From a virus, in IMG/VR virus record IMGVR_UViG_3300017527_000423, positions 1 through 53,524 of that record: a DNA stretch of 53,524 nt; one strand, 5' to 3'. Position numbers and translations under genes: made by a program. The notes beneath the pieces were generated by a model. That model saw nothing but the letters and a program-made list of their open reading frames with translations. It did not search any database and was not told the DNA's origin. Shown one piece after another: positions 1 through 53,524 of the stretch. Every line of letters begins with the position of its first letter. Position 1 is the stretch's first letter.

Positions 1-1
1 C

Positions 2-103
2 TTATTGATATCTGCAATATATGAAAATGTAGTATCAATGGATAAATCTTTAAAGAAAATAATAGATTGCTTAGAAAATAGAAATAATAAAGAAAAAAAT
101 TAG
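2..103 (+). CDS. 3' end of an unknown gene (truncated by window edge)
   Basis: An open frame enters from the left edge and ends at a TAG stop after 33 codons. The visible tail is polar and lysine/asparagine rich, with a short amphipathic stretch (DKSLKKIIDCLENRNNKEKN). No start codon or domain is visible, so no function can be proposed. An internal ATG at 38 exists, but it would give only a 21-residue peptide and has no clear ribosome binding site. Confidence 0.4.
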   Translation, partial: LLISAIYENVVSMDKSLKKIIDCLENRNNKEKN

Positions 104-239
104 AAAGGAAAAAATAAAAAGTTCGATATAGACGATGAGATGTTTATTGACCTTGAATTTATTGGAAGCTACTAGCCCGTAGCAAGAATCGTGCCAAAAC
201 TTCAAAATACACTATTTTTATTTTATCTCTACTTTTCAC

Positions 240-268
240 TTGACAAAACTAGAAAAGCATATTATAAT
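240..268 (+). promoter_or_regulatory. Consensus sigma70-type promoter
   Basis: TTGACA at 240-245 and TATAAT at 263-268 are separated by exactly 17 bases, a full match to the bacterial housekeeping promoter. It sits 28 bases before the ATG at 296. A longer in-frame start at 191 would place the promoter inside the gene, so this site also decides the start choice. It suggests transcription by unmodified host polymerase, typical of phage early genes. Confidence 0.8.
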
Positions 269-295
269 TATATATACTTAATTTTGGAGAATGTT

Positions 296-511
296 ATGAA
301 TAATCAAGATAAAAATATGATAAATAAAGTTTTAAATTACTTAAAAGATGGTTACAAATTAGACAACTCTCAATTAGTTGATTTTGGATTGCGATTGTTA
401 ATTGATCATTGCAATGGTCAAGGCTATAGCAGAGATACAAGAACTGAAATGTTTTCAATATTAGATTCTATGTATGACAGTTGGAAAGTAACTAATAGCT
501 GTAGTTACTAA
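296..511 (+). CDS. Small hypothetical early protein (71 aa)
   Basis: I do not recognise this family. The ATG at 296 is preferred over an upstream in-frame start at 191 because a perfect promoter lies between them and GGAG (286-289) precedes the ATG at a proper distance. The protein is polar and probably helical (NMINKVLNYLKDGYKLDNSQ) and has no membrane segment. It is the first gene after the promoter and ends one base before the next reading frame. It is therefore probably co-transcribed with the zinc-finger gene that follows. Small promoter-proximal genes of this kind in phages are often host-takeover factors, but nothing here proves that. Confidence 0.6.
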   Translation: MNNQDKNMINKVLNYLKDGYKLDNSQLVDFGLRLLIDHCNGQGYSRDTRTEMFSILDSMYDSWKVTNSCSY

Positions 512-512
512 C

Positions 513-884
513 GTGAAAAACGAATGTTCCTATTGTGGCGTTGTATATGAAAATACTGCTTTTGTTAGCTTTTGTTCTAAGAGTTGTTATAAAAGCGATT
601 ACTACAGGAAAAACAAAGTTAGGATTGAGGAAAACCATAGAAGGTATAGGCTTCTTAATAGAGAAAAAATTAATAAATATCATAGGGCTTACCGTGCTAC
701 TAAAGGTGAGCTTGTAGGGAATAAGAGTAATAAACAATATATTGAAACACTTATAAAAGATAAGATATGGTATAAGATGCATACTGGATTGCTTACAGTC
801 CCGAACTGGGTTTGTAAGAAACTAATACCTACACTTAGCGACACTATTGAAACGTTATATACGAAAAAGTATATTATTTATTAA
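513..884 (+). CDS. Zinc-finger hypothetical protein (123 aa)
   Basis: The frame starts with GTG one base after the preceding stop, with no obvious ribosome binding site, so translation is probably coupled. Residues 5-26 hold CSYCG and then CSKSC, a four-cysteine zinc knuckle. A basic stretch follows (REKINKYHRAYRATKG), of the kind seen next to zinc knuckles in small phage proteins and in the front parts of some HNH endonucleases. No HNH catalytic motif is present. DNA or RNA binding is a reasonable guess from charge and zinc ligands only. The C-terminal half is unremarkable. Confidence 0.55.
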   Translation: MKNECSYCGVVYENTAFVSFCSKSCYKSDYYRKNKVRIEENHRRYRLLNREKINKYHRAYRATKGELVGNKSNKQYIETLIKDKIWYKMHTGLLTVPNWVCKKLIPTLSDTIETLYTKKYIIY

Positions 885-907
885 TTATTTTTATTCCTAA
901 TTTCATT

Positions 908-938
908 CCTGGGCAGGGTTCGCAATGCTCTGCCCAGG
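908..938 (+). other. 9-bp perfect hairpin upstream of a small gene
   Basis: CCTGGGCAG (908-916) pairs perfectly with CTGCCCAGG (930-938) around a 13-base loop. It is GC-rich in an AT-rich genome and ends just before the AGGAG ribosome binding site (942-946) of the 42-residue frame. There is no T-run after it, so it is not a standard intrinsic terminator. It could protect an mRNA 5' end or modulate the downstream start. Confidence 0.5.
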
Positions 939-952
939 TTCAGGAGAACACA

Positions 953-1081
953 ATGAATGAAGACTTAGTTTGCAAAGCACTACAAGGGATGACCGGATTA
1001 AAATGGGTTTCCGAACACCGCTTTCATGAAAAACGAAAATGGAGGTTTGACTTTGCTCAAATAGAATTAATGATGCCATGA
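953..1081 (+). CDS. Short ORF resembling the N-terminus of a phage VRR-NUC/VSR-like nuclease (likely truncated)
   Basis: A 42-codon frame has a good AGGAG site seven bases before its ATG. Residues 17-35 (KWVSEHRFHEKRKWRFDFA) match the pattern EYRFHxxRxWRFDFA, which opens many small phage endonucleases before the catalytic acidic segment. Here the frame ends six residues later (QIELMMP), and the expected catalytic Asp/Glu and Gln-x-Lys motifs are missing. It is therefore probably a remnant, or a domain reused as a small protein. The stop overlaps an ATG of the next gene. The family likeness comes from memory of the motif, not from a search. Confidence 0.5.
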   Translation: MNEDLVCKALQGMTGLKWVSEHRFHEKRKWRFDFAQIELMMP

Positions 1082-1101
1082 ATGAGTCTATGGAGGTAAA
1101 A

Positions 1102-1518
1102 ATGAATAAAATAATACTAGACGGTAAAATAATTAAGCGAGAAGATCTACCATGTGGCAGTGTTATTAGTGGAAAGCTCTTCTTTAATAGCGAGGATAGG
1201 GAATACGGTATAATAGAGAGAGACCATACTGGAAAAAAACTAAATGGAGCTGGGTTGAGTGGGGGCACTGATTTGGATTTACTATATGATTTACAGATAT
1301 ATCACATACCAGGATACCAAAAAATGTGGCTAGCCACGGACGATGAGGGTACTTATATTTTCACGATTAAACCGTATAGAGATCGTAATGATTTATGGAA
1401 AACTAGAGATGTTTATTCTACAGATCAATATCAACACATATTTGAATATAGTGCTAATAATTTCGAGCAAACATTTGAAGACGAACCATGTGAATGTTGG
1501 ATTAAAATACAAGATTAA
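1102..1518 (+). CDS. Hypothetical protein (138 aa)
   Basis: The ATG at 1102 is preferred because GGAGG (1092-1096) sits just upstream. An in-frame ATG at 1078, overlapping the previous stop, is an alternative that adds eight residues. The protein is acidic and soluble, with a glycine-containing centre (GAGLSGGTDLDLLYD) and a C-terminal CECWIKIQD. I recognise no domain. It ends 19 bases before the next promoter, so it probably closes a short early operon with the preceding small genes. Confidence 0.6.
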   Translation: MNKIILDGKIIKREDLPCGSVISGKLFFNSEDREYGIIERDHTGKKLNGAGLSGGTDLDLLYDLQIYHIPGYQKMWLATDDEGTYIFTIKPYRDRNDLWKTRDVYSTDQYQHIFEYSANNFEQTFEDEPCECWIKIQD

Positions 1519-1536
1519 AAAAGATAGTCTTTTCGC

Positions 1537-1565
1537 TTGACAAAAGTGTAAAAGTATAGTATAAT
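1537..1565 (+). promoter_or_regulatory. Consensus sigma70-type promoter before the tRNA-like gene
   Basis: TTGACA (1537-1542) and TATAAT (1560-1565) are again separated by 17 bases, identical in design to the promoter at 240. Transcription should begin about seven bases downstream, just before the tRNA-like sequence, and continue into the zinc-ribbon gene at 1680. Confidence 0.8.
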
Positions 1566-1577
1566 TAAGTATAAGTA

Positions 1578-1650
1578 GTCACCGTAGCTTAATGGCAAAG
1601 CATGCGTTATTCCTGTGGATAAGATATTGGTTCAACTCCAGTCGGTGGCA
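1578..1650 (+). tRNA. tRNA or tRNA-like gene, anticodon uncertain
   Basis: The 73 bases fold into most of a tRNA. The acceptor stem pairs GTCACCG with CGGTGGC (one G-U pair) and has discriminator A. Bases 8-9 are TA. The D arm is GCTT/AAGC with an AATGGCA loop, and the T arm is ATTGG/CCAGT with a TTCAACT loop. Total length is normal for a class I tRNA. The 24 bases between the D and T arms do not make a clean anticodon arm: the best local pairing is TTAT/ATAA (1607-1610 with 1619-1622) around an eight-base loop that contains CTGTGG. A GTG (His) anticodon is possible, but the expected His identity pair is not evident. CCA is not encoded. Confidence 0.6.
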
Positions 1651-1679
1651 GTTCTATTCATTAAGAAAGGAGAAAAAGT

Positions 1680-1991
1680 ATGGGAAATAATCCAGACAAC
1701 CCCTGTCCGATATGTGGTAGTTTTATGCATGACAATATCCCTGTATTTAGTTATAATTGGATATGTCGTTTATGTGGAAATAAATTTGACAATTTAAAAG
1801 GTGTATGGCAATATTATGAAAAACCCCCAGAATCTCAATATATGAAAGATGAAGAAACAAAATGTCAAGTATGTGGATGTGATATTCTTTGCATTATGGT
1901 CGACACTATGTATGGGTGGTTATGTGCGGATTGTATAGATGAAAAATTTAAAGAGTTTGAAAATAAAATAAAAGGTTATGAAAATGTTTGA
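1680..1991 (+). CDS. Double zinc-ribbon hypothetical protein (103 aa)
   Basis: A strong AAGGAG site precedes the ATG. Cysteine pairs CPICG and CRLCG form one zinc ribbon (about residues 9-33), and CQVCG with CADC form a second (about residues 62-83). The remainder is acidic, and the C-terminus is charged and probably helical. Such small double-ribbon proteins are common in phage early regions and may bind nucleic acid or a host enzyme, but I cannot name a family. The gene follows the tRNA-like gene on the same predicted transcript and overlaps the next ATG. Confidence 0.65.
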   Translation: MGNNPDNPCPICGSFMHDNIPVFSYNWICRLCGNKFDNLKGVWQYYEKPPESQYMKDEETKCQVCGCDILCIMVDTMYGWLCADCIDEKFKEFENKIKGYENV

Positions 1992-2157
1992 ACAATTAAA
2001 ACAATTAATTACTCCTGTATGGGATGGAAATCTTATATGTAAAAGTCATAGAGATAAATTATTAAAAAAAGGATACATAAAGAAATATGAAGGATGGAAT
2101 TATTTGACTAAAAAAGGAATAGTTTTTTTAGTCGACATGGGAGAATTAAAACAATGA
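1984..2157 (+). CDS. Small basic hypothetical protein (57 aa)
   Basis: The ATG overlaps the end of the zinc-ribbon gene by eight bases, in another frame, which favours translational coupling. The 57 residues (MFEQLKQLITPVWDGN...) hold a lysine-rich middle (HRDKLLKKGYIKKYEGWNYL) and the segment NYLTKKGIVFL. That segment resembles the recognition-wing part of a small winged helix domain in which a layout such as LxxKGYIxxxxGxxxLTxKG is common. DNA binding is therefore a plausible inference, not shown. Confidence 0.5.
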   Translation: MFEQLKQLITPVWDGNLICKSHRDKLLKKGYIKKYEGWNYLTKKGIVFLVDMGELKQ

Positions 2158-2224
2158 AATTAACACATATCTATTGTATTTAAAATTTAATATAGTGAAA
2201 GGATCTCATTCAGAGGAGCGATAT

Positions 2225-2572
2225 ATGATAAAAGTAATATTAGAGTCCCCTTACGAGGGTGATATTGATAAGAATGTTAAATATGCAAGAGAATGTGTAA
2301 GAGACTCTTTACGTCGGGGCGAAGCTCCAATAGCAAGCCACCTATTATACACGCAGGAAGGAATTCTTAATGATGACGTTCCTCACGAAAGACAGCAAGG
2401 AATAGACGCAGGACTTGCATGGAAAGAGGTCGCGGATTTACATGTTTTTTACATTGATTTAGGTATTTCTCCAGGAATGAGATATGCAATGAAATATGCA
2501 ACAGATAACAAAATTCCTATTGATAAGAGGAAGATTCATTTTACAGGGCGTGGAGTAGATTCAGATGTCTAA
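2225..2572 (+). CDS. DUF7768-type protein, nucleoside deoxyribosyltransferase-like fold
   Basis: The start at 2225 is chosen because GAGGAGCG lies just upstream; an in-frame ATG at 2174 has no such site. The sequence carries hallmarks of the DUF7768 family: VILESPYEGDIDKNVKYAR at the N-terminus, GEAPIASHLLYTQ, then ERQQGIDAGLAWKEVADL and DLGISPGM. Members are spread through phages and bacteria and resemble Rossmann-type deoxyribosyltransferase or nucleotide-processing folds. The actual reaction is unproven. At 115 residues it is full length for the family. It overlaps the next gene by eight bases. Confidence 0.75.
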   Translation: MIKVILESPYEGDIDKNVKYARECVRDSLRRGEAPIASHLLYTQEGILNDDVPHERQQGIDAGLAWKEVADLHVFYIDLGISPGMRYAMKYATDNKIPIDKRKIHFTGRGVDSDV

Positions 2573-2819
2573 TCTTGCAGCAGCTCGCCAGAAATGTAAA
2601 GATTTCTTATTAAATAATGGGTACACTGAGTATATTTCAGATCCAGCGTATCTAAGCTTCGAACATATTTCTAAGTCAGTATCTCTTATAGACATTTTAG
2701 AAGAAGAAATTGTCTTTATAAGTGATGAAGGTGATTGGCTCCATATTCCGATCAACTATTATGCCTTAATAGGATCACTAATCCATTTTTCTCAAATAGG
2801 TATAGGATATAAACATTAG
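2565..2819 (+). CDS. Hypothetical protein (84 aa)
   Basis: This small acidic frame begins with ATG inside the end of the DUF7768 gene. The N-terminal third (NLAAARQKCKDFLLNNGY) is helical, and the rest alternates acidic and hydrophobic residues (SVSLIDILEEEIVFISDEGDWLHIP). I see no motif or membrane segment. Overlap and spacing suggest expression together with its neighbours. Function unknown. Confidence 0.5.
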   Translation: MSNLAAARQKCKDFLLNNGYTEYISDPAYLSFEHISKSVSLIDILEEEIVFISDEGDWLHIPINYYALIGSLIHFSQIGIGYKH

Positions 2820-2828
2820 GACTTTACT

Positions 2829-3518
2829 TTGAGTAGATACCGCAAAGCAGATATATTCACTTTAGGTCTGAGAAGATTTAGAGGTCTTGTTATAGAATCT
2901 TCCTTATTAATCATTGATTTGATTGCATTAATTTTTCACAGAGATTTATGCAAGCTTCATAGATCATCATTTGAGACTTTATTGTTTTCTAGGTTTTCTT
3001 TTATCTATCGACAAAAGTCGTTATCACCCTCTCAAACATGTATGTGTTGGGGAATAGACACTGGCCCTGGATGGTATAAAATCCTTTGGGATCTCTCTAA
3101 GAAAATAGCTTTAGAAGTTAAGAAAACCAGAGAATTACAGAAACCTTACCTTATCCTCGAAGGAAAGAATAATAATGAATTATTTAGATCGTCTAAGTTT
3201 ATCATTGCATCTACCATATTTTTATTTAATAAATATTTTTTAAGAAAAGATCTATTCTTTATCATAGATGGATTTTATGTTTCTCAGGTAAAAGAGAAGT
3301 ACGGGACCCTTCGATTTTATTGCGGGATTGCTTCAGACGCTATCTACAGTTTTATAGACGAAGCAGAAGTAGCTTCAGTAGAAACATGTGAAGCGTGTGG
3401 AAAGAGCAGTAAAGAAGAAAATGATCGCAAGAAGAATACACCTGAAACAGGGGGATGGGTATACAATGAATGCACTAAATGCAAAAAGAAGAGAGAAGAT
3501 AAAACGTCAAAAAGATAA
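2829..3518 (+). CDS. Phage protein with QVKEKYGTLRFY motif and C-terminal zinc site (229 aa)
   Basis: The frame starts with TTG after AGGA (2818-2821). Two features match a widespread uncharacterised phage family: a front motif CMCWGIDTGPGWYKIL and the later motif VSQVKEKYGTLRFYCG (about residues 155-170). A terminal Cys cluster follows (CEACG, then CTKC around residues 190-220, with GWVYNEC between). In related proteins the layout is GDGWxxLIDxLC, then QVKEKFGxLRFY, then a zinc ribbon. This copy is longer because of a lysine- and phenylalanine-rich insert between the two parts. Role unknown; zinc binding is inferred from the cysteines. Confidence 0.6.
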   Translation: MSRYRKADIFTLGLRRFRGLVIESSLLIIDLIALIFHRDLCKLHRSSFETLLFSRFSFIYRQKSLSPSQTCMCWGIDTGPGWYKILWDLSKKIALEVKKTRELQKPYLILEGKNNNELFRSSKFIIASTIFLFNKYFLRKDLFFIIDGFYVSQVKEKYGTLRFYCGIASDAIYSFIDEAEVASVETCEACGKSSKEENDRKKNTPETGGWVYNECTKCKKKREDKTSKR

Positions 3519-3608
3519 GATACATCTTCCTCGTAATATTAAGAGATATTTTTTAGTTAGTTATGTCAGAGGTCATGTAACAGGTTCATGTTACTTCATT
3601 AATACTAA

Positions 3609-3764
3609 TTAATATATATAAATAGACAAGCAGCTGTAAAGAGTATTGAGGATATTCTTAAAGAAATCCCTAATACCGGATCAATATGTAAGGATGTAAC
3701 TATCCTAAGTATTACAGAAATGTCAAAAGAAGATTATGATACATACGTTTACGGGGAGAACTAA
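3609..3764 (+). pseudogene. Startless open frame, possible gene remnant
   Basis: A 51-codon open frame ends immediately before the next ATG. It reads as ordinary protein (RQAAVKSIEDILKEIPNTG, then SITEMSKEDYDTYVYGEN) but contains no ATG, GTG or TTG start in its first half. It may be the 3' end of a decayed gene whose front was replaced by the AT-rich 3519-3608 stretch, or it may use a rare start. The first in-frame ATG (3720) leaves only 14 codons. Confidence 0.35.
3617..3624 (+). promoter_or_regulatory. TATAAATA box, T4-late-like
   Basis: The octamer TATAAATA matches the T4 late promoter consensus. It lies about 140 bases before the ATG at 3765, with only a decayed reading frame between. 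The same octamer stands close before genes at 15926 and 37159. Since AT-rich DNA gives such octamers by chance, this single site is weak evidence. Confidence 0.3.
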
Positions 3765-4310
3765 ATGAGTACTGAAGGATTATACACACAGGTTTTTGGA
3801 ATAAACCCTGCGGCGTTTTTTATATTACCGATGTTAGGAAAGAGGACAGAAGAATACCCAAACTTTTGTGATTGTTGGATCAAACCATGCCAATTCTACA
3901 TAGACAAGAAGTCTAAACTTCCTATGTTAAAACCTAAAAAGAAAGATTTCGGCAAGACAATCTCTATATTCCTTCAAGTCGGAGGAGATCAGGCTTATAA
4001 TTTTATCAAAGAGTTGGCTGATTTAAAAGCATCTGCTTTATATGTAGAACACTTTGACGACAAAGTAGAGCCGCTATACACTACATACATTTTTAATGTT
4101 CCTGAGAAGTGGAAAGAAGATTATGATAGAGTTGTAGAGGGTAAATTCTCAGAGTTATCCTCAGAATATCAGAAAGTGTTATATGCATTTTATCCTAAAC
4201 TTCATAGCTTTTATGATAATGTAATCAAGAACAAAAGTGTTGATATTCACCTTCCATCAGAACTTACAGAAGAGGAAGAGCCTCCTAAACCTAAAATAAT
4301 TACAGAGTAA
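3765..4310 (+). CDS. Conserved phage hypothetical protein (181 aa)
   Basis: The ATG follows GGGGAG by a suitable distance. The centre has the line YTTYIFNVPEKWKEDYDRVVEGKFSELS (shown in part: FNVPEKWKEDYD and GKFSELS). I associate this with a family of unnamed phage proteins found among DNA-metabolism and early genes. The C-terminus is acidic and proline-rich (LTEEEEPPKPK). No catalytic motif is visible. It precedes a frameshifted gene and the metallophosphoesterase. Function unknown. Confidence 0.55.
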   Translation: MSTEGLYTQVFGINPAAFFILPMLGKRTEEYPNFCDCWIKPCQFYIDKKSKLPMLKPKKKDFGKTISIFLQVGGDQAYNFIKELADLKASALYVEHFDDKVEPLYTTYIFNVPEKWKEDYDRVVEGKFSELSSEYQKVLYAFYPKLHSFYDNVIKNKSVDIHLPSELTEEEEPPKPKIITE

Positions 4311-4315
4311 CTTAT

Positions 4316-4628
4316 ATGAAATTTACGATTTATAAAGGGCATCTTATTGACTTATACAAGAAGTATGACAAATTATACTGTGAGTTATCACCTCAACCCA
4401 AAGCACTTAATCTTGAATTGGTAAAGTTAACAAAATCATTTTTTATATGACAACACTTATCTAAAAGATAAATTCAAGTCATCTGAGTGGCAATACTCAT
4501 GTAATTGCGTAATAAATCTATTCAATGATATTATAACAAAATCTTTAGATGAGTCCGTTTTGGACTACTCAATAGAGTTTGTCTTTAGAAAACGGAAGTT
4601 CTTACGGCTACACGAAGAGGTTTGGTAG
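4316..4628 (+). pseudogene. Frameshifted small gene
   Basis: An ATG frame (MKFTIYKGHLIDLYKKYDKL...) stops at TGA 4448-4450, just after a run of six T at 4439-4444. Reading the run one base shorter continues smoothly as SFLYDNTYLKDKFKSSEWQY and on to a stop at 4626-4628, giving about 103 residues. The fit of the two halves suggests either a real frameshift mutation, a sequencing or assembly error in the T run, or programmed frameshifting. I recognise no family. It lies between two intact genes and has no strong ribosome binding site. Confidence 0.5.
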
Positions 4629-4636
4629 ATTCAGTG

Positions 4637-4654
4637 GATACGATATATCGTATC
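4637..4654. promoter_or_regulatory. 18-bp perfect palindrome (possible operator)
   Basis: GATACGATATATCGTATC is identical to its own reverse complement. It lies in the 109-base gap before the metallophosphoesterase gene, next to the end of the frameshifted gene. A perfect 18-mer palindrome suits a dimeric repressor site, but no repressor gene is visible in the window, and no second copy was noticed. Confidence 0.4.
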
Positions 4655-4737
4655 GTAGAAAAGGTAGAACTCGTAAGTTAACGTTGACCTAACTTTATTA
4701 TTCTTTAGTAGTTATTCGGTTGCTAATAGGATAGTAT

Positions 4738-6210
4738 ATGTCTCCATTCATTCTCAAAGCGGTTCTTAGTTATTACACAAACAATAAAGATTTTGATTTA
4801 GCATCCTCAGCTCTAGATATTAAAGTAAATACTTTAAGAGTTTATTTAAAAGCCTTTAAGAAACTTAATCCTGATCTATATGAAATATTAGAGTCATCAA
4901 AGTCAAAGAAACAAATCAAAGCAATGATTTCTGATTTGATGCATTTAGAAGAACTTGCCGTGAATAAAGTAGAAGAGAAGGTAGACCTTAATTCTAAAGA
5001 ATCTACTTTCATCTCTAATAGAGTAGTTACAGTAAAAGATTTAATTAAGCAGTGTGGTATTGACACTAAGATATGGAAAGTAGATCGATTCATTTGTAAC
5101 AAATGGGAAGTAGCTCGTAAAGATATAAAGAAAGAGCTAAAGGCTCTCGGTGGAGTTTGGGAAGGATTCGTCAAAGATTCAGGCAGTATGACATTCCATC
5201 CATTATACCAAGTGAAAGCATGGTGTAGCAAGATGTCTCCAGACAAGCAGAAGTTTCCTGTAATTCAGCCAGTTTCATTTAATGTAAAACCATTTACATT
5301 TAAAACAACAAAATCTAATTCTAAAATAAAGAGAGCGATATTAGTCCCGGATTCTCAGACAGGTTTTGTCCGATCATTCAAAACAGGTAAGCTAGAAAGT
5401 TTCCATGACAGAAGATGTTTCAATTTATTACTACAGATTCTTGCGGATGTTAATCCTGATAGAATAGTATTCTTAGGAGACATGCTCGACCTTGCAGAGT
5501 GGAGTGACAAGTTCGTCAAGAAACCTGAATTTTATCAAACAACTCAAGCATCTATTACCGAGTTCGGATGGTGGTTATCAAAGATAAGATCAATTTGTCC
5601 AAATGCAGAGATAGATTATCTTGAAGGAAATCACGAAGAACGAATGCGTCGTAAAGTATTTAATCATGTTATGGAGGCATATAACCTTTGTCCTGTTGAA
5701 CATAAATGCAATGAGGACGTCCTTTCAGTTCCTTATCTTTTGTCATTAGACAAGTTAAATATAGAGTACAGCGCTCCATATCCTGCAGGGGAAGTTTGGA
5801 TCAATGACAATCTTAGAATTTCTCATGGGTGTGTTGCTCGTGCTGGATCAGGCGATACTGTTAAAGCTGTTTTAAAAGAAACAAGAACTAGCGAATGCTT
5901 TGGTCATATTCACAGAATAGAGAAAGTAGGTAAAACAGTTCATTCCAAGAATAAGAGTATTAGTTATATGGTATTCTCCCCTGGAACATTTGCACGTATT
6001 GATGGAGCAGTTCCCGCGAAGAATTCGAAAGTGAATTGGCAGCAAGGCTTGGGTCACGTCTATTACGAAGAAGGAAACAATAGATTTCAGTCAGATATAA
6101 TATCAATTAGTGATGGAAAATGTATCTTTGAGGGAAAAGCTTATATAGGTATTGATAATGCTGTTGAAGTGTCTAAAGAGACAGGACTCGACCTTAAGAA
6201 AGTATTCTAA
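4738..6210 (+). CDS. Calcineurin-like metallophosphoesterase with N-terminal HTH-like region (490 aa)
   Basis: The catalytic domain occupies about residues 195-430. The metal motifs are VPDSQTG (about 203-209), FLGDMLD (about 245-251), GNHEER (297-302), ISHGC and GHIHRIEK (about 388-395), the standard set of Asp, Asn and His ligands. The first 60 residues resemble a helix-turn-helix (DLASSALDIKVNTLRVYLKA), so the protein may bind DNA. Related phage proteins of similar size are common and unassigned; nuclease or phosphatase activity is possible. AGG lies before the ATG. The gene stands alone between decayed sequence and repeat element copy 1, which suggests a separate transcription unit. Confidence 0.85.
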   Translation: MSPFILKAVLSYYTNNKDFDLASSALDIKVNTLRVYLKAFKKLNPDLYEILESSKSKKQIKAMISDLMHLEELAVNKVEEKVDLNSKESTFISNRVVTVKDLIKQCGIDTKIWKVDRFICNKWEVARKDIKKELKALGGVWEGFVKDSGSMTFHPLYQVKAWCSKMSPDKQKFPVIQPVSFNVKPFTFKTTKSNSKIKRAILVPDSQTGFVRSFKTGKLESFHDRRCFNLLLQILADVNPDRIVFLGDMLDLAEWSDKFVKKPEFYQTTQASITEFGWWLSKIRSICPNAEIDYLEGNHEERMRRKVFNHVMEAYNLCPVEHKCNEDVLSVPYLLSLDKLNIEYSAPYPAGEVWINDNLRISHGCVARAGSGDTVKAVLKETRTSECFGHIHRIEKVGKTVHSKNKSISYMVFSPGTFARIDGAVPAKNSKVNWQQGLGHVYYEEGNNRFQSDIISISDGKCIFEGKAYIGIDNAVEVSKETGLDLKKVF

Positions 6211-6217
6211 TAAAGAA

Positions 6218-6301
6218 ATTAACAGGGTACTCAAGAACTCACAGTAGGACAAAATCCACATAATTTCTTTAAGCCCCTAAAATAGTACCAAAGTAATAGC
6301 C
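6218..6301 (+). ncRNA. Repeated intergenic element, copy 1 (putative structured RNA)
   Basis: Core AACAGGGTA (6221-6229) is followed by AAGAACTCACAGTAGGA (6233-6249). The variable GGTACT (6226-6231) has a perfect complement AGTACC at 6284-6289, and GGA-N5-TCC (6247-6257) makes a small hairpin after the core. It shares CCCCTAAAATA with copy 4 and a TAATAGCC end with copy 3. It begins eight bases after the phosphoesterase stop and ends about 60 bases before the first fibre gene. Function unknown: terminator, RNA processing site, riboswitch-like leader or promoter are all possible. Confidence 0.6.
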
Positions 6302-6359
6302 TTAACGCTATTCTTAAGAGATATATAATCCTTTATTTATTTATAAGGATTTTATCTCC

Positions 6360-8162
6360 ATGTCAGTTTTTCTTTTACCATTCTCATCTAAAGGCGGGTT
6401 TTCAATAGGCGAAGAACGAGCTGAGAAATCGATTTTTAAAATCAAAGGAGAAGGCATACCCGAGGCAAGAGTAAATGGTTATCCTGGTTGGGAATATACA
6501 GACACATTAAACGGATTAAAATATATTAAGATTTCGGGTCAAGGCAACAACATTGGGTGGCTTCCTGTAGTTTTAACAAAGTTCTCTCAAGAATTAGATG
6601 CTCAGGGAAATACGATTAACAATATCCCTGATCCAATACTTCCTCATCAAGTAGTTCCTAAGCAATACGTAGATAATCTTGTAGGTATTGTAGAGGATTA
6701 TGTCTCTCATTATAATACTCAAGATGGTACATCTGATGGAGGCATAGAAGTATCTCCGACATCAACTTCTAGAAAGATCTCATCCCCTTCTTCTGAAGGC
6801 AGTCCCTTTAAAATAGGTGATTGGTCCGGAGGCGACTTCCGTCTATGCTATCGTAATAGTACAGTATCTTTTAATAATTCACAACAAGTAAGCTTTGTCA
6901 ATGATTCAACTACTACTGTTGAGGTAAGAGTTCTAGATGCTGATGGAACTTCTGTTATCTCGTCCTTTATTACAGATCCGATATCAGGAATTTATGATTC
7001 TACCTCAGGTTTTATTAGAGTACGTATCATAGAATGGGAGTCGGATTTTTCTAAGTTTAAAGCAAGGATTTTGGTAGATGTAATGCTAAATAATTTATTA
7101 CCTGGTGGAGGCAGATTCTCTATTCAGGTTATTCATTATAATGCAGCTGATGGAGACTTCTCTTATTCTTCGGTTCCCTACTTTTATGATACTGATAATG
7201 TACTTCAGTCTCTTTCAGGAATCTCAATAGATGAGCATGATGTATATTCTTCTAAGTATCTTTCAGGAATAAGATACTATGATAAGGGAGATGACTTCGA
7301 GATTCATATTCCCCTATTAGATGAGATGAATCATCTATCATTTCCAAGGTTCTTTGCTAATTTCAAAACAAACTCTTTCTTTGGCATTTCCGATAGAAGT
7401 CTGGAAGGTTCTGATTTATTCATGTGGTCTGTTCTTTGGAATAACACGAATGCAAGTTTTAATTCCGTAGAGGCAATTTCTCGTAACAATTTTAGATATA
7501 TAGGGGATTCAGCAAGAGCAACAGCTCAGGTAATTGATTGGTCTCCAGGAAGCTCTAAACAATCTCCTCCATTATCGGTATGTATCGATACTTGGAATGC
7601 AGAATCTGACGAACTTAGTGAGTATTTCACTGACGAGTCCTTTAGAACAACTTCCACAGACATTCCTTGGGACTCTTCGGAGGATCTTATCTCATATGAT
7701 GATGCTGCAGGTCTTATGATTCAGAAAGGTAAGCTTCAGATCAGAAATTCTGATTGGACTTCTTATTCACCTGGCACTACTTCTAATCCTGATTATTCTT
7801 CAGTTCCGTCTTCAGGAACATATTATCGGTTTTTCACTGATTTATCATCATCTGTAAGAAACTCAGTTCAGTTTGAGATAGGTGGATTTAACTTACAGGA
7901 TTTAATTAATGAGAGAGTTAAGTTGTGGATTTTAATCCCAGGCAAATGGACTTCTTCTTGTTTTATTCACGGGTCTTCAGAATATGATTTTGGATCATTC
8001 AACGGAGACAATGACCCCATTAGAACTAACGACTCTTCCTCAAATATAATAAGAGCAAGCTTTGGAGTTCTTGGTCTGGATTCATATCATAATTCTTTCC
8101 GAATTCACTTAGAAATTCATGACCCATCAATCAATCCTGATTACATTCGGGTATCATTTTAA
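6360..8162 (+). CDS. Tail fibre or baseplate-wedge-like structural protein (600 aa)
   Basis: Residues 75-105 contain LDAQGNTINNIPDP followed by VVPKQYVDNL, the 'LxxxGNxIxNLxxP...KxYVD' pattern typical of phage tail-fibre proteins at the shaft entry. The rest is rich in Ser, Asp and aromatic residues with no repeats as regular as those of the next two fibres, and looks like a series of beta domains. It is the first gene of the fibre cassette, preceded by TATTTATTTATAAGGAT, where AAGGA gives the ribosome binding site. It is probably a virion adhesin, although an exact position in the tail cannot be assigned. Confidence 0.7.
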   Translation: MSVFLLPFSSKGGFSIGEERAEKSIFKIKGEGIPEARVNGYPGWEYTDTLNGLKYIKISGQGNNIGWLPVVLTKFSQELDAQGNTINNIPDPILPHQVVPKQYVDNLVGIVEDYVSHYNTQDGTSDGGIEVSPTSTSRKISSPSSEGSPFKIGDWSGGDFRLCYRNSTVSFNNSQQVSFVNDSTTTVEVRVLDADGTSVISSFITDPISGIYDSTSGFIRVRIIEWESDFSKFKARILVDVMLNNLLPGGGRFSIQVIHYNAADGDFSYSSVPYFYDTDNVLQSLSGISIDEHDVYSSKYLSGIRYYDKGDDFEIHIPLLDEMNHLSFPRFFANFKTNSFFGISDRSLEGSDLFMWSVLWNNTNASFNSVEAISRNNFRYIGDSARATAQVIDWSPGSSKQSPPLSVCIDTWNAESDELSEYFTDESFRTTSTDIPWDSSEDLISYDDAAGLMIQKGKLQIRNSDWTSYSPGTTSNPDYSSVPSSGTYYRFFTDLSSSVRNSVQFEIGGFNLQDLINERVKLWILIPGKWTSSCFIHGSSEYDFGSFNGDNDPIRTNDSSSNIIRASFGVLGLDSYHNSFRIHLEIHDPSINPDYIRVSF

Positions 8163-8173
8163 AGGATATTATT

Positions 8174-8350
8174 ATGCAAATTTTAGATATAAAAGAAACA
8201 GAACAGGGACGTTTTAAGATAGATGTAAAGGTATCCGATTATACGGATTTATCTGTTTATTTTTCATTAGAACAGTTAATTGCCTTAGAAGCTAGGATAA
8301 AGAAAATAAGATTAATGGCTTCTATCAAAGAGGAAGAAAGCAAAGAGTAA
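8174..8350 (+). CDS. Small hypothetical protein between fibre genes (58 aa)
   Basis: AAAGGA at 8161-8166 precedes this 58-codon frame, which fits exactly between two fibre genes. The sequence is charged: MQILDIKETEQGRFKIDVKV, then a Tyr/Leu stretch and a helical lysine/glutamate tail (LEARIKKIRLMASIKEEESKE). The tail could be a short coiled coil. Small proteins placed among fibre genes are sometimes fibre chaperones, but nothing specific shows this here. Confidence 0.6.
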   Translation: MQILDIKETEQGRFKIDVKVSDYTDLSVYFSLEQLIALEARIKKIRLMASIKEEESKE

Positions 8351-8354
8351 TTAT

Positions 8355-11318
8355 ATGAGTGCATTTCTATCAGAAGAACTACGTAATTTTTCCTTCAAGG
8401 GCTTCCTTGGATTATTCGGATCCGGTAACCGTGATACAGCTCCCGATAACCTTGCGTGGTATGAAGAATTTACAACTAGTGATCTTATAGTAAAACCTAC
8501 TCAAATATGGGCAGATTATCCTTTAATTCCTCCGGCACCTAATCTTACGGTAGCTCAAGTAAATGCAGCATCGAATCCTACTATTATAGAAGATTTAACT
8601 ACAACACCTATTCATCTTACTCCGTCTCCGAATAATAAAGCATTTTTTACTACCTCAACATTTGGTGATCTTACTTCAGTTTTACCCAATTGGATAATGC
8701 CTCAGTTAGTCCCTAGAATAGATCCTCCTTATCAGGGATTGGCATCTATTGGTTACATGGTAAGATTATATAATGGGGATCCTACTTCAGGCGGGACTGA
8801 GATATCTACAACGAAAGACAAAGATGGCTCTCGTGTCGGCTGGTTTATGCATTTCGGAACAGGAGCGATACTAACATCTTCAGCATTTTCAGGGATAATA
8901 GATCCTCAAGATGTATGGCTAACAGGCTTTAGATATATTGGAACATTGGGAACAGGTGTAAGCCCTAACTCCGTCTCAGAAGTAAATGGTAAGACAGGGC
9001 CTATTGTCAACCTTAATACGGATGATATTCCAGAAGGATCAACGAACCTGTATTTTACGGATCAACGAGTCACGGATAGTACTCAAGTACAAGAGAATAC
9101 TACAAAATTATTAGGTATTGAAGAGAATGCAACAGCAGATCAGATCGCCTTAGAAGTTCCATTCACTCCTAATGGTGATTTAGAATCGACAGATGTTCAG
9201 TCTGTTATAATAGAATTAAGAAATGATACTGATTCAAAATTAGATTCAGTTATTTCCGGATTTTCAGGAAGGATCCTAGATCCAGTTCAATCTTTAGTAG
9301 ATTTAAAATCTTTAGACACTACGAATCTTTCAGATTTTCCTGATAAAGTATTGATTAATGTAGAAGATGCGGGAATTTATCGTTTCGACAGGGAGAGCAC
9401 TTCTATAGATAATGGCGAATCGATAATTCAACCAACTACAGGTCCGGGTAGATGGCTTCGAAACACTTCAAGCATTTATGAGCATAATAAGACAACTTTA
9501 ATTCAAGGAGGACTTCCTGATGAGTATAATCACTTATCAAATGCAGAGTTATCTAAATTAGCAGGAATAGAACCTTTCGCTCAGGTTAACCCAACGCCTG
9601 CTGAGATTAAAACTGCATATGAATCAAATCCAGATACAAACGCATTTACCGATTCAGAGAAACTTAAGTTATTTGGAATATCTCCAGGAGCAACCGCTAA
9701 TAGTCCTGATCTTTATTTACTAGATCGATCTAATCATAATGGAACACAGGACACAGATACATTAACGGATGGAACTTTATCTAAAGTATTTACAAATGCG
9801 GATAACGATAAGTTAGATGGAATAGAGCCTGGAGCAGAGGTAAATCCAACAGCATTAGACATTAAAACATTATATGAATCGAACCCTAATACAAACGAGT
9901 TTTCAGATTTAGAGAAAATTAAATTAGGTAATATAGAAGACAACGCAACTGCAGACCAGATAGCATCAGAGGTTCCTTATGATAATTCTTCAGGATTATT
10001 AGCAACTGATGTTCAGTCAGCGATAGACGAAGTAAAGAATCTTGCAGAAAACGGAACAGATGATCAAACAGCGGAGGAAGTTCCATTTAATCCTGATGGA
10101 GATATTGCATCCTCTAATGTTCAGGATGCTTTAGTAGAGGTCCGTGATGATACGGATATAAAACTTAATGCCAAAGCAGAACTCTATCATGAGCATCCAG
10201 CATCAGCAATCGTATCGGGAGAGTTGGCGGACGCAAGAATATCTGAATCAAGTATCTTACAACATGAATCTTCTATCAACCATAACAACTTGGATAATTA
10301 TGACATAGCAGAGCATAGAATTATAGAAGACTCTTCCTCAGATAATACTTCTTTATTATCTTCTGAAGAGATAGATTCCAGAATAGACGTAGCATCTCAA
10401 CAAGCAAGAGCAGCGATTCTAGCACCAGTATTAAACATAGCAACTTTAGTAGTAATTGATACTACCGATGTCCCTGATAAAGTAATTATAAATGTAGAAG
10501 CTAATGGCATTTATCGTTTCGATAAAGAGAGCCTTGCAGCGTTAGACGGCGATAGAGTAATAATCCCTAATTCAGGGATTGGTAGATGGTTTAAAGTAGC
10601 TCCACCAGTGGCTGATCATAATCAAATGTTAAATCTTCAGGGAGGGACTTTAGGAGAGTATTATCATTTATCGTCCACAGAGCTAGCTAAACTTTCGGGA
10701 ATAGAGGATGGAGCAACAGCAGATCTTACCGCACCTGAAGTAAAGAATTTATATGAATCAAATTTGGATACAAATGAATTCTCAGATGCAGAAAAGATAA
10801 AACTCGCAGGAATATCTCCAGGAGCAGATTTTCAAACAGCGGAGGAAGTTCCATTTAATCCTGTATCAGGAATTGTGTCTAATGATGTTCAAGCGGCAAT
10901 AGTTGAGATTAATTCCAAGTCCTTAAACAGAGATTCAATTCAAGATGGTTTAATCGCTGCCAATACTTCTAAGATATCTGCAGACGGGAGTATTTCAGTT
11001 CATTCAGACGTAGAATACCCTGCTCCTCCTGTTGTTGGAGACACTCTTAAGTGGGATGGATCTAAGTTTATTCCGAGCCCTTCTTCCTTAGTAAACTCTT
11101 TAATATTCAATCATGATTTAGTAGGTATTCAGGATGGTGTAAATGTAACGTTTACAACCTCAATAGATTTCATCCTCGGCACTACTCAATTATACATAAA
11201 TGGTCTTCGTCAGAAATTAGGCTCGTCTTATCAGGAGGTAAGTACGTCTACTATAGTACTTACAGGCTTTATCCCTATATCAACAGATGAATTATTAGTA
11301 GATTTCGTGAGACTTTAA
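8355..11318 (+). CDS. Large repeat-containing tail fibre protein (987 aa)
   Basis: After an N-terminal part of about 200 residues comes VSEVNGKTGPIVNLNTDDIP and NLYFTDQRV, a well-known tail-fibre motif. Then come repeated modules of the type GIEENATADQIALEVPF...TDVQSVIIEL, seen at least four times with variation (for example DQTAEEVPFNPDGDIASSNV), and paired modules with SGRxxxxxxxxVLINVEDAGIYRFDRES. The C-terminal 75 residues (TQLYINGLRQ) share a fold pattern with the end of the next fibre (EHVYLNGLLQ). It is probably a trimeric shaft protein with a tip domain. A 32-base exact repeat lies at 10064-10095 and 10832-10863. Confidence 0.8.
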   Translation: MSAFLSEELRNFSFKGFLGLFGSGNRDTAPDNLAWYEEFTTSDLIVKPTQIWADYPLIPPAPNLTVAQVNAASNPTIIEDLTTTPIHLTPSPNNKAFFTTSTFGDLTSVLPNWIMPQLVPRIDPPYQGLASIGYMVRLYNGDPTSGGTEISTTKDKDGSRVGWFMHFGTGAILTSSAFSGIIDPQDVWLTGFRYIGTLGTGVSPNSVSEVNGKTGPIVNLNTDDIPEGSTNLYFTDQRVTDSTQVQENTTKLLGIEENATADQIALEVPFTPNGDLESTDVQSVIIELRNDTDSKLDSVISGFSGRILDPVQSLVDLKSLDTTNLSDFPDKVLINVEDAGIYRFDRESTSIDNGESIIQPTTGPGRWLRNTSSIYEHNKTTLIQGGLPDEYNHLSNAELSKLAGIEPFAQVNPTPAEIKTAYESNPDTNAFTDSEKLKLFGISPGATANSPDLYLLDRSNHNGTQDTDTLTDGTLSKVFTNADNDKLDGIEPGAEVNPTALDIKTLYESNPNTNEFSDLEKIKLGNIEDNATADQIASEVPYDNSSGLLATDVQSAIDEVKNLAENGTDDQTAEEVPFNPDGDIASSNVQDALVEVRDDTDIKLNAKAELYHEHPASAIVSGELADARISESSILQHESSINHNNLDNYDIAEHRIIEDSSSDNTSLLSSEEIDSRIDVASQQARAAILAPVLNIATLVVIDTTDVPDKVIINVEANGIYRFDKESLAALDGDRVIIPNSGIGRWFKVAPPVADHNQMLNLQGGTLGEYYHLSSTELAKLSGIEDGATADLTAPEVKNLYESNLDTNEFSDAEKIKLAGISPGADFQTAEEVPFNPVSGIVSNDVQAAIVEINSKSLNRDSIQDGLIAANTSKISADGSISVHSDVEYPAPPVVGDTLKWDGSKFIPSPSSLVNSLIFNHDLVGIQDGVNVTFTTSIDFILGTTQLYINGLRQKLGSSYQEVSTSTIVLTGFIPISTDELLVDFVRL
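10064..10863 (+). repeat. 32-bp direct repeat pair inside the 987-aa fibre gene
   Basis: An identical 32-base stretch encoding QTAEEVPFNP occurs at 10064-10095 and 10832-10863, in the same frame. Other copies of the module are similar only at protein level, so this pair looks more recent or subject to gene conversion. Confidence 0.7.
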
Positions 11319-11388
11319 AGGTAAAATAACATATTTTTCCTCCTCTTAGTAATTCCTTATTTTATGAATTTAAAAAGAGGATTTTACT

Positions 11389-14300
11389 ATGGCCGGTATG
11401 ACACAAATAAGAGCGAATCAGATTTTAGATGGCATTTTAAAAGATGCTAAAATTGCGGCAGATGCAAATATTGCATTGTCCAAATTGGCTGAGGTAGTTC
11501 TTCAAGCCGACGGTGGTCAAGAATTAACTGCAGATTGGGATGTTGGCGGAACATTTAAGATAACAGGACTTCCCACAGCAACAGCAGATGGCGATGCGGC
11601 AAGTAAATCTTACGTTGATCAAGCATTAATAACAGGAGGTGTTGTTAAAGAGGCTCTTCTTGATCAAGACCAGTTAAGCGATACTTATGGTATACTCCCT
11701 GCGATGGTATGTTTCATCACTACAAATCCTCAAGACGGCGATACAATAGTTATTACTGACGGAACAAATACAGAGACTTATACATATAAAACAACTACTG
11801 GCGTAGCTACGGATATCGAAATCGGAGCAACACCTGTAGATACTATGACAAACGCTGCTGCGGTAATTCTAGCTCAAAGTTCTTACTGGAATGCGTGTTA
11901 TCATGCGGATGGTCTAGATGCAATAAATGCTGATGGTGTAAATCTTATCTCAGTTAGAACTGGAGGGGAGAATTCTACTACTCGTATTTATGGTTCTTGG
12001 GGAACTCAAGCAAACATGCAGGTTGTTGAATATGCAGGTGAACTTGAATACAGAACTAGTAAGGCTTCTATTGATCTTCCATCTTCTGATCCAGGATCAG
12101 GAAGAGTAGGTATAGGTAGACTTAAAGCAAATTTAGATAATGGTGAAATTCACTTAACTCTTGATTCAGACGGTTTATATTCATGGGACGGAGATGGAGA
12201 GACTTGGAGAACTTTATCAGGAACCGGATCTATTCCAGACGCAACCGCTGCTTCAGGTGGCGGAACTAAAGGTAAACTCACTGTAGATTCAGACAATGGT
12301 CTATCATTATCTACGGGAGTTCTTTCTATAAACACTGCAACAGCTCGTGGTTTAGACTTCGTTTCAGACCAGCTTTCTATTGCTTTAGATTCTTCTGATG
12401 CATTAGAACTAGCAGCGGGAGGTATTGATTTAAAAGACACTATAACAGGTGATCGTACTTTCAGCGCGAATAGCATAACTTTATCTGGTGCGGGTAACTT
12501 ATCAGTTACTAAAGATAATGCATCTATCGTAACAAATGATACAACAGGTGTAGCTTCTGGTGAAATTAACATTAAAACTGGTGACATCACTGGTGCAGGT
12601 AACGTAGGTGATCTAAATATCACAGGCGGTCAGGGAGATTCAGGTAATGGCGGTGACATCAACATCGAATCTGGAAACACTTCATCAGGCGCTATCGGGG
12701 GTGTTCTTGTATCAGCTAATCCAGCAGGAGCTGAGGTAGCAGTAGCAGCATCTATAAAATTAGATGCAGCAGCAGATAAGACACTATTAACAGCTCAACC
12801 TACTGGTGGAACAGCATTAGCGATAGCAACAACGAATTATGTAGACACAGCAGTAGGCGCACTATCAGCGGACAAGATAACAGACGGCGACGCAGCTCTG
12901 GAAGAGACATATGTAGACGTATCAACATCTAATCAAGTAAAAATTAGATCAGGTTTAAACGCTTCAGGCGCATCTCCTGTAAGTGCTATATCACTTACAG
13001 TTCCTTCAGCAAGCTCTGGATCAACCTCAGGAGATATAGAAATAACAGCGGGATCTAACTCAGTAGCATATGCTGCCGGAGGTAACGTTAATATAACAGC
13101 AGGAGCAGGAACAGGTGGTTCTTCAACAGGTGGTTCAGTAAACATTTTAGGTGGTACTGGAGTAGCAAATGACGGATCAGTTGAAATCGATGCCGGAGTT
13201 AATATTGATATAGGTAGAACAAATGCTTCTATTGTTCATTTAGGAAATTCTTCTTCTAGTATAACATTACAAGCTGCGGTTAATGATGTTAGGTTATTAA
13301 ATGCTCCTACAGGAGCGCAGGCATTAGCAGTAGCAACAACAGGTTATGTAGACACCGCAATAAGCTCTCTATCATTTTCAAAAATAACAGACGGCGATGC
13401 CACTACAGATGAAACATATATCGATGTAGCCGGTACAGAGAACCAAATTAAAATGGTTGCAGGAATCAAATCCGGAGCCGCGGCAGCCTCAGCAATAGAT
13501 ATATCAGTTGTAACAGCAACTTCAGGTGATGGAGGAGCAATAAACATAAATTCAGGCGCAGCGTCATCTGCGAATCAGTCAGGTGGAGATATCAACATAA
13601 CATCTGGTTCAGGCGCTCAATATGGTGCTGGAGGAGATATTACAATTAAAGGCGGGGATACTTCAGGATCTGTTCAAGGCGGAGGAAACATCATTATCCA
13701 AGGTGGTAATGATGCCAACAACGGCAGTGGAGGTAACGTTACTATCAACGCCGGTGGAGGAGCAGGTACTGCTAAGGGATCTATCCTAATAGGTAACAAC
13801 GCTACTAATACGGGAGCAGTTACTCTTGGAGCTACTGGATTATACCCAACATTAGCAGTAGCACCTCCAGATGAAGACAGCTCTTTAAAAATAGCTTCTA
13901 CAGCGTGGGTTCAAAATGAAATATCAGATTTAGGTTTCGATAACACTAAAATAACCGATGGTGATAGCACTACAGAGGAAACATACATCGATGTTTCTAC
14001 AGACAATCAGGTAGCAATCAAAGCAGGTGTAACCTCAGGTGGATCAGCTAATGCTACTTCATCTATTGACATGTCAGTATCTGAAGCATCAGCCGGTGAT
14101 GGTGGAACAATTGCATTAACTGGGGGTAATACTTCAGGAAATAACCAGGCTGGAGGTAATGTAGAACTTACTGCAGGTAACAGTTCAGGTGATTCAGGAT
14201 CAGGTGGATCTATCTACATCTTACCTGGACAAGGAACAGGATACTCTCCAACAAAAGGGTTTATTGAAATAGGTAACGCCACTAGCGGTGATACCTCTAT

Positions 14301-15819
14301 TTTATCAGGAGGGGGTATAAACATAAAGCAGGGAACACCTACAGTAACTCCGAGTCAGAGCTCAGGTATTTTTATACTTTCAGATAGTTTTCTAGATCTG
14401 AAATCAGATTCAGCTCTAGATATTAACTCGGGAGGAAGTGTCTCTATTAACGCTAATGCTCAGTTACAAATAGGTAATGCCTCTGGCAACGTTCTATTAG
14501 GTAGAGCAGGAAATTATCCTTCTTTATTTGTATCACCAGTTGCATCTGATAGTTCAACGAAGATTGCAACAACAGCTTGGGTACAAGGCGAATTAACGAG
14601 TGTTGATGCTGCAAAAATAACAGACGGCGATTCCGGAGTTCAAGAGACATATGTAGACGTTAATGATTCGGAAAACAGAGTAACGATCAAAGCAGGTGTA
14701 ACCTCAGGTGGATCAGCTAATGCTACTTCATCTATTGACATGTCAGTATCTGCTTCTACAGTTACTAATAACGGAGGGTCAATTACTATTGCAGCGGGTG
14801 ATACTAATGCACCATCAGGCAAACATGCAGGTGATATAAGCATATCCGCAGGAGCTAACGCAGGATCAGGCGACGGAGGGGATATTACTCTTACTTCTGG
14901 TACAGGATCTACTAACGGTAGCATCGACCTTGTTTCTTTAGGTAATATTAACATTGGGGATGGTACAGGCGGAACATTACAAGTTAATGTAGATACTCAA
15001 GCACTTGCATTAAAGACTTCGTCTACTAATAGAATAGCTATTAACGATTCAGGTTTTATTAATATTGATTCAGCAGCATTTGATTTAGACGCTACTGGAA
15101 CAGTTTCAATTAATACTGCTAATCAGGCAACTCCTCCTAGTATTGTATTGACAGCAGGTAATTCTACTGGCGCAGGCAATCAAGGTGCGGATGTAAGTAT
15201 CTCTTCTGGTAATGGCGGAACATCGGGATCTGGAGGTAATATAAGTATTGCTGCTGGATCTCCAGGAGCTTCAGGCGCTGGCGGATCAATTTCAATAACT
15301 ACTGGAGATTCTTCCGATGATAATACATCAACTTCATCAATTTCATTATCTACGGGAGATGCTAACGGAGTATCAGGAAGTTCAGGAGACATTGATATAT
15401 CTACAGGAAATACTGGAACATCAGGAATAGGCGGAAATATTACTATTTCAGCTACAGCAGGTTCTGCAAGTGGAGGTGATTTAACTCTTTCCGCATCAGC
15501 TAATAAAGCGGTCCTTGATAACCAGCCTACAGGTACTGTAGATTTAGCGATAGCAACAACTAAGTATGTTGATGACCAGCTAGGTTCTACAGGTATTTTT
15601 GTAGACAAAGAAGTTCCTACAGGAACTATTAATGGTACTAATAGGGTCTTCACTCTAGCAAATACTCCGGCTGCAGGTAGTGAGCATGTTTACTTAAACG
15701 GTTTATTACAGCTAGAAGGATCTGGAAATGATTATCAAATTTCAGGAACTACTATTACTTTTGAAGTTGGGAGTGAGCCTCTAACAGGAAGTAATCTTCA
15801 AGTTACTTATCGTAAGTAA
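11389..15819 (+). CDS. Very large Gly/Ser/Thr-rich repeat tail fibre (1476 aa)
   Basis: The N-terminus (MAGMTQIRANQILDGILKDA) leads into FKITGLPTATADGDAASKSYVDQ, the usual fibre motif. At least four modules follow, each opening with KITDGD...ETYVDV (about residues 495, 666, 854 and 1075) and ending in an IATTxYVD or IASTAWVQ line. Between them lie beta-roll-like strings such as GGNVTINAGGGAGT and GGDITIKGGDTSG. The last 75 residues (VPTGTINGTNRVFTLA, then YLNGLLQLEG) form a probable tip domain. The size and repeats suggest the long distal shaft of a fibre. Codons are skewed toward GGA, ACA and GCA. Two modules share a 67-base exact repeat. Confidence 0.85.
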   Translation: MAGMTQIRANQILDGILKDAKIAADANIALSKLAEVVLQADGGQELTADWDVGGTFKITGLPTATADGDAASKSYVDQALITGGVVKEALLDQDQLSDTYGILPAMVCFITTNPQDGDTIVITDGTNTETYTYKTTTGVATDIEIGATPVDTMTNAAAVILAQSSYWNACYHADGLDAINADGVNLISVRTGGENSTTRIYGSWGTQANMQVVEYAGELEYRTSKASIDLPSSDPGSGRVGIGRLKANLDNGEIHLTLDSDGLYSWDGDGETWRTLSGTGSIPDATAASGGGTKGKLTVDSDNGLSLSTGVLSINTATARGLDFVSDQLSIALDSSDALELAAGGIDLKDTITGDRTFSANSITLSGAGNLSVTKDNASIVTNDTTGVASGEINIKTGDITGAGNVGDLNITGGQGDSGNGGDINIESGNTSSGAIGGVLVSANPAGAEVAVAASIKLDAAADKTLLTAQPTGGTALAIATTNYVDTAVGALSADKITDGDAALEETYVDVSTSNQVKIRSGLNASGASPVSAISLTVPSASSGSTSGDIEITAGSNSVAYAAGGNVNITAGAGTGGSSTGGSVNILGGTGVANDGSVEIDAGVNIDIGRTNASIVHLGNSSSSITLQAAVNDVRLLNAPTGAQALAVATTGYVDTAISSLSFSKITDGDATTDETYIDVAGTENQIKMVAGIKSGAAAASAIDISVVTATSGDGGAININSGAASSANQSGGDINITSGSGAQYGAGGDITIKGGDTSGSVQGGGNIIIQGGNDANNGSGGNVTINAGGGAGTAKGSILIGNNATNTGAVTLGATGLYPTLAVAPPDEDSSLKIASTAWVQNEISDLGFDNTKITDGDSTTEETYIDVSTDNQVAIKAGVTSGGSANATSSIDMSVSEASAGDGGTIALTGGNTSGNNQAGGNVELTAGNSSGDSGSGGSIYILPGQGTGYSPTKGFIEIGNATSGDTSILSGGGINIKQGTPTVTPSQSSGIFILSDSFLDLKSDSALDINSGGSVSINANAQLQIGNASGNVLLGRAGNYPSLFVSPVASDSSTKIATTAWVQGELTSVDAAKITDGDSGVQETYVDVNDSENRVTIKAGVTSGGSANATSSIDMSVSASTVTNNGGSITIAAGDTNAPSGKHAGDISISAGANAGSGDGGDITLTSGTGSTNGSIDLVSLGNINIGDGTGGTLQVNVDTQALALKTSSTNRIAINDSGFINIDSAAFDLDATGTVSINTANQATPPSIVLTAGNSTGAGNQGADVSISSGNGGTSGSGGNISIAAGSPGASGAGGSISITTGDSSDDNTSTSSISLSTGDANGVSGSSGDIDISTGNTGTSGIGGNITISATAGSASGGDLTLSASANKAVLDNQPTGTVDLAIATTKYVDDQLGSTGIFVDKEVPTGTINGTNRVFTLANTPAAGSEHVYLNGLLQLEGSGNDYQISGTTITFEVGSEPLTGSNLQVTYRK
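14017..14752 (+). repeat. 67-bp exact direct repeat pair in the 1476-aa fibre gene
   Basis: An identical 67-base sequence occurs at 14017-14083 and 14686-14752, 669 bases apart and in frame. It encodes IKAGVTSGGSANATSSIDMS and the next residues. Identity at synonymous positions implies recent duplication or conversion between modules, a way to change fibre length by whole modules. Confidence 0.8.
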
Positions 15820-15827
15820 TTCCATTA

Positions 15828-15870
15828 GAGAGGTTCTAGTTTATCATAGAATCTCTCATTTCTCTATCTT
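15828..15870 (+). terminator. Intrinsic terminator after the large fibre gene
   Basis: GAGAGGTTCTA (15828-15838) pairs with TAGAATCTCTC (15847-15857), eleven pairs with one G-U, around an eight-base loop. The T-rich stretch ATTTCTCTATCTTTTTATTTTTG follows. It begins nine bases after the fibre stop and is followed by a TATAAATA box, so transcription probably ends here and restarts. Confidence 0.65.
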
Positions 15871-15893
15871 TTTATTTTTGTATTTATTATTAT

Positions 15894-15901
15894 TATAAAT
15901 A
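15894..15901 (+). promoter_or_regulatory. TATAAATA box, T4-late-like promoter
   Basis: TATAAATA lies 32 bases before the ATG at 15926 and directly after a probable terminator, the position expected for a new promoter. Together with the sigma-like gene at 39457 it supports, but does not prove, a T4-style late promoter system. Confidence 0.45.
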
Positions 15902-15925
15902 GTTTTATATTACAGGAGAATTATA

Positions 15926-16717
15926 ATGTTTATAGTAGCAGGTGCAAAAAGAACAGGTACATCTCTTATGATGCAGATGTTTAAAGAAGCAGGATTTAAA
16001 GTTTTAGGTGAGAAGTTTCCGGCAGTTTGGGAAGGGAAGAACAATGAGAAGAATCCTGAAGGATTCTATGAATCGAAGTTTGTAGAAGAAGGTGTAAATA
16101 ATACTACCTCACCTTTCCCTCCTAGATCACATAAACTAAGCGTTACTAAAATATTCTCTCATAGTTTATACAAATGCGATTCTTCATATATTAAAAAAGT
16201 AGTTTTAATGGTTCGTGATTGGAGAGAGCAGACTCAGTCTTGGAATGAGTTAGCTTATTTAAATGAAGAAGCGCCTGTTATATATCCTCCTGGGTACGAC
16301 TGGTTTTATGAGTACAATTCCTATATTAATGATTATGTAAAACGTAGCTATAATACTTTAGTTATTAAGTATGATGACCTTATTGAAAACCCAGAAGATG
16401 TTTCTATTAAGATAGGGGATTTCATTGGTGTAGGTAGATGGGACCTTGCTTCTAATGTTATTAAACCTGATTTAAAAACAGTAAAAAATGTTGTGATAGA
16501 GCCGAAGGATGATACTCAAGCAAAGCTTTTCTCATTTTTAGATAGTTTTTACGAAGGTATTGCGACAACAGAGCTATCTGCTGAATTGAACAGCACTCGT
16601 TTGGAGTGGGAAGAAATTATTTATAAAGAAATAGCGTCACTTAATGACGAACGAAAGTCCTCAGGTCTTGAAATAGTTCCAGAAGACATTTCTAAAGAAG
16701 GTATAGATCGTGAGTAA
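15926..16717 (+). CDS. P-loop sulfotransferase-like protein (263 aa)
   Basis: The first residues FIVAGAKRTGTSLM (2-15) form the 5'-phosphosulfate-binding loop of the sulfotransferase superfamily. VVLMVRDWREQTQSW (92-106) matches the 3'-phosphate-binding segment with Arg97 and Ser105. KYDDLIENPEDV (about 150-160) fits the following conserved 'Y(E)DLxxxP' line. Known members move sulfate from PAPS to sugars or tyrosines. Adenylate-kinase-like P-loop proteins are a less likely alternative. AGGAG precedes the ATG, and the gene overlaps the peptidase gene by eight bases. Placed among fibre genes, it may modify virion or host-surface glycans; that is inference. Confidence 0.7.
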   Translation: MFIVAGAKRTGTSLMMQMFKEAGFKVLGEKFPAVWEGKNNEKNPEGFYESKFVEEGVNNTTSPFPPRSHKLSVTKIFSHSLYKCDSSYIKKVVLMVRDWREQTQSWNELAYLNEEAPVIYPPGYDWFYEYNSYINDYVKRSYNTLVIKYDDLIENPEDVSIKIGDFIGVGRWDLASNVIKPDLKTVKNVVIEPKDDTQAKLFSFLDSFYEGIATTELSAELNSTRLEWEEIIYKEIASLNDERKSSGLEIVPEDISKEGIDRE

Positions 16718-17552
16718 TAAAAGAGTTCTATCCATAGTCCCTTCTCCTTTTGATGGCAGAGATTGGGACTTTGAATCGATATATCCAGTTGAATTAAAAG
16801 AAGATTATGTAGATTACCGTGAGGAACATAAACCAATTCGAGATCAGGGATCTCAGGGAGCATGTGCCGCATTTGGAGCATGTGCCATGAAGGAGTGGCA
16901 GGAATTTAAAGATATCGGATTTAAAGATTATTTCTCGCCTCAATTTATTTATAACCTTCGTAATAACAAAGATTCTTCAGGAATGACTACACGTGATTTA
17001 ATGAAGATTTTATCAAAGATTGGCGTAGTTCCAGAAGCAATGTATCCTTATTTAACAAAGGAAGAGATATCTGAGAAGTTATTTGAGGAAGCAGGAAATC
17101 ACTTAATAGGTAGTTATGCACGTGTTACTACAAAAACAGGATTGCTTAAAGCAATGAAGAAGAAAGGCCCTTGTCTTATCGCAGTTCCCGTTTATAATTA
17201 CTCTGAACGAATGTGGAAGAAAGGACCTGGAGACAAGTTCTTAGGAGGCCACTTGATGGAGATAGTGGCAACCAAAGCTAAAGGAGCTTGGATTAGGAAT
17301 TCTTGGGGCGAAGGATCTGGACAAGAAGGATATCATTTCTTTCCATGGGAAGATTTCGGCTGTCAATGGGAGATATGGTCTACTGTTGATATGAAATCCG
17401 TAGAGCCGGACTTCAATTCTAAAATATCTTATTGGTTTTATAAAGTCAGATTATGGTTTTCTAAATATGGTCGTGTAGCTATTCCAGTATTTATATTTCT
17501 CGCTATTTTTATTTCTTTTATTATTATAGGAATTTCACAAGTAAGAGGGTAA
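16710..17552 (+). CDS. Papain-family (C1A) cysteine peptidase with C-terminal membrane anchor (280 aa)
   Basis: The catalytic set is complete: RDQGSQGACAAFGA with Cys52 and an oxyanion Gln just before it, GGHLMEIVA with His181, and IRNSWGEGSGQEGY with Asn197. VDYREEHKPIRDQG at the front matches the mature N-terminus of papain-like enzymes, so there is no long inhibitory propeptide. Residues about 254-276 (VAIPVFIFLAIFISFIIIGI) form a single transmembrane helix near the C-terminus. The GTG start overlaps the sulfotransferase-like gene. C1A peptidases are unusual in phage tail clusters. A role in fibre processing or in attacking host surface or membrane proteins is possible but unproven. Confidence 0.85.
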   Translation: MSNKRVLSIVPSPFDGRDWDFESIYPVELKEDYVDYREEHKPIRDQGSQGACAAFGACAMKEWQEFKDIGFKDYFSPQFIYNLRNNKDSSGMTTRDLMKILSKIGVVPEAMYPYLTKEEISEKLFEEAGNHLIGSYARVTTKTGLLKAMKKKGPCLIAVPVYNYSERMWKKGPGDKFLGGHLMEIVATKAKGAWIRNSWGEGSGQEGYHFFPWEDFGCQWEIWSTVDMKSVEPDFNSKISYWFYKVRLWFSKYGRVAIPVFIFLAIFISFIIIGISQVRG

Positions 17553-17557
17553 TTTAA

Positions 17558-18892
17558 ATGGGAAAGACTTCCGTTCAAGGAGCTCAAATAAAAGAGCTCA
17601 GTAATACTGATTATTCTGATGGATCTATTTCAGAGGATAAACTAACAAATCAAGTTAATTCAAAGCTTAACTCTATAGCTGTTTCTAATGTTAATTATGA
17701 ATCAGGATATGTTAATTGGGGAGATAGTTTAACTAATGAGATAGTCCAGGAGTTCATTCTTCCTGATGGAAATACTTTTGTTATTCAGAAATTGGAAGCA
17801 AGAGAGAAAGGGTCTGATTCGGAAGATTCAGACTTTTCCATTGATGTTTATGATGCTTCTGCTTCCTCTATTATTGGAAGCAGTGTTAATTTAGAAGGAA
17901 CTCCTTTAACATCGGGATCAGTTACAGCATCGGGATCAGACAAGAAGATAGTAATTCGTGTTAGTAATACTACTTCAATAAAAGACGCTACAGTTATCCT
18001 CAGAGGTTATACAGCGGTAGCAATTCTTCCAATTGACGAATTTATCAATTATGAGACCGGATATGTTAACTGGGAAGATGATTTATCAAATGAGATTATT
18101 CATGAATTCATCCTTCCTGATGGTATGTATTTCAATAACTTAAATCTTGAGGTCAGAGACAAAAGCTCAGATACTGAGAACTCTAATTTTTCTATTGACG
18201 TTTATGATGCCTCAGGATCTTCTATAATTGCGGGATCAGTTAATCTTGAAGGAAGTGTAGATACTTCTGGATACGTTCAGGCATCAGGATCAGATAAGAA
18301 GATAGTAGTCCGCCTAACCAATACTAGTGGAAATGGTGCAGAAGACGCAAATATTATCTTACGTGGTTTTATTGGAGATACAATTGCTGGAACCTTATCC
18401 AACAAAATAGATAAAGTATCTTCAGCTTCTGAAGATGATATTCCTGTTTTTAATAATTCAGGAGGGATAGCAAGTAGCGGTATTTCTATAGAGGATATAT
18501 TCCCTATTGGGATGACTTATATTCAATTACCTGGTGAGTTAGACCCAGCGGATCTTAATTTACCTGGATCATGGGAGAATAAATCATCTGAACTAGCAGG
18601 GGACTTTATTAGATTCGAAGGAGGCGCGGCCAACGCTTTCAATAATACACAGCAGCTTGACCAATATCAAGGCCATGATCATTACATCCATATTCCTGTA
18701 TATGGAGGTTTCGTAGGAAATACAGCTGGAGGATATGGAGCCAATCTAGGTAGGTCTGGTGTAGGCGATAGTGCAGGTACTTTATGGAGAGCGACTTCTC
18801 ATGTTAATGATGGTTCAAACGGCAATCCTAGAATCGGAACAGAAACACGTGTTGTTAATAGAACAGCGAGAAAATGGAGAAGAATTTCATGA
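17558..18892 (+). CDS. Tail fibre tip protein with collar-type receptor-binding C-terminus (444 aa)
   Basis: Two similar modules of about 110 residues lie at about 45-150 and 165-275. Both contain YESGYVNWGD or YETGYVNWED, then SIDVYDAS and GSDKKIVxRxxNT. The C-terminal part has FPIGMTYIQLPGELDPADLN, then WENKSSELAGDFIRFEGG and QYQGHDHYIHIP (about 371-379). This is the phage tail-collar pattern with a GHxH metal-binding motif, as in T4 gp12-type short fibres. It ends in RKWRRIS. The next gene overlaps the stop. It is probably a receptor-binding tip. Confidence 0.8.
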   Translation: MGKTSVQGAQIKELSNTDYSDGSISEDKLTNQVNSKLNSIAVSNVNYESGYVNWGDSLTNEIVQEFILPDGNTFVIQKLEAREKGSDSEDSDFSIDVYDASASSIIGSSVNLEGTPLTSGSVTASGSDKKIVIRVSNTTSIKDATVILRGYTAVAILPIDEFINYETGYVNWEDDLSNEIIHEFILPDGMYFNNLNLEVRDKSSDTENSNFSIDVYDASGSSIIAGSVNLEGSVDTSGYVQASGSDKKIVVRLTNTSGNGAEDANIILRGFIGDTIAGTLSNKIDKVSSASEDDIPVFNNSGGIASSGISIEDIFPIGMTYIQLPGELDPADLNLPGSWENKSSELAGDFIRFEGGAANAFNNTQQLDQYQGHDHYIHIPVYGGFVGNTAGGYGANLGRSGVGDSAGTLWRATSHVNDGSNGNPRIGTETRVVNRTARKWRRIS

Positions 18893-19518
18893 AGAAAGAA
18901 TATATCATATTTAAAGACGATGTTGTTACAAGCCATCTTATAGGCGATAATATTCCTTCTGATGGGGTCGAAGTCCATAAATGGGAAGGTAATGTAGGAA
19001 TACATCGTGATTGGTTGGATTCTAGTTTTAACCCTTTACCTATGGACGAAATTATCTCTAAGGGTTTAGTTGAAGATAATAGAGGTGTTTATTACAATAA
19101 AGACGATCAGTCTAAGACTGAGATATTGAAGGTAGGAGACTCAGTCCCTGAAGGTTTTACTTCAAAGAAACCTAAAAATACTTATGGTATTGTTGATAAG
19201 TGGGACAAAGATAAGTGGGTGTCTGATAAGAACAAGAAAAATATTCTATTTGATTTGAAGAAATCTTTATTAGAAGACAATACTATCTCAGTTATTAGTA
19301 ATAAGTACTCGGTAGAATATCGTCTTAAGATTCAAGCAGACGCTATACTATCTCTTCTATCTGGCATGAAAGAAGGGCCTGAAGTTTCTGCGTTTAAAGA
19401 TATGTTTACTTGGATTAAGTCTGTTGAAGCAGAACGTGATGTATTATTAGATAATTTATCTAAATTAGAAGTTATCAAAGAAATAAATGATTTCAATACG
19501 GAGATAATTATTAAATGA
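18889..19518 (+). CDS. Possible tail-fibre assembly or attachment protein (209 aa)
   Basis: The ATG at 18889 overlaps the previous stop and has GGAGAAG ten bases before it. An in-frame ATG at 18874 is the alternative and adds five residues. The body is charged and soluble. The second half, from about residue 110, carries DKWDKDKWVSDKNKK and a long helical segment that includes SVEYRLKIQADAILSLLSGM and VEAERDVLLDNLSKLE. This resembles the helical C-terminal part of some phage fibre-assembly proteins. Its position right after a fibre-tip gene agrees with a chaperone role, which remains inference. Confidence 0.5.
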   Translation: MKKEYIIFKDDVVTSHLIGDNIPSDGVEVHKWEGNVGIHRDWLDSSFNPLPMDEIISKGLVEDNRGVYYNKDDQSKTEILKVGDSVPEGFTSKKPKNTYGIVDKWDKDKWVSDKNKKNILFDLKKSLLEDNTISVISNKYSVEYRLKIQADAILSLLSGMKEGPEVSAFKDMFTWIKSVEAERDVLLDNLSKLEVIKEINDFNTEIIIK

Positions 19519-19760
19519 CTCTCTTCAAAGCTAAAATTCGCACGGGAACTAAATTAACAATTGTTAATTGGGCAGTGGCCTTATCTATTGTGATATTTCT
19601 TAATATAGTTTTGCCTTTATTATCTTTATTTTTAGAAGACATGTCCGATATAATGTCTACTTTAGATATTTCAAAAACAACTATTGCTCTTTTAACAGAA
19701 GGCGCGGTTTTCCACGTTGCTTCTGAATTTAGAAAAGCTAAAGAGAATACAAAGGGTTAA
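19515..19760 (+). CDS. Small membrane protein, holin-like candidate (81 aa)
   Basis: After a short basic N-terminus (MTLFKAKIRTGTKL) comes one strong membrane segment (VALSIVIFLNIVLPLLSLFL, about 21-40). A weaker hydrophobic stretch (TTIALLTEGAVFHVA) and a charged tail (EFRKAKENTKG) follow. Its size and layout fit a small holin or another membrane-active phage protein, but no endolysin lies beside it. The membrane-anchored peptidase gene is two genes upstream. It overlaps the preceding stop by four bases. Confidence 0.5.
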   Translation: MTLFKAKIRTGTKLTIVNWAVALSIVIFLNIVLPLLSLFLEDMSDIMSTLDISKTTIALLTEGAVFHVASEFRKAKENTKG

Positions 19761-19764
19761 TTTT

Positions 19765-20526
19765 ATGTCTTTTCCTTCACAGAATTTATTAAATTATTGG
19801 AAGTTTGATGAAGAATCAGGTACTTCTGCTTCTGATGAAGTAGGATCTGATACTTTTACCCTTTCAGGAAATAATATTTCCTTCGGAGCTAGTGGAAAGT
19901 TAAGTAGAGGTCTTTATTTTGATGGATCTTCTTCTAATGATCATGCAGAGCTCCCAGCGGGATGGGTATCTTCAGACCTTAATATAGCCACTATTAATTT
20001 CTGGGCATATATTACCTCGTCAGGCTCGAGACAGATTTTTAACTCATGTAAGAGCGGGAATGCTCACTTTCAGATTAGATGTGATAGTGGTAAATTCGCA
20101 GTTCATATGGGAGGATTTGGAGGAGGTCTTGGTATGAGCTTTAGCGATACTACAACTCTTTCTTCCTTTTTGAATACTTGGCTTATGATTACAGCGGTAT
20201 GGTCAAAGGGTGTGTCAGTAGGTCTTTATATAAATGGTTCTCCGAGATCAACGAATATTGATTACGGTACCTTAAGTCTGGCTAATTTCCCTGTTAACCC
20301 TACTAATAAAACTTATATTGGTAGAGACACGCGACATGATTATGACTCTCAGACAATGAAAGGTTATGTTGATGAACTAGGGGTATGGGGTAAGGTATTA
20401 TCTTCTCAGGAGATTACAGATTTATACAATAGTGGGAACGGTCTTGGCTATAGTGTTGCGGGATCTAAATTTACGACAGTGAACGGAGTTAAACAGACAA
20501 GTGGAGGGGTTATTCAAACCTCTTAA
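19765..20526 (+). CDS. LamG/concanavalin-like lectin-fold tail protein (253 aa)
   Basis: The ATG at 19765 is chosen over an earlier in-frame start that overlaps the membrane protein gene. The sequence shows the LamG pattern: LLNYWKFDEESG at the start, GLYFDGSSSNDHAELP, then INFWAYITSSGS, WLMITAVWSKGVSVGLYING, YIGRD, and YVDELGVWGKVLSSQEITDLYN. The last line is the usual end of such domains in secreted and phage proteins. A short tail (GGVIQTS) follows. These jelly-roll domains generally bind glycans, so this is probably an adhesion component of the fibre complex. Confidence 0.8.
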   Translation: MSFPSQNLLNYWKFDEESGTSASDEVGSDTFTLSGNNISFGASGKLSRGLYFDGSSSNDHAELPAGWVSSDLNIATINFWAYITSSGSRQIFNSCKSGNAHFQIRCDSGKFAVHMGGFGGGLGMSFSDTTTLSSFLNTWLMITAVWSKGVSVGLYINGSPRSTNIDYGTLSLANFPVNPTNKTYIGRDTRHDYDSQTMKGYVDELGVWGKVLSSQEITDLYNSGNGLGYSVAGSKFTTVNGVKQTSGGVIQTS

Positions 20527-20542
20527 TACTAAGGAGATACAA

Positions 20543-21208
20543 ATGGGTTCTTTATATGATATAAATACTGGATATTACTTAGGTGATTACCGATGCGGGG
20601 AAAATACCACGCCTCCGGCTAATTACACTGACGCAGTTCCTCCTGCATATGATCGTGTTTCAGAGATCCCTAGATTCTTTGAAGGGTCATTTGTTATAAG
20701 GGAATCTTTTAAACTTAAGAATATTTATTCTAAGCTGGATGGTTCTACTATCTTATCATTAGAATACGAATTAGCCGAAGGATATGTTTCTTCGCCTCCG
20801 GAGAAGTCTTTTCAAAAGTGGGATGACGAATCATCATCTTGGAAAGACGATCCAATTGCAGAGTTTACTTCTATTAAAGAAAGTAAACTTCTTATGGTTA
20901 AGAATGCTTTTCAAAACGAGAAAGAGCTTTTAACCTTTACTAGCCCAACAATTAATAAGGAAGTTAATGCACGTAGTGATGATATACTTAATATATCACG
21001 TTTAGTATCTCGTATGGAAAGAGAGTCTACAGTATCAACTCAGTTCAGACTTTATGATAACAGTTTTGTAGAACTTACCTTAACGCAGATAAAAACATTA
21101 CTTACTGAATGTGAAGACGCTGTTCTTGATTTATATCATAAGAAGTGGGGTTTATTAAGCCAGATTGATGTAGCTAACTTAGAGAGTATTGGTGTAATAG
21201 AGTGGTAA
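20543..21208 (+). CDS. DUF4376-like tail fibre associated protein (221 aa)
   Basis: AAGGAG precedes the ATG at 20543; an earlier in-frame start overlaps the LamG gene. The N-terminal half is rich in Tyr and Pro (DINTGYYLGDY and PPANYTDAVPPAYDR). The C-terminal 85 residues read INKEVNARSDDILNISRLVS, then FVELTLTQIKTLLTECEDAV and KKWGLLSQIDVANL. This fits the DUF4376 domain found at the ends of many phage tail proteins and fibre-assembly proteins. It is probably part of the fibre or its chaperone. Confidence 0.65.
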   Translation: MGSLYDINTGYYLGDYRCGENTTPPANYTDAVPPAYDRVSEIPRFFEGSFVIRESFKLKNIYSKLDGSTILSLEYELAEGYVSSPPEKSFQKWDDESSSWKDDPIAEFTSIKESKLLMVKNAFQNEKELLTFTSPTINKEVNARSDDILNISRLVSRMERESTVSTQFRLYDNSFVELTLTQIKTLLTECEDAVLDLYHKKWGLLSQIDVANLESIGVIEW

Positions 21209-21234
21209 TTCCTTATTAATAAAAGGAATTTTCC

Positions 21235-21720
21235 GTGGAATATGAAGTTAGCGAGTTTTTAGAAAATTTAAAGAAATTTGGTTTAGATCCATTAAAGGTA
21301 GCTAAGCTTTCAGACTTAGATAAGATTTCTCATTCTAAGTGCGGTGAAAGCTCGTGCGCTACTTCTACAGTTAAAGGATATCTTACCAAAGATATTGCTT
21401 TGAATAATCCAGTAAGTTCTATTCTAGATTCTTTTAAACCATTATCTTATTCTGGTATGAAATACTTTTTAAAGATTATAGATATGCATTCTCCTCAGAA
21501 TAATCGTTATTCAGAGATTATTATTAGTCATGACGGCAGCGCAGCAGCTCAAGCAAACAATGTTTTTTATACGGAAGCAGCCATTATTTATAATGGCTTA
21601 ATTAGTAATTTTTTATTAAATGTTAGCTTAGTGGGCTCTGGTTTAGACAAAGAAATCTCTCTTGATTTAACCGCTTTGACTGATATTTCTGTATATCTTA
21701 TTCGTTTAAGTTTGGATTAA
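21235..21720 (+). CDS. Phage structural protein of the 'KYxIxxxD...HDG' type (161 aa)
   Basis: The frame starts with GTG after AAAGGAA. A central part reads SGMKYFLKIIDMHSP, then YSEIIISHDGSAAAQANNVF, then a glycine-rich strand and LIRLSLD at the end. This resembles a beta-sandwich domain repeated in many phage tail and fibre proteins, where the pattern is KYxxQxxD...EILVxHDG. The front 50 residues have two cysteines (KCGESSCATS). It is probably a small virion component near the fibres. Confidence 0.6.
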   Translation: MEYEVSEFLENLKKFGLDPLKVAKLSDLDKISHSKCGESSCATSTVKGYLTKDIALNNPVSSILDSFKPLSYSGMKYFLKIIDMHSPQNNRYSEIIISHDGSAAAQANNVFYTEAAIIYNGLISNFLLNVSLVGSGLDKEISLDLTALTDISVYLIRLSLD

Positions 21721-21725
21721 TAATT

Positions 21726-24233
21726 ATGAGTTTATCTATAGACATTCAAAAAACAAGAGTTAGAACCTTCTCAGAGTTAGGTGTTAATGACACTTTTAGA
21801 GCTTCTGGAAAGATTTATATGAAGTCATCGCTGGATCTTGTAGCGTGGCTGGAAGAGTTTGGAAACCCTTCAATTCCTATTGAAGCTGGAGATTTATGGC
21901 TACCTTTAGGTTCTACAACATCAGCTTCTTCAGAGGTTATTGGTTACGAAGCCTCTAAAGCAGTCGACAGTGATAGACTTACTTCATGGTTAGTGGAAAG
22001 CTCGGACATTCCTGCTTATTTAGATATTGATTTAGGTCAGGTTATAGATGCGGATCAACTAGTTTTATACGATTCCCTAGGTTCTATTAAGGACTGGGAA
22101 ATATCATATTATAATGGATCAAATTGGGTAGTAGTTAAAGAAGGCTCAGGTATTGCAAATGGGGAGCCAATTAACTTTACTAAAGTATCTACTCAGCTTC
22201 TTAGATTTAAAATTGTTAATTTACAGTATATGGGTCTTTCAGGTATAAGAGAGATTGGTTTAGAGTCTAAATCTTTTAAAGTTCCTCCTTATACAAGTGT
22301 TGTAGCTACTTCTTATGAAGGATCTAATGCTCCAGAAAATTGTCTTGATAATGTAATAGATTTAGACACTTTTTGGGAAACAGCGAATGCTAATCTTCCA
22401 GCTAACTTAACTATTACTTTTCCAGAAGAATATTCTTTTGACTCTTTCAGAATTGCTGATAAGTTATCTAATGTAACTAACTGGCAGTTAGAATACTGGA
22501 ACGGCACTGGATTTTCAAATGCTATTACAGGAACAAGCATAACAGACTTAGAGGAGGTATCTTTTTCTCAGTCATTTTCATCAAATATATGGAGATTGAA
22601 AATACTTTCAGTTGATTTAAATTCAGGCCCTATGTCAGAGCCTGCAATATTATCAGGAACGGAATCAGGTCCTTTTGACTTTATAGAAGACACTAATGAT
22701 AGATTTAGAATAGATGCGAATAATGGCACTCCCATTTTAGTTACTCTTGATAGTGGCATAGGAATTACACTATCTCAGGTAGCAGTAGATCTTCAAACAA
22801 AATTAGATACAGAGTTCGGATCTAGAACAGTAACTGTAGAATCAGCAAACAATGTTTTACGATTAACGACAGTTTTAAAAGGATCTTCCTCAGAAATAGA
22901 GATAATGGCTATTGCACCTATTCCAGGTACTCCTGCTTCTTCTAGTTATGAGGGAGTAGCTTATATTGCAGATAATGTAGGCCTTGACGGAAATACTATC
23001 TCATTAACATTTAATGGAGTTAAAGCGAATTCTTTAGGATCTGGAAATATTGCGGGTATTCTTTTTGAAGCAGATAATCCAGGAACTGTGGGTAATGCTA
23101 TAGCACTATCCTTTGATGGAGCTATAGATACTTTAGATTCTGTAGTGAGTGATTGGAATACAGCAAATCCATCAAATACAGTATCTCACAATGGAACAGG
23201 ATCTACTATTCCTGATTTTCAAACAGTTAATCTATCGAGTGGATCCGGTCAATCAATCGCGGATATTTTATTAGCATGGAATACCTCAAATCCTACGAAA
23301 ACAGTTAGTTCAAATGCTCCTGATACATCGGTAGTTCCTCTTGTAGGTGTAGTAAATCTTATGGGAGGATTAAACATTAATGAAGACTCTTATTCTGATT
23401 TAGGATTTACGCCAGGCACTATTGTAAATGGAATAGAAGGCGCTCCAGAATCAGCAAATGTAGAGGGAACGGTTGTAGAAACATATGACATTATTTCAGG
23501 AAGAAACGATCAGCTAAAACTTAATATCGACTCTCAAGGAGAAGTACTAATAACTCTAGCATCGGGAACTTCTCTTACTGCGGCTCAAGTAGCTAGTGAT
23601 TTACAGAGTAAATTAAATATAGTTTATGGTGGGGTTTATGCAGATGTAACTTCCTCTGCGGGAGTATTTTCTATTACTTCAAGAACATCGGGTTTATCCT
23701 CAACTGTTGAAATTGTAGATATTACTTCCACTCCAGCTCTTCCAGCAGAAGGTTCGCATGAAGGAGTAACATATACTGCAGATACTGCAGGAACAGTAGG
23801 TAACGCTATTGTAATCACTTTTACAGGAAGTAATACTATTGATTCAGCGGTTTCAGATTGGAATACAGCAAATCCATCAAATACAGTATCTCACAACGCT
23901 CCTGACGGTGCAGTTATTCCTCTAGCAACTACTTTAGGTCTTGCTGGAGGAGATGAAGCAAAAGATGTTCATGCTTACTCAATTTTAGGATTTATCCCAG
24001 GTATTTACACCGGTGTGGATGGCATTCCCATTAAAGCGCAGATCCCAGTTCTTCAGTTTCACGAGACATTAGAACATCCAGCAACACTTCCGGATTTAAG
24101 CTCCTTTAGAACAACAGCAAATGCTTTTAATATCTCAGATAATAAGTTATCTTACTTTGACCCTGAGTGTGTAGTGGAATTTCTTCCAACAAAATTAATA
24201 GTGCTAGAATGTTCAGAGACAAGTTTTAGTTAA
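21726..24233 (+). CDS. Multi-domain adhesin with discoidin-like and repeated modules (835 aa)
   Basis: Residues 55-180 match a discoidin (F5/8 type C) domain: SEVIGYEASKAVDSDRLTSW, then AYLDIDLGQVIDADQLVLYD and LLRFKIVNL. A second copy follows at about 190-300. Then come two kinds of repeat. One has NDRFRID or NDQLKLNID with TLSQVAVDLQTKLD. The other has AGTVGNAIVITF with WNTANPSNTVSHN, found about three times. The latter is known from phage virion proteins. Discoidin domains usually bind sugars or lipids, so a receptor or capsule-binding role is likely. A 41-base exact repeat lies inside. Confidence 0.75.
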   Translation: MSLSIDIQKTRVRTFSELGVNDTFRASGKIYMKSSLDLVAWLEEFGNPSIPIEAGDLWLPLGSTTSASSEVIGYEASKAVDSDRLTSWLVESSDIPAYLDIDLGQVIDADQLVLYDSLGSIKDWEISYYNGSNWVVVKEGSGIANGEPINFTKVSTQLLRFKIVNLQYMGLSGIREIGLESKSFKVPPYTSVVATSYEGSNAPENCLDNVIDLDTFWETANANLPANLTITFPEEYSFDSFRIADKLSNVTNWQLEYWNGTGFSNAITGTSITDLEEVSFSQSFSSNIWRLKILSVDLNSGPMSEPAILSGTESGPFDFIEDTNDRFRIDANNGTPILVTLDSGIGITLSQVAVDLQTKLDTEFGSRTVTVESANNVLRLTTVLKGSSSEIEIMAIAPIPGTPASSSYEGVAYIADNVGLDGNTISLTFNGVKANSLGSGNIAGILFEADNPGTVGNAIALSFDGAIDTLDSVVSDWNTANPSNTVSHNGTGSTIPDFQTVNLSSGSGQSIADILLAWNTSNPTKTVSSNAPDTSVVPLVGVVNLMGGLNINEDSYSDLGFTPGTIVNGIEGAPESANVEGTVVETYDIISGRNDQLKLNIDSQGEVLITLASGTSLTAAQVASDLQSKLNIVYGGVYADVTSSAGVFSITSRTSGLSSTVEIVDITSTPALPAEGSHEGVTYTADTAGTVGNAIVITFTGSNTIDSAVSDWNTANPSNTVSHNAPDGAVIPLATTLGLAGGDEAKDVHAYSILGFIPGIYTGVDGIPIKAQIPVLQFHETLEHPATLPDLSSFRTTANAFNISDNKLSYFDPECVVEFLPTKLIVLECSETSFS
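23151..23896 (+). repeat. 41-bp exact direct repeat pair in the adhesin gene
   Basis: An identical 41-base stretch encoding DWNTANPSNTVSH occurs at 23151-23191 and 23856-23896, in frame. A related but diverged copy lies between them (WNTSNPTKTVSSN). This again points to recent exchange between modules. Confidence 0.75.
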
Positions 24234-24264
24234 AATAAATACAAATACATACAGGAATATAATT

Positions 24265-24540
24265 ATGAAAACAAAACCATTTATCTCTGAAAGTGTTGAG
24301 TCTGCCTCTTCTTTAGTAAGAACAAGTATAGACGCTCAAGAGAATATTAATAAAATAATAGGTACTTGTGAGGCTTTAACAAGCCTTTTAAGAGGGTTTT
24401 ATTTTAAAGAAGAGAGATATAGTGAAGACTCTGTTTATGCAAAGGGTGTGAATAAATTAATTAAGGACTTGAATCCTATTATGAGTAAAATATACACTGA
24501 TGTTTATTCAAGGTTAGATGATTTCTCCTTTATAAATTAA
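24265..24540 (+). CDS. Hypothetical protein with MKTKPFISE N-terminus (91 aa)
   Basis: AGGA lies eleven bases before the ATG. The protein starts MKTKPFISESVESASSLVRT, very similar to the start of the Nudix protein at 40887 (MKSRPFISEE) and, more loosely, to the next gene (MQSRPYITYK). The rest is helical and hydrophilic, ending DDFSFIN. In T4, internal head proteins begin MKTYQEFIAE and are cut after an IxE-type site, so ISE here may be a capsid-targeting and cleavage signal. That idea is inference. The stop codon overlaps the start of repeat element copy 2. Confidence 0.6.
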   Translation: MKTKPFISESVESASSLVRTSIDAQENINKIIGTCEALTSLLRGFYFKEERYSEDSVYAKGVNKLIKDLNPIMSKIYTDVYSRLDDFSFIN

Positions 24541-24580
24541 CAGGGTACCTAAGAACTCACAGTAGGAGATTACTTAGGTA
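24539..24580 (+). ncRNA. Repeated intergenic element, copy 2 (putative structured RNA)
   Basis: Core AACAGGGTA (24539-24547) continues into AAGAACTCACAGTAGGA (24551-24567). TACCTAAG (24546-24553) pairs perfectly with CTTAGGTA (24573-24580), and the conserved part lies in the loop. The T-rich AATTATTTTAT follows, so this copy could act as a terminator. The element starts inside the stop codon of the previous gene. This copy is short and reaches the next start within 14 bases. Confidence 0.6.
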
Positions 24581-24593
24581 ATTATTTTATACC

Positions 24594-24890
24594 ATGCAAA
24601 GTAGACCTTATATCACATATAAAACAGCTTTTTTATCTTCTTCTCCCAAGATGTATTTTCGAAAGAACGGATCTTTATGGTCTTTTTATCATATTGACTT
24701 AAATTCTTTAGTATCATTTTTTAAGTTTGATCTAAATGAGTTATCTGATTTAGAGACAGACAAACTAAAGAGCTTTCTATCAGAGAAACATGAGGAGATG
24801 CTCTCTCAATTAATTAAGTATTATGAGTCAGTAGATCCATTATCGAGTGAAGACTTAGAGCTATGGGCAAATAAAATTAAAGAAGTTTAA
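24594..24890 (+). CDS. Hypothetical protein (98 aa)
   Basis: The frame starts MQSRPYITYKTAFLSSSPKM, a looser form of the PFISE-type front seen in two other proteins of the window. No good ribosome binding site is visible; the start lies 14 bases after repeat copy 2, whose AGGA falls 28 bases upstream. The centre is aromatic (LWSFYHIDLNSLVSFFKFDL) and the C-terminus helical and acidic. No family is recognised. It lies three bases before the ligase gene and is probably co-expressed with it. Confidence 0.5.
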   Translation: MQSRPYITYKTAFLSSSPKMYFRKNGSLWSFYHIDLNSLVSFFKFDLNELSDLETDKLKSFLSEKHEEMLSQLIKYYESVDPLSSEDLELWANKIKEV

Positions 24891-24893
24891 ACA

Positions 24894-26501
24894 ATGGCAG
24901 ATTATTTTTCAATTAATGATTTAGAAGAAATTAACGAAGCAGACTTCAAGAGTTTAAAATCAAAATTCAGCTTTAAGCCTTTAAAACAGACGTTTCGTAA
25001 GAAATCAGAATCTAATAGAACTATGGCAGTTGAAGCGTATGGATCTCTTCCAGACAACACTACAATAATGAAATTTACTTCTCCCAATACCGAGGAGCCT
25101 GTAGAATATTATAAAACAGACTTTTCTCCTACGGGACTTCCAGAACCTGTTAAGGTTAAGGAAGATCCGAGAATGACTGCAGAAGATCATGAGATATGGC
25201 AAAAGCAAAATGTTGTTGCTCAGAAGAAAGAGAACGGTATTAGACTAACCTTAATTTACTCTAAGTCAGGTCCCTCTTGGATTACAAGAAGAACTTCTAA
25301 AGTTAATAACATGGTTACCGATAAGACAGGTAACATGAAATGGTTGAAGATTCCTAAAGAGTTAGAAGGATGTCAGTTAGATGGCGAGATAATAGTGGAT
25401 GCTATTATTCCTCCTAATGGTCCTGAGTCTACCTCTTTAGTGAATACTACTACGATATTAAATTGTAAGCCTGAAGAGACTCTCCGAAGAATACGAGAGT
25501 ACGGAATTCAGGCAAAGATTCGTTTTGTAGTTTTTGATTGTATAGCTGTTGCACATCAGAGCATTGTTGATAAGCCTTATAAAGAGAGACTTGCAGCAGC
25601 AACAGCATTAGTGACTGAATGGAATTCTCCGAATGTAGAAGTAATAAAGAGCATTAAGGATGACAAGTTCAAATTTTATACTGAAATTGTAGAGCAGGGC
25701 CTAGAAGGCGTTGTCCTTGTTGACACTGAGTCATCTTATTATGACACGAAATCTAGATATAAGATTAAAAGAGCTTCTACCATTGACGCTTTTATTTTTG
25801 GGTTTATAAAAGGTCAGAAGAAGAATGAGGGAAAGGTTGGTGGAATCAAGCTAGGAGTAACTCTAGAAGGATCAAATAAGAAAGTTTTCTTAGCAAGAGT
25901 AAATGCGGGTACCGATGAAGAAAGAGATGATATAACCTTCAACTTAGAAAAATATGTAGGTAAGTGTTTTGAAATAACTTATCAGGAATTTTCTCAAAGA
26001 GGGTTACAACATCCTAGATTCTTAGAAGGATTGAAACATCCTAGAATGGATAAGAGCCCTGATTCTTGTATCTTAGAAAGAACAATGTGCCCCTCTCATG
26101 TTTGGGATTATTTTGAGAACAATGCTCCAAATATTTCAGATTGGAAGTCTGGAAAATATAGTGAGATTCCTTTTAATACTTCTAATGTTTCCGAAGTTCC
26201 TGAACTTACTTCAGATCCTATTGATACTCCTCTTGAAGTTGTTGAAGAGGTTCAAGAAAGGTTAGATAAGGGTTTAATCCGTATTTTAGGCCAGGCTAAG
26301 AGAACGCAAAATATTAAAAGCGTTCAAAAACGTTTAGAGGCAGCATTGGCAGAGAAGAAAGATAAAGAAGCTGTTATCTGGTCAGCAAGACTTTCTCAGC
26401 TGTCAACAGATTCTTTAACATCTTCGGCAGAATCGTCTTTTGTTGATTTAATTAATAAAGCTTTATCTCTTTCATCTAAATATTTTAAATTAATAGAATA
26501 A
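24894..26501 (+). CDS. ATP-dependent DNA ligase (535 aa)
   Basis: The nucleotidyltransferase motifs are in order: motif I QKKENGIRL with Lys112 as the expected adenylated residue (KENG rather than the usual KxDG), Glu165 in LDGEIIV, FVVFDCIAV (about 211-219), motif IV EGVVLV (271-276) and motif V RYKIKR (288-293). An OB-fold-like stretch follows to about residue 400. A C-terminal extension holds a helical tail (RILGQAKRTQNIKSVQKRLE). The enzyme seals nicks in replication and repair. Asn in place of Asp in motif I is uncommon and worth noting. It neighbours primase and polymerase genes. Confidence 0.85.
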   Translation: MADYFSINDLEEINEADFKSLKSKFSFKPLKQTFRKKSESNRTMAVEAYGSLPDNTTIMKFTSPNTEEPVEYYKTDFSPTGLPEPVKVKEDPRMTAEDHEIWQKQNVVAQKKENGIRLTLIYSKSGPSWITRRTSKVNNMVTDKTGNMKWLKIPKELEGCQLDGEIIVDAIIPPNGPESTSLVNTTTILNCKPEETLRRIREYGIQAKIRFVVFDCIAVAHQSIVDKPYKERLAAATALVTEWNSPNVEVIKSIKDDKFKFYTEIVEQGLEGVVLVDTESSYYDTKSRYKIKRASTIDAFIFGFIKGQKKNEGKVGGIKLGVTLEGSNKKVFLARVNAGTDEERDDITFNLEKYVGKCFEITYQEFSQRGLQHPRFLEGLKHPRMDKSPDSCILERTMCPSHVWDYFENNAPNISDWKSGKYSEIPFNTSNVSEVPELTSDPIDTPLEVVEEVQERLDKGLIRILGQAKRTQNIKSVQKRLEAALAEKKDKEAVIWSARLSQLSTDSLTSSAESSFVDLINKALSLSSKYFKLIE

Positions 26502-26568
26502 TATTATATAATATTCCTGTTAAGTTTTTAATTGGTAGAATTATTAATACTATTGATAGGGGTGTTTC

Positions 26569-26775
26569 ATGAAGATAGAGTTATTGCCTGTAAGAGCTAA
26601 AGTTTATTTAAAGAATAAAGATATGTCTTTATCGTCCAAAGACGAAATTGAGATTTTATGGGAAGGTACTTCTATTAAAATTAAAAGAGGTCAGGCAGTT
26701 ATAGCTACTTTAAGTAAGCCTGCAAAACCTGTAGCAAGCTCTCAATGGAAGATTTTCTCAAATTATGCTAGATAA
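26569..26775 (+). CDS. Small hypothetical protein (68 aa)
   Basis: AGGGG lies nine bases before the ATG. The 68-residue protein is basic and looks like a compact beta fold (KIELLPVRAKVYLKNKDMSL, then EIEILWEGTSIKIKRGQAVI). It ends in a proline- and lysine-containing tail. It stands between ligase and primase genes after a 67-base gap that contains the palindrome AATATTATATAATATT. No family recognised. A nucleic-acid or replisome role is only suggested by position. Confidence 0.55.
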   Translation: MKIELLPVRAKVYLKNKDMSLSSKDEIEILWEGTSIKIKRGQAVIATLSKPAKPVASSQWKIFSNYAR

Positions 26776-26799
26776 GAGAATTAATATGTATATCTATTT

Positions 26800-27504
26800 A
26801 TGGATATTAATATTAATGCCTTGTTTGGATTCTATTCTAGACTAAAACCTTTATCATCTTTTAAAACATTGGACTATTTTACAGAGAAGAGTCGTAATCG
26901 TTATGACTTCTTACTCTTTAATTACGCTTCTAGTGTTAAGCTTGCTTCTATAGTTGATTTTATCAAAGAGAAAAAGTTGTTTGGTTTTATCCCTTCGGTA
27001 ATTGATTCTTCTAGTGTTTATTATGCTATTCCTATATGTTCTTATTCGGGTACTCTAATTGGTCTCTACTTCAGGGACATTTGTTCAGAAAGTAAATCAC
27101 ATTACATATTTGGTGATCCTGATTTACTTAAATTCAGTGTCAGTACTTTCTTTTTCAATCCTGAATGGAAGAGTAAGAAGTATAAAGACCCTATTATTCT
27201 TGTTGAAGGTATTATTGACATGTTAGCCGTTGCCTCTGTATATCCTTATGTAATTGCTAGTTTGGGGAAAGGGTATTCATTCGATGAGATAAGGATACTT
27301 TCATATCTATCCTCAAGATATTATCGTTTCTTTGATCGTGACACAGAAGGATTTAAGATCGATGAGTCCATTGCAGGTATTTTATCTAAGTTTGGGATAA
27401 ATTCTTCGAGAATCGACTCTATAAGTTGTAGTGACCCGGGGGAATTTATTGATAAAGCAAAGATGTCTGAGCTTGAATTATCTATACGTCAATTAGGATT
27501 ATAA
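26800..27504 (+). CDS. TOPRIM-domain DNA primase-like protein (234 aa)
   Basis: The TOPRIM core is clear: IILVEGIIDMLAVASVYPYV with Glu136, SLGKGYS, and RFFDRDTEGFKID with Asp179 and Asp181. These form the metal-binding site of DnaG-type primases. The front third (about 1-70) lacks the cysteine zinc-binding site of full primases, so template recognition may be supplied by another protein, perhaps the product of the adjacent gene. At 234 residues it is short for the family. The start lacks a strong ribosome binding site. It lies in a ligase-primase-polymerase cluster, consistent with lagging-strand priming. Confidence 0.75.
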   Translation: MDININALFGFYSRLKPLSSFKTLDYFTEKSRNRYDFLLFNYASSVKLASIVDFIKEKKLFGFIPSVIDSSSVYYAIPICSYSGTLIGLYFRDICSESKSHYIFGDPDLLKFSVSTFFFNPEWKSKKYKDPIILVEGIIDMLAVASVYPYVIASLGKGYSFDEIRILSYLSSRYYRFFDRDTEGFKIDESIAGILSKFGINSSRIDSISCSDPGEFIDKAKMSELELSIRQLGL

Positions 27505-28671
27505 ATGTCTAATCTATCTTTAATTACAGAAGGCAAGGGCGGTGAGTTCCTTAAGAATTATTTATTCCGTGAATTTCCTAGCGAATTTCAGGATTATATT
27601 CTAGAATGTGTTAATGACCCTTTCTTCTTTAAGAAGAAGGGATATATGTATCCCAGTCACCGTAACTTAATAAAATTAATTGTTTCAGAGGGATTCAAAT
27701 TCGAGAATAAGACATTTGATTTTAATTCTATTAGTCTGATCATTGAAGAGAATATAAGATTTGGAGATACTCATTTAACGTATACAGCTTTCTTAGACTT
27801 TCTAAGATTATTGGGAATACCTTCTTCTACGCTATCGAAGATAGATACTTCCACTTTATATAATATGATTTATTCAGCAATTAGAACGAAGATATCCGAG
27901 GGCTTTCCTGTTATTCATACGGCTTTACTACCTTTACAGAGTGTAGCTCTTACAAAGAAAGATTCCTTTGATAAAGAGGACGTGGCTAATAATTTTAAGG
28001 TGGTTGATTATATATCTTTTACTAAAGACAGTCCTTTAAACATTATTTCTATTCTAGCAGCATTCGTTTCTTTAGATTCTTTTAAGAAGGGTAGGTATAA
28101 CATATATTATGTTACAAATGTTCATAAATCTTCCAGAGATTTGGAAATAGGATTCACTTTATTAGATGATGGTTTCACTGTTAGAGAGGAGTTTACATTT
28201 AAAGCTGTTCTTAAAATGAGAATATCTTTAGTGAATAAATCATTTTCTATGTCGTGTGGTTATATTAATGAGAATTCTCTAAATACTTTATGGTTCCCTG
28301 TTATTTACGATATTGACTCCCTTCCTAATTTTGCTGCGAAATCATTTGAATATGCTTTGGGGAGATCTTATAAGAAGCTGGAGTATTACAGGGATACTGT
28401 AGTATCTTATTTAGAAGAGTCGGTATCTAGTATTGATTCTATAAAGAACCATTCTATCTGGGAATACTTATGTCGGTCCTCTGTTTATAAGGGAATTATT
28501 GTATCTCTGGATAAGATAATGGAACGTTATGAAGATTTAGATAAATTCGATTTACTTATGTCAGAGTTTGACTTATTAAATATTATACTTAATACTGCTC
28601 AGTCTTATAGCTATAAATACCGACATTCTGTCGAGGAATGTGTAGGTAAATTCATTTTAGAAAATGGTTGA
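27505..28671 (+). CDS. Hypothetical protein in the replication cluster (388 aa)
   Basis: This gene starts directly after the primase stop, with no gap, so the two are probably translated together. The N-terminal part, FLKNYLFREFPSEFQDYILE followed by DPFFFKKKGYMYPSHRNLIK, is basic and aromatic. The centre is beta rich and the C-terminus strongly helical. I see no Walker, zinc or nuclease motif. Because the primase lacks a zinc-binding domain, a partner role in primase or helicase loading is possible, but this rests only on position. Confidence 0.55.
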   Translation: MSNLSLITEGKGGEFLKNYLFREFPSEFQDYILECVNDPFFFKKKGYMYPSHRNLIKLIVSEGFKFENKTFDFNSISLIIEENIRFGDTHLTYTAFLDFLRLLGIPSSTLSKIDTSTLYNMIYSAIRTKISEGFPVIHTALLPLQSVALTKKDSFDKEDVANNFKVVDYISFTKDSPLNIISILAAFVSLDSFKKGRYNIYYVTNVHKSSRDLEIGFTLLDDGFTVREEFTFKAVLKMRISLVNKSFSMSCGYINENSLNTLWFPVIYDIDSLPNFAAKSFEYALGRSYKKLEYYRDTVVSYLEESVSSIDSIKNHSIWEYLCRSSVYKGIIVSLDKIMERYEDLDKFDLLMSEFDLLNIILNTAQSYSYKYRHSVEECVGKFILENG

Positions 28672-29188
28672 TATTTTCGAAGAAAAGAATCCTTTTAAGA
28701 AATATTTTAAAGATGGAAACTCTTTGGATATTTATGATGGTGGAGGGAATCAGTCTAAAAGAAGAGCCAAAGTAATTTATTCAGGTTCAGTGGTTAGCAT
28801 TCCTTTATACAAAGTAAAAGAGGCTCCTTTATCGGATCTTCATTTATATCTATCTAAGATATTTTCATTTGATTTTTATGCTAAGAATTTCAGTAGCTTT
28901 TCTTATTTTAGATATTTTAAGAAGGTTTCTTATGAAGACTTTGGATATTGGCAGAGACTTGAGTATCGGTCAGAAGACTTTAAAATCACTTTTGGATTTT
29001 TTAATTATCAAGGAGCTGAAGTTAATATTTATTTTAAGAGAGGTAACCGGAGAGTCCGCATATTTTCTCATTTTCTTATGCTTGATACAGATATGCAATC
29101 TTTTTATACTTTCTTAGATTATAATATTTCTTTATTTCTAGATGACTTGTTTACTAAAACAGGTGTTATTTTTAAATGGTTAAAGTGA
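28664..29188 (+). CDS. Hypothetical protein (174 aa)
   Basis: It overlaps the previous gene by eight bases. The protein is rich in Phe, Tyr and Lys (FSFDFYAKNFSSFSYFRYFK), with a basic patch (GNQSKRRAKVIYSG and KRGNRRVRIF). No motif is recognised. Aromatic and basic composition is compatible with nucleic-acid binding, which I offer only as a guess. It precedes the polymerase by 22 bases that include AGGAG. Confidence 0.5.
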   Translation: MVDIFEEKNPFKKYFKDGNSLDIYDGGGNQSKRRAKVIYSGSVVSIPLYKVKEAPLSDLHLYLSKIFSFDFYAKNFSSFSYFRYFKKVSYEDFGYWQRLEYRSEDFKITFGFFNYQGAEVNIYFKRGNRRVRIFSHFLMLDTDMQSFYTFLDYNISLFLDDLFTKTGVIFKWLK

Positions 29189-29210
29189 TATTATTTTTTA
29201 GGAGATTTTT

Positions 29211-30425
29211 ATGAATTATTTATCAGCAGACCCTTTAATGATTAGAGCAGACGAGTTAGAGGAGCAGACAGCTGAATTATTTGATCAGATGTCTGAAGAA
29301 GGGGTTCGTATAGATGTTGATAAAGTTAAAAAAGTAAAAGAAGAGTTAAAAGATTTAATCAGGAAAGTCGATCTAGCATTAGCTCCTTTAGGAATCTTAA
29401 ACCCTTCATCTCCGGCTCAGGTAAAGAAATTCATTGTTTTAAAGTTAGAAGAAGATGCAGGTAGACCTTTACCAGCTGAAGTTACTTCAGCTATCAAGAC
29501 AGGGGCTGTTCAGATAAAAGAATACGCTCAAGATTTAAACGTTCCAGAGCTTGCATATGTAGCGGAATACCGATCTTTAAAGAAAGCTTTAGGTGAGGCA
29601 AAGACAATGGAATCTTATGGCAATCGATTTAAGTTTAAATGGAATGTAGATCACGAGCCAACTTCGGGAAGAAAATATTCCAGTCCAAATATTACAAACA
29701 TTACTCCTAAAGTAAGATCTTCTATCGTTCCTGATGAAGGCAATATCTTTGCATATGCTGATTTTAATGCATTACAGGCTATCCTTTTAGCAGATCTAGC
29801 TGGCGAGGACGATATTATAGAAGTCTACAATAGGGCTGAGGATATGTACTTGTATCTTGCTAAAGAAGTATTCTCTAAAGAGAATGTGTCTAAAGAAGAT
29901 AGAAAGAAATTAAAAACGCTATTCCTTGCGAAGTTCTTTGGGTACGGAGTTTCTTCTATAGCAAAAGACTTAAATGTTACAGTTGATGAGGCATATTCCT
30001 TAATAAGGAAAATGGATAAGAGATTCCCAAAAATGAAATCATTTTTTGATAGATTAAAATCTCAGATTGAAACTCAGGGATATACAGAAGCTATTGGAGG
30101 AAGAAGATTAACTCTTAATGATCCTCGAATTGTTGATTACAAGGATTACAAGAAAGTAAATACTTTGATAAATCATGTGGCGCAGGGAGGAGAGACAAGT
30201 ATTCTTTTAGACACTCTTCTTCGTGTAAAGAAAGATTCTTATTTAAGAGATAAGAGACTCGTAGCAACGTTCCATGACGGAATCCTTTTTGAGATTCCTG
30301 ATACTCCAGAAGACAAAGATAAGTTTCTTACAGCAATTAAGAAAGCGATGGGACGTCAGCTTATTAAAGCCAAGCTTCAAATCAAGGTAAAATTCGGACC
30401 GGACTTGGCCTCAGTTCAAAATTAG
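29211..30425 (+). CDS. Family A DNA polymerase, polymerase domain only (404 aa)
   Basis: TSGRKYSSPNITNITPKVRS (151-170) matches the 'TGRLSSxxPNLQNI' line. Motif A is FAYADFNALQA with Asp184. Motif B is KKLKTLFLAKFFGYG (232-246), with Lys and Tyr in the expected places. The QGGETSIL segment (325-332) follows. Motif C is ATFHDGILFEI with Asp356, but Gly357 stands where nearly all relatives have Glu. There is no 3'-5' exonuclease domain, so proofreading must be absent or separate. AGGAG precedes the ATG. It is probably the phage replicative or gap-filling polymerase. Confidence 0.85.
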   Translation: MNYLSADPLMIRADELEEQTAELFDQMSEEGVRIDVDKVKKVKEELKDLIRKVDLALAPLGILNPSSPAQVKKFIVLKLEEDAGRPLPAEVTSAIKTGAVQIKEYAQDLNVPELAYVAEYRSLKKALGEAKTMESYGNRFKFKWNVDHEPTSGRKYSSPNITNITPKVRSSIVPDEGNIFAYADFNALQAILLADLAGEDDIIEVYNRAEDMYLYLAKEVFSKENVSKEDRKKLKTLFLAKFFGYGVSSIAKDLNVTVDEAYSLIRKMDKRFPKMKSFFDRLKSQIETQGYTEAIGGRRLTLNDPRIVDYKDYKKVNTLINHVAQGGETSILLDTLLRVKKDSYLRDKRLVATFHDGILFEIPDTPEDKDKFLTAIKKAMGRQLIKAKLQIKVKFGPDLASVQN

Positions 30426-30674
30426 TATATCTAGGATATACTCACTAATTTATCTAATTAGTTCTAAAGGTGTTTATGTTGATTGTCGTAACAGAGTCAC
30501 TCTTACTAATGATCAACATGCTATTATAACAAAATTCGGTTATTCATATTTTGTTATTCATTCATTTATTGAATAATCATACTCATCCTGAGTTTCTATT
30601 TTTAGTGTTGAATAGAAACTACTATTTGATTTGGTAATTAAATAATTTTAGTTATATGGTATGTAAAGTAATTT

Positions 30675-30812
30675 ATGCATTTTCTTGTAATAGTCTCTAA
30701 TAAACAACTTCCTGAAGCAAAGGAAGTTGTTTATGCTATGCTTAATCTCTCTATTGAGGAAATTTACGCTTGCATCCTACTGAAAGGAGAATTTCTTTAT
30801 TTTCTCCTTTAG
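30675..30812 (+). CDS. Doubtful small ORF (45 aa), possibly frameshifted
   Basis: An ATG frame of 45 codons (MHFLVIVSNKQLPEAKEVVY...) has no good ribosome binding site. It ends at TAG, while a second frame (SIEDIMEEVKGAFVYVYTLE) continues in a related style to a stop just before the gene at 30879. Joined by one frameshift they would make a protein of about 65 residues. The 13-bp and 9-bp hairpins lie inside it. It may be a decayed gene or RNA structure that happens to be open. Confidence 0.3.
   Translation: MHFLVIVSNKQLPEAKEVVYAMLNLSIEEIYACILLKGEFLYFLL
30701..30733 (+). repeat. 13-bp perfect hairpin
   Basis: TAAACAACTTCCT pairs with AGGAAGTTGTTTA around a seven-base loop (GAAGCAA). It is one of the two strongest hairpins in the window. 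No T-run follows, so a function in mRNA stability or processing is as likely as termination. Confidence 0.65.
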
Positions 30813-30878
30813 CATTGAAGATATTATGGAAGAGGTTAAAGGAGCTTTTGTATATGTATATACTCTAGAGGATATCTA

Positions 30879-31070
30879 ATGCCGAAAACTCAGGTAAATA
30901 TATCGCAATTTAAATCTATTTATTCTACGAGAGAAATTAAAGGTGTTTTACATGTACAATTTCTTACTAAGAAGGGGTCTATCTTTCCTAACAAGAATAT
31001 GTTCCTTAATCAGTCACAGCTCGATCAGGAGACCTTTGATTTAGCATTAAAGTTTCATATTAATAATTAA
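30879..31070 (+). CDS. Small hypothetical protein (63 aa)
   Basis: GAGG lies nine bases before the ATG. The protein is basic and compact (MPKTQVNISQFKSIYSTREI, then HVQFLTKKGSIFPNKNMFLN). It ends LKFHINN, and its stop codon overlaps repeat element copy 3. No family is recognised. It follows the hairpin-rich interval and is the last gene before the next module. Confidence 0.5.
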   Translation: MPKTQVNISQFKSIYSTREIKGVLHVQFLTKKGSIFPNKNMFLNQSQLDQETFDLALKFHINN

Positions 31071-31126
31071 CAGGGTATCAGAGAACTCACAGCAGGAGAA
31101 AATCCATGTACTGTTATAATAATAGC
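31067..31126 (+). ncRNA. Repeated intergenic element, copy 3 (putative structured RNA)
   Basis: Core AACAGGGTA (31069-31077) is followed by AGAACTCACAGCAGGA (31082-31097), one base different from the others. GGA-N5-TCC forms the small second hairpin. The outer pairing is not clear here: AACAG/CTGTT (31069-31073 with 31111-31115), or GTATC with GATAT farther on, are options. TATAAT at 31115-31120 and a TAATAGCC end (31119-31126) are shared in style with copies 1 and 4. It begins in the stop codon of the preceding gene. Confidence 0.5.
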
Positions 31127-31173
31127 CTAAGAGGTATATATTTAGATATATTAAACCTATTTTAGGATCTTTT

Positions 31174-31761
31174 ATGTTAGAATTTAAACTACATCCTTTA
31201 GTGTATACTCCGCCAGAGAAGTCCTCTAGAGGACCTAAAACAGCGAATCGTGGTGTTAACAGAAAAGAACGTCTTCGAAGAGATCGTATAGTAGAAGAGA
31301 AATATGTTATGATGCTTAGAGATAACTTCTTCTTTTCAGTACAAAGAGGTCATGATCATGATGCTGTAGGAGACAAAGAGGTAAATACTACTTGGTTATG
31401 GGAACCGGATCCTGATTTAAATTATGATGAAGATCCTAATATCTTTGTTCATATTAGAAGAGTTAGGGGATCATTAGCATTTTCAGTTAAAGGATCTACT
31501 TACAAACCTTTATGCTTTGCTTTATTAAAAGCAGCTCTTGAGTTATGGGACTCCAACATTAAGTTGAAGATATCTGAAGAAGTGAGGAATTTTGAAAAAG
31601 AAGGTTTATATATTCAAGAAGATAAAACATTTAAATATGTGGCCGTGGATAGAGAAACAAGTCAAGTTTTCTTAGCGCCTCAGTCTAGTGATGCGAATTT
31701 TAATCTTCTTGTAAGTAAAAGTAGAAAACAAAATAAAACAAAAGCAAGGAGAGCTCTTTGA
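31174..31761 (+). CDS. Hypothetical protein (195 aa)
   Basis: The protein has a basic N-terminal part (PPEKSSRGPKTANRGVNRKE, then RLRRDRIVEEKY), an acidic middle (EPDPDLNYDEDPNIFVHIRR) and a basic C-terminus (SKSRKQNKTKARRAL). No catalytic motif is seen. Charge alone would allow RNA or DNA binding. It is the first gene after repeat copy 3 and overlaps the HAD gene by four bases. I found no strong ribosome binding site; the nearest is AGGAT at 31163. Confidence 0.5.
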   Translation: MLEFKLHPLVYTPPEKSSRGPKTANRGVNRKERLRRDRIVEEKYVMMLRDNFFFSVQRGHDHDAVGDKEVNTTWLWEPDPDLNYDEDPNIFVHIRRVRGSLAFSVKGSTYKPLCFALLKAALELWDSNIKLKISEEVRNFEKEGLYIQEDKTFKYVAVDRETSQVFLAPQSSDANFNLLVSKSRKQNKTKARRAL

Positions 31762-32225
31762 AGAAACTTTATGTAGATATGGACGGCGTTTTAACTGACT
31801 TTTTTGCCCATTATAACAGAACATTTACAGATTATAAGATTAATAGATATGGGATGTCTGATCCGAGGTCAATGGAAGTAATATATGATAATTACGATTT
31901 TTGGAGTAGTTTACCTCCTTTAGGAGAGGCTCTTTCTTTTTGGAAGAATATCCTTCCTTATAAGCCTACTATACTTTCTCATCCTTTGGATGATGAATGT
32001 GCGAGAGCTAAGAGATATTGGTGTGATAAGCATTTGTCGGGTAGTTATGAAGTTATTCTGGAGAAAGAAAAATGGATTTACTCAAATTCTAATGCAATCT
32101 TAATAGATGATTGGGATAGGTATACTATACCGTGGGACAAACACGGAGGCCAGTCCTTTCTATTCAGAGAAGATTTCGACGCAGCTTTCAATTTTATAAA
32201 GACCAATGTATATAATAGCATATAA
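31758..32225 (+). CDS. HAD-superfamily 5'(3')-deoxyribonucleotidase-like protein (155 aa)
   Basis: The protein begins MKKLYVDMDGVLTDFFAHYN, with nucleophile Asp7 and Asp9 in the DxDG motif. TILSH (about residue 74) supplies the Ser of motif II, and NAILIDDW (about 112-119) the acidic pair of motif IV. Such small HAD proteins in phages remove phosphate from deoxynucleotides or act in nucleotide pool control. The frame uses TTG, supported by AAGGAG eight bases upstream and by the position of DxDG. It overlaps the previous gene by four bases. Confidence 0.8.
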   Translation: MKKLYVDMDGVLTDFFAHYNRTFTDYKINRYGMSDPRSMEVIYDNYDFWSSLPPLGEALSFWKNILPYKPTILSHPLDDECARAKRYWCDKHLSGSYEVILEKEKWIYSNSNAILIDDWDRYTIPWDKHGGQSFLFREDFDAAFNFIKTNVYNSI

Positions 32226-32236
32226 AGGAGAATATT

Positions 32237-32491
32237 ATGTTTTCAAATAACATTAATTTCGAAGATGCTATTGATTTAATAAGAAGCCGTTATGGGTACG
32301 ATATTTCAGTTTTGTATATCTCTAAAGATAGATCAGATACGGGGGATATCATTAAGACCTTTAATATTTATTTTGAAGGAAAAGATCCTATTGATACTTC
32401 AGCCCGTCGTACTAGAGAGGTTAGCTCAAATATTAATTTTGTAGATGCTTTAAATAAAATTCATCCAGAGAATTCAGGAAATAGTGAATAA
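32237..32491 (+). CDS. Hypothetical protein (84 aa)
   Basis: AAAGGAG lies before the ATG. The protein contains two similar short segments, NNINFEDAIDLI near the start and SNINFVDALNKI near the end, which may reflect an internal duplication. The middle alternates charged and hydrophobic residues as in a beta sheet (DISVLYISKDRSDTGDIIKT). No family is recognised. It stands between the nucleotidase and clamp loader genes. Confidence 0.5.
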   Translation: MFSNNINFEDAIDLIRSRYGYDISVLYISKDRSDTGDIIKTFNIYFEGKDPIDTSARRTREVSSNINFVDALNKIHPENSGNSE

Positions 32492-32497
32492 GAGTTT

Positions 32498-33628
32498 ATG
32501 TGGTATTCAAAGCATAGACCTGCTCATTTTAATGAAACTGTAGGACAGAGACACGTAAAACTTGTTATCAAGGGTATGATTCGTAGGGATTACGTCCCCG
32601 GAGCTTTCTTATTTACAGGCAAGTCAGGAACAGGCAAAACGCTTTTAGCAAGATTATTCTCTAGAGCGTTAAATTGTGAATGCCCTGAGGTAGAAGAGAA
32701 ACCTTGTGGCGAATGTGAGGCTTGTTTACTTCATATCGCAGAGGCTGATCAGGGATTTTATCAGGAGATTGATTGTGGTACTAGAGGTAGTGTGGCAGAT
32801 GTTAAAGAGATCCAGAATGCTGTTTATTTCAAAAGCCGTGATTACAAGATTGTTGTTATGGATGAGGCTCATTTATTATCTCCACAAGCTCAAGGAGCAA
32901 TGCTGAAGCAGATAGAAGAGGCTCCTCCCGGAATTGTTTATATATTATGTACTACTGATCCAGAGAAATTATTAGATACGATTCATACTCGTATGTTTAA
33001 CTTTGAGCTTCAGCCTATCCTTCCGGAAGATCTAGTTATATATTTAAAGGTAGTGTCTTCTAAAGAAGATCTGAATCTTACTGATGAGGTTATATTAGAG
33101 GTCTCTAAGCTAGCAAAAGGATCAGCTCGGGATGCTATAACAAAATTAGAACATTTATATGTGGCATATGGCCATACCTTTACAATTGGTGATGTTTATG
33201 AGCTGTTTGGCAAGATTAATGACGAGGCAATTCTTAAGTTCTTATTTGATGTTAAGAATACGAAGAGAGATGATGATTTATATTCTTCATTCCATAAACT
33301 AGTATTATCAATAAATCCTAATCTTCTGATATATGAGATATTTGCAGTGATTTCAAAGATTCTAAGAATCAGATATAATTTTCAGGATTGTGTTTCTAAA
33401 GAATCCTATCAGTTATATAGGGCTGTAGAGAAGTCATATGAAGGAGACTCTATTTATAAGTTGATGAAGTTCATTAATGAGCCAATGATTAGTAAATTTT
33501 ATTCTTTAGAATCCTTATATTCAGCTTTTCTTTTTGTTAAGCATTCTTTTTCAGGTTTTAGTATTGCTAATAGAGAGAGCAAAGAGGCTAACGTTTTATT
33601 AGATTCCAGGAGAGAGATTGATGTTTGA
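32498..33628 (+). CDS. DNA polymerase III gamma/tau-type clamp loader ATPase (376 aa)
   Basis: Walker A is GKSGTGKT (41-48), preceded by KHRPAHFNETVGQ as in DnaX. Cysteines at 60 and in CGECEAC (70-76) form the zinc module of bacterial gamma/tau proteins. Walker B is VVMDEAH (119-125), and a GSARDA sensor 2 motif follows near residue 210. The protein loads the sliding clamp onto primed DNA using ATP. It is closer to bacterial DnaX than to the T4 gp44 type. No delta or clamp gene is recognised in the window. It ends in a helical region without tau extensions. Confidence 0.9.
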   Translation: MWYSKHRPAHFNETVGQRHVKLVIKGMIRRDYVPGAFLFTGKSGTGKTLLARLFSRALNCECPEVEEKPCGECEACLLHIAEADQGFYQEIDCGTRGSVADVKEIQNAVYFKSRDYKIVVMDEAHLLSPQAQGAMLKQIEEAPPGIVYILCTTDPEKLLDTIHTRMFNFELQPILPEDLVIYLKVVSSKEDLNLTDEVILEVSKLAKGSARDAITKLEHLYVAYGHTFTIGDVYELFGKINDEAILKFLFDVKNTKRDDDLYSSFHKLVLSINPNLLIYEIFAVISKILRIRYNFQDCVSKESYQLYRAVEKSYEGDSIYKLMKFINEPMISKFYSLESLYSAFLFVKHSFSGFSIANRESKEANVLLDSRREIDV

Positions 33629-34139
33629 TTTAGATAAATTTACAATAAATTCCGATATTATTTCAGAGGATTATACATATCATTTATGCGATATGATACA
33701 GCCGGTGTCCATGATCCAGTTGGTAGAAGTTCTTCATTTAAATAATTTTAAGTTAAAGATTTTAACTAAGCATGGTCAGTTTCTTCTTGAGAATTATTTT
33801 ATAGTAGCTTATTCGAAGGAGGAGGGACGTTTAATCAAGAAATTCTTTCGAGGATATTTTAGAGTAAGGAATAAGGTTAACCTTAAGGTTGTAAGGAATT
33901 TCCTAAAGGCATTAGAGGCGGATAATGATTTTTATTCTTGCGGGAGAGAGGTTATAGTTCCGCTAGTTCATCGATTCTATAGAGGTGTTATAGAAGAGAT
34001 TCTTGAAGATGATTGCTATAGAGTAAAATATACTTTTCCAGTTAACTCATCTAGAGACTATTGCGTTGTTGTAAACAAATTTGATATATTAATTCCTTAT
34101 TCTACATATAAGGAGCAGGGAGAGGTGAACAAATGTTAG
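33621..34139 (+). CDS. Hypothetical protein (172 aa)
   Basis: The ATG at 33621 overlaps the clamp loader stop and has AGGAGAG just upstream; a TTG one codon earlier is also open. The protein is basic in the middle (KKFFRGYFRVRNKVNLKVVR) and beta rich toward the end (RGVIEEILEDDCYRVKYTF). I recognise no domain. Coupling to the clamp loader gene suggests a replisome part, for example a clamp loader small subunit, but no sequence feature proves this. Confidence 0.5.
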   Translation: MFDLDKFTINSDIISEDYTYHLCDMIQPVSMIQLVEVLHLNNFKLKILTKHGQFLLENYFIVAYSKEEGRLIKKFFRGYFRVRNKVNLKVVRNFLKALEADNDFYSCGREVIVPLVHRFYRGVIEEILEDDCYRVKYTFPVNSSRDYCVVVNKFDILIPYSTYKEQGEVNKC

Positions 34140-34597
34140 GCGTTTCAATGGATAGATGGGTAACCTTAGAAAATGAGGTAAAACCGTCAAAAGATATTAT
34201 TCTAAAAGATCTTGTAGATCTTATTCTAAGAGTAGATCCCGTAAAGTCTCCTTTTATTCAACAAGGCGATTCAGAGTTTGATGCATTTATTATAGATATT
34301 TATAATTACCGTTACAAGTTGAAATGTATGCTTCCAGGATCAAAAGACATCTATACTTTACCACTTACTAAAATTCTTATAATAAGCCGTTCAGACTTCA
34401 AGAGTGATTCATCTGGATTAGTGCAGGGAAGTAAATTTATGAGCTCACGCTCTAAGAAAGAATTTGTTTTCTCTATTAAAGATAAAGAATCTACTCTTCC
34501 TTGTCCGGATGCAGTATCTTTTGCTGTAGAAGACCATAGTGTTGCATATTTTAGAACATTTTTAGAACAAAGTGTTAAATTTATAGAAACATTTTGA
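34133..34597 (+). CDS. Hypothetical protein (154 aa)
   Basis: GGGAGAGG precedes the ATG, which overlaps the previous gene. The N-terminal half has KPSKDIILKDLVDLILRVDP and a short beta-like segment (DIYNYRYKLKCMLPGSKDIY). The second half is charged. No motif is recognised. The TTG start of the phosphoesterase gene overlaps its stop by four bases, so the three genes are probably one translational unit. Confidence 0.5.
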   Translation: MLGVSMDRWVTLENEVKPSKDIILKDLVDLILRVDPVKSPFIQQGDSEFDAFIIDIYNYRYKLKCMLPGSKDIYTLPLTKILIISRSDFKSDSSGLVQGSKFMSSRSKKEFVFSIKDKESTLPCPDAVSFAVEDHSVAYFRTFLEQSVKFIETF

Positions 34598-35286
34598 AAG
34601 TTCTGTTTGTAACAGATGCTCATTATTCTCCTGAGAATTATGTCGAATGTTTAAACTTCTGGCAAAAGATATCTGAGAAGGATTTTTCTGTAATTATATT
34701 TTTAGGGGATTGGGTTCGTGATCGTCACTATTTACATGATTCATTAGCTTTATGCAGAGAGTGTATAACTCGTCCAATATATTCATTGTTAGGTAACCAT
34801 GACTATAAAAAGGAAGACTCGGTTCTTTCTCTTAAATCCTCTATTAATCTCACTTTATCTTTATTTTCTAAGTTTTCTATAAGATCTTTAGAAAGTACTC
34901 CTGTAGAGTGGGGAGAGCATTATATTTATGGTCTTTATACTTTTTATGATTCTTTTATTCGTCCTATAAAATCTTCAAAAGAGGTAGCTCCTAATCTTCT
35001 TTTTCTTGATAGTTTTAGATCTCTTTTAGCATCTTTGGATAGAGAAAGGTATAATATATGTGTAACTCATTTTAACTTATTTCATTTGCAGGATCCTTTC
35101 CTGTTAGGAAAGGGCAGGCTTTCTTATATTCAGATGATGTCAGATGTATTTAAAATAGTTATTAGTGGGCACCTTCATTACGAAACATTAGATTACGTAA
35201 ATAAGTGCCCTTTTAAAGGTTTATCAAGCAGAGACCCTTTTATTCTAGATTTAGGTAGAGATAATGAGAAATATAGTACTTATTGA
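34594..35286 (+). CDS. Second calcineurin-like metallophosphoesterase (230 aa)
   Basis: The metal motifs are present: VTDAH (6-10), FLGDW (36-40), GNHD (67-70), THFN (about 160) and SGHLHYE (about 192-198). It is compact, with no extra domain. Phage relatives act as nucleases (SbcD or T4 gp47 type) or as phosphatases. An SbcC or gp46-like ATPase would be expected for the first role, and none is seen in this window. The start is TTG, overlapping the previous stop, and the gene overlaps the 5' nuclease gene by 23 bases. Confidence 0.8.
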   Translation: MKVLFVTDAHYSPENYVECLNFWQKISEKDFSVIIFLGDWVRDRHYLHDSLALCRECITRPIYSLLGNHDYKKEDSVLSLKSSINLTLSLFSKFSIRSLESTPVEWGEHYIYGLYTFYDSFIRPIKSSKEVAPNLLFLDSFRSLLASLDRERYNICVTHFNLFHLQDPFLLGKGRLSYIQMMSDVFKIVISGHLHYETLDYVNKCPFKGLSSRDPFILDLGRDNEKYSTY

Positions 35287-36175
35287 TTTTTTATGGTTAT
35301 GCGATAGCAGTTATTGGGGTTTCAGAGATTTTAAAACAAAAGCTCCGTATGTTACTTCTTATTCGAAAGTAACTTCTCATTTATATGGAGCCCTTCATTT
35401 TTTAAATTTGTCAAAGTTATATAATACATCCGATATTATTCTATGCTTGGACAGAGGCACTGCAGGAAGAACAGGTGAGCAGAGCACTTATAAACAAGGT
35501 CGCTCTTCTCGTGAATATAGCACTACAGAGACTTTAGAATATTTTAAAACCCTGGGTCTAGCAACAGCTCATGCTGACGGTTATGAGGCAGATGATGTAG
35601 CCTTCTCATTAGCAAATTATTTAGTAGATAATTGTGAAGAGCCGGTTAAAATAATCCTATTCTCAGGAGACGATGATTGGATATATAACTTAAGACATCC
35701 AAACGTTTCAATCAGGAGAAGCTCAGCCGTTAAAGCAGGTGAAATGCCTGTAGAGTCTTATATGGAGAAGAAATATCATAATTGTCCCCCTAAGGCATTG
35801 GTTTTATGGAAGGCATTACGTGGGGATACTTCGGATAATATTAAGTCTGTGAGAGGATTTTCTAACAAGTCAGCTAGTATTTTATGTAAAGAATATACTC
35901 ATTTTGATGCTGATTTTATTTTAGAGGAGATGGAAGCAGCTCCTGAAACCTTATTAGAGAAAGGAGTAAAGAGTGCAGATATTGTACGTTTGTTAGGAAA
36001 TGCTGATGTTTTTAAATCTAATATTAAGATGGTTAGCATGATTGATTGTTATGATAAAATTTCTTTGATTCCCAATGAGGTAAAGCCCGAAGAGTTTGAG
36101 AAACTAACTACAAACTATGAATTTGATAGGAGCTTTATTACAAAGTTTAATAGTTCTTTATTAAGAGGTAACTGA
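35264..36175 (+). CDS. FEN-type 5'-3' exonuclease (RNase H-like), 303 aa
   Basis: The acidic motifs of flap nucleases are in place: IDFLWLCDSSY with Asp8, GYEADDVA with Glu108, Asp110 and Asp111, FSGDDDW (133-139), and the helix-hairpin-helix line RGDTSDNIKSVRGFSNKSA (186-204). Relatives such as T4 RNase H and the T5 5' nuclease remove RNA primers and 5' flaps. With ligase, polymerase and clamp loader in the same window it completes a lagging-strand maturation set. The ATG lies inside the phosphoesterase gene; no strong ribosome binding site is seen. Confidence 0.9.
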   Translation: MRNIVLIDFLWLCDSSYWGFRDFKTKAPYVTSYSKVTSHLYGALHFLNLSKLYNTSDIILCLDRGTAGRTGEQSTYKQGRSSREYSTTETLEYFKTLGLATAHADGYEADDVAFSLANYLVDNCEEPVKIILFSGDDDWIYNLRHPNVSIRRSSAVKAGEMPVESYMEKKYHNCPPKALVLWKALRGDTSDNIKSVRGFSNKSASILCKEYTHFDADFILEEMEAAPETLLEKGVKSADIVRLLGNADVFKSNIKMVSMIDCYDKISLIPNEVKPEEFEKLTTNYEFDRSFITKFNSSLLRGN

Positions 36176-36178
36176 TAC

Positions 36179-37129
36179 ATGTCTTTTCATAAAAGAGAAA
36201 ATTATAATATTGTTCTTTCAGATGATTTATCTTACATTTCAAACTCTTTAGGAGTTTTATCAAATGATGATGAGAAGTCTCTGGATAGATTTATAGGAGA
36301 TTTCAATGAGGACTCCTGTTTTATCTGTACCTATTTTAATCAAGAAGGATATCAGTTAAAAGAAGACTTTTGTAAACTAGATAAGTGCAAAAAGACTCTT
36401 GTCATGGATGAAGTAACATCCGAATCTCTTGGAAGCATTGTTAGAAGCTTATTTACGAAGTTTCAACATATCGATATAAAATCGATACCCTTATTTGTTT
36501 CGGAGTTTGAGGATCAAGATGACTTTATTGTCTCAGGACTTCAGTTGATCGAGCCGGAGTATTTTTTATACAGGTATATATCAGAAGGATGGAGAGAAAT
36601 TTGTTATTTTTATCTTAGGGGATTTTCTCAGGTAGTTATATCCTCATTTATGGGGTATGCTCAGACTTTGGTTTCTTATTTACAAAAGAGACTTTTTGTT
36701 CGTTTAAAAATTCTTGATGGGGCAGTAGTACCTTTGTTAGTTAAATTATGCAAGGCAGAAAAGATTTTATTAAAAATCTTTTCTTTTGACGATATAGAGA
36801 TAATAAAGCTGTCGCTTATAAGAACTTCAGCATCTTATGTAAGTAAGTTTTATCCGTATTCCACTTCTGTTATAAAAATGAGAGTAGAGCATTTTCAGAA
36901 GATGTTTGAATGTCCTGAATCTTTAAGTAGGACTTATTATGAACTATCTAGACTTTCTTTACTTAATAGTATAGAATTTAATATCTGTAAGGATCTTGTT
37001 AAAGATATGAGAGAGCATTTCAAGTGGAATTTAATTGGAAGAGATCCAGATGTAAAAGGTAAGATTGAAGTGACGAAACCTAATGTTCGACATGTATCTT
37101 CGAGATATAGGAAATTGTATAATAGATAA
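36179..37129 (+). CDS. Hypothetical protein (316 aa)
   Basis: I recognise no family. The protein starts MSFHKRENYNIVLSDDLSYI and has cysteines in the front third (CFICTYFNQEG, then CKLDKCKK) that are not in a clear zinc pattern. A large hydrophobic-basic middle could be a helical bundle (SYLQKRLFVRLKILDGAVVP, then LVKLCKAEKILLKIF). The end is basic (HVSSRYRKLYNR). It follows the 5' nuclease gene by three bases and ends before a TATAAATA box, so it closes a transcription unit. Confidence 0.5.
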   Translation: MSFHKRENYNIVLSDDLSYISNSLGVLSNDDEKSLDRFIGDFNEDSCFICTYFNQEGYQLKEDFCKLDKCKKTLVMDEVTSESLGSIVRSLFTKFQHIDIKSIPLFVSEFEDQDDFIVSGLQLIEPEYFLYRYISEGWREICYFYLRGFSQVVISSFMGYAQTLVSYLQKRLFVRLKILDGAVVPLLVKLCKAEKILLKIFSFDDIEIIKLSLIRTSASYVSKFYPYSTSVIKMRVEHFQKMFECPESLSRTYYELSRLSLLNSIEFNICKDLVKDMREHFKWNLIGRDPDVKGKIEVTKPNVRHVSSRYRKLYNR

Positions 37130-37136
37130 GAATTAT

Positions 37137-37144
37137 TATAAATA
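37137..37144 (+). promoter_or_regulatory. TATAAATA box, T4-late-like promoter
   Basis: TATAAATA lies seven bases after the stop of the previous gene and 22 bases before the next ATG, with AAAGGAG between. This is the spacing typical of a late promoter placed tightly before a gene. It would drive the block leading to sigma factor, terminase and head genes. Confidence 0.45.
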
Positions 37145-37158
37145 GTAAAGGAGAATTT

Positions 37159-37656
37159 ATGTATAAATTACAAGATGCACCTTCTGGTGTTAGTATTATC
37201 TTTGAGCACGATTTTGAATATGCTACTACAATGGCAGTTCAGAAGAAATTTAAAGATAATGGAGAAGCTTTCGAGAAAGAAGTTTCTTCAGTTATTGAAA
37301 AAGGTGTTATTGATATTAAAAATCAGTATGATTTCTTAAAAGCAAAAGGATCCATTCCTCCCTTATTGACATCAATCATATCGGCTGATAGAGACACTAG
37401 GGTTATTGTAACATATGATACTCGAAAGTGTATTGTTGAAGCACTTATAGTAAATGGTTATTGTAGAATATCTACAGCTAGTTTCGATCTTGATGGATAC
37501 AATAAACAGTCTATCTCTTTTAAAGAGTCTACTTTATCTTATACCCCTCCTGCAGATGATTCTTCAAGTCGTAAACGAGGACAGAAGAGAGGTCCTATAG
37601 CTCCAGTATCCTCTCAAATAGGATCTGCTGCAGTTTCGGATATTCCTAAGGCGTAA
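37159..37656 (+). CDS. Hypothetical protein (165 aa)
   Basis: AAAGGAG precedes the ATG, and a TATAAATA box lies just upstream. The body is mixed alpha/beta (FEYATTMAVQKKFKDNGEAF, then GVIDIKNQYDFLKAKGSIPP). The C-terminal 35 residues are a low-complexity basic and serine-rich tail (SSRKRGQKRGPIAPVSSQIG) that looks disordered. No family is recognised. It may be a late protein, going by the promoter. Confidence 0.55.
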   Translation: MYKLQDAPSGVSIIFEHDFEYATTMAVQKKFKDNGEAFEKEVSSVIEKGVIDIKNQYDFLKAKGSIPPLLTSIISADRDTRVIVTYDTRKCIVEALIVNGYCRISTASFDLDGYNKQSISFKESTLSYTPPADDSSSRKRGQKRGPIAPVSSQIGSAAVSDIPKA

Positions 37657-37660
37657 TATT

Positions 37661-38002
37661 ATGGCATATTCCGTAAAAATAAAGAATTTTGATGATTATG
37701 TAAATCTCTCAGATGCTCTTCAACATGATAAGAATATTCGGAATAATCCAGAGAAGAGAAGAGCTATCGAGAAGGCTGTAAATGCCTATGAAGATAAGCA
37801 CCAACAGCCTGAGAAAGCAGGGTATAAAACGTCTCAAGAAATTAGACAGGCTCATGATAAACATTCTAAAGAATTGTTTAATAAAGGTAGAAGAGAAGCA
37901 TCTTCGAATATGGATATAGTAAAAGACCTTGAGAGACGTGATAAAGTTGTAGACGTTCAGCAGGAATATGAGAAACTTATGGATGACTTAAAAGGATTTT
38001 AA
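37661..38002 (+). CDS. Hypothetical helical protein (113 aa)
   Basis: The protein is highly charged and largely helical, with many Lys, Glu and Asp residues (NPEKRRAIEKAVNAYEDKHQ and NMDIVKDLERRDKVVDVQQE) and no cysteine. It begins four bases after the preceding stop. The length and charge suit a small DNA-binding or scaffolding-like virion protein, but I have no motif to decide. Confidence 0.5.
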   Translation: MAYSVKIKNFDDYVNLSDALQHDKNIRNNPEKRRAIEKAVNAYEDKHQQPEKAGYKTSQEIRQAHDKHSKELFNKGRREASSNMDIVKDLERRDKVVDVQQEYEKLMDDLKGF

Positions 38003-38004
38003 AC

Positions 38005-38790
38005 GTGGGATGTTTTAAATCATTTAATGAGTTTTATTCTGAGTTTAATAACCGTATATCTCCTTTTTATACTTGTTCTTACGTCATAAAGAGAAAGTTA
38101 ATTGATTTTTATTATCTTGTGTGGTCTAGAGATTTACTAAAAGAGCATTCAGTTAATAGACAGTTTTTAAAAAACAATATATCTAAGTTTGTTATGACTC
38201 AGTCTAAAAATACTAAAAATATCTTATTTACTTTTTTGAATATAGATGATGAAAGGGAGTATTCAAGTGATGATTATTCCGATACTTCTTATTATTTTAG
38301 GTTATGGTATCAGTTCCTTTCAAGACTTTATAATATTAGAAGATTTTTATCTTTTGAGGGAAGAAGGGATATTTACAGACTTTTCGGATTCAAGAAAAAT
38401 GACTTAGACTTAAAGCATTTATGTTATTTAAATGCCTTTTCTTTTTGTTCTAGTAAATTTATAGGAAAGAATCTTATTCAAGCAGTAGTGGGGGATAAAA
38501 TATTTTTTAATTTTAGAAATATAAGATTTAGAGCTTTAGTAGGTATCTTTTATAATCTTTTACGATTTATTTTTATTTTTAGATTAGATCATTTATTTTC
38601 GGGTTTTATTAAACCTTATATAGTATGTAATAATTTATACATGCATATTTTACAGTTGAAAGATTCTGAGAAGATTTTTCATAAGACTAAGTTTACTTCA
38701 TTATTAAGTAAGCTTTCAGTCTCAAATTTAATAAATAATTTATTTTATGGTGAAGAATTCCGTAATAATTTATGGAAGAGGTATTTTTAA
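38005..38790 (+). CDS. Aromatic-rich basic hypothetical protein (261 aa)
   Basis: The frame starts with GTG two bases after the previous stop; no strong ribosome binding site is seen. The protein is unusually rich in Phe, Tyr, Leu, Lys and Asn, as in FRNIRFRALVGIFYNLLRFI and FIFRLDHLFSGF. The region around residues 170-200 is hydrophobic enough to be a membrane-associated hairpin. The base composition is more AT-rich than in neighbouring genes. I recognise no family, and the beginning MGCFKSFNEFYSE faintly recalls phage FKxFxxF-type fronts. Confidence 0.45.
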   Translation: MGCFKSFNEFYSEFNNRISPFYTCSYVIKRKLIDFYYLVWSRDLLKEHSVNRQFLKNNISKFVMTQSKNTKNILFTFLNIDDEREYSSDDYSDTSYYFRLWYQFLSRLYNIRRFLSFEGRRDIYRLFGFKKNDLDLKHLCYLNAFSFCSSKFIGKNLIQAVVGDKIFFNFRNIRFRALVGIFYNLLRFIFIFRLDHLFSGFIKPYIVCNNLYMHILQLKDSEKIFHKTKFTSLLSKLSVSNLINNLFYGEEFRNNLWKRYF

Positions 38791-39410
38791 TGAATAAACC
38801 AGACAGAGCAGCTTTTAAGAAGAGTTTAACGGGTAATTTATCAGAATTAGATAATATTTCTATGAAGAAGCCTGTTTTAAAAGGTAAGATATCGGCCCCA
38901 ACACCTCCTTCTAAATCTTTAGAAGAGCCTCCATCTCATATTCAAGATCAGGATAAAGACTTAGCTCTTGCGGATAATTCTGAATTCGAAGCATTTACAA
39001 GAGGAACTCCTGAAACACCTTCGAAAATATTGGATATCATTAATAATGATAGTGCGGTTACAGAAGAGCCTTCTACGTCTAAGATTAATCCATTAGATGT
39101 AATGATTAGGGCATCTGAGGAAGTTTCTTTGTTAAAGACTGAGGCAGTGAAGGTAGTCTCAGCATCTTTAACCGCTTTAGATTTTGAAGTTATGTTTAGG
39201 AATCCAGAAGATAATAAGAATTATTTCATTCGAAAAGGTGCTTTTTATGTTTTAGAAGACAAGGAGATAGTGAAATTATCTTCTGTCCCTGAGTGTGTAA
39301 GTGATTACTTACTATCAGATAAAATAGTATCTACTTCCATTATATCTGAAGGCGAGTTAAAGAAATCCGATGTTATTAAAAGATCTTTAAACATTAAATT
39401 AGATTTTTAA
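38790..39410 (+). CDS. Hypothetical protein with disordered N-terminus (206 aa)
   Basis: The ATG at 38790 overlaps the previous stop, with GGAAGAGG eight bases upstream; an earlier ATG at 38772 in the same frame adds six residues. The first 115 residues are proline, serine and acid rich (SAPTPPSKSLEEPPSHIQDQ) and look disordered. The last 90 residues appear folded (LDFEVMFRNPEDNKNYFIRK). No family is recognised. It directly precedes the sigma-like gene, so a regulatory partnership such as a co-activator is conceivable only from position. Confidence 0.5.
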   Translation: MNKPDRAAFKKSLTGNLSELDNISMKKPVLKGKISAPTPPSKSLEEPPSHIQDQDKDLALADNSEFEAFTRGTPETPSKILDIINNDSAVTEEPSTSKINPLDVMIRASEEVSLLKTEAVKVVSASLTALDFEVMFRNPEDNKNYFIRKGAFYVLEDKEIVKLSSVPECVSDYLLSDKIVSTSIISEGELKKSDVIKRSLNIKLDF

Positions 39411-39456
39411 TTAATATCTTTTTATTAAATATCTAATTTATATTATGGGGATTTGT

Positions 39457-40887
39457 ATGATTCAGGCTAAATCTTTTTTATCGTCATCAGTCCGAGACTC
39501 AATCTTAAAAGAGATTGATTCAGGTGAATTTACATCAATGAATTTAAGGGCTTTGACAAATTATTGTGTTAAGTTTCTAGGATCAGATAAAGATCCAGAT
39601 GCTATTATTAGTCAATTCACTCCGGAGCAGTGGGATTTGTATTACAGAAAGAATAATGCGGAGAAAGTAGAGGGACTTGCAGTTAAAATGGCAAGAGAGG
39701 CTAATATGCTACAGTACGTAGATATCTTTAAAGCAGCTGCTCTTGATGCTTTAATTAAAGCCGTAGCGACGTATGATCCTACAGGTACTAATAAAAGTGT
39801 TATATTCGAGCCTTGGATGTTTAAAGCAGTTAAATTTGCATTATTTAATGCTCGTAAGAAAATGTCTAAAAGAAGAACTGATTCTTTAGACAGGGATATT
39901 AAAGGAAGTTCTTCTCGGGGAGATGCAGCTTTAGAGTTATCTAATTTTATTAAAGACCCTGCCGAAGGTCCTTTTGAGACACTAGAGAAAAAACAGCTAG
40001 TATCTACTATTATGAATGTTTTAAAATCTCTATCTGATAATGATTATGATATCATTGTTCATTCTTATGGATTGGCGGGGGAGACACCTAAACAGTCAAA
40101 AGAGATAGGTCTTATGTTAGGTCAGCATCCAGTTTCTGTTAATAGAAGTAGAAGTAGAATAATAAGTAAATTAAGAGAAGAACTTGCAGCCATAGGAATA
40201 GAGTCTTTTCAAAGCTCTATGCGCATCTTTTCAACTTTTATGTCTTCTATTCAAGGAAGCTTGTGCAAAATGCTAAATTACTCACCTGTACGATTAAGAG
40301 CTATCAAGGATATAGAAGGTTTCATTTCTTCAGGAGATATAGTTTATACTACTCCTTCAGAATCATCACATTCGATTTTATTAAAGTCAGAGAAAGACTA
40401 CTTTTTAGTTTCTAAGAATGCGGACAATAGTTTTAACTCTTCTGAGAACAATTTTACGATGTGGGATTATTTTACTCCTGAAGAAGTTAAGGAGGAAGTA
40501 TATTATGACTCAGATATTCCTGAAGATACTTCAGGCGTTTTCTATGATTTTAGTCTTCGTGGATTAGACATCTTTGATGTTACTCTTCCTTCGAGAGAAG
40601 TAATTCAGTTACATAGGTCAGAGATACCTGTTTTTATGAAAGAACGATTTAACTTCGATGACGATAAGTTTTATGAGAAGGTAATAGGAGAAGAGGTAGA
40701 CTTTTTTAAATTCGATTATTTAAAAGACAATATAGTATACTCCAATGGCCAATATCATTTAAATAATAATTTAATTGCTCCTTCAGAGAAGCAGCAGGAA
40801 ACTCTTCAGGATGATTATATGAAATCATTTGATCTAGATAGAGCAAATAATTCAGATTCTCGAGTAGATTCTGTGTTTAGTAGCTGA
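39457..40887 (+). CDS. Sigma-factor-like protein with long C-terminal extension (476 aa)
   Basis: The second ATG (39457) is preferred, with GGGG seven bases before it; the first ATG at 39445 adds four residues. Residues about 75-150 resemble sigma region 2 (YVDIFKAAALDALIKAVATY, then FEPWMFKAVKFALFNARKKM). Residues about 180-235 resemble region 4 with a helix-turn-helix (LKSLSDNDYDIIVHSYGL, then IGLMLGQHPVSVNRSRSRI). The remaining 230 residues match nothing I know and are acidic and aromatic. The protein probably directs RNA polymerase to phage late promoters. It begins MIQAKSFLSS, loosely like the PFISE-type fronts. Confidence 0.75.
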   Translation: MIQAKSFLSSSVRDSILKEIDSGEFTSMNLRALTNYCVKFLGSDKDPDAIISQFTPEQWDLYYRKNNAEKVEGLAVKMAREANMLQYVDIFKAAALDALIKAVATYDPTGTNKSVIFEPWMFKAVKFALFNARKKMSKRRTDSLDRDIKGSSSRGDAALELSNFIKDPAEGPFETLEKKQLVSTIMNVLKSLSDNDYDIIVHSYGLAGETPKQSKEIGLMLGQHPVSVNRSRSRIISKLREELAAIGIESFQSSMRIFSTFMSSIQGSLCKMLNYSPVRLRAIKDIEGFISSGDIVYTTPSESSHSILLKSEKDYFLVSKNADNSFNSSENNFTMWDYFTPEEVKEEVYYDSDIPEDTSGVFYDFSLRGLDIFDVTLPSREVIQLHRSEIPVFMKERFNFDDDKFYEKVIGEEVDFFKFDYLKDNIVYSNGQYHLNNNLIAPSEKQQETLQDDYMKSFDLDRANNSDSRVDSVFSS

Positions 40888-41462
40888 TGAAGTCAAGACC
40901 CTTTATCTCAGAAGAGCCATCTACTTTAGATAAATATAAACTTGTTTATGAGGGTGATTACGTTCGTGTTCTTGTAGACCCTGTAACTAATTATGAAGTT
41001 ATCGATTCTCCTCCTGGATCTGCAGTACTACCATATTTCTATATTGAAGAAGAGCTTTTCTTTGTTTTAAGAAAAGAATTCAAACCTTTTATAAATAAAC
41101 ACGTTGTAACAATTATTACGGGACGTATAGATGAAGGAGAAGAACCTGAAGAAACAGCTTTGAGAGAGCTTAAGGAAGAAGCAGGTTTTATTGTAACTCC
41201 TGAAGATATTGTGGATTTAGGTCCTATTTCTCTAGGAAAAGAACGTATTTCAATGGAGTATTGTTTCTTAGCCGATTTACAAGGGAACTCTTTTGATGAG
41301 ATCAAGCCACCTACAGATGGGTCTTTCTCTGAAGAGGTAAGTTCGATGTTTACAGTTCCTGCAATGAAGATATTTGATTATCTAGATAGGAACGTTTTTC
41401 AGAGTAGCACGATGCTTTCTGTTTTAGCAAAGGCTATAAGCCACTTTAATCTTCATCGTTAG
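40887..41462 (+). CDS. Nudix hydrolase (191 aa)
   Basis: A complete Nudix box spans residues 79-101: GRIDEGEEPEETALRELKEE and then AGF, with all Glu and Arg positions of GX5EX7REUXEEXGU. Such enzymes cleave nucleoside diphosphates linked to another group, for example ADP-ribose, dinucleoside polyphosphates or capped RNA. The fold around it (VLPYFYIEEELFFVLRKEFK) is that of ADP-ribose pyrophosphatase-like members. The N-terminus MKSRPFISEE is shared with the protein at 24265 and may be a head-targeting tag. The ATG overlaps the sigma-like gene stop by one base. Confidence 0.9.
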   Translation: MKSRPFISEEPSTLDKYKLVYEGDYVRVLVDPVTNYEVIDSPPGSAVLPYFYIEEELFFVLRKEFKPFINKHVVTIITGRIDEGEEPEETALRELKEEAGFIVTPEDIVDLGPISLGKERISMEYCFLADLQGNSFDEIKPPTDGSFSEEVSSMFTVPAMKIFDYLDRNVFQSSTMLSVLAKAISHFNLHR

Positions 41463-41500
41463 TTCTATTTATATCATTATTTAAATATAGGAGATCCACA

Positions 41501-42370
41501 ATGAATAATTTTGAGTCTAAGAAAAAGTATGAAGAGTCTTTAATGAATCTTTTGGAGGACTCTTTAGAAGATTTCTTTCAATCGATACTTTCTCCTGTGA
41601 TATACAACCCGATAGCATCTAAAATTCAAGATGATAAATTCAGTATGGTTTTTAGCTTTGAGAAGATTCTCAAAAATATATTTAAATTTGATTTTGATAT
41701 ATCTTCTGTTTTAGGAAAAGTTAAAGTATCTTATTCCTTTTTTGATGATTCAGGCGAGGTAATGGAGTCCGAAGAAAGGAAATATTCTTCTCAGAATGAT
41801 TTAATTGATGAATACAATATTTTAGCAAAGAGTATTGAAAGAGATTTTAAGAAATACTTAATGAATAAGAAATATATGGATTATGTAGTAACCTCTTTAG
41901 ACGAGTTAGAGAAAGTTAATACGGGAGAAGATGAAAGAGACGAACTTCCGTCTAGATCTTTAAGTGAATTAAAACAACGTGCTGATGAAGTTAAATCTGG
42001 AAAGGCTACAATAGATAAAAAGGATGATATAGAAGAAGAAGAAAGAGTTATTGATAGAAATAAATTTAAAAAAATTTTAATTAATTCTTATAAGAGAAAT
42101 AAATCAGGTAAGGCAGTTAAGATAGTTAACAAGATTTTAGACAATCCGGATAACAGTGATTTAATTAACTCGATTCCTTTTAAAAACAAGGATCAGACAT
42201 CTTACGCTGTTTATTACATTTATGACCGCCTACTAGATATAGATAAGAGTGATAAGGATCAGGTATCATCAACTGTAAAAGATATAGCGGATAGCTTTAG
42301 CGCTGTTCAGTGGATTAAGAATAAAAGTAAAACAACTAAATTAGTTCGACAGGTGCTTAAGTTTGTATAA
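41501..42370 (+). CDS. Hypothetical protein upstream of terminase (289 aa)
   Basis: AGGAG lies before the ATG. The protein has an acidic helical N-terminus (YEESLMNLLEDSLEDFFQSI), a middle domain and a charged linker (KKDDIEEEERVIDRNKF). A basic helical C-terminus follows (KIVNKILDNPDNSDLINSIP, then WIKNKSKTTKLVRQVLKFV). It ends six bases before the terminase large subunit gene. In many phages the small terminase lies here, but I see no helix-turn-helix of that type, so the assignment stays open. Confidence 0.5.
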   Translation: MNNFESKKKYEESLMNLLEDSLEDFFQSILSPVIYNPIASKIQDDKFSMVFSFEKILKNIFKFDFDISSVLGKVKVSYSFFDDSGEVMESEERKYSSQNDLIDEYNILAKSIERDFKKYLMNKKYMDYVVTSLDELEKVNTGEDERDELPSRSLSELKQRADEVKSGKATIDKKDDIEEEERVIDRNKFKKILINSYKRNKSGKAVKIVNKILDNPDNSDLINSIPFKNKDQTSYAVYYIYDRLLDIDKSDKDQVSSTVKDIADSFSAVQWIKNKSKTTKLVRQVLKFV

Positions 42371-42376
42371 TATTTT

Positions 42377-44266
42377 ATGCCTAAGAATAACAATGACTTC
42401 AGCTCGAGCTATTTTAATCACTTAATAGATAATGATGTTAGAAGTCATGTATCAACATCAAAATTAACTTTACATGATTTTATGACTTCTCCGGCTTATG
42501 CCAACTGGAAGTTATATCCTGTTCAAGAAGTAATAGTTAAGATACTTTCTGGGGTAGAGTTAGACAATAAAAATAAGATAGTTAAAATATATGACTATCT
42601 TCTTGAAGACTGTCTGTATGATTTCACAGAAACAGAATTTGTTAAATACGCTTATGATGAAGGTCGTATAGGTTTTAAAGAACAGCCAGATCATATAGGC
42701 GTTCGTTGGTTAATGGCATTAGGTAGACGTTCTTTCAAATCAGCACTCGCAGGCGCAGTTCATTCTTTCCAATTTTTAAAATATATGAATGTAGAAGATC
42801 CTTGGGAATATTATAATATGCGCCCTTCTACTAAAGTATTATCAGGAATATTTTCTACCTCCCTACCTCAGGCAAATATCATCTTTGATGAGGTAATTAG
42901 TTCTTTTAATAGTATCGATACATTTAAGTCATGGAATCCTGATGTAAAGGTGAAAGGTATTTATGTTAAACACCCTAAACATGTTAGATATCTGAAGAAG
43001 AAAGCAAAACCTCATTATGTTATAAAGCCTTTTGCAGCTAATGCTAAGACAGGTCTAGGTTTCTCTTTATTTTGTTTAACAGTAGATGAGATAGGCAACT
43101 TCATAGCAGAGCAGGGAGGAATGTCGGCAGAAGAACTAATAAGGAAGCTATCTCCGACATTATCTACATTCGGTGACGATGCGTTTTGGATGGCAATGTC
43201 TAACGCCACTTCCGATACGGATTGTTACTGGTCTCAATTATGTGATAAGGCTATGGATAATCCAGGAGATCCGTATCAAATTTTCAGATTCCCTTCTTGG
43301 TGGGTTAATCTTAATCCGAAATATGTCCCTGAGAGAAGGAAAGCATTTAAATCAGATCCTGCATCATTTTGGGTAGAATATGGATCCAATTTTGGGGTTG
43401 GCGGTCAAAGATGGCTAGCATCAAGTATAATAAACCTCTCAGAGAAACCTTCAAATATTATTCCAAAACCTTATTACTTTTGTGGTCTGGATTTAGCATT
43501 TACTGGGGATAGCTGCTCCGGAACAGTTCTAGCTCCTTCCAATGACTCGATGCTTGTAGAAATAGAGCATGCCACTCTTAAAGCTGGTGAAGGTGATTAC
43601 AAGGATAAGAAGATAGTCCCTCCTAGAGATTTTGTAGCCATACTAGAAGGATGGCATAGAAAATATAATTTAAAAATGATTATTACAGACCAGCATGAAA
43701 TTATGGGACTGATATCAATGTTGTCCTATCCTGTATTATCCGTTTTACGAGATATTCATTTTACTCAGATTTTAAACGACGTTGAATATAAATTTTTATA
43801 TGATTGGCTTCTTCGTGAAGCGTTTATTCTGAAGAACCCTATACTCCTTGAATCATTGAGAGGTCTTGTAGAGATTAAAAGAAGGGGCAAAGTTCATGTA
43901 ACTGCTGCTTCTGGCAAGCGTGACGACCCTGCTGATTCTTTAGCTAGAGCTCTGCTTGCATTTATAATGTACTGTAGAAAGAATCCAGGATTTTCAAGAA
44001 TATTGAATTATGATTTAGACCAATTTGGGTCGTATGGAACATTTAGTAATGTGTTAACTCAACGCTTAATAAATACTGCAGGTAAGAATTACCAAGAGTC
44101 TAAAACAGATAGGTATCTTGCAGGAATGTCCAGTAGTGAGAAGTTTATGGGAAGTGGGGTGTCTGGAGGAGGTCCTAGAACATCTCATAGCGGTAAGTTT
44201 GGATCTTTTACTAGAGGTAATATGAGAGACAGGTATTTTTCAGGGAATCCAAGGAAACCTATTTAG
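42377..44266 (+). CDS. terL: Terminase large subunit (629 aa)
   Basis: The ATPase part shows a Walker A-like GRRSFKSA (116-123) and Walker B CLTVDEIG with Asp237 and Glu238. WMAMSNATSDTD (about 270-280) lies in the coupling-motif position. The nuclease part has YYFCGLDLAFTGD with Asp372, MIITDQHEI (about 434-442) and KRDDPADSLARA (about 515-526), giving the three acidic positions of an RNase H-fold nuclease. The C-terminus is Gly, Ser and Arg rich. The protein pumps and cuts DNA at the prohead portal. It sits directly before the portal gene, as usual. Confidence 0.9.
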   Translation: MPKNNNDFSSSYFNHLIDNDVRSHVSTSKLTLHDFMTSPAYANWKLYPVQEVIVKILSGVELDNKNKIVKIYDYLLEDCLYDFTETEFVKYAYDEGRIGFKEQPDHIGVRWLMALGRRSFKSALAGAVHSFQFLKYMNVEDPWEYYNMRPSTKVLSGIFSTSLPQANIIFDEVISSFNSIDTFKSWNPDVKVKGIYVKHPKHVRYLKKKAKPHYVIKPFAANAKTGLGFSLFCLTVDEIGNFIAEQGGMSAEELIRKLSPTLSTFGDDAFWMAMSNATSDTDCYWSQLCDKAMDNPGDPYQIFRFPSWWVNLNPKYVPERRKAFKSDPASFWVEYGSNFGVGGQRWLASSIINLSEKPSNIIPKPYYFCGLDLAFTGDSCSGTVLAPSNDSMLVEIEHATLKAGEGDYKDKKIVPPRDFVAILEGWHRKYNLKMIITDQHEIMGLISMLSYPVLSVLRDIHFTQILNDVEYKFLYDWLLREAFILKNPILLESLRGLVEIKRRGKVHVTAASGKRDDPADSLARALLAFIMYCRKNPGFSRILNYDLDQFGSYGTFSNVLTQRLINTAGKNYQESKTDRYLAGMSSSEKFMGSGVSGGGPRTSHSGKFGSFTRGNMRDRYFSGNPRKPI

Positions 44267-44306
44267 GTTGATTATTATTTAATTTATAATAAATAAGGTA
44301 GTTATT

Positions 44307-46349
44307 ATGTCGAATAGTTTATATGGTAATAAAGTAACAAGTAATATTTTCAGAGAAGATTTTATAGAGTCGGCTGTAGGCAAGCTTACATCTTCAGAGG
44401 ATGTTCTTTCTTCCATCATTAATATAGAAGGGGGAGATAAAGAAGCATTTCAGTCTCAAGCAGAGTCAGTGATGAATAGATCTTCTAATGTTTTTGGAAC
44501 CGAGACAGTTATTGGAGGCATCGAGAATGTACCTTTAGATCTTCTTCCATTATTATCGAGAGATATAACTTCTTTCACTGGTAAGGAGAAAAAGAAATTA
44601 GCTCGTATGTTCTATCGTATTGATCCTGTAGTTAGAACGTGTACAGACATAAATACTGATGCCCCTTTATCTAGAATTAAATTAGTACCTCCATCTATTA
44701 AAGATGATGAAGAACTGTCTGAGTATATAAAGAATTTCTTCAATTCTATGATTGACCAAATGAAGTTATTCTCATTTTTTAATGAGATTTTCCATGAACT
44801 TTCCTTGAATAGAGAGATATTTGGTTGGTGCACTTTTAGCGAAGACAATAAGATATGGTCTCATATCAAGTTACTTGAAGATGAGTATGAGCCAGAAGCA
44901 GTTAAAGAAGCAGATGGTTCTATTAGAATTTTTATCAAGATACCTCCTGGTATGGAAGAAGTTTGGGAATCTGAAGTAGCGGACTTAGAAGCGGGTTCAG
45001 AAGAAGCAAAGCTTTATGGAAAGGAGAAAAGAATAGAACTTCCTACAGATCCCTACGAAGGAAGCTTTGCATTTCATATAGACAGAAAACCATCTTCACT
45101 TCATGAAGATGCGGTAGGTCCTATGGACTCTGCATTTCGTTTATTAGTAAGCAAGACATTATTAATTAACGCTTATGAAGCGAAGTTACGAAGGTTATCT
45201 CAACATACTGACATTTATTCAGTTCCAGAAGATCCTGCGATGGTTGATGATTTACAATATAAGTTATGGGTATCACAACATAGTCCTTCAGGAGGACCTA
45301 TTGTCTGTAATTACGAAGTAACTCAGGTTTCTAAGGAACCTGCAATAAACACTTTTGATGTAGCAAAAGATTTAGACTGGATTAATGATAGTCTATTCTT
45401 AAATTTCGGATTGAATAAAACAATAATTCAAGGTGAGGCATCTTATGGAGCAGATAAGATTCCTATGGAGCTTATCAATACTAGATTCTTCTACATGAGA
45501 GAAATCCTTACTACCTTTTGGGTAGATTTCCTAGCAAAGCCTATTGCATTATTTAACGGGTTTTATTTAAAATCTGTTAAGATTGAGCCGGAGTATATTA
45601 GATCTCGGTTGATGAAGGCATACTTTGATAAGGACACTATCATACCAGTGAAGGCTGACATAAAGAAAGATGGTATAGAAGGCGAGGAGATGACTTCTTC
45701 TTCGGTACGGTTACTCCATCCCGAGCCAGAAGAACCTAAAGATGTTGTAGAGAAGTTTTTAGGGGATTATGATTCATACTTTGAGAAATCACCTTATGGT
45801 AAGTTTACCTCCTCTTCTTACAAGAAAGATTTGAGATCAACTCTAATTAGTTCTTTTAACTTTTCTATGTCTAATTCTAAGAGAAGTGTGGGTTATGGTA
45901 AAACGAATAAAGCCTCATTTACTTCATCTAACACTAAGTATGATGGGGTTGAAGGAGAACAGGTAGATATTTATGATCCCTATCTTATATGGTTTATTCC
46001 GCAATTATCATTCAAACGTGTTGCAATTACAGATACGGATGAGGCATTCACTCAATTATTTAACTTATTCTCTCAGTCAGGTCTTCCTTTGAGATACATT
46101 TTAGATGTTTTTAATATTGACAGCGATTCAGCTATAGGAGAGCTAAAGAATGATATGTTCACAGCGAAGGATCCAAAGATATCAGAATTCTTCTCTTCTT
46201 TTTATAGTACGGTAGCTTCTACCTTTGCGGAGAATCCTGCATTTAAGGAGATGTTCTTAGACAAATTTAATTTTGCGGGAGTCAATGCAAAAGATGTTAT
46301 AAGTCCTGAAGACGGCGAAGGTGGGGATGATTTCAGTGAAATAGGATAG
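44307..46349 (+). CDS. Portal protein (680 aa)
   Basis: Portal-type features include LARMFYRIDPVVRTCTDINT (about residues 95-115), the core line FFNSMIDQMKLFSFFNEIFH, and LSLNREIFGWC. A helical stem-like stretch with SEDNKIWSHIKLLED and the segment NFGLNKTIIQGEASYGADKI (about 370-390) also fit. The length and position between terminase and protease genes agree. The protein forms the dodecameric ring through which DNA enters the head. The acidic C-terminus (SPEDGEGGDDFSEIG) is typical of large myovirus portals. An AGG-type ribosome binding site lies upstream. Confidence 0.85.
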   Translation: MSNSLYGNKVTSNIFREDFIESAVGKLTSSEDVLSSIINIEGGDKEAFQSQAESVMNRSSNVFGTETVIGGIENVPLDLLPLLSRDITSFTGKEKKKLARMFYRIDPVVRTCTDINTDAPLSRIKLVPPSIKDDEELSEYIKNFFNSMIDQMKLFSFFNEIFHELSLNREIFGWCTFSEDNKIWSHIKLLEDEYEPEAVKEADGSIRIFIKIPPGMEEVWESEVADLEAGSEEAKLYGKEKRIELPTDPYEGSFAFHIDRKPSSLHEDAVGPMDSAFRLLVSKTLLINAYEAKLRRLSQHTDIYSVPEDPAMVDDLQYKLWVSQHSPSGGPIVCNYEVTQVSKEPAINTFDVAKDLDWINDSLFLNFGLNKTIIQGEASYGADKIPMELINTRFFYMREILTTFWVDFLAKPIALFNGFYLKSVKIEPEYIRSRLMKAYFDKDTIIPVKADIKKDGIEGEEMTSSSVRLLHPEPEEPKDVVEKFLGDYDSYFEKSPYGKFTSSSYKKDLRSTLISSFNFSMSNSKRSVGYGKTNKASFTSSNTKYDGVEGEQVDIYDPYLIWFIPQLSFKRVAITDTDEAFTQLFNLFSQSGLPLRYILDVFNIDSDSAIGELKNDMFTAKDPKISEFFSSFYSTVASTFAENPAFKEMFLDKFNFAGVNAKDVISPEDGEGGDDFSEIG

Positions 46350-46395
46350 GGTGTTATTATTTCTCTTCTACTCCTATATATTTACAGGAGTATTT

Positions 46396-46617
46396 ATGTA
46401 TATTATTGAAATACCTCAAGATCTTAAAAGAGATGATTCTCTTTTAAAAGAGGAAGTTTTAAAATTAAGAAATAAGGTAATGCCTGGGTCTTCTAGACAA
46501 AATTTTAAACTAGTAAATTCTTTAGACCGTCGTGGTTTAGAGTCTCAATTTATTCATTATAAGAGAATATTATTTTACCTGCATCTGTATAAAATTAACA
46601 GGGTATTTAAGAACTGA
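46396..46617 (+). CDS. Small basic hypothetical protein (73 aa)
   Basis: The ATG at 46396 has ACAGGAG upstream; an earlier in-frame start would give a hydrophobic front without a ribosome binding site. The protein is basic and helical (DLKRDDSLLKEEVLKLRNKV, then HYKRILFYLHLYKINRVFKN). The last seven codons and the TGA stop coincide with the conserved core of repeat copy 4, so the end of this gene may have been changed by the element. T4-like phages carry a small gene between portal and protease (gp67/68 head genes); that is a guess by position only. Confidence 0.5.
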   Translation: MYIIEIPQDLKRDDSLLKEEVLKLRNKVMPGSSRQNFKLVNSLDRRGLESQFIHYKRILFYLHLYKINRVFKN

Positions 46618-46674
46618 CAGTAGGACCTTGTCCTCTAAATCCCTCTAACCCCCTAAAATACATATAAAATAGCC
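46596..46674 (+). ncRNA. Repeated intergenic element, copy 4 (putative structured RNA)
   Basis: Core AACAGGGTA (46597-46605) is followed by AAGAACTGACAGTAGGA (46609-46625), with one change from the other copies. GTATTT (46603-46608) pairs with AAATAC (46656-46661), and AGGAC/GTCCT (46622-46634) forms the second small hairpin. CCCCTAAAATA and the AAATAGCC end are shared with copy 1. The first 20 bases also encode the end of the preceding protein. The 60 bases after the element to the next start hold nothing else that I can name. Confidence 0.6.
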
Positions 46675-46732
46675 ATCTAAATCAATTATTTTATAATTAT
46701 TTAGTATGTAGATTTAAAACAAAGGAATTTTT

Positions 46733-47239
46733 GTGAAGTTGATTAATAACAGTTATAAAAAGAAGAGGCTTACACCTGTGAAGAAGTCGAATAAGTCAGA
46801 AAAGAAGAATTTAAAGAAGATAGAATCTTCTTTACCTTCAGAGTCATTTTCTTGTAAAGCAAAGAGTTCGGAGGAGTTTATAGCTTCTCTAAACTCCAAA
46901 TACCCGAGCATAGTAAAGGCGGCATATAATTTAGCAAAAGCTACCTCAACATCTTTTTTATCATCTTTTTTAGATTTTCTTATAGATGAGCCGATGTCTA
47001 TAAAGAAGTATTTCGCTTCTTCCTTCGGTCAGAGGGAACTATCTTCTATTAAGCTATTCCTGAAAGGTGTGGAGAATGGTTCGGTGGTTAATTACGTTGG
47101 TGATGATTCAGAACTCAGAAGAAGCCAGTTTGTAGCAACAGCAGTTAAAGAGGATTATGTAGAGTGTTTTCAGAGAGGGCGAAGTCCTTTGGAATTGTAC
47201 AGATTCGATAAAGAGGATGTAGATATTTCTATTATCTGA
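46733..47239 (+). CDS. Hypothetical head-region protein with basic N-terminus (168 aa)
   Basis: GTG start, with AAGGAA six bases upstream. The first 35 residues are strongly basic (NNSYKKKRLTPVKKSNKSEK, then KNLKK). The rest is a helical, serine-rich part (EEFIASLNSKYPSIVKAAYN) with a charged end. Placed between portal and prohead protease, it may be an internal head or core protein; basic tails of this kind suit DNA contact in the capsid. No family is recognised. Confidence 0.5.
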   Translation: MKLINNSYKKKRLTPVKKSNKSEKKNLKKIESSLPSESFSCKAKSSEEFIASLNSKYPSIVKAAYNLAKATSTSFLSSFLDFLIDEPMSIKKYFASSFGQRELSSIKLFLKGVENGSVVNYVGDDSELRRSQFVATAVKEDYVECFQRGRSPLELYRFDKEDVDISII

Positions 47240-47286
47240 TTAGATACTTAATATCTTATATATTAACATTAATTTAAGGTTTAATT

Positions 47287-48429
47287 ATGGATTTTAACTC
47301 TTCGAATATTTTTACAAGTAATACTTTTAGTTATCTTAAACCACCTATAGTAATTAAGCCGTCTGATTTAGGAAAGAATAGATTTCTTTCCTCGGCGAAG
47401 TTAGACTATAATCCTAATAAGTATTTATATATTCATACAGTGGTCGTCCCTTCTACTAAGTTAGAGAAGAATGGTTTTCACATTAAACCGGGACATGAAT
47501 TCTCTAATACTTGGAGTGATTCAATTCCAGAAGATGTATTAGAGTATTTCTCTCCTACTTTTAAGATTTCTCATATATATTTGGAACATGTTCATATTCC
47601 GCAGTTGAGAAAGGGCCGTGTAGTTGATTATAATCTGTATAAGATGAATATTGGAAAATCAAAGGATGTTTTAGTTGCGGATTGTCTTTTAGCATTGGAA
47701 TTAAAACATAAAGATTTAGTTAAGATGTGTTTAGACGGATCAATAGGTGCTGTATCTCAGGGATGCTTTTCCGATCATCTAACATGTTCAAAATGTGGTA
47801 ACGTTGTTCAGGAACTAGAACAAGCATGTGATCATGTTCATTTTGAAGGTAATTCTTGGTTTAAAGATGAAAATGGTATTACTCGTTTAGTATCCAATCT
47901 TCTTGGATCAACTACAAGAGATACGAGTTTTAGTTTCTTTGATGTGAGTCTTGTAATGCGTCCTTCTTTTTATATAGCAGTATTTCGTGATATTTTGAAC
48001 CATAACAAGGAACAGATTAAGAAGAAAGCAGATGATTCCAGCGTTTTTGATGCGTTGGTATCTATGTTTGGAAGTTCTGACAATTCTGTTATGCCTTCTA
48101 ATAAAGATAGTGAGATTCCTTTAGAGTCTCTATTTGTAGCTTATACGGATGTAAGAGATCATAAGGATATGTGTAAAGATTACGCTGAACTTTTATTGAA
48201 ATCTCATGGAAGTAGATTTTTATCATCTGATACAAAATGCTTTAATTTCTTGAACTTCATGAGAGCTTATGAAGAGTATATCAATCCAACGAAGCTATCC
48301 TTGAATGATAAAATCAATTCTGCAATTAGAAGTTCTGCATTTATGGCTTCAACACCTAAGTCGAGAGAGATTTTTATTTCTGAGGCATTGAAGATGCCTG
48401 CATCCCAATTCTCCGAAGAAGTGGTATAA
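47287..48429 (+). CDS. Prohead maturation protease (380 aa)
   Basis: The family pattern is HxHxP followed by a GSIGAVSQG line: LEHVHIPQLRKG (99-110) with candidate catalytic His101 or His103, and LDGSIGAVSQGC (149-160) with candidate Ser157. CSKCGNV (167-173) and CDH (181-183) complete a zinc-like site seen in many large-phage proteases (SMGC...CSxCGN...CxH). The enzyme cleaves scaffold and capsid precursors inside the prohead. The C-terminus (REIFISEALKMPASQFSEEV) resembles the N-terminal part of the scaffold encoded next. Its order, after the portal and before the scaffold, is classic. Confidence 0.8.
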   Translation: MDFNSSNIFTSNTFSYLKPPIVIKPSDLGKNRFLSSAKLDYNPNKYLYIHTVVVPSTKLEKNGFHIKPGHEFSNTWSDSIPEDVLEYFSPTFKISHIYLEHVHIPQLRKGRVVDYNLYKMNIGKSKDVLVADCLLALELKHKDLVKMCLDGSIGAVSQGCFSDHLTCSKCGNVVQELEQACDHVHFEGNSWFKDENGITRLVSNLLGSTTRDTSFSFFDVSLVMRPSFYIAVFRDILNHNKEQIKKKADDSSVFDALVSMFGSSDNSVMPSNKDSEIPLESLFVAYTDVRDHKDMCKDYAELLLKSHGSRFLSSDTKCFNFLNFMRAYEEYINPTKLSLNDKINSAIRSSAFMASTPKSREIFISEALKMPASQFSEEVV

Positions 48430-48440
48430 GAATACTGCTT

Positions 48441-48481
48441 ATAATTTATGTATGTCAGTATAGTTGACATACATAAATTAT
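48441..48481 (+). terminator. 17-bp perfect hairpin after the protease gene
   Basis: The arms 48441-48457 and 48465-48481 are perfectly complementary (ATAATTTATGTATGTCA and its complement) around a seven-base loop. It lies 11 bases after the protease stop and about 80 bases before the scaffold start. The sequence after it is pyrimidine-rich (TCCGTCCTCCTTTAATTTTA), not a clean T-run. It may end transcription partly, or protect the 3' end of the protease mRNA so that protease is made in lower amounts than scaffold. Confidence 0.6.
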
Positions 48482-48559
48482 TCCGTCCTCCTTTAATTTT
48501 AATATCCTTTTTATCTATTTACTTTTGTAAAACCATATATTGTTTATAGGAGTACAATA

Positions 48560-49795
48560 ATGAAATTATTTCAAAAGATAGATTTAGCTCACCGAAAGGC
48601 TGAAAGTTTTTTAGGGTCTGAGGTAGATCAAAATAAAAGAGACGAATTTGTAGCATCTCTGTTAAAAATGCCTCAAGATAAGTTTGAATCCGAAGTAAAA
48701 GATTTTATTTCAGCAGACCGAATTGGTGGCGACGATGCAGGCATAGACAAGCCAGACACTTCTTACGAAGTAACGGCAGGAAAAGAAGACATTAAACGTG
48801 AAAAGCCTGATACTCAGAAGAATTTACCAGGCGCAGGTAAAGCAGAAGAGATGGATATGTCAGACAAGAAACCTTTAGAATCAGCAGAGAAAATTGCTGG
48901 CGAAGGCGCTAAAGATGAGACATACGATATTCCAGGAGGAGAGAAAAGTAAACTAACTCCTTCAGAAGTTAAGTCACAAAAGTCTACTTCATCAGAAGAG
49001 ACTCCTGCAGAAGAACTTGACGCATCTTTCCTTTCTGAGGAAGAAGTTATCGAAGATGAAGAAGCATCCACTGACGAACCTGCAGAAGAAGATGAAGAAG
49101 TTATCGAAGATGAGCCAACAGCTGAGGATTACTCTTTATCAGTTGACATCGAGGACGATAGTATCAAATCTGCTATTAAAGATTTCAAAGAATTCTTATT
49201 AGAAAATTCTTCAAACCCTGAAGAGCCTTCAGAAGAAGATCTTTCAAATGCCCTTGCTTCCCTTGAAAAACAGTACGGCAGTACAACTGTAGCTGCTTTA
49301 ATCCTTAAAGCTGATGCAAGCGAAGTTGCTGATGCAGAAGACGAAGTAGAAATCGAAGGCGATATCGAAGACGAAGACTATTCAGACGAAGAACCTCTTG
49401 AAGATGATGCAGATGAAGTTGAAGAGTCAGAATCAGCAGATCAAATTGATTATGGTGAGTCTGAAACAGAGAAAGCTGATAAAGGTGAATTCGATGGTTA
49501 CATGGATTCAGAATTCGCTAGCGAAGTTGAAGAAGCTGATGCAAGCGAAGCCGTTGAATCTTCAGACCAACCAGCTTTTACATCAGGCGACAAAGAGTCT
49601 CCAGTTGAATTCCTTTTTGGATCAGCTGAAGCAGATGCGAAATTCGCAGAAGACAATTCATTTGTTTCTTCAGAGAAACCTAAGAAACAGCGAAGAATTC
49701 TTAAGGTTCCAGATGTAAAACGAAAGTCTACATCTCCAGCAAAATCTAGCGACTCAATTGATTTTGACATAGCTTTTGGATCAGCTGAAGCGTAA
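48560..49795 (+). CDS. Acidic prohead scaffolding protein (411 aa)
   Basis: ATAGGAG precedes the ATG. The protein is dominated by Glu, Asp, Ser and Ala, with repeats such as EEVIEDEEASTDEPAEEDEE. It has a helical N-terminal part (FQKIDLAHRKAESFLGSEVD) and a short basic segment near the end (KPKKQRRILKVPDVKRKSTS). FGSAEA occurs twice, at about 349-354 and as the last six residues. Acidic, low-complexity proteins between protease and major capsid genes are the scaffold core of proheads and are degraded by the protease. Residues about 32-52 (RDEFVASLLKMPQDKFESEV) resemble the protease C-terminus. Confidence 0.8.
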   Translation: MKLFQKIDLAHRKAESFLGSEVDQNKRDEFVASLLKMPQDKFESEVKDFISADRIGGDDAGIDKPDTSYEVTAGKEDIKREKPDTQKNLPGAGKAEEMDMSDKKPLESAEKIAGEGAKDETYDIPGGEKSKLTPSEVKSQKSTSSEETPAEELDASFLSEEEVIEDEEASTDEPAEEDEEVIEDEPTAEDYSLSVDIEDDSIKSAIKDFKEFLLENSSNPEEPSEEDLSNALASLEKQYGSTTVAALILKADASEVADAEDEVEIEGDIEDEDYSDEEPLEDDADEVEESESADQIDYGESETEKADKGEFDGYMDSEFASEVEEADASEAVESSDQPAFTSGDKESPVEFLFGSAEADAKFAEDNSFVSSEKPKKQRRILKVPDVKRKSTSPAKSSDSIDFDIAFGSAEA

Positions 49796-49825
49796 GTAAT
49801 CTATTTTATATTATAGAAGTTAGTT

Positions 49826-49877
49826 AGGCTATCTAGGTAAGGATATTATTTAATCTTTATCTGGATAGCCTTTTTTA
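49826..49877 (+). terminator. Intrinsic terminator after the scaffold gene
   Basis: AGGCTATC (49826-49833) pairs with GATAGCCT (49864-49871), and the inner bases extend the stem with G-U pairs around the ATTATT region. Immediately after comes TTTTTTATTTT, a strong T tail. The 150 bases from here to the next start are AT-rich and hold no gene. A promoter for the decoration and capsid genes is expected there, but I could not identify one. Confidence 0.75.
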
Positions 49878-50030
49878 TTTTAACCTTTTCAGTTTAATAT
49901 TCTTTAAACTTTTCATTTAATTTTATTAATAATAAGTTAAATTTTAAATTTCCCATTGATTTTAGTATAGAAATTACAGACTTAGGATGTGGGGTAATTA
50001 ATTTAATTTTAAAACTTTAAGGAGTTTATT

Positions 50031-50549
50031 ATGAGTAGAGTACCAAGACTAGTAATGGAACGTGGTATCGACCTTATTAATTATCCTATCTCAGCAGCAC
50101 TTGCTGCAAAAACTATTGCGGGAGCAAAAGTTCGAGGTATTGATAGTGGTTTAGTTGGTATGCTTCCCGGTATGCTTTTAGATGTTAACGCATCAGGTGA
50201 ATTAGTCCTTGCAGAAGGTGCAGGTTCATTAAATATTTTAGGTGTGGGATTCAATTATGTTGCACCACAAGCTGATCCTTCACAAGAAGGGTACATTTTC
50301 TCTCAAGCGGGTGAAGATGCAGGCGCAATTATCCCTCTTAGCGACAGTGTTATCGAGGTTGGAGCTTATCTTATCGAAGAAGATGGAGCAGCAACAGCAT
50401 TAACATATGCAATTGGTGATCTTCTTTATAGATCAACTTTAGGTTTCTTAACTAAAGACGATTCAACAGACAAAACCATTCTTGGTAAAGTTGTTGGTCT
50501 TAACGAAGGTAACCTTAGAGTTCAACTATTTAGGAAATATTCTACTTAA
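50031..50549 (+). CDS. Probable head decoration or capsid-accessory protein (172 aa)
   Basis: AAGGAG precedes the ATG. The protein is small and beta rich, with glycine-alanine-rich strands (SALAAKTIAGAKVRGIDSGL, then GMLLDVNASGELVLAEGAGS). It ends in VVGLNEGNLRVQLFRKYST. Its position directly before the major capsid gene, high Ala/Gly content and lack of enzyme motifs fit a capsid decoration or stabilising protein. Codon use is more biased (more GTT, CTT and GGT) than in the replication genes, as expected for an abundant virion protein. Family not named. Confidence 0.6.
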   Translation: MSRVPRLVMERGIDLINYPISAALAAKTIAGAKVRGIDSGLVGMLPGMLLDVNASGELVLAEGAGSLNILGVGFNYVAPQADPSQEGYIFSQAGEDAGAIIPLSDSVIEVGAYLIEEDGAATALTYAIGDLLYRSTLGFLTKDDSTDKTILGKVVGLNEGNLRVQLFRKYST

Positions 50550-50572
50550 TTGTAGGATAAAGGAGTTTAACA

Positions 50573-51448
50573 ATGGCTAAATTAAATGCAACTCAGATTG
50601 AAGCTTTAAACAAAAAGCTTCATAGTATGATTAACTCTCCTGGCGGAGTTAACAAATTCATGAGTAAAGTAACTTCACCGTTACGTAAAGCTCGTGACCT
50701 TGTTTCCGGCGTGAGAAAAGTTTTCTTACATGACCCACTAGGTCAAGGTGACGTGTCAATTTACGATACAGACCCAGAAGCGTTTGCTTATGTAATCCCA
50801 AATCAGTCTTCTGCTCCAATTAGATTGGTTCCAGACGAGTACAGACAAGTACAATATAAGACATTCGACATGGTAGTTTACAAAGAGTTCTCGGCATCTC
50901 AAGTAAAACTAGCTCGTTACAATTTCTTAAAACGTATCGAACAAGTTCTTCGTAACGCAATCGTTCAACTTGAAGACGAATTAATGTTTCAAGTTCTTGA
51001 CAACGTAATTGCAGACGGTGACTATCCGTTTACTCCAGTAAATATTGCAGCGGGAACAGGAATTACTCCTACTAACGCATCTGATATGTACGGACAAATC
51101 GAAGACTTCGTTGATCCTGCATACTTCCTTGGAAAATCTTCTAACTTCAGTTCAGTACGAACTTGGGGTGTTGATATTTTCGCTCCAGTGCGAAGAGAGC
51201 AAGTATTCAAAACAGGTATCATCGGATATATCTGGAACGCAGCAGTTTACAAGTCACGATTTGCAGCAAGCAATCGTCTTTATTGTACTGGTGATCCTGA
51301 ATTTTTAGGTAGAGTACCTGAGTATCTAGGTCTTACTCCTCTTGAAGTTGTTTCTCCTCGAAACGGTAAACAAGAGCTTGGTATGCTTCAGAGAATTGGT
51401 ATTGGTGCACATAACCCACGGGCTATTGCAGCAGGTAACATTGCGTAA
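50573..51448 (+). CDS. Major capsid protein (291 aa)
   Basis: AAAGGAG precedes the ATG. The length is short for HK97-fold capsid proteins, but the pattern fits. There is a helical front (LNATQIEALNKKLHSMINS), then a central P-domain-like segment (VVYKEFSASQVKLARYNFLK) and helix RIEQVLRNAIVQLEDELMFQ. An adjacent loop reads VIADGDYPFTPVN. The last part (RVPEYLGLTPLEVVSPRNGK) has a typical beta layout. Codon use is strongly adapted, as for a highly expressed protein. The order scaffold, accessory protein, capsid protein supports the call. Confidence 0.75.
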   Translation: MAKLNATQIEALNKKLHSMINSPGGVNKFMSKVTSPLRKARDLVSGVRKVFLHDPLGQGDVSIYDTDPEAFAYVIPNQSSAPIRLVPDEYRQVQYKTFDMVVYKEFSASQVKLARYNFLKRIEQVLRNAIVQLEDELMFQVLDNVIADGDYPFTPVNIAAGTGITPTNASDMYGQIEDFVDPAYFLGKSSNFSSVRTWGVDIFAPVRREQVFKTGIIGYIWNAAVYKSRFAASNRLYCTGDPEFLGRVPEYLGLTPLEVVSPRNGKQELGMLQRIGIGAHNPRAIAAGNIA

Positions 51449-51462
51449 GCAAGGAGTTTATA

Positions 51463-51825
51463 ATGAAACGAAAATTTGTATCCAACAGAACTCTTGAATT
51501 CGTATCACAGGGCGGAGAAGTAACTCCTGACAATCCTCAGGGATTAGAAGTTATTACAATCGAACCCGGCGATACTGTTATTATCGAATCTCCAGAAGAC
51601 GAAGTTGTTGAAGACGTAGTTGAAGAAACTACCGAACCTGACATGGTTGTTTATACTGAAGAAGACCCAGCAGAAGTAGCTCCAGTAGCACCTGCAATTT
51701 CATCTGAGAAACCAGCAGCTAAACCAGTAGCACCTGCAATTTCATCTGAGAAACCAGTAGTTGAAAGGAAAGTCAAAGACTTTCGTTCAAGTGTTGCAAT
51801 CAAAGGATCTATCCTTCGAAAGTAA
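51463..51825 (+). CDS. Small acidic head-region protein with a tandem repeat (120 aa)
   Basis: AAGGAG precedes the ATG. Residues 1-45 are mixed, then comes an acidic stretch (ESPEDEVVEDVVEETTEPDM). Two copies of PVAPAISSEKP follow (about 74-84 and 88-98), and the C-terminus is basic (RKVKDFRSSVAIKGSILRK). The duplicated residues come from a 34-base exact repeat at 51682-51715 and 51724-51757. It may be a flexible capsid-associated protein or a connector. A strong terminator follows the stop. Confidence 0.6.
   Translation: MKRKFVSNRTLEFVSQGGEVTPDNPQGLEVITIEPGDTVIIESPEDEVVEDVVEETTEPDMVVYTEEDPAEVAPVAPAISSEKPAAKPVAPAISSEKPVVERKVKDFRSSVAIKGSILRK
51682..51757 (+). repeat. 34-bp tandem repeat in the small head gene
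   Basis: Identical 34-base stretches start at 51682 and 51724, eight bases apart, and encode PVAPAISSEKP twice. The perfect identity suggests a recent slippage or duplication, so copy number may differ among related phages. Confidence 0.8.
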
Positions 51826-51855
51826 TTAATTCACTTATCTCAATTAAGTGATTCC

Positions 51856-51904
51856 AAAAGGCGGGTAGGATTCATCCTAGAGATGTTTCTTATCCGCCTT
51901 TTTT
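51856..51904 (+). terminator. Strong intrinsic terminator after the head genes
   Basis: AAAAGGCGGGTA (51856-51867) pairs with TATCCGCCTTTT (51891-51902) through twelve pairs with one G-U. The stem is GC-rich and leads into a T6 run. It ends the head operon and isolates the endonuclease gene downstream. A smaller CACTT/AAGTG hairpin lies just before it. Confidence 0.85.
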
Positions 51905-51931
51905 ATTGTAGTTAATTATCAGGAGTTAGGC

Positions 51932-53524
51932 ATGCTGGATGTCTCAGAAGTAAGAGCTAATCTTTTGATATTCAAATCAGTTAATAGTTTATCAAAACAT
52001 TTAGGTATTTCCCGATCTACCTTAAAATCTTTTTGTATCAAAAACGATATTACTCTTCCTACATTAAAAGAGGCAACCATCTCCTCTAACAAGAGAAGAC
52101 AGAATTCCTTAAAAGCTACTTTATCTACTAATTCTGATGAAATAAAAGAAAAGCGGAAACAAACAAACTTACATCGCTACGGCATCTCTAACCCCTTTGA
52201 AGATAAGGATAAAATCCAACAATCAGTAGTATCTAAGTTAGGGGTATCACGTCCATTGTATTCTTCATTATCTAAAGAAAAGATGAAACAAACAAACTTA
52301 CATCGCTATGGCTCAGAAGTCTCATTATTAAACCCTGAGGTAAAAGCAAAATCAAAAGAGACATGTCTTCAAAAATACGGATCACCATTTTACACTAAAG
52401 GTCTAGACTCTTACAGAGAGTCTCAAGTAAGTTCTTTTAAATCCCGTCTTCTAGCAGATTTATCATCAAACGGTTATATTCTTCTTGATGAGTATGAAGG
52501 TCAACGTAACTTTTCAGAGAATAGTGTGCATGAATCTTACAAACAATATCATATCAAGCATATTGCTTGCGGCAATATCTTCATGGATGATATATTTTCT
52601 TTACCTAGATGTCCGAAGTGTTTCTCAACCCCGTTCCGTTCTCAGCAAGAGGAGTACTATGCTTCTTATTTAGAATCCATGGGTATCCGCGTACAGCGGA
52701 ATGTCCATATAGTACCATGGACATCTAAACAGGATGAGTATGGACGTAAATTTTATCATGAGACAGATATATTTCTTCCTGATTTCAATATAGGATTTGA
52801 AATAAACGGTCTATATACTCATTCTTCTTACAACAATATTATTATAAAAGGCACTCACATAAAACCGAAACATTCTTCATATCATATAAGAAAAACAAAA
52901 GATCATCTATCTCAAGGAATATCATTATATCACATATGGGAAGATGATAACAAAAACATTGTTAAATCCATGTTATCATCCTTAGTAGGAGAAGTTTCTA
53001 TCTCTTTAAGAGCCTCTAAGTGTTTTATTAAGGATTCTTTAGAAGTTAAAGATTTCCTTAACAGTAATCATCTTCATGGTTACGCTCCTTATAGCTTTTC
53101 TTTTTCTTTAGTTCACGGGGATTCCATCGTATCATCTATGACTTTTAAGATTTTACCGAAGAACCGTGTAGAATTGTCCCGATTTTGCAGTTCCTTAAAC
53201 CATAAGATACATGGTGGATTCTCCAAGTTATTTAAACATGCGAAATCTTTTTTATTCTTAAGGGGATACTCAACTATTTTATCTTATGCCTACATAGACT
53301 GGTCTCCAAATTACAAGTCCACTATTTATCATAATCAAGGATTTTCTTATGAGGGGACCACTCCTCCTTCTTTATTTTATTATAAGAAATCCTCTAATAG
53401 AAGGTTCTCACGTCAAAAATATCAAAAACATAAATTAAAGAAATTATTCCCGGAATCATATAGTGATTCACTAACAGCAAATCAAATATTATCTCTTCAG
53501 GGAATATACCCAATATACAACAGC
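51932..53524 (+). CDS. Homing-endonuclease-like protein (3' end beyond window)
   Basis: AGGAG lies before the ATG, and the frame stays open for 531 codons to the window edge. The N-terminus holds a helix-turn-helix-like segment (SVNSLSKHLGISRSTLKSFC). Three repeats of a KxKxTNLHRYG type follow (KQTNLHRYGISNP, KQTNLHRYGSEVS, KETCLQKYGSPF). Then come a Cys pair (RCPKCF) and a VSR/PD-(D/E)xK-like block: HETDIFLPDFNIGFEINGLY, with later HIRKTKDHLSQGISLYHI and WED. The C-terminal part (GGFSKLFKHAKSFL, then SYAYIDWSP and GFSYEGTTPP) matches an unnamed domain common in phage mobile endonucleases. The gene is probably a selfish element between capsid and downstream genes. Confidence 0.8.
   Translation, partial: MLDVSEVRANLLIFKSVNSLSKHLGISRSTLKSFCIKNDITLPTLKEATISSNKRRQNSLKATLSTNSDEIKEKRKQTNLHRYGISNPFEDKDKIQQSVVSKLGVSRPLYSSLSKEKMKQTNLHRYGSEVSLLNPEVKAKSKETCLQKYGSPFYTKGLDSYRESQVSSFKSRLLADLSSNGYILLDEYEGQRNFSENSVHESYKQYHIKHIACGNIFMDDIFSLPRCPKCFSTPFRSQQEEYYASYLESMGIRVQRNVHIVPWTSKQDEYGRKFYHETDIFLPDFNIGFEINGLYTHSSYNNIIIKGTHIKPKHSSYHIRKTKDHLSQGISLYHIWEDDNKNIVKSMLSSLVGEVSISLRASKCFIKDSLEVKDFLNSNHLHGYAPYSFSFSLVHGDSIVSSMTFKILPKNRVELSRFCSSLNHKIHGGFSKLFKHAKSFLFLRGYSTILSYAYIDWSPNYKSTIYHNQGFSYEGTTPPSLFYYKKSSNRRFSRQKYQKHKLKKLFPESYSDSLTANQILSLQGIYPIYNS

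Follow-up and report, generated by a model that had tools for sequence, protein, structure and literature searches.

An evenly spaced, co-oriented intergenic element in a phage genome of probably about 218 kb, tentatively read as an activator-dependent promoter site

The window, i.e., the whole stretch of 53,524 nucleotides of the virus record IMGVR_UViG_3300017527_000423, contains four exact occurrences of AACAGGGTA, at 6221, 24539, 31069 and 46597, all on the + strand, with a second motif, AGAACT(C/G)ACAG(T/C)AGGA, located four bases 3' of each. Copy 1 is located 11 nt past the stop codon of the metallophosphoesterase gene 4738-6210, with the next start codon at 6360. Copy 2 overlaps the TAA of the ORF 24265-24540 and is followed on its 3' side by an ORF at 24594 and then by the ATP-dependent DNA ligase gene 24894-26501. 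Copy 3 has TGTTATAAT downstream at 31112 and the next start codon at 31174, and copy 4 lies between the genes for the portal and the head protease, where the TGA within its variant sequence closes the ORF 46351-46617 and the next start codon is at 46733. With at most 3 mismatches allowed, the 16-mer of the second motif has 5 matches in the window versus 0.48 expected, and none of 100 shuffles reaches 5. The four copies with a common sequence, as described in an earlier note on this DNA, are thus genuine and far above chance, and the conserved stretch reported there also exists, although it is longer than first reported, extending from about position -5 to 34 (with position 1 being the first A of AACAGGG).

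It is noted that the only other IMG/VR record with the element is IMGVR_UViG_3300017527_000512 (164,540 bp), which is called G001 here. Because the contig ends overlap exactly over 84 and 38 bases (Table 1) and an ORF, 51932-53554, spans the larger join between the window end and the G001 start, the window and G001 are probably one phage genome of about 217.9 kb forming a closed circle, where the circle is deduced from the two contig-end overlaps and is not a finished assembly. Circle coordinates are given below as the window position up to 53524 and, beyond that, as the G001 position + 53440.

Table 1. Positions, in the window, of the element copies, their 3' flanks and the related features.
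Feature	Position	Strand	Basis or remark
Copy 1, conserved block AAATTAACAGGGTA-CTCA-AGAACTCACAGTAGGACAAAA	6216..6254	+	sequence scan
Copy 2, conserved block	24534..24572	+	sequence scan
Copy 3, conserved block, CAGCAGG variant	31064..31102	+	sequence scan
Copy 4, conserved block, ACTGACAG variant	46592..46630	+	sequence scan
3' flank of copy 1, about positions 35-70	6255..6290	+	-10-like CATAAT (variable) at position 39, then pyrimidine tract, TAAAATA
3' flank of copy 2	24573..24600	+	CTTAGGTA, complementary to the variable part of copy 2 only
3' flank of copy 3	31103..31135	+	extended -10-like TGTTATAAT
3' flank of copy 4	46631..46707	+	about 115 nt from element start common with copy 86563 of contig _000512, 84% identity
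Phage sigma-like protein, 480 aa	39445..40887	+	phrog_351 E 2.6e-10; RpoS chain E 0.001, residues 165-254
Perfect sigma-70 promoter TTGACA-17-TATAAT ahead of tRNA	1537..1565	+	consensus scan
Sigma-70 promoter, perfect	240-268		consensus scan
Sigma-70 promoter, 11/12	1729-1757		consensus scan
End overlap	1..38	.	identical to G001:164503-164540, same orientation
End overlap	53441..53524	.	identical to G001:1-84, same orientation

The remainder of the genome (G001) holds at least 12 further copies, and the circle has 16 copies, 15 of which are intact and one of which is decayed (G001:154332, with one base lost). Being paralogues in one genome, the 16 copies are not independent. Mechanical ORF calling on the circle gives 234 forward and 2 reverse ORFs, and all 16 copies are intergenic and on the + (coding) strand, whereas a mobile element of the MITE or REP type would be inserted in both orientations. 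The element mostly starts 0-20 nt past the stop codon of the upstream gene, with several copies overlapping the stop, and the next ORF start codons are about 43-176 nt downstream (mostly 75-176), preceded in most copies by an SD-like sequence, where some of these assignments of upstream stops and next starts are uncertain owing to the mechanical ORF calling, notably at 24539, 140003, 171737 and 207771. Downstream of each intact copy an ORF of at least 60 aa begins within 176 nt, and the modules headed by the elements are of every kind seen, including tail fibres, replication, head, tRNAs and helicase.

Several other features of the genome are also noted. Ahead of copy 3, window 30426-31173 is a stretch of 748 nt without a long ORF, which is unusual for so compact a genome. 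There are two family A DNA polymerases (window 29211-30425 and L037:9227-11608), one being full, with 793 aa and an exonuclease domain, and the other being polymerase-only, with 404 aa, DFNALQ for the usual DYSQIE and HDG for HDE. Three DNA ligase genes are present (window 24894-26501, L037:17729-19060 and L037:4618-6615), two of the ATP-dependent type and one NAD-dependent. L036:16562-19150 encodes an 862-aa PAS-GGDEF-EAL protein (cyclic di-GMP turnover), and L037:13983-16199 an anaerobic ribonucleoside-triphosphate reductase, a gene which suggests that the host may be anaerobic or facultative. In a tRNA-rich region, L038:8118-9710 (G001:88118-89710) encodes a phage Ro60/TROVE protein with a vWA domain, and a Y-RNA-binding protein of this kind would be unusual in a phage. 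Three related HNH homing-endonuclease-like genes (phrog_3339) are located at L034:7620-9335, L034:14196-15947 and L035:16253-17944, two of which flank a 911-aa protein resembling a virion protein. Moreover, a perfect hairpin enclosing an SD-like sequence is found at five genes (circle 6360, 21235, 34133, 103343 and 174386; for example, ATAATTCCTTATTATTATAAGGAATTAT ahead of 103343), versus 0-1 in shuffled leaders, and two of the five follow elements.

The near-invariant block reads AAATTAACAGGGTA-N4-AGAACT(C/G)ACAGTAG(G/A)A, where bases 10-13 are free and position 20 is C or G. On the 3' side of position 34 the sequence is variable to about position 44, which is followed, in related groups of copies, by the semi-conserved TTCTCTAAC and then by TAAAATA. 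The similarity of copy 4 and G001:86563 over about 115 nt (Table 1) indicates that the element and the downstream spacer were duplicated jointly. A boxA/boxB-like antitermination site, with a GAAAA loop and TTCTCTAAC, was considered and rejected, with the loop and stem not being conserved and the order being reversed relative to the lambda nut site.

Beyond what the earlier note described, the copies are regularly spaced. Round the circle the copies split an almost entirely one-directional genome into 16 units, and the distances between neighbouring copies are 4.7-22.5 kb, giving a coefficient of variation (CV) of 0.45, as compared with means of 1.11-1.18 for 16 random intergenic sites (P<=5e-5). 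Compared with random intergenic sites, the smallest gap is also extreme (P = 2e-4), as is the largest (0/20,000). So regular a spacing speaks for the sites being markers of transcription units or of some other organisation on the scale of the genome.

It was proposed in the earlier note that the element is a structured RNA, with compensatory changes in base pairing around a conserved unpaired core. The pairings of the variable bases given there, GGTACT/AGTACC, TACCTAAG/CTTAGGTA and GTATTT/AAATAC, do exist as written, but they are confined to those 3 of the 16 copies: a perfect pairing of at least 6 bases that includes the variable bases is present in 3 of the 4 window copies and in 0 of the 12 others. 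The earlier note itself stated that further copies without the complementary segments would refute the proposal, and all of the added copies (12/12) are of this kind. For the four window copies alone, the variable-base pairing has P=0.015. Swapped flanks give 2.1 variable-base pairings on average versus the 3 observed (P=0.35), shuffled flanks give P=0.14, and in a duplex-energy swap test the own flank of a copy is no better than that of another copy (P=0.30). With the long pairing missing in the added copies and the covariation equal to that of shuffled controls, the compensatory change is not sustained. Neither did two nested structures read from the best-folding copies give covariation better than shuffles, and RNAalifold over the copies predicted no consensus pair. 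The conserved unpaired core is not supported either. The conserved bases are located on the 5' arm rather than in loops, an arrangement suggesting that the element is recognised by its sequence more than by its structure. A second small pairing that was also reported is retained in part, with GGA/TCC or GGT/ACC being present at 27-29/35-37 in 6 of the 16 copies and not in the rest. The statement that the element matches no known RNA holds, since the Rfam comparison found no match for this repeated conserved intergenic element: the covariance models gave only a tRNA in the window and, near the four copies, no credible match at a lax E-value. The element is not a newly proven structured RNA. An important point to note is that four copies hinted at covariation that 16 copies erase, which shows how little complementarity among a few AT-rich paralogous repeats says about RNA structure. 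Two other candidates were also rejected. For stop-codon read-through, another stop is met within a few codons in the copies read past the stop, and for a trans-acting antisense role, the one 11-nt complement, near window 4373-4388, is within chance by rough estimate.

We regard the element as a phage-specific site, recognised by sequence, that heads the 16 units, and most likely as an activator-dependent promoter, or a promoter-proximal activator site, for the host RNA polymerase, a reading that we hold tentatively and at somewhat less than an even chance. Based on this reading, a phage DNA-binding factor, possibly together with a phage sigma-like protein, would bind the conserved block, the polymerase would use the weakly conserved -10-like hexamer located about 38-44 bases into the element, and transcription would start near the pyrimidine/CTAAC stretch, at approximately position 50, and would proceed into the operon downstream. 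With this geometry, the conserved block would span about -50 to -17, like a MotA box in place of the -35. The promoter reading is consistent with the conserved block being invariant while the flanks are variable and with all 16 copies being on the coding strand, as well as with the even spacing and with the distance to the next start codons, which mostly have an SD-like sequence. It is also consistent with the -10-like hexamers at starts 38-42, within the most variable stretch (38-44), which exceed the intergenic pool (P<1/3000), the same excess being modest when compared with within-segment shuffles (P=0.015-0.02). There is a stronger second -10-like peak at 56-60, which owes its strength to the shared ancestry of the copies, and a start from it would be too far downstream for the ribosome site of copy 82110. 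On the other hand, the block has no classical -35 or strong -10, the imperfect inverted repeat would be unneeded by a plain promoter, the genome yielded no phage RNA polymerase, and two copies hold an independent promoter-like TGTTATAAT, at EL+43 and EL+76, which would be redundant.

The sigma-like protein listed in Table 1 is, as judged from its profile matches, a candidate partner for the promoter recognition. A multi-subunit phage RNA polymerase was sought by family matches, of which there were none, and by a catalytic DxDGD-type motif, which no convincing protein carries. The sigma-70 promoters show that there is a separate class for the host polymerase in this genome: no TTGACA-17-TATAAT is located in or next to the element, and the matches of at least 11/12 lie at 240, 1537, 1729, 47605, 57211 and 111974. 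Note also that TGTTATAAT occurs at seven intergenic sites (circle 31112, 118003, 120615, 129640, 137045, 183604 and 204508), five of which are away from the elements; it is mostly located 51-71 nt ahead of an ORF and looks like a separate class of extended -10 promoter. The T4-type late promoter octamer TATAAATA was rejected as a fixed part of the element, as it is present, at EL+67/68, in two copies only and has no genome-wide strand bias. If the element is a master promoter or operon-head site, the transcription units of a 218-kb phage could be read directly from its positions, and it would also serve as a compact, orthogonal regulatory part.

The main rival to the promoter reading, which we consider possible although on the whole unlikely, is an RNA leader or processing element. 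In this scenario, the element would be transcribed from upstream and its imperfect hairpin would be cleaved, or would bind a protein, so that the 3' end of one operon message is parted from the 5' end of the next, where the hairpin would consist of a GGGU/ACCC base, AGAA/UUCU, an inner GA..U stem and, in the strongest copies, a GAAAA-type loop. This is consistent with the location directly past stop codons, with the strong folds in copies 82110, 120539 (G001:67099, with the longest stem), 201445 and 46597 and with the change of GGA/TCC to GGT/ACC in copy 120539. It is also consistent with the excess complementarity of the 3' flank (35-60) to the conserved block, which is seen over shuffled flanks (Fisher about 1e-6) and against real intergenic flanks of the genome (6e-5) and is absent in offset controls, where these P values are inflated by the shared ancestry of the copies. 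However, the complementarity is not specific to RNA, because folding of the opposite strand gives a signal of the same strength (5e-5 and 3e-7), and the signal, a weak imperfect inverted repeat, is described as well by a DNA dyad as by an RNA hairpin. Moreover, copies 54881, 59624, 158242 and 179077 have essentially no stem, and the lack of an RNAalifold consensus, the covariation at the level of shuffles and the placement of the conserved bases outside the loops, as discussed above, also speak against a leader hairpin.

A further, rather improbable scenario is that of a new class of control element, in which a one-directional genome of 218 kb is cut into evenly sized units by means of a phage factor, an unusually long bipartite site and a leader hairpin, with no counterpart among the known transcription programmes of phages. 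In kind, the element belongs with the oriented, repeated intergenic control elements that are already known.

We consider it quite unlikely that the element is a non-canonical terminator at the operon ends, formed by an AT-rich hairpin and a pyrimidine tract or dependent on a factor, and followed by a separate promoter. The setting is the same as that of intrinsic terminators elsewhere in the genome, for example at window 15828-15857, 9 nt past a stop, and the promoter-like TGTTATAAT is located downstream of two copies. Nevertheless, an intrinsic terminator needs no near-invariant block of 34 nt, and a scan for a G+C-rich stem followed by a U-run, with loops under 10 nt, found such terminators at 0 of the 16 copies. 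In addition, the apparent ribosome site begins about +63 to +84 from the element start in copies 82110, 171737, 201445 and 207771; in at least these four it is thus too near for a terminator with a separate promoter to fit well, while an internal promoter or a processed leader fits. There is similarly little likelihood of a DNA site for replication, segregation or packaging (e.g., a primase, partition or nucleoid-anchoring site), oriented with the genome and kept outside the genes. The even spacing, the constant orientation and the presence of the inverted repeat on both strands would fit such a site, but every intact copy is followed closely by an ORF, the element is duplicated together with its downstream spacer (46597 and G001:86563), and no link to any replication or packaging gene is present. 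Finally, a promoter of a T7-type single-subunit RNA polymerase, which is suggested by the resemblance of ACTCAC..TAGGA to the T7 promoter from -10 to +2 (one ungapped register agrees with the T7 consensus at 11/15 core bases), is very improbable, and the likeness to the T7 core is most likely a coincidence, because the best match of shuffled versions reaches 11/15 in about 2% of cases and because Pfam, HMM and profile searches of the apparently closed 218-kb genome gave no single-subunit RNA polymerase. The three large proteins without an assigned function that were inspected look like virion proteins.

No relatives of the element sequence were found in IMG/VR, GTDB genome contigs or GenBank phages, and queries with the portal and terminase proteins (IMG/VR, GTDB) gave no relative. 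The lack of a relative of the sequence in any collection searched places the phage in an unsampled lineage with its own transcription organisation. Outside this genome, the pattern matches in L025, L026, L028 and L029 are coding-sequence coincidences, as is that in the L120/L073 family, where GGTACACCAGAACTCACAGTAGGAG is inside an apparently conserved reading frame.

Among the known systems, the T7-type late promoters resemble the element in that both are long and near-invariant, lie between genes in one orientation and number 16-17, and partly also in the core, ACTCAC..TAGG, but they differ from it in having a cognate single-subunit RNA polymerase, and the conservation here extends 14 bp further upstream. 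The RNase III processing hairpins of T7 are imperfect hairpins located between the early genes, just past stop codons, a setting similar to that of the putative imperfect hairpins here, right after stops between operons. By contrast, those hairpins have no near-invariant primary sequence of 34 nt, and four of the copies here have no stem. In the T4 middle promoters the MotA box replaces the -35, with the activator being bound there and the host RNA polymerase using a weak -10. The arrangement that we propose for the phage, with an activator-bound block for the -35 and a weak -10 downstream, would be of this type, although the MotA box is about 9 bp, as compared with a block of 34-39 bp in two parts here. 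The stoperators of mycobacteriophages are short repeated sites dispersed over the phage genome. The 17-bp repeats of Cluster O are dispersed perfect palindromes that are partly within genes and not strictly oriented (PMC4351075), whereas the element is asymmetric, always oriented and always between genes.

The class I intergenic repeats of the halovirus HF2, of 58 bp and in 7 copies, consist of blocks of identical bases with variable positions, and experiments have shown that they are promoters in which transcription starts at a fixed place within the repeat (PMC8707807). Like them, the element is present as several near-identical, intergenic, co-oriented copies upstream of genes, with invariant blocks and variable positions, and in both cases the repeats occur nowhere else in their genome. 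HF2, however, is a virus of archaea whose repeat contains a TATA box and BRE, and the phage block has no such box; its 7 copies compare with 16 evenly spaced ones here, and promoter activity is experimental there and proposed from sequence here. On this comparison, the HF2 class I repeats may be taken as the closest precedent for the element in kind rather than as a relative of it.
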